DNA of 37,708 bases from Virgibacillus sp. AGTR (GTDB lineage: Bacteria; Bacillota; Bacilli; Bacillales; Amphibacillaceae). The notes below the pieces were generated by a model that did no database searches, had not been told where the DNA came from, and saw only the letters and a program-made list of their open reading frames with translations. Shown here piece by piece: positions 1 through 37,708 of the stretch (position 1 is its first letter; every line of letters begins with the position of its first letter). The stretch is taken from positions 1-37,708 of the forward strand of contig NZ_JAJERH010000041.1 of NCBI RefSeq assembly GCF_016919725.2, written 5' to 3'. The position numbers and the translations under genes are program-made.

Positions 1-16
1 TGGCAAACAGGAAAGG

Positions 17-42
17 ACCGGGCTGGTTTTTGCCCGGTTTTT
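17..42 (+). terminator. Rho-independent terminator of an upstream gene
   Basis: The 7-bp stem ACCGGGC/GCCCGGT has an 8-base loop and is followed by a T run. It presumably ends a gene that lies left of the window. Confidence 0.8.
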
Positions 43-51
43 CTTACTGTT

Positions 52-171
52 TCATTTAGTCCCTAGCTTTACTCCTACAAGCATGTGATTCAATTGATTT
101 ACCATTTTACTTGCCTCAGGTAGGGATTCTCTTAAGTAGTATCGAATTAATTCAACAGTGTCTTTTATCAA
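52..171 (-). pseudogene. Possible small or truncated gene, 39 codons
   Basis: On the minus strand an open stretch of about 40 codons ends in TGA at 52-54. Its translation looks protein-like: it includes DTVELIRYYLRES and ASKMVNQLNHML, which would form amphipathic helices. The only start is TTG at 171, with no convincing ribosome binding site, and a stop lies six codons upstream. It may be the C-terminal remnant of a decayed gene, or chance. I do not recognise the family. It lies in the 5' region of the acetyltransferase gene on the other strand. Confidence 0.25.
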
Positions 172-212
172 TATAGTTAAAGGCTTTTAACTAAGGAAAG
201 AGAGATGTGTTT

Positions 213-707
213 ATGGAAAAGTATACGATTCATTCTGGATCAGCTGCTGATATCGATTTCTTATGGGAGATGCTTTATCAAGCAATATATGTTCCTGAAG
301 GTGTGGATCGACCATCAAGAGCAATAATAAAAGATCCAGCCTTAGAGAAATATGTTCGCAATTGGGGAAGAGATGGAGATATTGCTCTGATTGCCCTGGA
401 TGAGACAGGAAACCATGTAGGCGCAATATGGACGCGCTTATTTAATGAGAAAAATCAAACCTATGGTTATATTGCTGATGATACTCCTGTGCTTAGTATG
501 GCAGTTTTACCTGATTATAGAGGGAAAGGAATTGGCACGCTACTTCTTAATGAATTGCTGAGAAGGCTCACAATAGCTGGGTATCCTGCAGTATCATTAA
601 GCGTTGATCCCAATAATACTGCTGTACAGCTGTACAAGCGCTTTGGTTTTATAAAAGTAGGGCTTAATGGAACGTCATGGGATATGAAAGCAGAATTACA
701 TCGTTAA
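213..707 (+). CDS. GNAT family N-acetyltransferase
   Basis: A 164-residue single-domain protein of the GCN5-related acetyltransferase fold, which moves the acetyl group of acetyl-CoA onto an amine. The acetyl-CoA loop is visible as DYRGKGIGTLLL at about residues 108-119, preceded by the strand VLSMAVLPDYRG and followed by SLSVDPNNTAVQLYKRFGF, the usual end of the fold. ATG at 213 is preferred over GTG at 207 because it sits at better distance from AAGGAAAG at 193-200. It is monocistronic, followed by a hairpin at 712-739 and a dispersed repeat. The substrate cannot be told from sequence. Confidence 0.85.
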   Translation: MEKYTIHSGSAADIDFLWEMLYQAIYVPEGVDRPSRAIIKDPALEKYVRNWGRDGDIALIALDETGNHVGAIWTRLFNEKNQTYGYIADDTPVLSMAVLPDYRGKGIGTLLLNELLRRLTIAGYPAVSLSVDPNNTAVQLYKRFGFIKVGLNGTSWDMKAELHR

Positions 708-711
708 GTAA

Positions 712-739
712 AGGTTGCATGTGACATAACATACAACCT
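712..739 (+). terminator. Hairpin after the acetyltransferase gene
   Basis: AGGTTGCATGT pairs with ACATACAACCT over 11 positions with one mismatch, and a T-rich stretch starts about 10 bases later. It is a weak terminator candidate. Confidence 0.45.
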
Positions 740-758
740 CACGCTATTTCTTTCTTAT

Positions 759-858
759 CCGCATATAACTGGTCATACCCCCCACTTCAAGCAATTGAAA
801 CTAATATTGGTTAAGTGGGGGAAAACAAAACCCCAATAGATTGAAGTTTCACTTTATA
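759..858 (+). repeat. Dispersed intergenic repeat, copy 1 (internally deleted)
   Basis: This has the conserved left end CCGCATATAACTGG, a middle part with the CTAATATTGG motif, and the conserved right end GATTGAAGTTTCACTTTATA. The arms CCCCCACTT (779-787) and AAGTGGGGG (813-821) are perfectly complementary. Compared with the full copy at 31027-31208 it lacks the centre. Its last 10 bases overlap the 3' end and stop codon of the YesK-like gene. It lies between convergent genes. Confidence 0.8.
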
Positions 859-1112
859 AAGAAGCTAATGACAATTCCCATGTTAACACCAATTAGAAAA
901 GAAATGGAAAAAAGCCCTATTCCCATTCCTGTCCAGGGACCAATCGCAAATATACTAATGATGAATAATGCAAAACTGGCGAAGTTCAATAGTGTTGTAA
1001 TTATATAAAGTCCTACACGATTCATGTATCTTGCTAAAAGAATGATAATGGAAGCAGTAATTAATCCTGTTAGAATAAATGGTAACCAGCCCTCTAAAAG
1101 AATTCTGAACAT
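849..1112 (-). CDS. Small YesK-like membrane protein
   Basis: An 87-residue, very hydrophobic protein with three predicted membrane helices: about residues 7-26 (PFILTGLITASIIILLA), 33-52 (LYIITTLLNFASFALFI) and 58-82 (GMGIGLFSISFLIGVNMGIV). Size and layout resemble the YesK family of Bacillus, whose function is unknown; this assignment is by eye. ATG at 1112 was chosen because GGAGG lies 7 bases upstream, whereas longer starts have no ribosome binding site. The gene follows the VOC gene by 28 bp and is probably co-transcribed with it. Its stop codon lies inside repeat copy 1, so insertion of that repeat may have shaped the present C-terminus. Confidence 0.6.
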   Translation of the reverse strand: MFRILLEGWLPFILTGLITASIIILLARYMNRVGLYIITTLLNFASFALFIISIFAIGPWTGMGIGLFSISFLIGVNMGIVISFFIK

Positions 1113-1140
1113 ATGCAGTCCTCCGGAATTCGTTATTGGA

Positions 1141-1500
1141 TCAGCCATTGCATACCATAATAATATTTTCATCAGGATCTTTTACGGCTGTAAACGCTGT
1201 TATGGGTGATGTGATTTGATAGTTCGGTTTTTCTACAAATCGAAATGCCGCTTGAATATCATCTGTATGAAAGTTGTATAATGGGTGTGGAGACGGAGTA
1301 ACTTTTTGAACTTTTCCTCTAGGCCCGGCATCTAATATCAACCCCGTATGATGATTGATATCAAGCTTATAAACAGGTTGGTTTAGATGTTCTGCTTGAT
1401 ACTTCTGCCCTAATAAATCACAATACCATTTTACCGATCTGTGCAATTCACTAACGCTGACAAATATTGTATTAACCTGATTTTTAATGGGACTATTCAC
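1141..1500 (-). CDS. VOC (glyoxalase/bleomycin-resistance fold) protein
   Basis: A 119-residue protein with the paired beta-alpha-beta-beta-beta layout of the vicinal oxygen chelate superfamily. The first half opens with VNTIFVSVSELHRSVKWYC, and the second closes with FTAVKDPDENIIMVCNG, matching the typical end of the fold (DP-x-GN). Members include glyoxalase I, fosfomycin thiol transferases, ring-cleavage dioxygenases and antibiotic-binding proteins; nothing here selects one. It starts with GTG at 1500, eight bases after AAAGGAGTG. It is the first gene of a two-gene minus-strand unit with the YesK-like protein. Confidence 0.8.
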   Translation of the reverse strand: MNSPIKNQVNTIFVSVSELHRSVKWYCDLLGQKYQAEHLNQPVYKLDINHHTGLILDAGPRGKVQKVTPSPHPLYNFHTDDIQAAFRFVEKPNYQITSPITAFTAVKDPDENIIMVCNG

Positions 1501-1571
1501 TTCACCACACTCCTTTTACATAATAGCTTAATCTTCAAAACGTACATTTCTATCCCACACATAGCTACAGT

Positions 1572-1661
1572 AGTAAGCCCCCATCAGGCATTTAAGTCAT
1601 ACCTTTGTGATACTAACAATCAGTGGGGATAACAAAACTCCCACTGATTGAAGTTTTACTT
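1572..1661 (+). repeat. Dispersed intergenic repeat, copy 2 (right half)
   Basis: A fragment of the left module (GTAAGCCCCC) is joined to the right module. A perfect 10-bp hairpin pairs AATCAGTGGG (1618-1627) with CCCACTGATT (1640-1649) around an AACAAAA-type loop, followed by GAAGTTTTACTT. It lies in the divergent region between the VOC gene and the AraC-type gene. Confidence 0.8.
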
Positions 1662-1793
1662 GTAATAATTTTTTCTATTCTGATTTTATAAGAAAATAAT
1701 TCAATTGTCGATGAAATAATGGAAATGCTTAAAGGAATTCTTTGATTTAAATCGAATACTATTAATAGGTATTTAGGTCAGGAGGAACGTAAC

Positions 1794-2573
1794 GTGCCAA
1801 GTTATTCTTCAGAAATGGATGAAGTGCTATTTTATATAAAAAGGCATATTGATGAAGACCTATCGCTTGCTCGATTAGCACGCTATGCAGCTTACAGTCC
1901 TTATCATTTTTCCCGTATCTTCAAAGCATATGTTGGTTTGCCCCCTCATTATTACGTTGCTTCTATTCGTTTACAGAAGGCAAAGGATTTATTGTTAAAG
2001 ACAAACTTAAGTATCCGTGACATCGGTATGGAGATCGGCCAGCAAAGTCTTGGTACCTTTACAACAAGGTTTTCAAACCGGGTAGGTATGTCACCATCTG
2101 CGTTTCGTCATTCACCACAGGTAGTGAACAAGCATTTGACATCCTTGAATCAACTGGCGACATGGAAACAAACAAGCATTGTTAAAAAAGCACATAACTA
2201 TGTTACAGGAACAATTGATGCAGAAGTTCCGTTCAGTGGAGTTATTTTAATAGGATTGTTTCCGAAGCCAATTCCAGAGGGAATGCCGAAATATGGTACA
2301 CTACTGTCGACATTAGGTGAATTTTCATTTTCTAATGTGAAGCCAGGTCGTTACTATTTAATGGCAACTGCGGTAACTTGGGATTCGCAGGCAACAGATA
2401 TTTTGCTCCCACACACTACACTAAGAGCTAAAATCCATCATCCAATTGTAGTGCAACCTCGTTCATCTGTACCACACCTGTATGTAACACTTCGTGCACC
2501 ACGTTTAAATGATCCGCCTATATTAGTTTCCTTGCCCGTGCTAATGAATAATTTCCTGCGTCAGCAAGGTTAA
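1794..2573 (+). CDS. AraC-family regulator with N-terminal HTH and beta-rich C-terminal domain
   Basis: A 259-residue regulator. The double helix-turn-helix of the AraC/XylS family fills residues 6-105: LSLARLARYAAYSPYHFSRI is the first HTH, and LSIRDIGMEIGQQSLGTFTT followed by RFSNRVGMSPSAFR is the second. This is the reverse of the usual order, in which the DNA-binding domain is C-terminal. Residues about 128-259 alternate short strands and turns (VTGTIDAEVPFSGVILIGLF, GRYYLMATAV) like a transthyretin or carboxypeptidase-regulatory beta-sandwich; that is inference. It starts at GTG 1794 after AGGAGG. It is monocistronic, and the ligand and targets are unknown. Confidence 0.8.
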   Translation: MPSYSSEMDEVLFYIKRHIDEDLSLARLARYAAYSPYHFSRIFKAYVGLPPHYYVASIRLQKAKDLLLKTNLSIRDIGMEIGQQSLGTFTTRFSNRVGMSPSAFRHSPQVVNKHLTSLNQLATWKQTSIVKKAHNYVTGTIDAEVPFSGVILIGLFPKPIPEGMPKYGTLLSTLGEFSFSNVKPGRYYLMATAVTWDSQATDILLPHTTLRAKIHHPIVVQPRSSVPHLYVTLRAPRLNDPPILVSLPVLMNNFLRQQG

Positions 2574-2606
2574 AGTTCAAGATTGGAAGCTGGACTTTAT
2601 TCTTCT
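2571..2606 (+). terminator. Terminator of the AraC-type gene
   Basis: TAAAGTTCA, which contains the gene's stop codon, pairs with TGGACTTTA (2591-2599) with one G·U pair, and a TTCTTCT tract follows. Confidence 0.6.
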
Positions 2607-2659
2607 AATACAAATTATGGAAATCGATAAGTTGCTGATAAGACTAGAGTAAGAGAATG

Positions 2660-2695
2660 GTGATGAGGTTGGAACATAACTAAAGTGGTTTTTTC
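2660..2695 (+). repeat. Left end of a GAGGTTGGGACA-type element (degenerate)
   Basis: GATGAGGTTGGAACATAACT followed by an AAAGTGGTT motif matches the left end of the element at 11145-11281. No clear right end is seen. The rest of the gap 2607-2915 holds no gene that I can support. A TATAAT at about 2806-2811 could be the -10 box for the rpiR-type gene. Confidence 0.5.
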
Positions 2696-2915
2696 TGTAT
2701 CGCCTTGTTAGCTGTTAAAGTAGCAGTTGGTAGGCTCGATGTGGTATTCTTTCATTATACGAATAGGGTACATTTTCTATAGGATACTAATTCGAACGGA
2801 ACGATATAATAGTAATATTTCTATAAGCATAGACAACAATAGAAATACACCCAAAGCTGGTATACCGTTACATAACAGGATTTCCTTACTCCTATAACTA
2901 AGGAAGGAGGTTTTC

Positions 2916-3698
2916 ATGATGGATAAACCTTTATTTGATATTCCGCATCAAACCTATTCTATGCTCAGTCAAGCGGAGCGCTATTTATTGGAATTTATAC
3001 ACCAACATCTTGACGAGATAGCTACCATGTCAATTGTTACGTTAAGTGAAAGAGCAAATGTGTCTACAGCTACGATTGTCAGACTGATGAAGAAAATAGG
3101 CTATAACGGCTATACATCTTTTAAATATCGTTTAAAACAGGACAAGAAAATGGAGGACACCCATGATTGGCTTGGAAATATTGACGACGATATTAAACAG
3201 GTAATTAAGAAAAATGAGGAAGAGGTTACGAAAACCATCCAGCTACAAAGCATTGGTCAAATTGAAGATGCCGTCCAAAAAATATTTAATGCAGAACGAG
3301 TCTATATTTTTAGCCGTGGCTTTTCAGAAATGATTGCAAAAGAAATGATGGTAAAATTACAGGCTTTAGATAAAATATGTGAAACACATGAAGACCCTAA
3401 TATCATTCGTGTGAAGTCTCGTAAAGTAGGAAAAAATGATATAGCTATTTTTGTATCGTTAAATGGTGAAACACCTGAGCTTGTGGAGGCATGCCAAAAC
3501 TTAAATATGAGACAAGTAACAACGATTACACTAACTACCAAGGTTGACTCGTCACTTAGTAGATTATCTGATATGACTCTATTAGGGTATAAAACAGATC
3601 ATTCCCTTTTTCCAGAATATGAAGTTCGTTCAAGACTTTCACTTAATGTAATAGCTAGAATACTTCTTGATTCTTACGTAATCCGTACAAAAAAATAA
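2916..3698 (+). CDS. MurR/RpiR-family transcriptional regulator
   Basis: A 260-residue regulator. Residues 1-77 form the RpiR-type HTH (SIVTLSERANVSTATIVRL is the recognition region). Residues about 105-255 form a SIS sugar-phosphate-binding domain, with VYIFSRGFSEMIAKEM and DIAIFVSLNGETPELVEAC as its phosphate-binding loops. Such regulators sense phosphosugars and usually control the neighbouring sugar operon. The start at ATG 2916 follows AAGGAGG; ATG 2919 is also possible. The next gene is a PfkB sugar kinase 640 bp downstream, so this protein is the likely local regulator of the PTS operon. The 640-bp gap is occupied by repeats. Confidence 0.88.
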   Translation: MMDKPLFDIPHQTYSMLSQAERYLLEFIHQHLDEIATMSIVTLSERANVSTATIVRLMKKIGYNGYTSFKYRLKQDKKMEDTHDWLGNIDDDIKQVIKKNEEEVTKTIQLQSIGQIEDAVQKIFNAERVYIFSRGFSEMIAKEMMVKLQALDKICETHEDPNIIRVKSRKVGKNDIAIFVSLNGETPELVEACQNLNMRQVTTITLTTKVDSSLSRLSDMTLLGYKTDHSLFPEYEVRSRLSLNVIARILLDSYVIRTKK

Positions 3699-3788
3699 AT
3701 GCAGTTCTGTGATAATCCGATATTGATTATTCTTCTAAGGAGCATTCCGTTAATTATTGGGAAACATCCTTTTTTCTGAATATCGTCT

Positions 3789-3839
3789 GAGGCTAGGATA
3801 AAAAAACAATTTCTTTACTCAAAATACGAATAATCATGT
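3789..3839 (-). repeat. Fragment of a GGCTGGGACAAAA-type element, inverted
   Basis: GAGGCTAGGATAAAAAAACA and the following CTTTACTCAAAATACGAATA match the reverse complement of the right end of the element at 19816-20104 with few differences. Only this end is present. Confidence 0.65.
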
Positions 3840-3842
3840 AAT

Positions 3843-4004
3843 CCCACATATAACTGGTAGTAAGACCCCGACTTCAAGCAATAAAGACAAACCAAAATTG
3901 GTAAGTGTGGGAATGACTGCATTAAATGTCCGATTGGTTCAAGGACTTTTAGGGCATACCCTTGTGGTACTAACAATTAGTGTGGGATAGACAAAACGCC
4001 CATA
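3843..4004 (+). repeat. Dispersed intergenic repeat, copy 3 (near full length)
   Basis: The left end CCCACATATAACTGG, the middle CAAGCAATAAAG, the block AAATGTCCGATTGGTTC and the right part GTGGTACTAACAATTAG occur in the same order as in the copy at 31027-31208. TCCCACA (3842-3848) pairs with TGTGGGA (3906-3912). The right end is degenerate: it lacks the GATTGAAGTTT motif. Confidence 0.8.
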
Positions 4005-4044
4005 TTTATACACAGGCTCAAATTTTATATTTTCCTAAATCGCT

Positions 4045-4090
4045 AAAAGGCGAATGATAATTATTATCAAATAATTATCGTTCGTCTTTT
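4045..4090 (+). terminator. Long hairpin ending in GTTCGTCTTTT
   Basis: A 21-bp stem (4045-4065 with 4070-4090) contains two G·U pairs and no gap, with a 4-base loop and a terminal TTTT. It would work as a terminator downstream of the rpiR-type gene. Its arm sequence (GACGAAC-ATAATT) recurs in hairpins at 13186-13231 and 19847-19891. Confidence 0.6.
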
Positions 4091-4122
4091 ATTGCTTCTT
4101 CATTCCTTTTTTAGCTTTTTTC

Positions 4123-4170
4123 CCCGCATATAACTGCCAGTAAGACCCCTGCTGCTAAGTAGTTTCACTT
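4123..4170 (+). repeat. Dispersed intergenic repeat, copy 4 (ends only)
   Basis: The left end CCGCATATAACTGCCAGTAA is followed almost directly by CCCCTGCTG and a right-end-like AGTTTCACTT. The centre is missing. It lies 170 bp upstream of the PfkB gene. Confidence 0.6.
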
Positions 4171-4275
4171 AATATTTTCACAACGCCATAGTGGCAAGCA
4201 GCTTCATTAACGCTACTAAAATTTACTAGGTTTGTCATACCTTCGCATCCTTTCACTGCAAAGGTTTACATAAGC

Positions 4276-4289
4276 TGAAAACATTTACA
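4276..4289 (+). promoter_or_regulatory. Candidate cre-like site before the PTS operon
   Basis: TGAAAACATTTACA resembles the CcpA cre consensus (TGWAANCGNTNWCA) except that the central CG is CA. It overlaps a direct repeat of TTTACATAA (4265-4273 and 4284-4292, 19 bp apart) that could instead bind the RpiR-type regulator. Both roles are inferred. Confidence 0.35.
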
Positions 4290-4339
4290 TAAATGAATAT
4301 GAGATACTTTACTTAACAACAAAGAAAGAGGGTGAAGCT

Positions 4340-5263
4340 GTGATTTATACCTGTACAATGAACACAGCTATTGATTTATACGTAGCCATAGACAACTTGA
4401 AACCAAATAGAGTAAATCGTACGTTTGATGAAGATTATCAAGCAAATGGAAAAGGCGTCAATGTTTCTATTATGCTTCAAAAAATGGGAATAGAAAATAC
4501 AGCATTAGGATTTATCGGTGGATTTACAGGTAAATTTATTGAAGAAGAATTAACTAAGCAAGGGATTAACAGTGATTTCATCAATGTGGATGGAATAACA
4601 CGAATTAATGTGTTTGTAAATGCCGATGAGGAATATAAAATTGTCAATCAAGGTCCAGAAGTTGGGCAAAAAGATGTTGATAACTTACTACAAAAAATAA
4701 AGGCTATTCCAAAGGGAAGTATATTAATCGTTTCAGGAAGCTTACCTAGGGGAGTAGAGGAGAGTATTCTTGTAGATATAGCCAAAATCTGTGCTGAAAA
4801 TGACGTTAACCTTGTAATTGATTCAAGCTCATCTATTGTATTAGAAACTCTTCCGTATCGTCCTTATTTATTGAAGCCAAATGAAGAAGAGCTTGCTCAT
4901 TTAGTTGGAAAAGATATGCCGTTATCAGAGCAAGAAATAATCGTTTATGGTAAGGAGCTCTTATATAAGGGAGCTAAAAACGTCATTATATCTAGAGGAG
5001 GAAATGGAGCAATTTTCTTAAATGACAATCATTTAGTAAACGTTAGTTCACCAGTTGGAGAAGTAGTAAATACGGCATGCTCTGGAGACTCTTTGCTCGC
5101 CGCGTTTATTGCAAAAACAATGGAAAACGCTCCATTAGATGTAACGTTAAAATATGCAGTTGCTACTGGAGCATCTACAGCTTTTTCTAAAGGTCTTAGT
5201 GACTTATCAAATATAGCAGAACTTATGAAGCAAGTTTCCATCACTAATAATAGGGGGGATTAA
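4340..5263 (+). CDS. PfkB-family ketose-1-phosphate kinase (1-phosphofructokinase/tagatose kinase type)
   Basis: A 307-residue ribokinase-fold enzyme of the FruK/LacC group. It phosphorylates a ketose 1-phosphate or 6-phosphate to the 1,6-bisphosphate with ATP. The substrate motif GKGVNVSIML is at residues 38-47, and the second signature with its catalytic base is NTACSGDSLLAAF with Asp250. The usual anion-hole motif is GAGD, but here it reads CSGD (residues 247-250), an unusual variant. It starts at GTG 4340 after GAGGGTGA. Two bases separate it from the PTS EIIBC gene, so the two are co-translated in one operon. Fructose-1-phosphate or tagatose-1-phosphate is the likely substrate; sequence alone does not decide. 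Confidence 0.85.
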   Translation: MIYTCTMNTAIDLYVAIDNLKPNRVNRTFDEDYQANGKGVNVSIMLQKMGIENTALGFIGGFTGKFIEEELTKQGINSDFINVDGITRINVFVNADEEYKIVNQGPEVGQKDVDNLLQKIKAIPKGSILIVSGSLPRGVEESILVDIAKICAENDVNLVIDSSSSIVLETLPYRPYLLKPNEEELAHLVGKDMPLSEQEIIVYGKELLYKGAKNVIISRGGNGAIFLNDNHLVNVSSPVGEVVNTACSGDSLLAAFIAKTMENAPLDVTLKYAVATGASTAFSKGLSDLSNIAELMKQVSITNNRGD

Positions 5264-5265
5264 GT

Positions 5266-6723
5266 ATGGTTAAAAAGAAAATTGTTGCAGCTACAGGTTG
5301 TCCAACAGGTATTGCACATACATTTATGGCTGCAGAAGCGCTTAAAAAAGCTGCAGAAAAAATGGGTGTGGAGATTAAAGTGGAAACACATGGTCAGGTT
5401 GGTGTTGAAAATGCCTTATCTCCTGAGGAAATAAAGGAAGCAGATGGTGTTATTATTGCTGCAGATAAGGATGTACAGGCGTATCGATTTCATGGAAAGC
5501 CCTTAGTCGATGTACCAGTTTCGAAAGGCATTCGTTCTCCAGAAGAACTTATTAATCAAATAGTTAATCAAGAAGCTTCTACTTATTATGACTCAGATTA
5601 TCAAGAGTCAGGTAATGAGGCAGATAAAATGGAAGTCGATGAGAGGGATCAGGCTACCAAGCAAAATAGACGATGGGTTCATTCAATATATAAGCACTTA
5701 ATGAATGGCGTATCACACATGCTCCCATTTGTTGTAGGGGGTGGAGTGCTCATTGCAGTTTCCTTCCTGTTCGGTATCTATTCGGCTGACCCGGACCATG
5801 AGCAGTACAATGAATTTGCAGCATTGCTAAATCAAGTTGGTGGATTAGGTTTTAGTTTAATGGTGCCGATATTGGCAGCTTTTATTGCCGAATCCATTTC
5901 TAAAAGGCCGGGGATGGTTGTTGGCTTCATTGGTGGGCTATTGGCAGATGAAGGTGGAGCAGGATTTTTAGGCGGAATATTAGCAGGTTTTATTGCAGGT
6001 TATATCATTATTCTCCTGCAAAAACTGTTAAAAAAGATGCCGCACTCATTGAATGGATTGAAGTCCATTTTCTTGTATCCAGTTTTGGGAATCTTTCTAA
6101 TTGGTATCGTTATGACGCCAATTATCCAACCATTAACAAGTTTAAACGAAGGATTAATGGACTTCCTAGCATCCGTACAATCAACAAATCCATTACTATT
6201 AGGATTAATTGTCGGTGCAATGTGTGGATTCGATATGGGCGGACCGTTTAATAAGGCGGCATATGTTACTGGGACACTATTATTATCCGAAGGAAATCTG
6301 TATTTTATGGCAGGGGTATCAGCAGCATGTATTGCACCACCGCTAATTATTGCTTTTGCTACAGTTATTTTTCCCAAATATTTTACAAAAGAGGAACGAA
6401 ACGCTGGAGCTGTCAACTTTATATTAGGATCGACGCACATTACAGAGGGGGCTATCCCCTTTGCAGCTAAGAGCCCTTTAATTGTTCTGCCGATTATTAT
6501 GTTCGGCTCCTCCATAGCAGCGATCATGACTTACATGTTCGGCGTTCAAGTGCCAGCGCCGCATGGTGGGTTTTTAGTCCTTCCAGTTGTTACAGGAGCT
6601 TTCCAATGGGTTTTATCTATTTTAGTAGGTTCACTAATTGGTGCTTTCCTATATGGTCTATATCGAAAAAAAGCAGCACACAATAAGCCAATGAGGAGTG
6701 ATCAGTATGAAACATTTAATTAA
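5266..6723 (+). CDS. PTS fructose-family transporter, fused EIIB-EIIC
   Basis: A 485-residue membrane permease of the phosphotransferase system. Residues 1-100 are the EIIB-Fru domain with the phosphorylated Cys12 in ATGCPTGIAHTF. A polar linker (about 100-138, rich in Asp and Glu) joins it to EIIC, which has about nine hydrophobic segments between 150 and 475 and the family motif GFDMGGPFNKAAY. The protein imports and phosphorylates a ketose, with the phosphate coming from the separate EIIA encoded next. ATG 5266 follows AGGGGGG. FruA-type fructose transporters and tagatose-type relatives share this layout, so the sugar is not certain. Confidence 0.9.
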   Translation: MVKKKIVAATGCPTGIAHTFMAAEALKKAAEKMGVEIKVETHGQVGVENALSPEEIKEADGVIIAADKDVQAYRFHGKPLVDVPVSKGIRSPEELINQIVNQEASTYYDSDYQESGNEADKMEVDERDQATKQNRRWVHSIYKHLMNGVSHMLPFVVGGGVLIAVSFLFGIYSADPDHEQYNEFAALLNQVGGLGFSLMVPILAAFIAESISKRPGMVVGFIGGLLADEGGAGFLGGILAGFIAGYIIILLQKLLKKMPHSLNGLKSIFLYPVLGIFLIGIVMTPIIQPLTSLNEGLMDFLASVQSTNPLLLGLIVGAMCGFDMGGPFNKAAYVTGTLLLSEGNLYFMAGVSAACIAPPLIIAFATVIFPKYFTKEERNAGAVNFILGSTHITEGAIPFAAKSPLIVLPIIMFGSSIAAIMTYMFGVQVPAPHGGFLVLPVVTGAFQWVLSILVGSLIGAFLYGLYRKKAAHNKPMRSDQYETFN

Positions 6724-7171
6724 TAAAGATTTTATTCTGCTTCAGGCGACAGCTTCTTCGCAGCAAGGTGTATTTCAAGCGATTGCTGACATTGCAAAAA
6801 AACATGGGATCGCCAGTTCAGCAGAAGCGATTATCGAAGGTTTAAAACAAAGAGAATTACAAAGTACAACTGGGTTCCAGGATGGTTTTGCAATCCCCCA
6901 CACGCAGACGGAAGCGGTAGTGAAACCAGCGATTATTATTGTTCGCACAGAAACTGGTATTGAATGGGAATCTTTTGACGGTCAACCAGCATTCTTCTTT
7001 TTATCCCTGTTAATACCTAAATCAGAAGCTGGTTCAACCCATCTACAGGCATTATCTGCCTTATCACGCGCGTTGATGGATGAAGAAGTTAGACAATCGA
7101 TGCTTGATGCAACAACAAACGAGCAGCTAGCAAATATTGTAGCAACTGCTATTTCAGGAGGAGAGATATAA
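6707..7171 (+). CDS. PTS EIIA component, fructose/mannitol family
   Basis: A 154-residue cytosolic phosphocarrier. The active-site histidine is His65 in GFQDGFAIPHTQTEAV, the standard PTS_EIIA_2 motif. It takes phosphate from HPr and passes it to Cys12 of the EIIB domain. ATG 6707 is preferred over GTG 6698 because GAGGAG lies just upstream and GTG 6698 falls within that ribosome binding site. It overlaps the end of the EIIBC gene by 17 bp, so translation is coupled. In many fructose operons this domain is fused to EIIBC or to HPr; here it stands alone. Confidence 0.9.
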   Translation: MKHLINKDFILLQATASSQQGVFQAIADIAKKHGIASSAEAIIEGLKQRELQSTTGFQDGFAIPHTQTEAVVKPAIIIVRTETGIEWESFDGQPAFFFLSLLIPKSEAGSTHLQALSALSRALMDEEVRQSMLDATTNEQLANIVATAISGGEI

Positions 7172-7172
7172 A

Positions 7173-8048
7173 ATGGGAATTATATCAACTACACCATTGT
7201 TAAACCAAGCTAAAAAGGGAAAATACGGAATTGTAGCGTTCAATGTCCATTCATTTGATAGTATTTACTGGGTACTAGAAGCGGCTGCAGAAATGAGATC
7301 ACCAGTTATATTGCAAACAACTGTTGGTACGGTAAAATCACTCGGTGCAGAAAACATTGTGAAAGTTGTTAAGGCAGCCTCCGAATATTATCATGTTCCT
7401 ACTGGCTTACACTTAGATCATTGTACTGATTATGAAGTGATTAAGCAGGCAATTCGAGCTGGTTATTCCTCAGTAATGATTGATGCCTCTATGCATCCAT
7501 TTGCGGAAAATGTCCGCAGAACACAGGAGGTAATGGATTTAGCAGATTCACTTGGTGTAAATGTAGAGGCAGAGCTAGGGAAAGTAGGTGGAGTAGAGGA
7601 TAATATTGTTGTATCAGAAGAAGATGCACAAAAAGCAGTTCCAACAGAATGTAAGGAATTTGTTCAAATGACAGGTGTACCTACACTAGCTCCGGCGATT
7701 GGAACTGCGCATGGTATTTATAAAGGTGAACCAAATATTGATTTTTCAAGGATTGAACAGATTGGTGAATTGGTAGATACTCCATTAGTATTGCATGGGG
7801 GATCTGCTGTACCAGAGGAAGATGTTCGGAAGTGTGTTTCACTAGGAATGGCTAAAGTAAATGTATCTACAGAATTAAAAAATGCATATTCCGAAGCAAT
7901 AAGACAGCATTTTATAGAGGAACCAGAAAGTTTGGATCCACGAGCCTACTTACAAAAAGCAAAAGAAGCTGCAAAAGCTATGGTTGCTTCCAAAATACGG
8001 ATGGTAGGAAGTGAAGGAAAAGTAGTTCCTTCTATTATTGAAGCATAA
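7173..8048 (+). CDS. Class II ketose-bisphosphate aldolase (fructose/tagatose type)
   Basis: A 291-residue zinc aldolase that splits a ketose 1,6-bisphosphate into dihydroxyacetone phosphate and glyceraldehyde 3-phosphate. The catalytic Asp82 and zinc-binding His83 lie in GLHLDHC. Other visible residues are Glu134 in AELGKVGG, His180 in GTAHG and His208 in LHGGS, the same arrangement as in the GatY/KbaY and FbaA families. ATG 7173 follows AGGAGGAG. It is the last gene of the PTS unit, followed by a hairpin at 8057-8089. A dedicated aldolase behind a PTS and PfkB kinase is typical of tagatose operons, since fructose can use the housekeeping aldolase. That is an argument, not proof. Confidence 0.88.
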   Translation: MGIISTTPLLNQAKKGKYGIVAFNVHSFDSIYWVLEAAAEMRSPVILQTTVGTVKSLGAENIVKVVKAASEYYHVPTGLHLDHCTDYEVIKQAIRAGYSSVMIDASMHPFAENVRRTQEVMDLADSLGVNVEAELGKVGGVEDNIVVSEEDAQKAVPTECKEFVQMTGVPTLAPAIGTAHGIYKGEPNIDFSRIEQIGELVDTPLVLHGGSAVPEEDVRKCVSLGMAKVNVSTELKNAYSEAIRQHFIEEPESLDPRAYLQKAKEAAKAMVASKIRMVGSEGKVVPSIIEA

Positions 8049-8056
8049 ATTGACAA

Positions 8057-8089
8057 GATAGGGGATGTCTATTAAGGCAGTCCCCTATC
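8057..8089 (+). terminator. Intercistronic hairpin after the aldolase gene
   Basis: A perfect 9-bp stem pairs GATAGGGGA with TCCCCTATC around a 15-base loop. No real T run follows, so it may be an attenuator or an mRNA-stabilising hairpin rather than a full stop. The phosphatase gene begins 33 bp later. Confidence 0.5.
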
Positions 8090-8122
8090 ATTTAGCTTCA
8101 ATGATGAAAGGGGGAAAATAGG

Positions 8123-8974
8123 ATGCAGTTGATTGCTATAGATTTGGATGGGACGCTTCTCTCCGAAAATGGAACGATTTCTGATGAGAATGTGCAGGCC
8201 ATTCATGAGGTCCAAAGGAAAGATGACATTGTCGTGATTTCGTCTGGACGTTCGGTTCATGATACAAAAGAGATTCTTAGGCGTGCTGCTATAGATTGTC
8301 CAATTATTGCAGGTAATGGTGCAAAAGCATATGATAATGATAAACTTCTGTATCACTTATTCCTAACAAGTGATGTTATAGGTGACCTCATCGAGATACT
8401 TAAACAGCAATTAGTCTATTTTGAAATATACACGAAAGGTGGGATTTTAGTAGAAAGCCAAATTAGTGGGATCCTTGAACGAGAAAAAAGAGGAATACAG
8501 GATTTAGACGTAGCAATCGATTGGGTAGATCATATCATTGATATGCAAAACAGGCAGCACGGCTTACTACATGTTTCTAATTATAATGAAATCGATTATA
8601 CGGATTTAGAGGTATATAAATTATTTGTTCTTTCTTTCGAAAAGCCAAAAAGGAATATACTCCAAAGTATTCTGAAAAATAGAAATGATATATCCATAAC
8701 ATCCTCAGGTAAACAAAAGATAGAAATAGCTCATCCTAATGCGAATAAGGGCTATGGCTTAAAGCAGATGGCAGATTATTTTAATATTCCCTTAAAGCAT
8801 ACAGTGGCAATAGGAGATAATTATAATGACGTACCTATGTTTTCTATTGCTGGAATGTGTATCGCGATGGAAAATGCTGAGGATGAAGTGAAACAACATG
8901 CCACCTACATTACGAAGCATCATGAAAACAATGGAGTCGGCTATGCCTTAAGGAAGTATATCTTAGAGGAATAG
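8123..8974 (+). CDS. Cof-type HAD-IIB sugar-phosphate phosphatase
   Basis: A 283-residue haloacid dehalogenase of the Cof subfamily, a magnesium-dependent phosphatase of phosphosugars and related compounds. Motif I is IDLDGTLL with nucleophile Asp7 and Asp9. Motif II is VVISSGR, and motif IV is AIGDNYNDVPMF near residue 232. The long insert between residues 85 and 200 is the type IIB cap. ATG 8123 follows GAAAGGGGG. It sits 74 bp after the ketose PTS operon and may be co-transcribed through the hairpin, so a role in clearing phosphosugar is plausible but unproven. Confidence 0.85.
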   Translation: MQLIAIDLDGTLLSENGTISDENVQAIHEVQRKDDIVVISSGRSVHDTKEILRRAAIDCPIIAGNGAKAYDNDKLLYHLFLTSDVIGDLIEILKQQLVYFEIYTKGGILVESQISGILEREKRGIQDLDVAIDWVDHIIDMQNRQHGLLHVSNYNEIDYTDLEVYKLFVLSFEKPKRNILQSILKNRNDISITSSGKQKIEIAHPNANKGYGLKQMADYFNIPLKHTVAIGDNYNDVPMFSIAGMCIAMENAEDEVKQHATYITKHHENNGVGYALRKYILEE

Positions 8975-9108
8975 AAAATGCGAAAGGGGCAGGGGTAACA
9001 CTTAATGCTCACTTCTAACGACTAAAATACGAGGCAAGAAAGTTTAAAAGAAAGTATCTATGTACCACTAAAAGGCGTTTATTAAAAACATGGAAATGAT
9101 ATAGAACA

Positions 9109-9166
9109 AAAAAGCTGAACGAATCTGAATATTCATTAAACCATTTCGAATATCGTTCAGCTTTTT
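9109..9166. terminator. Bidirectional terminator
   Basis: AAAAAGCTGAACG (9109-9121) pairs with CGTTCAGCTTTTT (9154-9166), and an inner GAATAT/ATATTC pairing extends the stem. With A and T runs on opposite flanks it can serve both the HAD gene (+) and the antiporter gene (-). Confidence 0.75.
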
Positions 9167-9203
9167 GCTTCTTTCGTTTACTTTGGCATAGCTCATTTTT
9201 ATT

Positions 9204-9251
9204 CCACATTTAACTGGCAGTAATATCCCTGCTGATTGAAGTTTTACTTTA
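9204..9251 (+). repeat. Dispersed intergenic repeat, copy 5 (ends only)
   Basis: The left end CCACATTTAACTGGCAGTAA is joined to the right end CTGATTGAAGTTTTACTTTA with the whole centre missing. Its last bases supply the TAA stop of the antiporter gene on the minus strand, as copy 1 does for the YesK-like gene. Confidence 0.75.
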
Positions 9252-10721
9252 TGCTTCCGTTTTGACAGGCTTTTTCTTTTCTTTTTGACCCAATAATACC
9301 TTCTTTGATTTTTCTCTATTTTTCTTATTACTCAATACGTATAAGATGTCATTCTCTAAAATAACGGAATTACCAGTAGGAGTAATAACCTGTTTATCAC
9401 GGATAATACCGATAATTAATGTCTCGTCAGGAAGTTCTATATCTATTAATGATGTATTAACTGCCGGAGATTGAGAGAATATCCTGACTTCCATGATCTC
9501 CGCTTCTGTATTTCCTAGATTAATGAGTTCCATTGAAGGTTTAGTAGGATCATTTTTATAGCCGGTTAATTTTAATTTTGTAGCTAGCCATGATAATGTG
9601 CTTCCTTGAACCAAAGCTGAAATTAATACAACGAAAAATACCGCATTAAAAATTAAGTCACTGTTATCTACTTCAGCAATGATCGGATAAGTGGCTAAAA
9701 CGATAGGAACAGCTCCTTTTAGCCCAGCCCATGAAATAAACAATTTTTCTTTAACATTATATTTCATGAATACCATGGAAATAAATACGGCAATCGGTCT
9801 CGCGATAAACATTAAAATGATGGAGAGAATAATACCTTGCCAAAAGACTTCCGTAAGTTGACTTGGAAAAACAAGTAGTCCGAGGAGGATAAACATGACA
9901 ATTTGCATCATCCATGCAAATCCTTCGTTGAATCGTAAGATAGAGAAACGATACATTAAATCACTATTACCAACAAATACAGCCATTACATAAACAGCTA
10001 ATAAGCCACTTCCGCCTAAAAAGTCCGCTAGAAAGTATGTAGCTGTAGCCATACCAATAGCTAATGTTGGATATAGGCCGGCAGTATCAAGCTTAATATT
10101 ATTGATAAGCATCACGGTTAGCTTACCGAGTAATAGTCCGATTAATAAGCCAAGTCCCATTTGTATAAAGAAGCTACCAATCGTACTCCAAATGGATGTT
10201 TCGGGTATTTGAATGAGCTCAATAAAGGAAACAGTAAGGAATACCGCCATGGGATCGTTGGAACCGGATTCTGCTTCAAGTGTAGATGTCAATTTCGTAT
10301 TGATATTTTTATTACCAAGAACGGAAAAAACAGCAGCTGCATCTGTAGAACCAACAATGGCCCCGAATAACATTCCTTCAAGTAAAGATAGATCAAGAAT
10401 ATACATAGCAGCAAAGCCTGTTAATATGGTGGTTAATAAGACTCCTAATGTAGCTAACGAGCCTGCTGCTCCAAGGACAGGCCGAACCTGTTCCCACTTT
10501 GTTTGTGTCCCACCCTCAAATAAAATAATGATTAAAGCCATAATTCCGATTAGTTGGGTAAGCTCTACATTTTCAAAGAAAACAAATTTGTTAAGGCCCA
10601 TACCAATTAAGAGGAACAACACGAGGGCTGGTAAGCCCAATCGAGTGGAGAATTTGGTTGCTAATACTCCGACAATGAGCATCGCAGAAAAGAGAAAGAT
10701 GAGCATTTCTAAAGATAACAT
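9249..10721 (-). CDS. CPA1 cation/proton antiporter with C-terminal TrkA-C (RCK_C) domain
   Basis: A 490-residue membrane protein of the NhaP2/CvrA group, which exchanges K+ or Na+ for H+. About 12 hydrophobic segments fill residues 1-385, with the ion-binding region FEGGTQTKW and the motif AIVGSTDAAAVFSVL followed by AESGSNDPMAVFLT. Residues about 395-465 form a TrkA-C regulatory domain (EIMEVRIFSQSPAVNTSLID), followed by a lysine-rich tail. ATG at 10721 follows GGAAGG at about 10 bases; the TTG at 10739 overlaps that site and is less likely. It is a single gene. K+/H+ exchange under salt or alkaline stress would fit, but the ion is not determined. Confidence 0.87.
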   Translation of the reverse strand: MLSLEMLIFLFSAMLIVGVLATKFSTRLGLPALVLFLLIGMGLNKFVFFENVELTQLIGIMALIIILFEGGTQTKWEQVRPVLGAAGSLATLGVLLTTILTGFAAMYILDLSLLEGMLFGAIVGSTDAAAVFSVLGNKNINTKLTSTLEAESGSNDPMAVFLTVSFIELIQIPETSIWSTIGSFFIQMGLGLLIGLLLGKLTVMLINNIKLDTAGLYPTLAIGMATATYFLADFLGGSGLLAVYVMAVFVGNSDLMYRFSILRFNEGFAWMMQIVMFILLGLLVFPSQLTEVFWQGIILSIILMFIARPIAVFISMVFMKYNVKEKLFISWAGLKGAVPIVLATYPIIAEVDNSDLIFNAVFFVVLISALVQGSTLSWLATKLKLTGYKNDPTKPSMELINLGNTEAEIMEVRIFSQSPAVNTSLIDIELPDETLIIGIIRDKQVITPTGNSVILENDILYVLSNKKNREKSKKVLLGQKEKKKPVKTEA

Positions 10722-10994
10722 GTTGAACAGTCCTTCCAAAGAACATTCTACTACTATTATTATAACGATAAATGGACGTTTTGAGAAAAATGACGACTCA
10801 TCCTTTTCGGAAGATCGCCGAAAAAAGGAATAATTTAGTTACTCTTACAAAGACTATAAATGGCTTGTTTAGAAGAGTATCTCGGCAGCATAAGGATTAT
10901 TACCTGTTGTAATAAGATCCTAAAGCAATACCATTCATGTATATCTCTTTTAAACGCCTTTACTAAAGCTTACGTAGAAAGGAGTTATTTTATA

Positions 10995-11132
10995 ATGGCT
11001 GATAAGAACAATCAATTTAAGGAAAATAGTAATCATGGAGAACATCGCAACGGTCGTAAAAGTCCATTTAAGAATAGTAATTCCCACGGCGGTAACGAAC
11101 CAAACGAGTATGTGGATAAGAAAAAGAGATAG
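10995..11132 (+). CDS. Small hydrophilic protein, 45 residues
   Basis: A short protein beginning MADKNNQFKENSNHGEHRNG and ending in a lysine/arginine-rich tail (DKKKR). It is rich in Asn, Lys, Gly and His with almost no hydrophobic residues, so probably unstructured and soluble. AAAGGAG lies well placed upstream of ATG 10995. Composition recalls small spore proteins of the Ssp type, but I cannot match it to a named family. It lies alone between the antiporter gene (divergent) and a repeat element. Confidence 0.6.
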   Translation: MADKNNQFKENSNHGEHRNGRKSPFKNSNSHGGNEPNEYVDKKKR

Positions 11133-11144
11133 ATGGATGTTGGT

Positions 11145-11281
11145 GAGGGTGGGACATAACGAAAATGGTTCATTCTAAAGACGAACAATAAACTACGCTA
11201 TTTCTGGAGTAGCCTCGTTACACGAATATATTTTTTCGATGTTCGTTTTTTCTTCGATCAAAATCCTTTTGTCCCCACCTC
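11145..11281 (+). repeat. MITE-like element with inverted ends GAGGGTGGGACA / TGTCCCCACCTC
   Basis: A 137-bp segment starts GAGGGTGGGACATAAC and ends TTTTGTCCCCACCTC. The ends are imperfect inverted repeats, and the T run after the right end gives it terminator potential. An inner AAGACGAACAATAA resembles the arms of other hairpins in the window. It fills most of the gap between the 45-residue protein and the chemotaxis receptor. The rest (11282-11415) holds only the receptor's 5' region. Confidence 0.65.
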
Positions 11282-11415
11282 TTTTTTAAATTAGGAATCG
11301 TCGTGTGTTATTTTTCATGGTTCAAATTAACCATTTTTAACGATTGCTTTACAAAAAATTAATACTTACTTGATATACTTGTTGATAATGAAGCAATGAT
11401 GCAGGGGGAGTTTGC

Positions 11416-13134
11416 TTGAAGCAGGTTATTCAAAAATGGTTCCATAATACTACGCATGTTAGCAAACGGATATTGGAAAAATTAAGCTTACGAAGTCGAT
11501 TACTCATGCTGTTTATTACGTTACTATTATTTTCTATGATAGCAGTAGGAGTTATTTCATACTTAAAAGCAAAAGAAACGACGATGACTTCGATTGAAAA
11601 TCGTCTAATACGAGAGACGGAATTAATGGGTTATATCGCGGATAATTTGAAGTTTTTATATGTCAGTGATGATGCCTATTTTAAGCAACAGTTAGAAGCG
11701 AATGTGCGGTCACAGAAATTGAAATTAGCCGATGATGGAATGACCTCTCATTATTTTTACATAGAAGGCGGACAAGCAGTCCCCTTTAAAGTTAGTAAGG
11801 GAGAATTGCCTGTTATCTCCGAACAATTAGTAAATGATATCGTAGAAAAAAATAAGGGTTTGTTTCATCGAACAATAAATGACGAGGAATATACTATAAC
11901 CTTTCAAGAGATGGAAGAAATCCAAGGGATATATGTTTTGCTTGTTCCTACTGCTTCATACATGGGGCCAGTTCATGAAATGGCTTATTTTACCTTTTTT
12001 ATTATTGTTGTAAGCAGTATCATTACTATCCTTTTCATCATTTTATTTGTTCGTAGTGTAATAAAGCCTTTAATGGTATTGAGAAAGACAATGGAAGCTG
12101 TAAGAAAAGGCAATCTGCAGCAGGCTCCAGCTATACAAACAACATTACCAGAGTTTATATCCCTCCATAAAAGTTATGAAACAATGATTACTCATATGCG
12201 TACCATGCTTCATGAAATACAAGATACAACGGTAGACCTTAAGAAAGCTGGTGGAGAGCTACAAGTTTCTTCAGAATTGACGTTACATTCTGGAGAACAA
12301 TTAAAGGAAGCGATTCATGTGGTAAAGCAAGGTGCTGAACAGACCGCATCGAGCTCAGAGCAAAGTGTCAAGACCTTTAAGGTGATGAAGGATGATTTGG
12401 AACGAACGATTTTGACGATGAAGGGTATTTTTATTAGCTCCGATACGATGAATCAGTCTGCGCAAACGGGTGAAGTGCAAATGGAGAAGCTAATTCAAAC
12501 CATTAGCACTTTCGAAAGCGATTTTGCTCACCTTACGGAAAAAATAAATAGCGTAAAAGCAAATTCACATTCCATAGCTAATCTTGTTAATATGATACAA
12601 GCAATTGCAGAACAGACAAAGCTGTTGTCGTTAAATGCGGCAATTGAAGCAGCAAGAGCAGGTGAAACTGGCAAAGGATTTGCAGTTGTAGCTAATGAAG
12701 TGCGCAAGCTAGCGGAGCAATCTTCACAAGCCGCTATTGAAATCACTAATTCTATTTCTAGCATGGAGTTAAACACAGCAGATGCCTCTGAAGCATTTGA
12801 GCAGATGTTAACGAAAACAAACAAGACATTAATGATGTCTAACGTTTCTAAGGATGCTTTTGATGCATTGCTAAAGGAAATTACGAATGTAAGTCATCAA
12901 CTTAGAGGAATACAAATAGAATTACAGCGAATTGGAGATATACTCCCTAATATAGAACAAACGGCCATTCAATATTCTTCCGTATCGAGGGAAAATTTAG
13001 AGAGTGCAGAACAGATGCTGATAAGTAGTGATGAACAAGTCATTCAACTGAAAAACAATTATCAAATTGGACGCAAGCTTACAGACATATCGGATTCGCT
13101 CTCGCATCATTCGCAGCGCTTCCATGTAGAATGA
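11416..13134 (+). CDS. Methyl-accepting chemotaxis protein
   Basis: A 572-residue transmembrane receptor. The first membrane helix is at about 30-50 ([20 protein letters not shown]), a short extracellular sensing domain covers about 51-190, and the second helix is at about 191-212 ([19 protein letters not shown]). A HAMP linker begins [17 protein letters not shown], and the coiled cytoplasmic signalling domain follows. Its conserved hairpin tip is [20 protein letters not shown] followed by [18 protein letters not shown], which contacts CheA and CheW. The start is TTG 11416 after GGGGGAG. It is monocistronic with a strong terminator. The sensed signal is unknown. Confidence 0.92.
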
Positions 13135-13185
13135 TGAAGTAACATGAGCTTATAAGGCTATAAAAAAGATTGAGAGATAATTGAT

Positions 13186-13231
13186 AAAAGACGAACAATA
13201 ATTAATTTAGGTTAATTATTGTTCGTCTTTT
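13186..13231 (+). terminator. Terminator of the chemotaxis receptor gene
   Basis: A perfect 20-bp stem (13186-13205 with 13212-13231) has a 6-base loop and ends in TTTT. Its arms contain AAGACGAACAATAATTAA, closely related to the hairpin at 4045-4090. Confidence 0.8.
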
Positions 13232-13244
13232 GATAGTTTAGAAA

Positions 13245-13321
13245 GTTACTCTTGCGGTACTCATAGTAACAGTCAGTAGGGGATAAACAAACCCCCCAAC
13301 CGATTGAGCTTTCACTTTATA
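13245..13321 (+). repeat. Dispersed intergenic repeat, copy 6 (right half)
   Basis: TTACTCTTGCGGTACTCATA, then GTCAGTAGGGG, a loop with AAACAAA, and GATTGAGCTTTCACTTTATA. This corresponds to the right module of copy 9 with more substitutions. It lies between the convergent receptor and pstB genes. Confidence 0.7.
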
Positions 13322-13363
13322 AATATGAAGGGGGAGGTTATATAATTGGTTTACGCAAATCGT

Positions 13364-14191
13364 CTAACCAAATCTTCCAGAGATATAATCTTCCGTGCGG
13401 TTATCTGCTGGATTCGTAAAAATCGTATTGGTATCATCGAATTCAACGACTTCACCGTTAAGGAAAAAGGCAGTACGATCAGATATTCTTGCGGCCTGCT
13501 GCATATTGTGTGTAACAATGATGATTGAATAATCCTTTTTCAATTCTTGGATTAATTCTTCCACTCTCAATGTTGATTTTGGATCTAATGCAGATGTTGG
13601 TTCATCCATTAAAATGACATCTGGTTCAATCGCTAAACAGCGCGCAATGCAGATCCGCTGTTGCTGTCCTCCGGAAAGCCCGTAGGCATTTTCTTTTAAA
13701 CGATCCTTTACTTCATCCCAGATAGAAGCACCTCGTAAGCTCTTTTCCACGATTTCATCGAGTACTTTTTTATTGCGAATACCATGAATTTTAGGACCGT
13801 ATGCGATATTATCATAGATTGATTTTGGAAATGGGTTCGGTTTTTGAAAAACCATTCCTACTCTTGTTCTCAAATCTTCCACTTTAAAAGATTTATCCAA
13901 TATACTTTTTTCATTATAGGTAATTGTTCCCGAGGTACGAACGCTAGGAACAAGCTCAACCATACGATTTAATGTTTTTAGATACGTTGACTTACCACAT
14001 CCAGAAGGGCCAATGATGGCAGTGACTTCTTTTTCGTAGATGGATAGGTTAATATCTTTTAAAGCATGCGTTTCTCCATACCATAGATTTAAATCGTTCG
14101 TGTCATAAACAATGTTTTTCTGGGGCATTTGTACAGTATTTTCTGAGAATGCAAGTGGTTCTTTCATTTTTGGTTTTGTTAAGGTGCTCAT
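13364..14191 (-). CDS. pstB: Phosphate ABC transporter ATP-binding protein PstB
   Basis: A 275-residue ATPase that drives high-affinity phosphate import with PstSCA. Walker A is GPSGCGKST at residues 61-69, the ABC signature is [18 protein letters not shown], Walker B is [13 protein letters not shown], and the switch histidine is in [13 protein letters not shown]. The motif [20 protein letters not shown] is characteristic of PstB. ATG 14191 was chosen because AAGGAGTG lies 6 bases upstream; the in-frame GTG at 14200 is part of that site. It is the last gene of pstSCAB, 15 bp after pstA. No phoU is present next to it. Confidence 0.95.
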
Positions 14192-14206
14192 TCTGTTCAC
14201 TCCTTA

Positions 14207-15091
14207 TCAATATCGTTTTTGAAACTTATTGCGGATAAAAATTGCCGCTGCATTTAGTAAAAATAGTAATACTAACAAAACAATGATGGTAGCCGCAGCT
14301 AAATTCGCATACTCTTCCACTAGGGATGAATCCAACGTCCAATAGTAAATCTGCATAGGGAGGACAGTGAATTTGTCCATAATACCACCTGGAAATGGGA
14401 TTAATAGAGCTGGAATCCCAATAACAACAAGGGGTGCGGTCTCGCCAATAGCCCTAGAAAGCGATAAGATAGAACCTGTAAGTATACCAGGTAATGCTGC
14501 TGGTAAGATAATATTCTTTACGGTTTGCCATTTGGTTGCTCCCATCCCATAGGATGCTTCACTAAGATGCTGAGGTACGGCACGTATAGATTCTTGCGCA
14601 GCAACAATAATGATAGGAAGTACAAGTAATGACATGGTGAGTCCGCCAGCTAAAACAATGTTTCCAAAGTCGAGCGCACGGACAAATAATGTCATACCGA
14701 GAATTCCATATACAATCGAAGGTACACCAGCTAAGTTTGCTATATTTGTTTGAATAAAGGATTGAAAACGTCCTTTGCTTGCATATAATTCAAGATAGAT
14801 GGCAGTACCTACTCCCAGGAACAATGTGACAGGAATAACAACGACCATGAGCCAGAAGGTTCCTAATATTGCCCCCATAATCCCTGCTCTATCCGGAGAA
14901 GTTGATAGCTTTCCTGTTAAAAAATCCATGTTAATCCAGCTAGCACCTTGTAGTAAGACGCGGATAATTAAGATTGCTAGAACGACTAAGCCAAATAACG
15001 TTGCTGCAAAGAATAATGATTTTAATAGATTGTTTTTTAGTAAACGCGTATTCATCTTTTTCTGTACTTGTTCGATGTTGACATATTTCAT
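14207..15091 (-). CDS. pstA: Phosphate ABC transporter permease PstA
   Basis: A 294-residue inner-membrane permease with six hydrophobic segments. The first (about 27-48) follows a basic N-terminus, and the rest lie between 74 and 285. The cytoplasmic loop ASYGMGATKWQTVKNIILPA is the EAA-type motif that docks with PstB, and SRAIGETAPLVVIG is the PstA signature. It forms the phosphate channel together with PstC. ATG 15091 follows AGGGAGGA at 9 bases. It starts 2 bp after pstC ends, so the genes are tightly coupled. Confidence 0.95.
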   Translation of the reverse strand: MKYVNIEQVQKKMNTRLLKNNLLKSLFFAATLFGLVVLAILIIRVLLQGASWINMDFLTGKLSTSPDRAGIMGAILGTFWLMVVVIPVTLFLGVGTAIYLELYASKGRFQSFIQTNIANLAGVPSIVYGILGMTLFVRALDFGNIVLAGGLTMSLLVLPIIIVAAQESIRAVPQHLSEASYGMGATKWQTVKNIILPAALPGILTGSILSLSRAIGETAPLVVIGIPALLIPFPGGIMDKFTVLPMQIYYWTLDSSLVEEYANLAAATIIVLLVLLFLLNAAAIFIRNKFQKRY

Positions 15092-15093
15092 GA

Positions 15094-16050
15094 TTAATAT
15101 TCCTCCCTAAATTTACGAGAGACATATCTAGCAAGTAAATTCATGATAAGTGTGAAGACAAATAGTGTCATAGCAACTGCATATAGGCTATAGTAAATGG
15201 TCGATCCAGCAGGTGCATCCCCACCTGATACTTCCACAATGTAAGCAGTCATTGTTTGCATGGATTGGGTTATATCAAAGGTGAAGTTCTTCGAGCTTCC
15301 ACTTGCAATGGTTACAATCATTGTTTCGCCGATTGCTCGAGATATTCCTAAAACAAAGGATGCGATAATTCCTGAAAGCGCAGCGGGAATAACGACTAGA
15401 AATGTAACCTCTAGCTTTGTTGCACCTAATGCGAGAGCTCCTTCGCGCATAGAATTGGGAACAGAAGTCATAGCATCTTCCGATAAAGAAGCTATCATGG
15501 GGATGATCATTACTCCCATCACTAATCCAGGGCTTAAAATATTAGTTGCTTCTACACTTGGAAATATTTCTCTTATTAGTGGTGTTACGAACGTAAAAGC
15601 AAAGAATCCATACACAATAGTAGGAATCCCTGCAAGGATTTCTAAAAGTGGTTTTAACGTTCTTCTGACCCTTTCAGAAGCATATTCACTTAAGAAAACG
15701 GCTGTCATAATTCCAATCGGCCCTGCGACTAACATAGCAATGAAAGATGAAATAATAGTTCCATTGATAAGGGGAAGTACCCCGAACTCCGGATTTTGAC
15801 TAAGCGGTTTTAAGACAGTCCCTGTAAAGAAATCAGCTATCGGTACACGTTTAAAGAATTCTATCGTTTCTGTTAATAGTGTAAAGACAATACCAATTGT
15901 AGTAAGAATGGAAATAGCGGCTATGGAAAAGAGGAGTACTGGGATCATCTTCTCTGTTACCTTACGCATGTTTTGTCCATTTTTATTTTTGGCAATCATG
16001 TCTCTAACTTTTGTTTTTTCGTGATTGTCTATCTCGTTGTTCGATGCCAT
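15094..16050 (-). CDS. pstC: Phosphate ABC transporter permease PstC
   Basis: A 318-residue permease partner of PstA with six membrane segments after a charged N-terminal tail of about 30 residues. The first is at about 34-58. The docking loop EGALALGATKLEVTFLVVIP and the signature SRAIGETMIVTIASG are clear. ATG 16050 follows GGAAGGAGGG. It lies 170 bp after pstS, and that gap contains two hairpins, which fits much higher PstS than permease synthesis. Confidence 0.95.
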   Translation of the reverse strand: MASNNEIDNHEKTKVRDMIAKNKNGQNMRKVTEKMIPVLLFSIAAISILTTIGIVFTLLTETIEFFKRVPIADFFTGTVLKPLSQNPEFGVLPLINGTIISSFIAMLVAGPIGIMTAVFLSEYASERVRRTLKPLLEILAGIPTIVYGFFAFTFVTPLIREIFPSVEATNILSPGLVMGVMIIPMIASLSEDAMTSVPNSMREGALALGATKLEVTFLVVIPAALSGIIASFVLGISRAIGETMIVTIASGSSKNFTFDITQSMQTMTAYIVEVSGGDAPAGSTIYYSLYAVAMTLFVFTLIMNLLARYVSRKFREEY

Positions 16051-16088
16051 TATTGGTGCCCTCCTTCCAGAGCGTTAAGTCACAAGAA

Positions 16089-16110
16089 ATGAGAGCATAG
16101 CAGCTCTCAT
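16089..16110 (-). other. Small hairpin upstream of pstC
   Basis: A perfect 8-bp stem, ATGAGAGC/GCTCTCAT, with a 6-base loop lies between pstS and pstC. It may protect mRNA ends or tune pstC expression. Confidence 0.4.
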
Positions 16111-16185
16111 CTCTCATATCATGTGGAGTTAATTAGATTAGGTGCTTACTAGCGTTACGAGCACATCTTAAGATGAGAAAGACCG

Positions 16186-16214
16186 AAACCATTAGTACAG
16201 AGCACTAATGGTTT
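16186..16214 (-). terminator. Intercistronic hairpin (attenuator) after pstS
   Basis: A perfect 11-bp stem, AAACCATTAGT/ACTAATGGTTT, with a 7-base loop starts 7 bp after the pstS stop. On the minus strand it is followed by CGGTCTTTCTC, a poor T run, so partial termination or 3'-end protection of a pstS message is likely. Confidence 0.65.
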
Positions 16215-16220
16215 GTCCTG

Positions 16221-17216
16221 TTATTTAAGAGCTTCTAAATCACTGATTAAGCTCTCTGCTTCTTCATCTGGGATTGGAGCAAAACCAGTTTCACCAGCAA
16301 ATTTATTTATGTTGTTCATAACGAATAGCGCGTAATCAAGTACTTGGGGCTTCTCTTTAGCGTGACCAACATTCAAATATGTGAATACTGGGCGAGTGAA
16401 CCCTGCATAATCTCCATCCTCAGCAATGGTGTCTAAAGAAGGTTCAACCGGTCCGTTACCAAAATCTACGTTAACTGCTTGCAGCTTATCTTTGTTACTG
16501 TCATAATAGCCGAAGCCAAAGAACCCAATAGCGTTTTTATCTTCTGAAACTAACGTAACAAGTGTTGAATAATCTTGTTGCAAATTAATATCACTTACTA
16601 GATCTTTTTCCTCTAAAATGTTTTCATAGAAAAATTCATACGTTCCATGATTTTCGTTTGGTCCATAGGTTTGAATTTTTTCATTTGGCCAATCTGAATT
16701 AATATCTGACCAGTTTGTATATTCTCCAAGGAAAATGCCTGTGATTTGGTCTTCCGTTAATTCTGTAGCCCAATCATTATCTGGATGAGTAACGATTGTT
16801 AATCCGTCTAAGGCTACTTTTAATTCTTTAATTTCCAGCCCAAGCTCATCGGCTTTTGCTTGTTCTTCTTCTTTAATCACACGAGAAGCATCGTTAAAGT
16901 CTGTTCCGTCTTCTACAAGGAATTTTTCAAATCCAGCACTAGTTCCTGCGCGACTTACTTCTACAGATACATTTGGTTGTTCATTAACCATATATTCTTC
17001 AGCTAATCTTGACATTAAAGGATAGACTGTTCCAGATCCATCAATGACAACACTACCCTCTAGCTCTTCAGATCCGCCTTCACCTTCAGCATTTGCGTTT
17101 TCAGATGAGTCATTTTCTTTCTCTGAACTATCTCCTTCTGAATCCGACCCGCATGCTGCGATAACAACGGCAAGTGCGGCGATAAGAAAGAACATAAGGT
17201 ACTTCTTGAACTTCAT
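16221..17216 (-). CDS. pstS: Phosphate-binding lipoprotein PstS
   Basis: A 331-residue extracellular phosphate receptor anchored by lipid. The signal peptide is followed by the lipobox VIAAC with Cys22. A low-complexity acidic Ser/Glu/Asn linker (about 23-53) leads to the binding domain, which starts EGSVVIDGSGTVYPL. Phosphate-contacting segments SRAGTSAGFEKF and the GPNENHGTYEFF region are present. ATG 17216 follows GGGGAGG. It is the first gene of pstSCAB, preceded by a candidate PhoP-controlled promoter. Confidence 0.93.
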   Translation of the reverse strand: MKFKKYLMFFLIAALAVVIAACGSDSEGDSSEKENDSSENANAEGEGGSEELEGSVVIDGSGTVYPLMSRLAEEYMVNEQPNVSVEVSRAGTSAGFEKFLVEDGTDFNDASRVIKEEEQAKADELGLEIKELKVALDGLTIVTHPDNDWATELTEDQITGIFLGEYTNWSDINSDWPNEKIQTYGPNENHGTYEFFYENILEEKDLVSDINLQQDYSTLVTLVSEDKNAIGFFGFGYYDSNKDKLQAVNVDFGNGPVEPSLDTIAEDGDYAGFTRPVFTYLNVGHAKEKPQVLDYALFVMNNINKFAGETGFAPIPDEEAESLISDLEALK

Positions 17217-17280
17217 TAAAATTGCCTCCCCTGTTTAGCGTATATATTATTATCAAGGAGGGTTGCCCCTCTCATTTGCT

Positions 17281-17334
17281 AGTATAGTAGGCGATTATTA
17301 AGCTAGTATGTTATCGATGTAAATGTTTTGTAAA
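17281..17334 (-). promoter_or_regulatory. Candidate PhoP-dependent promoter of pstSCAB
   Basis: On the minus strand TTTACA (17329-17334), TTTACA (17318-17323, exactly 11 bp on) and ATAACA (17309-17314) resemble the TTAACA-type direct repeats bound by PhoP in Bacillus. A -10 box TATACT lies at 17281-17286, with no good -35 box, as expected for an activated promoter. The role is inferred from the pattern and from known Pho control of pst. Confidence 0.6.
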
Positions 17335-17551
17335 TTAATAGAAAAATGGTCCTTTTATAACTTGCAAGAGAGAAAAATACACTGTCGTAACAGGTAAATA
17401 TTAGGAGGTTTTTGGCAGGTGAGAATAGGAAGCTTATCTATTTTAAGCATTCACTTTATAGGAAATGTAGTTTAATGATAAACGGCGTTCTGCTAAGATG
17501 GAGGAAATGATAGGTAAGGTTGAAAATTTAATGATGGGGGAAGTAATACAC

Positions 17552-18190
17552 ATGCGTACTTACCAAGCTATTTATGATACGTTATTTTCTCACTATGGTC
17601 CACAAGGCTGGTGGCCGGCAGATTCTGCAATGGAAATGATGCTTGGAGCCATTCTAGTACAACATACTAACTGGAATAATGTCGAAAAGGCAATGAAAAA
17701 TGTAAAAGTATATCGATCTCCAGAGGAGCTATATGAATTGTCGCTTGACGAATTAGCCACACTTATTCGTCCTAGTGGGTTTTTTAACACGAAAGCAAAG
17801 CGTATAAAATCATTTCTTATGTGGTTTAGACAGTATGATTATGACGTAAGGAAGCTTCGCTATTTAAAAAGACTAGAGTTACGGGAGCAGTTGCTGCAAA
17901 TTCATGGTATAGGGAAAGAGACAGCAGATGTAATCCTTTTGTATGCTTTTGGTAAACCTATATTCGTAGTTGATGCTTATGCAAGGCGACTTTTTAAAAG
18001 ACTTGGTTTTAATATGCCAGATACCTATGATGCGTTTCGTTCTGATGTGGAAAGGGAGCTTCCAGAAAGCGTGGAAATATATAATGAATATCATGCACTA
18101 ATTGTGATGCATGCAAAAGTACATTGTAAAGCAACCCCGATTTGTACGGATTGTCCTTTGTGGGAGTACTGTGAACGTCAAATATCCTAA
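17552..18190 (+). CDS. HhH-GPD DNA glycosylase, MagIII-like, with a 4Fe-4S loop
   Basis: A 212-residue endonuclease III superfamily protein that would remove damaged bases. The helix-hairpin-helix is HGIGKETADVIL (118-129), the catalytic aspartate is Asp141 in VVDAYARRLF, and Cys192, 198, 201 and 207 form a C-x5-C-x2-C-x5-C iron-sulfur motif. At the position of the catalytic lysine of Nth there is Glu123, so AP-lyase activity is not expected. The segments WWPADSAMEMMLGAILVQHT and IRPSGFFNTKAKR strongly recall Helicobacter MagIII (3-methyladenine glycosylase). ATG 17552 follows GGGGGAAG; longer starts from 17498 are possible. It stands alone. Confidence 0.82.
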   Translation: MRTYQAIYDTLFSHYGPQGWWPADSAMEMMLGAILVQHTNWNNVEKAMKNVKVYRSPEELYELSLDELATLIRPSGFFNTKAKRIKSFLMWFRQYDYDVRKLRYLKRLELREQLLQIHGIGKETADVILLYAFGKPIFVVDAYARRLFKRLGFNMPDTYDAFRSDVERELPESVEIYNEYHALIVMHAKVHCKATPICTDCPLWEYCERQIS

Positions 18191-18365
18191 ATGAAGCGGA
18201 TGTATTCCATATTATGGCCACATATACTAAGGAATAGTAGTGTAACTAACTGATACAGCAACTTCTAAGTAATATAACTTCTATACGAAACAGTACTTTT
18301 GCTTCGGTTAAGATTGTCTGAAATAATGGAGCCAGAACACTCACATTAGGAAGGAGTTCGATCAT

Positions 18366-19010
18366 ATGCATGTATTTTTAGTAGGAGCGAATGGCCAAAT
18401 TGGGAAACATATTTTACAACAATTAACGACTAGTAAAGAACATACGGTAAAAGCGATGGTAAGAAAGCAGGAACAAGCAACAGCGCTAGAAAGTAAAGGA
18501 ATCGACGTAGTTATAGCAGATCTAGAAGGCAGTGTTGATGAATTAGCAGCAGCAATGAAAGGGACAGATGCAATTATTTTTACAGCAGGATCTGGAGGAA
18601 GCACAGGCCTAGACAAGACGTTACTCATTGATTTAGATGGAGCGGTAAAAACGATGGAAGCTGCTGAGCAGGTAGGCATCGATAGATATATTATTGTTAG
18701 TGCTCATCAAGCTCATCATCGGGAAAATTGGAATGAGCAGATTAGGCCTTATTATGTAGCGAAGCATTATGCTGATCGAATGCTAAAAACTACGAGGCTG
18801 AACTATACCATTGTTCGGCCTGGCGGGTTGTTAAATGATCCAGGTACTGGTAAAGTGTCAGCAGCTGAGAATTTAACAAGAGGATTTATACCAAGGGAGG
18901 ATGTAGCCTCAACTGTCATAGCAACTCTTAATGAAAAGAATACATTCTGTAAATCCTTTGATTTAGTATCCGGGGACAGCGAAATAACGAAAGCATTGAC
19001 CAGTTTATAA
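18366..19010 (+). CDS. yhfK: NAD(P)-binding atypical short-chain dehydrogenase, YhfK type
   Basis: A 214-residue Rossmann-fold protein. The dinucleotide loop is GANGQIGKH at residues 8-16, and the distinctive stretches FTAGSGGSTGLDKTLLIDLD, YYVAKHYADRML and YTIVRPGGLL match Bacillus YhfK along the whole length. It has the Y-x-x-x-K pair of the family (YYVAK). Members act as NAD(P)-dependent epimerase/reductase-like enzymes of undefined substrate. ATG 18366 follows AAGGAG. It is a single gene, ended by a hairpin at about 19050-19107. Confidence 0.88.
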   Translation: MHVFLVGANGQIGKHILQQLTTSKEHTVKAMVRKQEQATALESKGIDVVIADLEGSVDELAAAMKGTDAIIFTAGSGGSTGLDKTLLIDLDGAVKTMEAAEQVGIDRYIIVSAHQAHHRENWNEQIRPYYVAKHYADRMLKTTRLNYTIVRPGGLLNDPGTGKVSAAENLTRGFIPREDVASTVIATLNEKNTFCKSFDLVSGDSEITKALTSL

Positions 19011-19049
19011 AATATAGCGGACGAGACAAATGAAATATAGATAAAGCAA

Positions 19050-19107
19050 TTCCGGACTATTATGCGAGTAACGAAGTGATATTCGGATGGTAGTTCGGAT
19101 CTTTTTG
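19050..19107 (+). terminator. Terminator-like hairpin after yhfK
   Basis: CCGGACTAT (19052-19060) pairs with GTAGTTCGG (19090-19098) with two G·U-type pairs, followed by ATCTTTTTGAAAT. The same sequence theme (TAGTTCGG and TTTTTGAAAT) recurs after the desaturase gene at 33704-33764. Confidence 0.55.
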
Positions 19108-19329
19108 AAATAATAATCCTTCTGATTAAAACAACAATGACTACAACCTGTTCATCCATATTACAGAAAAATTAAGGGGGGTTCTGCGGAGATAGCAGTT
19201 AGCGATTTAGATAGGTGAATTGTCCATTTTAAAATACCTCTATACAAAATTTTGGCATCAATGTATTATCTAATAGGATGAGACGTATTTTTCGTTTTAA
19301 ACTCCGTATCAGCTATCATATTTTATCAT

Positions 19330-19530
19330 ACCGTTGGTCCCAGATCCCATTTATCGAACTCCCCAATCTTAGGGGGTCCCTCGCCGGTAGACACTCCCAA
19401 ACGTGGAAGCTTAGAGGGGTTAAAAGGATCTTGATATAGTGAATGTCAGGTGTTAAAGGTGGCGGTATACCCATAACCATGATATGGATGCTCACAACTT
19501 GTATAGCCTCAGCAGAAAAAAGAGGTTTTA
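19330..19530. other. Unassigned GC-richer segment without a proven gene
   Basis: This is part of the 593-bp gap 19011-19603. The segment is richer in G and C than its surroundings and has CCCC/GGGGG runs. On the minus strand two overlapping frames stay open for about 40 and 70 codons, but neither has a start with a ribosome binding site. One translates to NPSKLPRLGVSTGEGPPKIG and onwards to a stop. It may be the decayed end of a mobile element; I do not recognise it. Confidence 0.3.
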
Positions 19531-19603
19531 ATTTGACTGGTTTTCACTCTAATTACCTTATGATAAAACTAGGTACTTCGTTAAAGTAATTGACTTAGAG
19601 AGA

Positions 19604-19780
19604 GTGCGTGATAGATTGATTTACAATATTGCTGTACTTATCGGCGTTTTTCTTTTTTTAACAATAAAGCAATTCACTTTCAATGATACAGTACAATGGT
19701 TAGGAAATATCGGAACCTCTATTTTTGCAATGTTACTGTATATTTATGCTCACTGGTATCAGAAAAAAAGCGAAAAATAA
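19604..19780 (+). CDS. Small membrane protein, 58 residues
   Basis: This reading frame starts at GTG 19604 (or TTG 19616) and ends at TAA 19780. Two hydrophobic helices are visible, LIYNIAVLIGVFLFLTI and WLGNIGTSIFAMLLYIYAHW, with a charged tail QKKSEK, so probably an integral membrane hairpin with the tail inside. AGAGAGAG-type purines precede the start, a weak ribosome binding site that suits the TTG start better. I cannot assign a family. No operon partner is present, and it is followed by a repeat element. Confidence 0.45.
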   Translation: MRDRLIYNIAVLIGVFLFLTIKQFTFNDTVQWLGNIGTSIFAMLLYIYAHWYQKKSEK

Positions 19781-19815
19781 TTACCCACCTTAAGGATTTA
19801 AAATTTATAAAAAAT

Positions 19816-20104
19816 GAGACTGAGACAAAAAAATGAAGAAACAATTAAAAACGAGCGATGATTAGTTGAAATTAATTATCGTTCATTTTTTGATTAGAAT
19901 AATTATTTTAGCACCAGAAATAAGCGAAACTCCGGTGGAAACAGCACGAGTCCAAAGATCCACATGGTAACGTGTTTTTCTTTACCAAGTTAGCTGAGGC
20001 CGTGCGTGGAAAGTGCGTATAGTTTCACAGTGCGGCGATGATACTAGCCATTGATAACATGATCATTCGTATTTTGAGTAAAGAAGTTGTGTTTTGTCCC
20101 AGCC
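19816..20104 (+). repeat. Element with inverted ends GAGACTGAGACAAAA / TTTTGTCCCAGCC
   Basis: A 289-bp segment whose ends are imperfect inverted repeats of the GAGGYTGGGACAAAA type. It has a long inner hairpin at 19847-19891 related to those at 4045 and 13186. Its right end recurs inverted at 3789-3839. It contains no open reading frame of note. Size and inverted ends suggest a MITE-like element. Confidence 0.6.
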
Positions 20105-20150
20105 TTCTTTGCTCTTTCCTTATTGTAAATGTTGATAGTTCGTTGACACT

Positions 20151-20173
20151 CCCCCTATTAGAAGGGGGTTTTT
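20151..20173 (+). terminator. Rho-independent terminator
   Basis: CCCCCT pairs with AGGGGG around a 6-base loop, followed by TTTTT. It lies 230 bp upstream of argG and could end a transcript coming from the small membrane protein gene or the element. Confidence 0.7.
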
Positions 20174-20340
20174 AATTCGCCAACATAAATTTATTTCCAC
20201 TCCAAATCTATATCTTTTTAATAAACGTAAAATACATCTTGTGCATGACGATCAGTTAAATTAATACTCTTTGTATCAAGGGTTTACACAGGAATTAATA
20301 CTATAAAACATATTTTCTATAAAAATATTATAGTTACCTA

Positions 20341-20378
20341 TTGAATATATATTCATATTAATGCATAATAATTCAATA
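20341..20378 (+). promoter_or_regulatory. ARG box (ArgR/AhrC operator) upstream of argG
   Basis: TTGAATATATATTCAT (20341-20356) is an almost perfect palindrome matching the ArgR/AhrC half-site pattern TGAAT-N4-ATTCA. A second, weaker box, ATGCATAATAATTCAATA, follows at 20361-20378, adjacent as expected for a hexameric repressor. TTTACA at 20283-20288 may belong to the promoter. Control by arginine is known for argGH in Bacillus and inferred here. Confidence 0.7.
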
Positions 20379-20405
20379 AGAACTTAATGAACAGGAGTGG
20401 TGAGA

Positions 20406-21665
20406 ATGACCAAGGATAAAATCGTATTAGCTTATTCTGGCGGACTAGATACATCTGTAGCGATAAAATGGCTTCAGGATAAATATAATTATGATGTAAT
20501 AGCAGTAGCCCTTGATGTAGGTGAAGGAAAAGACCTTGAATTTGTGAAAAATAAAGCATTACAAGTAGGGGCAATTAAGTCGTATGTCATCGATGCCAAA
20601 GCATTGTTTGCAAATGAATTTGTGTTACCTGCGCTACAAGCTAATTTATTATATGAAGGAAAGTATCCTTTAATATCAGCGCTTTCACGTCCATTGATTG
20701 CCAAAATATTGGTGAATATTGCTAAAGAAGAAGGTGCAGTAGCAGTAGCACATGGCTGTACTGGTAAAGGAAATGATCAAGTACGGTTTGATGTTGCGTT
20801 TACTGCTTTACAGCCAGATTTAAAAATTGTTGCACCTGTACGTGAATGGGCAATGTCGAGAGAAGAAGAGATTGAATATGCAAAAAAACATAATATTCCT
20901 ATTCCGATTGATCTAGATAATCCGTTTAGCATCGATCAAAATTTGTGGGGACGTAGTAACGAATGTGGAATATTAGAAGATCCGTGGGCTGAAGCACCAG
21001 AAGAAGCATTTGACTTAACTACAAATCCAGTGGAGGCGCCAAATGATCCGGAAATTGTGCAAATTACATTTGAACAAGGTAAGCCTGTTTCCTTAGATGG
21101 CAATTCTATGCCATTAGAAGAACTTATCGTTACATTAAATCGTGTTGCTGGAAAGCATGGTGTCGGAAGAATTGACCATGTGGAAAATCGTTTAGTTGGA
21201 ATTAAATCACGAGAAATTTACGAAGCTCCGGGGGCACTTACGTTAATTGCTGCCCATCAAGAATTAGAAGCACTAACCTTGCCTAGAGAGGTAGCTCAAT
21301 TTAAACCGTTAATGGAGCAAAAGCTGGCGCAAACGGTTTATGACGGCCTTTGGTATTCTCCACTTACGGATGCACTGAAAGCTTTTATTGAAGAAACACA
21401 AAACGATGTATCTGGTACAGTTAAAGTTAAATTATATAAAGGTCATGCACAAGTAGTTGGTCGTGAATCACAACAGTCGTTGTATGACTTTGATTTAGCT
21501 ACGTACAATGCACAGGACGCCTTTGATCATGAAGCTGCCTTAGGATTTATTAAGCTTTGGGGACTGCCTACAAAAGTACACGCAACTGTAAATCACGCAC
21601 ATAAAGCTGTTGATCAGTCTGTGAAAGACGCCGTATTAGATGTGAAGGAAGCTGTCAAGCCATGA
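20406..21665 (+). CDS. argG: Argininosuccinate synthase
   Basis: A 419-residue enzyme joining citrulline and aspartate with ATP in arginine synthesis. The N-type ATP pyrophosphatase loop is AYSGGLDTS at residues 9-17. The citrulline/aspartate motif is [14 protein letters not shown] and another family signature is [18 protein letters not shown] 20406 is preferred because AGGAG lies 8 bases upstream; the GTG at 20397 lies in that site. It overlaps argH by 4 bp (ATGA), and an ARG box lies just upstream. Length and motifs are normal for the family. Confidence 0.96.
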
Positions 21666-23101
21666 AGCTATGGGGAGGGCGTTTTACTAAGCCGACGAGT
21701 CAATTAGTAGATGAGTATACAGCCTCCATTTATTTTGATAAGAAATTAGCAGCCTATGATATTGAGGGAAGCCTAGCACATGTGGCTATGCTAGGTAAAT
21801 GTAAGATTATAACGACAGAAGAGGCTAAAACCATAGCAGAGGGTCTTAACATTGTTGCTAGTAAAATAGAAAGTGGAGAAGCACGATTAAGTGAAGAACA
21901 TGAAGATATTCATATGAACGTAGAAAAGCTACTGATTGAAGAAGTTGGTCCCGTTGGTGGAAAGCTTCATACAGGGAGAAGTAGAAATGATCAAGTAGCC
22001 CTTGATATGCGTTTATATTTACGTGATGCTTTGGTGGAGTTAATCGATTTACTAGTCCATGTACAGATCGCATTACTAAAACAAGCGAAAGCAAATATGG
22101 ATACCATTTTACCAGGCTATACACATCTTCAAAGAGCTCAGCCAGTATTATTTTCCCATCATTTACTGGCATATGCTTGGATGTTCCAACGAGATATCGA
22201 TCGATTAACGGATAGCTGGAAGCGTGTGAATCAATCGCCGCTCGGTGCTGGTGCGCTAGCGGGGACGACGTTTCCAATCGATCGAGGATTCGTAGCTGAA
22301 CAACTTGCCTTTGAAGGTGTTTGTGAAAATAGCTTAGACGCAGTTAGTGATCGAGATTTTGTTATTGAATTCTTAAGTGATGCATCAATGATTTCCATGC
22401 ATCTGTCAAGACTCTGTGAAGAGCTTGTTCAATGGTCTAGTCAAGAATTTCATTTTATTGAGCTCGATGATGAATTTTCTACTGGTAGTAGTATGATGCC
22501 ACAAAAGAAAAATCCTGATGTGGCAGAATTAGTAAGAGGTAAAACTGGTCGAGTATACGGTCATCTTATGGGAATGCTGACAACATTAAAGGGATTGCCG
22601 CTAGCATATAATAAAGACATGCAAGAAGACAAAGAAGGTATGTTTGATACTGTCGCGACGTTAAGAGGAGCGCTATCTTTATTTGCGCCGATGATTGAAA
22701 CGATGAAAGTAAACAAAGATGTTATGTACAATGCGGTACAAAGAGATTATTCTAATGCAACAGATTTTGCTGATTATCTAGTTGGAAAAGGGATACCTTT
22801 CAGAGAATCGCATGCGATAACAGGTGAAACAGTGCTATATTGTATCAAAGAAAATAAATATTTAACAGAGCTAACGTTGGATGAATTTCAGTCTTTCTCT
22901 AAAAAGGTTGAAGCTGATATTTATCATTTTCTATCACCAGAAGCCGTTGTACAAGCACGTAATGTTCTGGGAGGAACAGCTAAAAATCAAGTAAACAATC
23001 AGCTTGAGAGCATCACACAAGCCATTAACATGAATAAGCAATGGCTTGAAGTTAAAAATGAACGATTGGCCAACCGTACACACCAAGCGTCATCTTATTA
23101 A
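21662..23101 (+). CDS. argH: Argininosuccinate lyase
   Basis: A 479-residue lyase that splits argininosuccinate into arginine and fumarate, the last step of arginine synthesis. It is a fumarase/aspartase superfamily member. The signature [12 protein letters not shown], with the catalytic serine loop, lies at about residues 276-287, and [19 protein letters not shown] near residue 103 is diagnostic. It is about 20 residues longer than common ArgH because of a polar C-terminal extension ([18 protein letters not shown]). The start overlaps the argG stop, so translation is coupled. A strong terminator follows. Confidence 0.95.
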
Positions 23102-23113
23102 TAGCTAACTTCT

Positions 23114-23145
23114 ACAACCGGGTATGGTGAACCCGGTTGTTTTTC
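23114..23145 (+). terminator. Terminator of argGH
   Basis: A perfect 9-bp stem pairs ACAACCGGG with CCCGGTTGT, with a 9-base loop and a TTTT run. Confidence 0.9.
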
Positions 23146-23172
23146 TGTGCAATAGGGCGGGAAGATAGGATT

Positions 23173-23275
23173 CCACATATAACTGGAAATAACACCACCT
23201 CTTCTAGGAATAAAGAGAAACCAATATTGGTAAATAGGGGATAAACACCCTCCCACTTATTGAAGTTTCACTTAT
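23173..23275 (+). repeat. Dispersed intergenic repeat, copy 7 (internally deleted)
   Basis: The left end CCACATATAACTGG, then AATAAAGAGAAACCAATATT and GGTAAATAGGGG, an ATAAACA loop, and the right end CACTTATTGAAGTTTCACTT. The arrangement resembles copy 1. Confidence 0.75.
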
Positions 23276-23278
23276 CAA

Positions 23279-23309
23279 TTTACAACGTAGTTTGTATAAC
23301 TGCTATAAT
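23279..23309 (+). promoter_or_regulatory. Probable sigma-A promoter of the cid/lrg-like unit
   Basis: The consensus -10 TATAAT (23304-23309) has a TG one base upstream, and TTTACA (23279-23284) lies 19 bp away, a wide spacing that the TG may compensate. The promoter begins exactly where repeat copy 7 ends. Confidence 0.55.
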
Positions 23310-23348
23310 GGTATATGTCATTTGAAAAATAGCTGGTGAAACACAGCG

Positions 23349-23471
23349 ATGATTCAATGGATTTACGAGCAAGTCTTTTTCGTTTTGTCTCGCGGTGTTT
23401 TAATGATAAGCTATTTATTTCAATTGGTACATCTTAGAGTAGGAAGTGACCATCTTGAAGAAGTTAGGTAA
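23349..23471 (+). CDS. Possible 40-residue leader peptide before the CidA/LrgA gene
   Basis: A small frame starts MIQWIYEQVFFVLSRGVLMI and ends at TAA 23471, inside the start of the next gene in another frame. GGTGA lies 9 bases before ATG 23349. The first half is hydrophobic. The overlap would allow translational coupling to the CidA/LrgA gene, which has a weak start. It could equally be chance; no homologue is recalled. Confidence 0.3.
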   Translation: MIQWIYEQVFFVLSRGVLMISYLFQLVHLRVGSDHLEEVR

Positions 23472-23826
23472 AATGATCCTCCATATTTGCTTATTATATA
23501 TCATATTTTTGTTTGGCAATTGGATACAAAACACATTGCATTTATTTATTCCTGGTAGTGTAATAGGTATGTTGATCTTATTTCTATTATTAATAACCAA
23601 CGTTTTTCGTATTTCCTGGGTTGATGAAGGTGCTAATTATATTATTAATAATCTAGCATTCTTTTTTATTCCAGTTACAGTTGGTGTTATCAATTATTTT
23701 CACTTATTTTCTGGAAAAGGTTTTTTCCTGATTATTATCGTATTAATAAGCACGATTTTTGTTATGGGTGGATCAGGTGTTGTAAGTCAGTGGTTAATTC
23801 GCAGAAAGGAATGTCAGCATGAATGA
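23455..23826 (+). CDS. CidA/LrgA-family membrane protein
   Basis: A protein of about 123 residues with four hydrophobic helices: HICLLYIIFLFGNWI, SVIGMLILFLLLITNV, LAFFFIPVTVGVINY and FFLIIIVLISTIFVM. The motif IPGSVIGMLI and the following VDEGANYIINNLAFFFIPV are typical of the family, described as holin-like in Staphylococcus and, with its LrgB partner, as a pyruvate facilitator (PftA) in Bacillus subtilis. TTG 23455 is preferred because AGGAAGTG lies just upstream; GTG 23446 falls inside that site. It overlaps the LrgB gene by 8 bp. Which role applies here is not decided. Confidence 0.85.
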   Translation: MKKLGKMILHICLLYIIFLFGNWIQNTLHLFIPGSVIGMLILFLLLITNVFRISWVDEGANYIINNLAFFFIPVTVGVINYFHLFSGKGFFLIIIVLISTIFVMGGSGVVSQWLIRRKECQHE

Positions 23827-24508
23827 AATCATCTTAGCAACAGTGGCAATTATCGGAACGTTTTTCATCTATCAACTTGCAGTTCGTATTCATCATACGT
23901 GGAATTACCCTTTAACGGCGCCAGTTTTAATTGCGACGACAATAATCATTATTATACTAGCTATGTTTCATATTCCTTATGAAACATATATGATTGGTGG
24001 AAAGTGGATTAATGAGCTGTTAGGTCCGGCAGTTGTTGCGCTTGCTTATCCATTATATCAACATAGAGAAACTTTAAAAAAAGTAACCATACCAATCTTA
24101 GTAGGGACATTGTTTGGGGCAATCTTAGGTATTTCAACAGGCGTATTATTAGCTAAGTGGGCGGGGTTTGAATCAAGCATTATCTATTCGTTAACGCCAA
24201 AGTCTGTAACAACCCCAGTAGCGATGGCTGTTACAGATACTCTGGGTGGTGTTATGTCGTTATCAGCAGTATTTGTTATGATAGCAGGAATCGGTGGTGT
24301 ATTGATGCATACTTTTGTTCTTAGATTGTTTCGATTGGATCATTATTTAGGGCGTGGTGTTGGAATGGGGAGTGCATCTCACGCAATTGGAACAGCGACA
24401 TCTATGGAAAAAAGTCAGCTAGAAGGGGCGATTAGCACGATTGCTATGGTTGTAAGTGCAGTTGTTGTTTCCATCATTACCCCTGGTTTGGTTCATCTAA
24501 TGCTATAA
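23819..24508 (+). CDS. LrgB/CidB-family membrane protein
   Basis: A 229-residue integral membrane protein with about seven helices, encoded directly after and overlapping the CidA/LrgA gene. Family motifs are LLGPAVVALAYPLYQ, SLTPKSVTTPVAMAV and GVGMGSASHAIGTA. The pair forms a membrane complex associated with murein hydrolase control in staphylococci and with pyruvate transport in B. subtilis (PftAB). ATG 23819 follows AAAGGAA. The unit ends at a strong terminator shared with the converging gene. A LytTR-type regulator, the usual controller of such pairs, lies 2.4 kb away. Confidence 0.88.
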   Translation: MNEIILATVAIIGTFFIYQLAVRIHHTWNYPLTAPVLIATTIIIIILAMFHIPYETYMIGGKWINELLGPAVVALAYPLYQHRETLKKVTIPILVGTLFGAILGISTGVLLAKWAGFESSIIYSLTPKSVTTPVAMAVTDTLGGVMSLSAVFVMIAGIGGVLMHTFVLRLFRLDHYLGRGVGMGSASHAIGTATSMEKSQLEGAISTIAMVVSAVVVSIITPGLVHLML

Positions 24509-24536
24509 ATGTGACGTTGACTGTCCAGTGAATAAT

Positions 24537-24575
24537 AAAACCGAGGCAATTCAGAGTGATCAGCCTCGGTTTTTA
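24537..24575. terminator. Bidirectional terminator
   Basis: AAAACCGAGGC pairs with GCCTCGGTTTT, and the flanking A and T runs suit both converging genes. Confidence 0.85.
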
Positions 24576-24579
24576 CGTA

Positions 24580-25641
24580 TTAATGGCGCTTATTTAACCA
24601 AAGAACCCCTGATTTAGCTAATCGTGGTAAAAGCCCAGTCATTGGCTTTTGCATCATGTTTCCGAACCCATCCGATTTGCCGAGTGAGCCAAGTGTACCT
24701 TTTAATTTAATTTCCTTTGGTTTTTTTGGCTCTTTATCACTGAGAACTGCTAAAAGCACCTCTGCGATTTTCTCCCCTTGCTGACCAGCTAGCTGTGCAC
24801 TAGGTGAATATTCAGAGGAAGCGCAATCCCCTACTACATAAATATTTGTTCTTTCTGGTATTTGGAAGAAATCATTCACAACGATTTTCTCTTGCTCATC
24901 TTTAGCAAAGGGAAGTTCTCGAACTAAATAATGTGGTCTTACACCTGCAGTCCAGATGGTAACATCGTTTACAAAACAAACACCGTTATTGCAGACGCCA
25001 TCTTTTTCTACATATTCTACATTGGAGTGGTGGAGTACATCTACATCGTTTCTAATGAACCATTCTGATACGTACTGCTGTATTTTTGCATCAAAAGCCT
25101 TTAAAACACTTGCACCACGATCTAATAAGCGAATATTTAAGTCAGGGCGGCTTTCTCTTATTTCTGAAGCCACTTCGATACCACTTAGTCCAGCACCAAC
25201 GACTGAGACTTTCCCGTAAGCTTTCAAATTACAAACGGCAAGCCCTGTATTTCTTGCATTTTCAAAGGTTTGAACACTATGTGTGAACTCTTTAGCTCCT
25301 TGAATGCCGTGATAATTATCCTCACAACCTAAACCAATTACGAGATAGTCATAGGGAATGATTTCACTGGAATTAGAAAATAAAATTTCTTCCTTAACCG
25401 TATTAATTTCTTTAATCTCCCCGTAAAAATAACGTACACGTTGATCGTCAGGAAAGTGTAATCGAACATCTTTTTCTGCAGAAGTACCTGCTGCTATTGT
25501 ATAGAACTCTGTTTTAATAGAATGGTAAGGATTTCGATCCACTAAGGTAATTTCTACTTCTTCTGGCAGCTGATAATCAAGCAGACCTAACAAGGCCTTC
25601 AGTCCACCGTACCCCCCGCCTAATATGACCAATCTTTTCAT
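24580..25641 (-). CDS. YutJ-like FAD-dependent NADH dehydrogenase-type protein
   Basis: A 353-residue flavoprotein of the two-dinucleotide-binding superfamily. The FAD loop is ILGGGYGGLKAL near the N-terminus, the NAD(P)H loop is VVGAGLSGIEVASE near residue 150, and the FAD pyrophosphate motif is IYVVGDCASSEYSPSAQLA. IGLGCEDNYHGIQGAKEFTH and GSLGKSDGFG resemble Bacillus YutJ. Compared with type II Ndh of about 400 residues it lacks a clear C-terminal membrane-anchor helix. ATG 25641 (MKRLVILGG) is preferred; ATG 25656 adds five residues with no clear ribosome binding site. It may oxidise NADH into the quinone pool; the activity is untested for this group. Confidence 0.8.
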   Translation of the reverse strand: MKRLVILGGGYGGLKALLGLLDYQLPEEVEITLVDRNPYHSIKTEFYTIAAGTSAEKDVRLHFPDDQRVRYFYGEIKEINTVKEEILFSNSSEIIPYDYLVIGLGCEDNYHGIQGAKEFTHSVQTFENARNTGLAVCNLKAYGKVSVVGAGLSGIEVASEIRESRPDLNIRLLDRGASVLKAFDAKIQQYVSEWFIRNDVDVLHHSNVEYVEKDGVCNNGVCFVNDVTIWTAGVRPHYLVRELPFAKDEQEKIVVNDFFQIPERTNIYVVGDCASSEYSPSAQLAGQQGEKIAEVLLAVLSDKEPKKPKEIKLKGTLGSLGKSDGFGNMMQKPMTGLLPRLAKSGVLWLNKRH

Positions 25642-25816
25642 GCCACAAAACCCCATCTCTGAAAGTAATATCTGTATACTTATATTCTAGCGAAGATATA
25701 AAGCGATGTCACCATTTGATTGATTTCGACAAGCAATGGATCCGTTATCAACTACACTGTGTTGACTGAGGATGTAAAATTTATGCTTATACCATATATT
25801 TCAACATATGCTTGTA

Positions 25817-25825
25817 TGCTATACT
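25817..25825 (+). promoter_or_regulatory. Extended -10 promoter of the thioesterase gene
   Basis: TGCTATACT is an extended -10 element, 22 bp before the start codon. No good -35 box is seen. Confidence 0.45.
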
Positions 25826-25847
25826 AGTCAAAAAAGGAGGGGACAAC

Positions 25848-26330
25848 ATGTCTATAGATGCAATACAAGATATTTACCCAGAGGACTATGCTTGGTGCTA
25901 CGGCTGTGGAAGGCTGAATAAAGAAGGACTTCATTTTAAAACCATTTGGCAAGGTGATAAAACGATTACGGTGTATACACCTAGGCCAGAACATACAGCT
26001 ATTCCTGGATTTGTATATGGAGGATTAATTGGATCTTTAATTGATTGCCACGGAACAGGCTCAGCGTCAATGGCTTTACATCGTAAAAATGGCCATGAAA
26101 TTGGAGATGGGACAGAGCCACCCCGTTTTGTTACCGCATCTTTACATGTAGACTTTATGAAACCGACACCTCATGGTATACCTCTGAAGGCTATTGGAAC
26201 TGTTGAAGAAATACATCCAAAGAAATTCAAAATACGCACGGAAGTGTTTGCTCATAACGACTGCTGTGCAAAGGGAGAAGTGATAGCTGCGGTAATGCCA
26301 GCAGCGTTTAAACAAAAATCAGAAGTTTAA
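25848..26330 (+). CDS. Hotdog-fold thioesterase (PaaI/YiiD-like)
   Basis: A 160-residue cytosolic protein. The stretch FVYGGLIGSLIDCHGTGSAS is the hotdog central helix with the usual acidic residue (Asp), and RFVTASLHVDFMKPTPHGIP is the second conserved strand pair, as in acyl-CoA thioesterases. An N-terminal segment CYGCGRLNKEGLHF holds two cysteines (CxxC), common in this branch. ATG 25848 follows AAGGAGGGG; an earlier in-frame ATG at 25812 lacks such a site. It is a single gene directly followed by repeat copy 8. The substrate acyl-CoA is unknown. Confidence 0.85.
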   Translation: MSIDAIQDIYPEDYAWCYGCGRLNKEGLHFKTIWQGDKTITVYTPRPEHTAIPGFVYGGLIGSLIDCHGTGSASMALHRKNGHEIGDGTEPPRFVTASLHVDFMKPTPHGIPLKAIGTVEEIHPKKFKIRTEVFAHNDCCAKGEVIAAVMPAAFKQKSEV

Positions 26331-26378
26331 CCTGTACATAACCAGTAAGATACCCACTGATTGAAGTTTCACTTTGTA
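26331..26378 (+). repeat. Dispersed intergenic repeat, copy 8 (right end)
   Basis: ACATAACCAGTAAGA joined to CCCACTGATTGAAGTTTCAC. Only remnants of both ends remain. It begins at the base after the thioesterase stop codon. Confidence 0.65.
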
Positions 26379-26428
26379 GATTAATGTGTTGTAATATGTA
26401 TAAGGATTGAGTCAAAAAGGGTGTGCGT

Positions 26429-26902
26429 ATGGGATATCCATTTTATAATGAAGCCATTTGGAAAAGAAAAGCTCGAAATGCATATTTCAGTTCACTAGCC
26501 GTTATGGTTATTTTATGGTTACAAATTAGTGAGAATGATTTTTATCATCCTGCATTCGTTGTAATAAGTAGTATATTTGCTTTTTTTTCGCTTGTTCAAG
26601 GGATCCATTACCAAACCATGTGGAAAAAGGATTACATTCGTATGGAGGATAATGAGATTTTAATTTATCGCGGATTATGTTTACCAAGGAAACGGATTTC
26701 CTTCGAAGATATAAAGAGATTCAAAGAAGTAAGTACTTTGATTGAGCTACACTTAAAGGAAGATAAGCATGCACAGTTTAATATAGATTGGCTTTCTAAT
26801 CATTCGGTCAAAGCTATAAAGGAAACACTTTGTAAAAAAATCCACGAGGAAATGGATGAAGTAAGGAAAAAGGAGCATTATCATGCAAAGACTCACTACT
26901 AG
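26429..26902 (+). CDS. Two-helix membrane protein with PH-like cytoplasmic domain
   Basis: A 157-residue protein of unknown function. Two membrane helices lie at about 17-35 (YFSSLAVMVILWLQ) and 42-62 (AFVVISSIFAFFSLVQGI). Then comes a domain with strands DYIRMEDNEILIYRGLCLPRK, ISFEDIKRFKEV and LIELHLKE and a final charged helix, which resembles the bacterial PH-like (YcxB/DUF-type) domains; this is by pattern only. ATG 26429 follows AAAGGG. It overlaps the LytTR gene by 20 bp, so the two are translationally coupled and the protein may act as membrane partner or anti-activator of that regulator. Confidence 0.65.
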   Translation: MGYPFYNEAIWKRKARNAYFSSLAVMVILWLQISENDFYHPAFVVISSIFAFFSLVQGIHYQTMWKKDYIRMEDNEILIYRGLCLPRKRISFEDIKRFKEVSTLIELHLKEDKHAQFNIDWLSNHSVKAIKETLCKKIHEEMDEVRKKEHYHAKTHY

Positions 26903-27527
26903 ATCATTATTAGATGTAATTGGTGAACTTTTTTCCGATGAGATATCTATTGCCGTAACAACGACATCGGAATATATCTACTATCGCCCAAGTATACGAA
27001 TTGATTTAAAAATTAGACCTGGAGATTCAATTAAGGAAGAAACACTTGCTAGCAAGGCTCTGGTAATGGAGCAGAAAGTGTCTGAATTCATACCCCGAAA
27101 TGTATTTGGGATCCCGTATCATGGTATGGCAGTTCCCTTTTATGATGGAGCTCATTTAGGAGGATGTGTGCTTGCTATTTATCCAGCATTAACGGAGGGG
27201 AAATCAGTTATTACCGTAAAGACTTCAGACGGTTGGAAACCAATTCCTTTTGAGAAAGTCCAATATATCGAAGTGAAGGACAGGAGGACAAATGTTATTT
27301 CTCAAGAATTGAATGGTGTACATCGGCTTACGTTGCAGGATTTTGAATATATGCTACCAAGAGAATCGTTCATTCGTTGTCATCGATCATTTATAGTTAA
27401 TGTGAATCAAATTGAGCATATTTATCCAGATACGCATTCGACATTTATGCTAGCTATGAGAAATGGAGACCAAATACCTGTTAGCCAATCCTATTCCAGT
27501 TATTTTCGGAAGCTATTAGGATTTTGA
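26883..27527 (+). CDS. LytTR-family transcriptional regulator with N-terminal sensory domain
   Basis: A 214-residue DNA-binding protein. Residues about 115-212 are a LytTR domain: ITVKTSDGWKPIPFEKVQYI, then LQDFEYMLPRESFIRCHRSF and VNVNQIEHIYP are the standard blocks. Residues 1-110 form a small alpha/beta domain with a PAS- or cache-like feel (FGIPYHGMAVPFYDGAHLGG), not a phospho-acceptor receiver, so it is not a classical response regulator. ATG 26883 follows AAAAGGAG. Its coupling to a membrane protein matches known LytTR regulatory systems in which a membrane protein inhibits the regulator. Targets could include its own operon and the Cid/Lrg genes (inference). Confidence 0.8.
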   Translation: MQRLTTRSLLDVIGELFSDEISIAVTTTSEYIYYRPSIRIDLKIRPGDSIKEETLASKALVMEQKVSEFIPRNVFGIPYHGMAVPFYDGAHLGGCVLAIYPALTEGKSVITVKTSDGWKPIPFEKVQYIEVKDRRTNVISQELNGVHRLTLQDFEYMLPRESFIRCHRSFIVNVNQIEHIYPDTHSTFMLAMRNGDQIPVSQSYSSYFRKLLGF

Positions 27528-27603
27528 ATACAAATACTGTTTTAAAAGTATCTGGTACTGGTCTAAGCAATATACTTCTATTCCAGACATATTTCCACAA
27601 AAA

Positions 27604-27617
27604 AGAAAGCGCTTCAT
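27604..27617 (+). promoter_or_regulatory. cre site (CcpA) upstream of the CoA-transferase gene
   Basis: AGAAAGCGCTTCAT contains the core GAAAGCGCTT of the CcpA cre consensus. It lies 44 bp before the start codon, which would allow glucose repression. Binding is inferred. Confidence 0.65.
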
Positions 27618-27660
27618 ATAGAATAGTCCTTAAACTCTAATAAGAAAGAAGGGGTTTGGG

Positions 27661-29175
27661 ATGAGATGTGAACATGATAGAATAGAGGATGTTCGACTGC
27701 ATGATCGCGTTGTAACTGCAGAAGAAGCAGCATCGTGGATAAAGGATGGAATGACACTTGGATTAAGCGGCTTTACCCGGGCAGGGGATGTAAAAGCTGT
27801 ACCAACAGCGTTAGTAAAGCGAGTCGAAAATGGGGAGCGCCTAAAGGTGAATGTTTTTACAGGTGCTTCTTTGGGGTCAGACGTTGATAAGATGTTTGCG
27901 GAAGCAGGCTTGGTTAATAAACGCTTACCTTTTCAAGCAGATCCATTCATGCGGAGGAAAATAAATCAAGGAGAGCATCTATTCGTTGACCATCATCTTT
28001 CGCATACCGCTGAATTACTACGGGGAAATGTAATAGAAAAAGTTGATTATGCTATTTTGGAAGCGATTTCCATCACGGCTGAAGGGTTAATTATACCAAC
28101 TACTTCAATTGGTAACTCCCTTTCATTTGCAGAGAGCGCAAAGGCAGTTATTATTGAGATCAATTTAGCTCAATCTCTATTGTTAAAAGGGCTGCATGAC
28201 CTATACAGCCCGGATAAGCAAGGAAAGCGCAAACCTATTCCTTTAACTGAGGTACATGATCGAATTGGTACAATCGGTATTCCGATTGATGTGGAGAAAG
28301 TTAAAGGAATCGTTTTTACAAACCAAACGGATTCTCCCTCTACGATTGTACAGCCAGATAAAGAAACAAAGGTTATGGCCGATCATTTGCTGCACTTTTT
28401 TCGTGAGGAGGTTGCGGCAGGGAGATTAACTAAAAACCTTGCTCCACTTCAATCTGGTATTGGCTCAGTTGCAAATGCTGTTTTACATGGAATGGTTAAT
28501 TCAGAATTTGAAAATCTAGAGATTTACTCGGAAGTATTACAGGACGCTGTATTTGATTTAATGGATGCAAATAAGGTGCGGATGGCATCTTGCTGTTCGA
28601 TTACGCTTTCTGAGGCTAGAATGCAAGAGGTCTTTAACAACTTCGAGCGATATCGAAATAAATTAATTATGCGTCCACAGGAAATATCCAATCATCCAGA
28701 AATTATTCGTAGACTTGGACTTTTATCCATTAACACAGCGTTAGAATTTGATATCTATGGGAATGTCAATTCAACTCATGTGGCGGGCACGAAGATGATG
28801 AATGGGATAGGGGGATCTGGTGATTTTGCCCGAAATGCTAGGGTCGCCATCTTTGTTACAAAATCTATTGCTAAGAATGGTACTATTTCAAGTGTTGTAC
28901 CCTTTGCTTCGCATATCGATCATACAGAGCATGATGTAGATATATTAGTTACGGAGCAAGGCTATGCAGATTTACGAGGGCTTGCTCCAAGGGAAAGAGC
29001 TCCACTGATTATTGAAAATTGTGCACATCCTATGTATCGTAAGCAATTATGGAATTACTATAAGGAAGCAATTAAAGGTGGTGGGCAGACACCTCATAAT
29101 TTGGAAAAGGCAATGAGCTGGCATGTTAGTTACACGAAACAGGGGACAATGCAGGAACTAATTGGGCAGGATTAG
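27661..29175 (+). CDS. Acetyl-CoA hydrolase / succinyl-CoA:acetate CoA-transferase family
   Basis: A 504-residue class I CoA-transferase of the Cat1/AarC/Ach1 group, moving CoA between succinyl-CoA or acetyl-CoA and an acid, or hydrolysing acetyl-CoA. Visible features are the N-terminal GMTLGLSGFTRAGDVKAVP, the active-site region LEIYSEVLQDAVFDLMD with its conserved Glu, FDIYGNVNSTHVAGTKMMNG and the glycine loop GGSGDFARNA. ATG 27661 follows AGAAGGGG. A cre site upstream suggests repression by glucose. A terminator follows. Location is cytosol. It could serve acetate use or overflow metabolism. Confidence 0.88.
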   Translation: MRCEHDRIEDVRLHDRVVTAEEAASWIKDGMTLGLSGFTRAGDVKAVPTALVKRVENGERLKVNVFTGASLGSDVDKMFAEAGLVNKRLPFQADPFMRRKINQGEHLFVDHHLSHTAELLRGNVIEKVDYAILEAISITAEGLIIPTTSIGNSLSFAESAKAVIIEINLAQSLLLKGLHDLYSPDKQGKRKPIPLTEVHDRIGTIGIPIDVEKVKGIVFTNQTDSPSTIVQPDKETKVMADHLLHFFREEVAAGRLTKNLAPLQSGIGSVANAVLHGMVNSEFENLEIYSEVLQDAVFDLMDANKVRMASCCSITLSEARMQEVFNNFERYRNKLIMRPQEISNHPEIIRRLGLLSINTALEFDIYGNVNSTHVAGTKMMNGIGGSGDFARNARVAIFVTKSIAKNGTISSVVPFASHIDHTEHDVDILVTEQGYADLRGLAPRERAPLIIENCAHPMYRKQLWNYYKEAIKGGGQTPHNLEKAMSWHVSYTKQGTMQELIGQD

Positions 29176-29218
29176 TTTCTAGATGGTTCGATTAGATAAA
29201 GGGGATCTATATAATGAG

Positions 29219-29255
29219 GAAGCTACATTTCTGTAAAAAGAGATGTAGCTTTTTC
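29219..29255 (+). terminator. Terminator of the CoA-transferase gene
   Basis: GAAGCTACAT pairs with ATGTAGCTTT around a 14-base loop, followed by a T run. Confidence 0.85.
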
Positions 29256-29604
29256 ATAGTCTAGGAAATGATTAAATTAGTCCATATGGTTAAATAGGGT
29301 ATGAGCCGCGTTTAGCGCAAGCACACCGTGATTCCTTTATCACCGTTGACTCGCTTCATTCGCTATGTTTCTAATCGGACGCTTGCGCTTTTGTTAGGAA
29401 GAAGCTGATTGCTACCTTCTGCGGACGGTGCCTGTGAGACCCCTCGTGGCTTCACTCTTGTGAAGTCACACCCGCACACACTTTTAAGGCAGGAGTCGTC
29501 GACTTTCGTTTCCAACTATGGAAGGGTTATGAAACATGCAGGGTAGGTTCACCTTACATGCAACCGACGGCAAAAATCCCATAATTTCAGGTTTGTTTTT
29601 TTAA

Positions 29605-29702
29605 AAGTTAAGAAAGTATAAAATCAGTGCAATGACTGCGTTAAGCCAAGTAGTTATTTTGAAATGTTTGATGTATATTGGCAATGCTCCGACTAATTAC
29701 TT
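29605..29702 (+). repeat. 98-bp direct repeat, first copy
   Basis: This is identical to 37611-37708 except for one base (29647 C, 37653 G). It begins AAGTTAAGAAAGTATAAAAT and ends CGACTAATTACTT. Homology probably continues beyond the window on the right. Confidence 0.9.
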
Positions 29703-29804
29703 CGCTTTCCGCGGGCACGGCTTCAACTAACTTTGCAAAGAAGAACACGTTGCAAAGTGGATTTTCGGCTCGCGCTAATCCCGCAGGAGTCTACGTAATT
29801 AGTC
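29691..29804. repeat. Inverted repeat GACTAATTAC / GTAATTAGTC
   Basis: The perfect 10-bp arms at 29691-29700 and 29795-29804 enclose a GC-rich centre with a second inner pairing, GCGGG (29711-29715)/CCCGC (29780-29784). The left arm is the end of the 98-bp repeat, so the repeat unit probably extends to about 29804. Confidence 0.7.
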
Positions 29805-30260
29805 TCCGCTATGAGAAGATGCAACAATTCTTGTCATAAGAAATAGGTTGACTTTTTTTACAATGGGTAAAGTGAAAATCGCTATCCGTGAGTATAAAAG
29901 CAGCTGTGTTACTTCATGCTAGCGTTGTAGAGCCTGATAATAGCGAAGGCCGGCCACTTCAACTCCTGTGGGAAATGTTTGACCTGAAGATCCACTTTTT
30001 TGAGCGGGTTTTGCTAAAAAAGTTAGCTGAAGGACAAACCCCACGGAAAGGGAAGTGGGCAGCCGGAGTGGTGGTCAAGCAGTAGCTATTATTCCATAAT
30101 AGCTACTAGAGGAAGCGTAAACCTGAGCATTTAGTGATAAGGACTGAGCGAATTTTGCTAGTTGGCTATTGTACGTCATTCATCTATCTATTTTTCATGA
30201 AGGATGTAACAAAGCTGTTTTACAATGTTTACAATATGGTTAGGAGGAGGTGCTGAGTTG

Positions 30261-30782
30261 ATGAGTAATGAATGGAAAGCAACATTTGGGTCGTGGGTAC
30301 AAGCGATTGGAACAACCTTATCAGCAATAGGCTCAACCCCCTCTATAAATATACCAGCTCCCTTGGCGAAGGAACTGAATTTAGTTGGAAATGTAATGCA
30401 AGCAACTGGAAATTCTTTAGTGGCAGATAGTATTGATCACTTTACACTTAATAAACTAGGCAATGAGATTCAAGCAATTGGTAACTCAACAGTTATTACT
30501 GGAATTGTTATTGATTTTAATGAAAAAATAAAGAATGATTTAAATATCAAAGGTAATTTACTTCAAGCTTTAGGTGGTGGAGTAGCACTAGCGGACGCTC
30601 TAGGACATGAGCCAAATGAAAATGAACTTAGTAATATTTATGGTAATTTACTTCAAGCTATCGGTAATTCGCTACAAGCTCTATCGGGAAGAACTGGCGA
30701 TGACGCGCAAGAAGTAAATGCTATTGGAAGTTGGATTCAAGCAATCGGGTCGGTGATTTCGGCATTAGGGCAGACCAAATAG
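30261..30782 (+). CDS. Repetitive QA(I/L)G protein (DUF6944-like)
   Basis: A 173-residue protein built from about six degenerate units with the core G-(N/S)-x-(I/L/V)-Q-A-(I/L/T)-G. The core glutamines are at residues 14, 47, 71, 102, 132 and 160, spaced 24-33 apart. Examples are GSWVQAIGTTLSAIG, GNLLQALGGG, GNLLQAIGNSLQAL and GSWIQAIGSVISALG. There is no signal peptide or long membrane helix. The 18-bp stretch encoding GNLLQA occurs identically at 30552 and 30642, a sign of recent internal duplication. ATG 30261 follows GGAGGAGGTG. It resembles repetitive Bacillaceae proteins annotated as DUF6944; function unknown. Amphipathic helices that pack or touch membranes are my guess. Confidence 0.75.
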   Translation: MSNEWKATFGSWVQAIGTTLSAIGSTPSINIPAPLAKELNLVGNVMQATGNSLVADSIDHFTLNKLGNEIQAIGNSTVITGIVIDFNEKIKNDLNIKGNLLQALGGGVALADALGHEPNENELSNIYGNLLQAIGNSLQALSGRTGDDAQEVNAIGSWIQAIGSVISALGQTK

Positions 30783-31026
30783 CGAAAACAAGATTGACAT
30801 CTTCCCAACATAAACAAGGGGTATAATAGAATAGGAAATTTTGAGTATCAGTGCTACGCCGAGACAAAGCAGAGAATTCACAGATCAGGTTTAGTCATTT
30901 GGAAATTGATATTCCATCAAGTGAATCTATCGGTAGAAATAATTTGTTAACTCCTAAAGGTTTATTAGTGCATCATTCATGGATGATGTGCTTGTTGAGA
31001 TAATCGCAGCGCCATAAGCGACATAT

Positions 31027-31208
31027 CTCCCGCATTTAACTGGCAGTAAGCCCCTCACATCAAGCAATAAAGCGAAACTAATATGGGTAAATGGAGGATC
31101 AACTGCCAGTAAATGTCCGATTGGTTCTAGGCCTTTAGGTCATATCATTGTGGTACTACCAATCCGTGGGGAAAACAAAACCCCCGCGGATTGAAGTTTT
31201 ACTTTATA
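31027..31208 (+). repeat. Dispersed intergenic repeat, copy 9 (full length, reference)
   Basis: This is the most complete copy, about 182 bp. From left: CCCGCATTTAACTGGCAGTA, CAAGCAATAAAG, CTAATATGGG, AACTGCCAGTAAATGTCCGA, TTGGTTCTAGG, TTGTGGTACTACCAATCCG, a GGGG-AAAACAAAA-CCCC hairpin and GATTGAAGTTTTACTTTATA. ACTGGCAGT (31039-31047) is complementary to ACTGCCAGT (31102-31110). AATCCGTGGGG (31161-31171) pairs with CCCCGCGGATT (31182-31192). It fills the gap before the HAD gene; the rest of the gap (30783-31026) shows nothing I can name. Confidence 0.85.
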
Positions 31209-31261
31209 TAAATCTTGGCCTCTTCGTACATACTAAGGATTATGAAGGATAGGGGGATTAG

Positions 31262-31804
31262 ATGAAACAGCCTGCAATGTTTTTAGATCGTGATGGAGTT
31301 ATCAATGAAGTATTAACAGAACGTGTGAAATTTGTAAATCAGCCAGAGGATTTTTACCTGCTTGATGGTGTAGGAGAGGCTATCAACCTATTCAATCATT
31401 TAGGGTATAAAGTTTTTGTAGTTACGAATCAAGGTGGACTTGGACTTGGTTATATGAACGAAGCAGCATTACATCAAGTACACCAAAGAATGAAGGAAGA
31501 AATAGCCGAATTTCATGGAGTCATTGATGATATTGCCTATTGTCCTCATAAACCGCATGCTAACTGTGCATGCCGTAAACCTCAACCGCAAATGATTTAC
31601 GATTTAGCCAGGAAGCATGCAATTGATCTTCGTCATAGTTATATGGTGGGAGATAGAGAAATGGATATAGAGGCTGGAAAAAAGGCAGGAGTAAATACAA
31701 TACTCGTTGGAGATCGTCGACATGCACAACAGCCTACTGCTGACCTTGAGTTTAAAGATTTATGGCATGTAGCTCATTATTTTAAATGGAATACGAACAC
31801 TTAA
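31262..31804 (+). CDS. GmhB-like HAD-IIIA phosphatase
   Basis: A 180-residue phosphatase of the histidinol-phosphatase/heptose-bisphosphatase branch of the HAD superfamily. The nucleophile motif is FLDRDGVIN (Asp9, Asp11), motif II is VVTNQGG, and motif IV is MVGDREMDIEAGKKAG. A zinc loop of the GmhB type is present: CPHKPHANCACRKP, with Cys, His, Cys, Cys as likely ligands. The family removes phosphate from heptose or related sugar bisphosphates; in Bacillaceae the substrate is often unknown. ATG 31262 follows ATAGGGGG. It is monocistronic, with a decayed dehydrogenase downstream. Confidence 0.85.
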   Translation: MKQPAMFLDRDGVINEVLTERVKFVNQPEDFYLLDGVGEAINLFNHLGYKVFVVTNQGGLGLGYMNEAALHQVHQRMKEEIAEFHGVIDDIAYCPHKPHANCACRKPQPQMIYDLARKHAIDLRHSYMVGDREMDIEAGKKAGVNTILVGDRRHAQQPTADLEFKDLWHVAHYFKWNTNT

Positions 31805-31875
31805 ACAAGCCTCTTTAGAGAAGGATTCTCTGTGGGAATAGCGAATCTAATGAATCCTTACTGAGGAGGTAGCTT

Positions 31876-32504
31876 ATGTAATATAATGTCATTATTGTTG
31901 GAGTAGGACTAGCGAGAATTGTTACTGCAAGTGAGGTTGCGTGGAGGGAGACGCATGTTGTTATTAGACCAAGAACCGGAGCAATCTTTTGGGTAAGCAT
32001 GGTAGTCATTTGATGGTCTGTTTTTAGTTAGTTAATTCACCAGAGCAGCGAAGAATGCGAATTCATGATTCGAGAGCATTGGGGTCAAAAACTTCTTCGT
32101 ATAGATGCAATGGAAAGGCAGATTCAAGCGAGAGATCGTGAAATAGATAATACATTTTCAAAAGATGTACAGGTAACAGCAATAAGGGGTTCAAGAGAAT
32201 ATGTCGGAGATAAGTTTATTCTCGTAGCATCACCGCATAAAATTTTAGATAGTAAAAATGGTCCGCTCATTGCAGTTCGGCTATATATACTGAGTAGAAA
32301 AACATTAGGTGGATTACAAACAGATCTATTCGGACATGTATTGGACGTTTCAGGTGAATGTATACAGGACTTATATGCAGTTAGAGAAGTAACGGTTTTG
32401 GTGGTGGAGGTATGCATGATTACCATTCTTTGAAAGATCCGTTTGTTGGGGGGCGCTTATTCACTGATAAGAGAGAAGGTGAAGCGTTAATCAACGAATT
32501 ATGA
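31876..32504 (+). pseudogene. Decayed FAD-dependent dehydrogenase (KstD/flavocytochrome c-like)
   Basis: This is a remnant of a gene usually about 550 codons long. A good ribosome binding site (GAGGAGGT) precedes ATG 31876, but codon 2 is TAA. After it the FAD loop can be read as NVIIVGVGLARIVTASEVA, then one frame over LLLDQEPEQSFG, then in further frames SPEQRRMRIHDS. A large internal deletion leads to AMERQIQARDREIDNTFSKD, then SPHKILDSKNGPLIAVRLYI and KTLGGLQTDLFGHVLDVSG. After another frameshift it reads GFGGGGMHDYHSLKDPFVGG and stops at TGA 32504. At least one nonsense, several frameshifts and a deletion are visible. The largest remaining open stretch is 32065-32433. Confidence 0.85.
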
Positions 32505-32619
32505 AGTTGTAACATAGCAGATATGATATTTGTCATGTACGCTCCTTGATATTTATGTCTTCTTATCATTAGGTAAAACCTTTACGATGATAGGAAAAGA
32601 TAGTAACTAGGAGGAAAAC

Positions 32620-33663
32620 ATGAGTAGACAGAAACAAACTCAATTAAGAAAAAGTGTTGCAGTTTTTGCAAATTCGGATGTAAGGCGAAGTGTCATCCAA
32701 CTCGTTAATACGATTCTTCCATTTTTAGTTCTCTGGTTTCTTGCTTATCAAAGTCTGTCCATTTCTATTTGGCTTACGCTTGGACTGGCAGTTGTGGCAT
32801 CAGGGTTTGTTATTCGGATATTTATTATTTTCCATGATTGCACACATAGTTCTTTTTTCAAGAGCCCAAAAGCAAATCGAATGGTGGGTACACTCACAGG
32901 AATTATTACATTGTTTGCCTTTGAAAAGTGGAAACGTAGTCATGCGATACATCATGCGACGAGTAGCAATCTAGATAAACGTGGTACAGGTGATGTATGG
33001 GTAATGACAGTTAACGAATATAAGGAAGCATCTTTTTGGAGAAGACTCGCCTATCGTCTTTATCGAAATCCCATAATTATGTTTGGATTAGGACCATTAT
33101 ATCTTTTTTTACTATCGAATCGGTTTAACAGAAAAGGTGCAAGACGTAAGGAACGTTTAAATACGTATTTCATTAATTTGTCCATCGTAGTCATCTATGC
33201 CTCACTAATTTGGATAGTTGGATGGCAAGCCTTTCTCATTATTCAATTACCAATTCTTTTCTTATCCGGCTCGCTAGGTATCTGGCTCTTTTATGTACAA
33301 CATCAATTTGAAGATTCCTATTTTGAAAACGAAGCAGAATGGGATTACGTAAAAGCTGCTGTGGATGGAAGTTCATATTATAAGCTGCCAAAAATAATAC
33401 AATGGGTGACGGGAAATATTGGCTATCACCATGTACATCATTTGAGTCCAAAAGTTCCTAATTACCACTTAGAAGATGCTCATGAATCAACACCACCTCT
33501 GCAAAAAGCAACAACGATTACATTGTTAACTAGTTTGCAATCCATTCGATTCCGTCTGTATGATGAAGCTTCACGAACATTTATCAGCTTTAAAGAATTG
33601 AAGACATTGCAGAAAAACACGAATGTGAATATTTCTATGAAAACAAGTGTTCAAGAGAAATAA
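32620..33663 (+). CDS. des: Acyl-lipid fatty acid desaturase
   Basis: A 347-residue membrane desaturase that introduces a double bond into phospholipid acyl chains (delta-5 in B. subtilis). The three histidine boxes that bind the di-iron centre are HDCTHSS (72-78), HAIHH (108-112) and HHVHH (270-274). Hydrophobic pairs lie at about 28-70, 88-100, 153-166 and 185-225. ATG 32620 follows AGGAGG. The next two genes encode the DesK/DesR thermosensor that controls this enzyme in Bacillus. A TGATATTTGTCA palindrome at about 32526-32537 and a GATATTT repeat lie upstream and could be DesR sites. A terminator follows at 33704-33764. Confidence 0.92.
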   Translation: MSRQKQTQLRKSVAVFANSDVRRSVIQLVNTILPFLVLWFLAYQSLSISIWLTLGLAVVASGFVIRIFIIFHDCTHSSFFKSPKANRMVGTLTGIITLFAFEKWKRSHAIHHATSSNLDKRGTGDVWVMTVNEYKEASFWRRLAYRLYRNPIIMFGLGPLYLFLLSNRFNRKGARRKERLNTYFINLSIVVIYASLIWIVGWQAFLIIQLPILFLSGSLGIWLFYVQHQFEDSYFENEAEWDYVKAAVDGSSYYKLPKIIQWVTGNIGYHHVHHLSPKVPNYHLEDAHESTPPLQKATTITLLTSLQSIRFRLYDEASRTFISFKELKTLQKNTNVNISMKTSVQEK

Positions 33664-33703
33664 TTGTAACATTCGCCAGTAATGAAAAAAGAAGATAAAG
33701 AAA

Positions 33704-33764
33704 CTCCGAACTATAATCCTAGTGTATAGAAGTTATATCCGGATAGTAGTTCGGTATTTTTTTG
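33704..33764 (+). terminator. Terminator after des
   Basis: CCGAACTATAATCC (33706-33719) pairs with GGATAGTAGTTCGG (33741-33754) with two mismatches, followed by TTTTTTT. It shares its sequence theme with the hairpin after yhfK. Confidence 0.7.
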
Positions 33765-33848
33765 AAATGGTGTTGAATCCTATCGAAAGGAATGAGTTGG
33801 CACGAAAATATTGCTATACTTAATACATCAGCTTAAGGAGGGCAAACA

Positions 33849-34991
33849 ATGCAAAATTGGTATCATATATTCCCAAAAAATACAGGATTAAGTGCATTTG
33901 CATGGGTTGTTTTTTGTTTATTGCCCTTTTATTTTATTATTCGTTCTTCATCACTTTTGGAAGTTGGTATAGGTATTGTATTAATTGTGTGCTTCTTTAC
34001 CACCTATCGGCTTTCTTTTATAAAAAAAGGCTGGACGGTTTATTTTTCCGTTAGTATCCAAATGGCGATAAGTATTGGGATGACTTTATATTTTGGGTAT
34101 GTTTATTTTTCGTTGTTTCTAGCATTTTTTATTGGTAATTTGGAAAGTAAAAATGGATTTATCACATTATATGTTATTCATTTAGTTTCAACTATATCGG
34201 CAGTTAGTCTTGGTTTTTATATACAAAGTACCCTCTTTTTATCACAGCTGCCGTTTATTGCGATAACCGTTTTTGGTGTCATCCTCTTACCTTTTACACT
34301 TTATAATCGGAATAAACAGGATAAATTAGAGCACCAGTTAGAGGATGCAAATCGGAAAATTTCACAATTGATGGTTATAAAAGAGCGTCAGCGAATTGCA
34401 AGGGATTTGCATGATACCTTAGGACAAAAGCTATCGCTTATTGGTTTGAAAAGTGATCTAGCAGGTAAGCTAGTTACGATTGATCCACAATCGGCTAAAA
34501 ATGAATTGCAGGATATTAATCAAACAGCTAGGACAGCGTTAAAAGAAGTAAGAGACTTGGTTTCGGAAATGAAAAGAGTCAAGTTAAAAGAAGAAATTAT
34601 TCATGCTCGACAGATGATGGATGCTGCACAAATGCAGTTACATACAGACATCAATGCTGACTTTATAAAAACTCCCATTTTAGTAGAGAATGTATTGAGT
34701 ATGTGCTTGAAAGAAGCTGTCACCAATGTGGTAAAGCATAGTTATGCTACCGATTGTTATATTAATGTACATCAAACAGCGAGTGCGTGGATGATGGAGA
34801 TTAAAGATAATGGAGTAGGTAATGCAAAGATGTTGCAAGATAATGAAGGGAATGGGCTTCGTGGTATAAAAGAACGTTTAGAATTTGTAAATGGGAACCT
34901 GGAAATTACAGGCACAAAAGGGACTGTATTAACTATTCGTATCCCAAATGTCATCAAACAATCAGAAACGGGAGAGGAGAAGGTAGAATGA
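33849..34991 (+). CDS. desK: Membrane-fluidity sensor histidine kinase DesK
   Basis: A 380-residue sensor. Four to five membrane helices fill residues 15-150, a coiled linker (about 155-180) follows, then the HisKA_3 dimerisation helix ERQRIARDLHDTLGQKLSLI with the phosphorylated His188, the same number as in B. subtilis DesK. The ATPase domain has LKEAVTNVVKHS (N box), IKDNGVG and GNGLRGIKERLEF. In Bacillus, DesK senses membrane thickening on cooling and phosphorylates DesR. ATG 33849 follows AAGGAGGG. It overlaps desR by 4 bp. It lies 185 bp after des, behind a terminator, so it has its own promoter or read-through. Confidence 0.93.
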   Translation: MQNWYHIFPKNTGLSAFAWVVFCLLPFYFIIRSSSLLEVGIGIVLIVCFFTTYRLSFIKKGWTVYFSVSIQMAISIGMTLYFGYVYFSLFLAFFIGNLESKNGFITLYVIHLVSTISAVSLGFYIQSTLFLSQLPFIAITVFGVILLPFTLYNRNKQDKLEHQLEDANRKISQLMVIKERQRIARDLHDTLGQKLSLIGLKSDLAGKLVTIDPQSAKNELQDINQTARTALKEVRDLVSEMKRVKLKEEIIHARQMMDAAQMQLHTDINADFIKTPILVENVLSMCLKEAVTNVVKHSYATDCYINVHQTASAWMMEIKDNGVGNAKMLQDNEGNGLRGIKERLEFVNGNLEITGTKGTVLTIRIPNVIKQSETGEEKVE

Positions 34992-35587
34992 TACGAATTG
35001 TTCTGGCTGAAGATCAAACGATGTTATTAGGTGCATTAGGTGCATTACTAAATTTAGAAGAGGACATAGAAATTGTTGGTAAGGCAAGTAATGGAGAAGA
35101 AGCAGTTCGATTAGTTAAGGAGCAACAGCCAGATATATGTATGATGGATATTGAAATGCCAATAAAAAGTGGTTTGGATGCTGCTGAAGAATTAAAAGAT
35201 AATAATTGCAAGGTAATCATCTTAACAACCTTTGCTAGAACTGGTTATTTTGAACGTGCTAGAAACGCTAAGGTAAGTGGGTATTTATTAAAAGATAGTC
35301 CCAGTGAGGAATTAGCCAATTCTATACGAGTTATCGTAAGTGGGCGTAAGGTCTATTCCCCAGAGCTTATTGATTTGGCTTATAAGAATGAAAATCCATT
35401 AACAGAACGTGAGGAACAAGTTATACGCCTATTAGCGGTAGGGAAAAATACCAAAGAGATTGCTAAGGAATTATATATTACCACAGGTACCGTTCGGAAT
35501 TATATTTCCGTAATATTGGACAAATTAGAAGTTGGAAATCGGATCGAGGCAATTGCAAAGTTGAAGGATTCGGGATGGATTGAGTAA
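34988..35587 (+). CDS. desR: Response regulator DesR
   Basis: A 199-residue NarL/FixJ-type regulator. The receiver domain (1-115) has the acidic pair at the start of MIRIVLAEDQ, the phospho-acceptor Asp54 in CMMDIEMP, and the conserved Thr and Lys (IILTTFAR, GYLLKDS). A linker leads to a LuxR-type HTH (about 132-197): NPLTEREEQVIRLLAVGKNT, then IAKELYITTGTVRNYISVIL. When phosphorylated by DesK it activates des in Bacillus. ATG 34988 overlaps the desK stop and shares AGGAGA-type sites upstream. The converging htpX gene lies 50 bp downstream. Confidence 0.93.
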   Translation: MIRIVLAEDQTMLLGALGALLNLEEDIEIVGKASNGEEAVRLVKEQQPDICMMDIEMPIKSGLDAAEELKDNNCKVIILTTFARTGYFERARNAKVSGYLLKDSPSEELANSIRVIVSGRKVYSPELIDLAYKNENPLTEREEQVIRLLAVGKNTKEIAKELYITTGTVRNYISVILDKLEVGNRIEAIAKLKDSGWIE

Positions 35588-35601
35588 GGTCTGATTTGAT
35601 G

Positions 35602-35629
35602 AAAAAACCTCCCTAAGTAAGGGAGGTGG
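35602..35629 (-). terminator. Terminator of htpX
   Basis: CCTCCC (35608-35613) pairs with GGGAGG (35621-35626). On the minus strand a run of six T follows, so it mainly serves htpX. It may also slow transcripts of desR. Confidence 0.75.
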
Positions 35630-35637
35630 TAACTGAC

Positions 35638-36513
35638 TTAAGCTAGACGCTCAATTCTTTCATCTAAATTTGGATGGGTTGAAAAGATAGAAGATTTTTT
35701 AGCCCCGTTTATTTTTAGAGTAGAAATCGAAGTTTCGTCACCTCGAACACGGTTTGTATACATACGTAAACATTCGAGAGCATGTCTCATTTTATCTTTA
35801 CCAGCCAGGTCTGCACCACCTCTGTCAGCATGAAATTCCCTGTGTCTTGAATATGCAAATACAACGAGACTTCCTAGGACAGAGAAGACAATCTGGAAGA
35901 GGATAATCGCGATGAAATGGACGATTGGTGCTAATTCCTCTTTAACAAAACGAGAGACAATAAAAGCCGCAATTCGAGCTAAGAACACAACAAAGGTATT
36001 CACGATACCTTGTAAGAGTGTCATCGTTACCATATCTCCATTGGCAACGTGAGCTACCTCGTGGGCAATAACACCCTCAACAGCATCATCATCCATTTCC
36101 TGTAATAAACCAGTAGATACTGCTACTAAGGAGCGTTTTTTCGATGGTCCAGTAGCAAATGCATTGACTTCACGTGAATCGTAAATGCCGACTTCCGGCA
36201 TATGCATTAATCCGGCAGCTCGAGATAAGCGATGTACTTTCTCTACTACTGCTCTTTCATATTCTGACATTGGTTTTTCAGGATTAATGACGCGGACGCC
36301 CATCATTCGTTTTGCCATCCAACGTGAGATAGCTAATGAAATGAATGATCCTGTAAAACCAATAATCGCACTAAAAATTAATAATGTGCCTAAATGAAGT
36401 GTTCCGTCCGCCTGAATATAGTTCCATGTACCAGGAATGAGCGTAAAAATAATCGTGATTGTTGCTAGAACTAAAATGTTCGTTAACAAAAAGTAAAATA
36501 TTCGTTTTCCCAC
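35638..36513 (-). CDS. htpX: Membrane zinc metalloprotease HtpX
   Basis: A 291-residue M48B protease involved in quality control of membrane proteins. Two N-terminal helices (about 5-26 and 42-64) precede the catalytic motif HEVAH (151-155) in [13 protein letters not shown], and two further helices (about 168-190 and 195-220) follow. The third zinc ligand is Glu227 in [13 protein letters not shown]. The length is typical. The start is GTG 36513 after AAAGGGTGA. It is monocistronic, convergent with desR and divergent from wrbA. Repression or stress control is not visible in the sequence. Confidence 0.93.
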
Positions 36514-36687
36514 ATTCTCACCCTTTACCTATAATCTGTATCTGTGGATCATTCACATTCATTATATTATGTAGCCCGTCGCCTTACAACAAATTTTATA
36601 GATGTATTTTTGGAAGGTTTAGGATAGGCGATAGATCCTTGTAAAAACCCAATATTTAATTATAGTTACTTTTTATAATAAAATTAC

Positions 36688-36731
36688 TTGACATAAGTTT
36701 ATGGTTATTTTACTATAGTTACATAAAGTAA
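36688..36731 (+). promoter_or_regulatory. Sigma-A promoter and possible operator of wrbA
   Basis: TTGACA (36688-36693), a 17-bp spacer and TACTAT (36711-36716) form a good sigma-A promoter. Immediately after it TTACATAAAGTAA (36719-36731) is an interrupted inverted repeat (TTAC/GTAA), and TAGTTAC also occurs before the -35 box. MarR- or HxlR-type redox repressors bind such sites in related operons; that is inference. The leader from here to the start is about 150 bp, and no riboswitch was recognised. Confidence 0.6.
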
Positions 36732-36885
36732 TTAACTTTTTAATGAATAGCCAGAATTAATTCTTTTGGTTGGTTTGTAATAACGATTACTTTATCGAAT
36801 AAATCAGAACAGCAAGGAGATATTAAGGAATATGAAATTTCTTGATAAAATAGCTGAAAAACTTTTTACAAAGGAGCGTAATTCG

Positions 36886-37485
36886 ATGAGCAATGTAAAA
36901 TTAGCTGTAATCTACTATAGTTCTACAGGAACGAACTACGAGTTAGCTAAATGGGCTGAGGAAGCTGGGAAAGAATCAGGAGCTGAAGTAAGGTTGGTGA
37001 AAGTTCCTGAACTTGCACCAGAAGCTGCAATTGAGTCAAACCCTGCTTGGAAAGCTCACTATGATGCAACAAAAGATGTAAAAGAAGCTACATCCGATGA
37101 TATTGAATGGGCTGATGCAATCATTTTCTCAACCCCTACTCGATTTGGTAACGTGGCTTCACAGATGAAACAATTTATAGATATGCAGGGTGGTCTTTGG
37201 GGAGCAGGTAAAACGGTTAACAAAGTAGTAAGTGCGATGTCATCTGCCAGCAATCCGCATGGTGGTCAAGAAGCTACCATTTTATCACTGTACACATCGA
37301 TGATGCACTGGGGAGCTATAATTGTACCTCCAGGATATAGTGACCAAGTAATCTTTGGAGCTGGTGGAAATCCATATGGTACAAGTGTAACCCAAGGACA
37401 AGACGGAAAAATGGTAGAGGATGTAGAAGCTGCTGTTAAGCATCAAGCAAAACGTACAGTTGAAGTAGCTGAAAAAGTTAAATAG
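36886..37485 (+). CDS. wrbA: NAD(P)H:quinone oxidoreductase, WrbA type
   Basis: A 199-residue flavodoxin-fold enzyme that reduces quinones by two electrons with NAD(P)H and FMN. The FMN phosphate loop is YYSSTGTNYELA near the start, and the WrbA signatures are STPTRFGNVASQMKQFID, FGAGGNPYGTS and GGQEATILSLYTSMMHWG. ATG 36886 is preferred because AAAGGAG lies 9 bases upstream and the family starts at this point. An upstream ATG at 36832 with its own weaker site would add 18 residues (MKFLDKIAEKLFTKERNS). A clear promoter precedes and a strong terminator follows. Confidence 0.93.
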   Translation: MSNVKLAVIYYSSTGTNYELAKWAEEAGKESGAEVRLVKVPELAPEAAIESNPAWKAHYDATKDVKEATSDDIEWADAIIFSTPTRFGNVASQMKQFIDMQGGLWGAGKTVNKVVSAMSSASNPHGGQEATILSLYTSMMHWGAIIVPPGYSDQVIFGAGGNPYGTSVTQGQDGKMVEDVEAAVKHQAKRTVEVAEKVK

Positions 37486-37500
37486 TTTGGAGAATAGTAT

Positions 37501-37538
37501 AAGCTGGTCAAATCTTTGATGATTTGACCAGCTTTTTT
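37501..37538 (+). terminator. Terminator of wrbA
   Basis: A perfect 14-bp stem pairs AAGCTGGTCAAATC with GATTTGACCAGCTT, with a 6-base loop and a run of T. Confidence 0.95.
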
Positions 37539-37580
37539 AGATGCGCCAGGCATGGCGACTATCTAGGGTGTGAGAGGGGC

Positions 37581-37599
37581 GAGAAGCTCTTAGCTTCTC
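37581..37599. repeat. Small inverted repeat beside the 98-bp repeat
   Basis: GAGAAGCT and AGCTTCTC form a perfect 8-bp stem with a 3-base loop. It lies 11 bp before the second copy of the 98-bp repeat. Confidence 0.5.
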
Positions 37600-37610
37600 C
37601 CTTTACTCGT

Positions 37611-37708
37611 AAGTTAAGAAAGTATAAAATCAGTGCAATGACTGCGTTAAGCGAAGTAGTTATTTTGAAATGTTTGATGTATATTGGCAATGCTCCGACT
37701 AATTACTT
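37611..37708 (+). repeat. 98-bp direct repeat, second copy (cut by window end)
   Basis: This is the same sequence as 29605-29702 with one substitution. It runs to the last base of the window, so its right border is not visible. Confidence 0.9.

What the first reader, a model, noticed from the sequence alone, without database searches (positions are those of the whole stretch)
759..31208. Nine-copy dispersed intergenic repeat, all copies in one orientation
Nine segments (759-858, 1572-1661, 3843-4004, 4123-4170, 9204-9251, 13245-13321, 23173-23275, 26331-26378, 31027-31208) share a left end of the CC(G/A)CATWTAACTGG type and a right end GATTGAAGTTTYACTTTATA. The full unit is about 182 bp; others have lost the centre or one half. 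All nine point the same way, although the flanking genes face both ways. No transposase is nearby. Orientation bias with no link to gene direction is known for single-strand transposons of the IS200/IS605 type, which follow the lagging strand, so a non-autonomous relative is one hypothesis. A structured regulatory RNA is another.
Basis: partly seen in the sequence, partly recalled or inferred. Interest (0 to 1): 0.75.

Follow-up and report, generated by a model that had tools for sequence, protein, structure and literature searches.

The report
Fork-oriented mobile repeat of Bacilli
A short stretch of non-coding DNA, present in many copies between genes of related bacteria, sits just after the letters TTTAT and in three of the five genomes tested mostly points the way the DNA is copied, as a DNA parasite that jumps as a single strand would; no enzyme that moves it was found.

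Summary
In detail: the nine segments are copies of one repeat, all on the + strand. The unit is 150-180 bp, non-coding, with a covarying hairpin near each end. It lies 3' of TTTAT and ends in TTTAT; left-flank variants are not mirrored at the right end (0 of 41, or 0 of 51 and 1 of 76 with looser filters), and one empty site holds a single TTTAT. In G005, a complete genome of the same genus, 241 of 283 matches point with the replication fork, whatever the neighbouring genes do and against TTTAT supply. The own genome (66 of 72) and G204 (85 of 92) agree; G114 and Lentibacillus sp. CBA3610 show no significant bias. Relatives occur in 55 of 199 genomes of the order and 35 of 348 of the class. 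No Y1 or TnpB gene examined shares these ends. Best reading: a non-autonomous element moved as single-stranded DNA, IS200/IS605-like, enzyme unknown. bcr1 shares the TTTAT motif; homology was not testable.

The parts
31029..31207 (+). Full-length copy (179 bp), reference for the family
31039..31110 (+). Left-end hairpin, outer arms ACTGGCAGT / ACTGCCAGT
   Evidence: Sequence; covariation of this helix in 47 copies
31160..31193 (+). Right-end hairpin CAATCCGTGGGG / CCCCGCGGATTG
   Evidence: covariation
31037..31039 (+). TAA at the left hairpin foot, inferred left guide
   Evidence: TAA in 44 of 47 aligned copies; its role is inferred
31156..31159 (+). CTAC (family consensus CTAA) 5' of the right hairpin foot, inferred right guide
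   Evidence: CTAAC in 36 of 47 copies; its role is inferred
31203..31207 (+). Terminal TTTAT of the element
   Evidence: 139 of 149 copies that reach the profile end, 141 of 176 with a looser filter
759..857 (+). Copy lacking the centre (left match 759-822, right match 814-857)
1586..1661 (+). Right half only
3843..4002 (+). Copy lacking the right tip
4123..4170 (+). Left-end remnant (scored part 4123-4154)
   Evidence: 14.2 bits
9204..9252 (+). About 50-bp derivative: left tip joined to right tip
   Evidence: 9.9 and 8.1 bits
13247..13320 (+). Right half
23173..23273 (+). Left half plus a short right remnant
26331..26378 (+). About 50-bp derivative (scored part 26348-26375)
   Evidence: 11.8 bits

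Best explanation
The repeat is a non-autonomous mobile element that moves as single-stranded DNA. SHOWN: it starts right after TTTAT, ends in its own TTTAT, has a conserved hairpin a few bases inside each end, and one site is filled in one genome and empty, with a single TTTAT, in a relative; in three of five genomes its top strand lies mostly on the lagging-strand template. INFERRED: an enzyme supplied in trans (most likely a Y1/HUH transposase) recognises the two hairpins while the lagging-strand template is single-stranded. It cuts after TTTAT at both ends, guided by the TAA at each hairpin foot, and rejoins the element 3' of another exposed TTTAT. Head-to-tail arrays arise because the element's own last TTTAT is a target. 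In the window's genome the full-length copies are old (81-87% like the reference) and the enzyme is probably gone.
For: Orientation: 241 of 283 with the fork in G005, switching where GC skew changes sign; 0 of 20000 stretch flips reach this; own genome 66 of 72 matches; G204 85 of 92 with a fitted split, null at most 71 in 1000 shuffles on the same grid. Not due to genes: 27 of 29 with the fork where both neighbours run against it. Not due to target supply: intergenic TTTAT 2303 with against 2576 opposite to the fork. Target: left TTTAT in 108 of 149; left variants mirrored at the right in 0 of 41, 0 of 51 and 1 of 76 under three filters. Empty site. Hairpins: 91.0% of cells paired and 94 double changes, against at most 46.8% and 27 in slid controls. 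Guides: TAA at 44 of 47 left feet, CTAAC at 36 of 47 right feet. Rules of IS200/IS605: passages of PMC6006769 and PMC5371812.
Against: No enzyme was found. All seven Y1 matches of the own genome are partial or carry stops, and G004 and G021 have copies but no Y1 match. The Y1 loci examined lack copies on both sides. TnpB genes lie 2.6 kb or more (G114, 13 genes) and 1.4 kb or more (G204, 12 genes) from the nearest listed right end (the lists were cut at 100 places). G114, with the most alike copies, is 49 of 85 with the fork if the terminus lies where GC skew changes (p 0.19), 57 of 85 at the most favourable terminus tried. CBA3610 is 37 of 60 at best, p 0.09. The number of pairs with double changes (13) is not above one slid control (13). 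The linker between the hairpins is conserved class-wide, which hints at a further function. Other IS families are also said to show replication-linked orientation (PMC5371812, passage).
Confidence: 0.63

Rival explanations
1. A MITE moved by an ordinary double-strand transposase that duplicates TTTAT; its orientation comes from coupling of that transposase to the replication clamp.
For: TTTAT stands at both ends. bcr1 is listed as a MITE (PMC3733652, passage). Clamp-linked orientation of other IS families is stated in PMC5371812 (passage). A fixed TTTAT target would make most duplications indistinguishable.
Against: The ends are not inverted repeats. Left variants are not copied at the right end: 0 of 41, 0 of 51, 1 of 76. 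Two internal hairpins covary.
Confidence: 0.14
2. A structured RNA (regulator, or a guide RNA like that of TnpB) spread in many copies and kept for its RNA function.
For: Strong covarying hairpins and a class-wide conserved linker. TTTAT next to the left end would be a possible TAM.
Against: Orientation is independent of neighbouring genes. No Rfam family at gathering scores in the window and none convincing in three distant copies. No tnpB next to a listed right end in G114 or G204.
Confidence: 0.1
3. A mobile or once mobile repeat whose orientation is mainly kept by selection (a useful polar chromosome signal, or purging of copies that face the fork), not set at insertion.
For: The bias is strong in G005 and G204 but not significant in G114, whose copies are most alike, nor in CBA3610. 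Density is even from origin to terminus.
Against: In G005 the more degraded matches are less, not more, biased (111 of 138 against 130 of 145). CBA3610 lives with near-equal orientations.
Confidence: 0.1

Closest known systems
IS200/IS605 family (IS608, ISDra2) and non-autonomous derivatives with only its ends
   Same: Subterminal hairpins at both ends, a short target flanking the left end, a similar sequence ending the right end, lagging-strand orientation (description of the family from passages of PMC6006769 and PMC5371812).
   Different: No gene; no enzyme found with these ends; the left hairpin is much longer (72 nt in the window copy) than the 20-25 nt given for the family; the linker is conserved; the orientation rule is not seen in two of five genomes.
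bcr1-bcr3 (group A repeats of the Bacillus cereus group)
   Same: 100-400 bp range, intergenic, mobile, TTTAT motif, MITE-like (passages of PMC6542083 and PMC3446304).
   Different: bcr1 was described as specific to the B. cereus group (title of a reference seen). No bcr1 sequence was available, so homology is untested. A replication bias of bcr1 was not mentioned in the passages seen.
REP/REPIN sequences with RAYT (TnpA_REP) transposases
   Same: Many intergenic copies, a hairpin with a short guide at its foot, presumed mobilisation by a Y1 enzyme (PMC6006769, passages).
   Different: REPs are given as 21-65 nt, with GT[AG]G feet, isolated or in inverted pairs; this unit is 150-180 bp with TAA at its feet, and its tandem copies run head to tail.
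Bhal-1 and other stem-loop families of Bacillus genomes
   Same: Repeated stem-loop DNA in related bacteria (table in PMC2267715, passage).
   Different: Only name, size (74 bp) and copy number were seen; no sequence was compared.

Membership tests
IS200/IS605 | Hairpin near each end | tested here: met
   Two helices of 9 and 12 pairs covary; the structure was drawn from the same alignment
IS200/IS605 | Insertion 3' of a fixed short target, no target duplication | tested here: met
   108 of 149 left TTTAT; variants mirrored in 0 of 41, 0 of 51, 1 of 76; one empty site. A duplication of an unvarying TTTAT cannot be told apart
IS200/IS605 | Guide 5' of each hairpin foot that can pair with the cleavage site | tested here: inconclusive
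   TAA at 44 of 47 left feet and CTAAC at 36 of 47 right feet, complementary to TTA of TTTAT; real pairing not tested
IS200/IS605 | Orientation follows the lagging-strand template | tested here: inconclusive
   Met in G005, G204 and the own genome; not significant in G114 and CBA3610
IS200/IS605 | Carries, or is linked to, a Y1 transposase gene with the same ends | tested here: not met
   only part of the genomes' Y1 loci were read
IS200/IS605 | Single-stranded circular intermediate | not testable with these tools
   Needs an experiment
bcr1 group A | TTTAT motif at the ends | tested here: met
   motif named in PMC6542083
bcr1 group A | Sequence homology to bcr1 | not tested
   One bcr1 paper looked for was not held; four accession lookups found no plasmid record
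REP/RAYT | GTAG-type foot and size of 21-65 nt | tested here: not met
   TAA feet, 150-180 bp
REP/RAYT | Copies flank the tnpA_REP gene | tested here: not met
MITE of a double-strand transposon | Terminal inverted repeats and mirrored target duplication | tested here: not met

The most novel reading that the evidence does not exclude
One ancient, class-wide lineage of gene-less DNA parasites of Bacilli, which includes bcr1, moves as single-stranded DNA at the replication fork with an enzyme that is not a known IS200/IS605 or RAYT transposase; its conserved linker is recognised by that enzyme or acts as an RNA.
Probability: 0.2. Interest if true: 0.85.

Novelty: new variant of a known kind. Interest (0 to 1): 0.6.

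Why it matters
[quoted passage not shown] This family offers a testable alternative, single-strand transposition. In some genomes it is also a natural record of replication direction: in 18 of 21 stretches of the draft genome the majority orientation agrees with GC skew. About 670 matches would be expected in G005 by extrapolation from 283 in 2.0 of 4.76 Mb, so the repeat matters for assembly, annotation and genome rearrangement. The contrast between genomes with and without the bias would let one ask whether insertion or selection sets it. If the enzyme is not a Y1 transposase, a new mover of single-stranded DNA is waiting to be found.

Tried and rejected
Autonomous copy: left and right ends 150-4000 nt apart gave eight candidates; the seven examined enclose ordinary-looking frames or no long frame, and L085 (196 nt) was not examined. 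IS ends: the Y1 elements compared in pairs start and end differently, except an IS200-type element whose left flank reads TTTAT in four copies, a lead only, its right end unclear. RAYT-like Y1 proteins of about 170-350 aa occur in many but not all copy-bearing genomes and, in the eight loci looked at, lack flanking copies. TnpB next to the right end: none among 13 genes of G114 and 12 of G204, against cut lists of right ends. Group II intron: ends do not fit (end rule recalled, no call). Plasmids: no hit with the window copy, one to three records with other copies; phages: none. Viral contigs: 1 and 10 pattern matches, profile support in 2 of 11 loci. A terminus desert suggested by the cut list was an artefact: one search finds copies there. 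Papers: nine searches that ran listed no paper on this repeat outside the B. cereus group, judged from titles and abstract starts, in the held library only.
Full report
OBSERVATION. The nine segments are real copies of one repeat. A profile made from copies outside the window finds all nine on the + strand, the weakest at 8.1 bits against a best score of 6.0 bits in 20 shuffles. The full copy is 31029-31207. The window lies in a draft genome of 4.7 Mb in 215 contigs. The genus is most likely Virgibacillus: G006, given as same genus, has a contig of 893,986 bases, the length of a V. proomii N4 contig that also holds the repeat. This is an inference from contig length. Twenty window frames scanned against NCBIfam look like ordinary chromosomal genes (pfkB, fructose PTS, pst transport, argG/argH and others).

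ANATOMY. In 20 stretches of the own genome, chosen because most hold listed matches, plus the window, 72 matches were found. Copies begin TTTA|T-CCCGCATATAACTGGCAGTAAG and end GATTGAAGTTTCACTTTAT, and head-to-tail copies share the TTTAT at their junction. In an alignment of 47 copies from many genomes (47 of the 62 listed; one left out was over-long, the rest were dropped to shorten the set), a left and a right hairpin are supported: 91.0% of cells pair and there are 94 double changes, against at most 46.8% and 27 when partners are slid. The count of pairs with any double change, 13, equals one slid control. The left helix came from RNAalifold on this alignment and the right one was placed by eye on it, which favours them. 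Outside Virgibacillus many copies are about 150 bp and lack a middle block. TAA stands at the left hairpin foot in 44 of 47 and CTAAC before the right hairpin in 36 of 47. Both can pair with TTA of TTTAT; that they act as guides is inference from the IS200/IS605 rule described in PMC6006769 (passages).

INSERTION SITE. Of 149 copies of G000 and G005 that reach both profile ends, 108 have TTTAT on the left and 139 end in TTTAT; of 41 with another left 5-mer none shows it at the right end. Because that filter favours copies with a typical right end, I repeated it with looser filters: 0 of 51 and 1 of 76 left variants are mirrored, with right TTTAT in 141 of 176 and 159 of 209. So the lack of mirroring holds, while the stronger conservation of the right end is partly due to the filter. 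Bases right of the element show no strong preference. In G114, 15 of 15 copies seen in full follow TTTAT; their mean pairwise identity is 90% with one odd copy included. Of two neighbouring G114 copies searched in four relatives, one has an empty counterpart in G221: TTTAT and then the right flank, with the element missing. A G075 match (L232) stops at the site and does not reach across it.

ORIENTATION. G005, a complete genome of the same genus (4,761,851 bp), was sampled every 48 kb (100 stretches, 2.0 Mb). It holds 283 matches, of which 241 point with the fork; among 145 with at least 100 bits, 130 do. The switch lies where GC skew changes sign, near 1.9 Mb. Genes are with the fork in 1090 of 1549 cases. 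Matches point with the fork in 27 of 29 cases where both neighbours run against it, 108 of 129 where both run with it, and 42 of 50 and 39 of 48 in the mixed cases; 7 of 283 lie inside a frame of 100 aa or more and 20 lacked a neighbour on one side in the stretch. Flipping whole stretches at random never reaches 241 (0 of 20000). Intergenic TTTAT is slightly rarer on the favoured strand (2303 against 2576), so target supply does not explain the bias; density is even from origin to terminus. In the own genome 66 of 72 matches and 18 of 21 stretches agree with the sign of local GC skew. In G204, 85 of the 92 listed places with at most one mismatch fit one two-arm split; refitting after shuffling on the same grid reached at most 71 in 1000 trials. 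The arms there were fitted to the data; three stretches in the arm carrying + copies have positive skew.

RESULTS AGAINST. In G114, whose copies are most alike, skew in the 12 stretches held changes sign between 1.947 and 1.996 Mb; with the terminus there only 49 of 85 exact matches are with the fork (p 0.19). Earlier termini give 51 to 57 of 85, the best p being 0.002. Of 15 one-mismatch places that happened to be listed, 12 are with the fork. Lentibacillus sp. CBA3610, the one named complete genome tested, gives 37 of 60 at best (p 0.09), with the origin assumed at base 1. Either the bias differs between genomes, or rearrangements and an unknown terminus blur it, or selection sharpens it. 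I cannot tell which.

DISTRIBUTION. The covariance model finds relatives at E <= 1e-4 in 55 of 199 genomes of the order, in 27 families, and in 35 of 348 genomes drawn from the class (a set that overlaps the first), 26 of them outside the order in six families. Only the best 13 or 7 candidates per genome were scored, so misses are not proof of absence. Exact matches to one left-end pattern name Lentibacillus, Virgibacillus, Ornithinibacillus and Oceanobacillus, and a Pseudalkalibacillus plasmid has two copies. Eight distant stretches from six genomes show that most of the unit, linker included, is conserved.

ENZYME. Y1_Tnp matches were found in 19 of 22 and 21 of 25 genomes. In the own genome the seven matches are partial or carry stops; G004 and G021 have copies of the repeat and no Y1 match. 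Among loci L028-L052, 4 of 25 hold any trace of the repeat and none has it on both sides. Five RAYT-like regions have none. No element with a transposase gene between these ends was found in the DNA held. The nearest listed right end is 2.6 to 30 kb from 13 TnpB genes of G114 (a fourteenth, on another contig, could not be compared) and 1.4 to 109 kb from 12 of G204. The mover is thus lost, acts in trans from an element with other ends, or is of another kind.

WHAT IT IS. The features fit a non-autonomous element moved as single-stranded DNA: it works like an IS200/IS605 derivative. Membership is not claimed, since the link to a Y1 gene was tested and not met. Rfam has no match at gathering scores in the window; weak matches of three distant copies at E up to 5 were far below their families' cut-offs. 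The closest described repeats are bcr1-bcr3 of the B. cereus group, said to be mobile with TTTAT motifs (PMC6542083, passage); no bcr1 sequence was at hand. Papers were seen as passages (PMC6542083, PMC2267715, PMC3446304, PMC6006769, PMC3733652, PMC5371812) or as search listings only.

Noticed in passing
window 4038-4090, 13179-13231, 19839-19891: A second, palindromic 53-nt repeat; two of its three copies lie beside copies of the main repeat.
   Followed up: no
window 29605-29702 and 37611-37708: 98-nt direct repeat, 99% identical, the second at the very end of the contig; perhaps why the assembly broke there.
   Followed up: no
window 9204-9252 and 26331-26378: About 50-bp derivatives that look like deletions between the CCCCCAC-like stretches of the left and right hairpins.
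   Followed up: partly
L214 3404-3617 (G114): A copy with a longer, different middle that seems to hold further inverted repeats.
   Followed up: no
L240 3990-4071 (CP079755, labelled Klebsiella grimontii plasmid pNY3A): A copy of this Bacilli repeat on a plasmid filed under Klebsiella: transfer, or a wrong label.
   Followed up: partly
L035, L039, L040, L049: IS200-type element of Virgibacillus and kin with TTTAT at its left flank in four copies; a lead for the missing enzyme.
   Followed up: partly
L259 12710-13138: Three head-to-tail copies in a contig held as viral.
   Followed up: partly
G067, G101, G159, G229 and others: RAYT-like Y1 proteins of about 170-350 aa are common in these Bacilli; their own repeats were not identified.
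   Followed up: no
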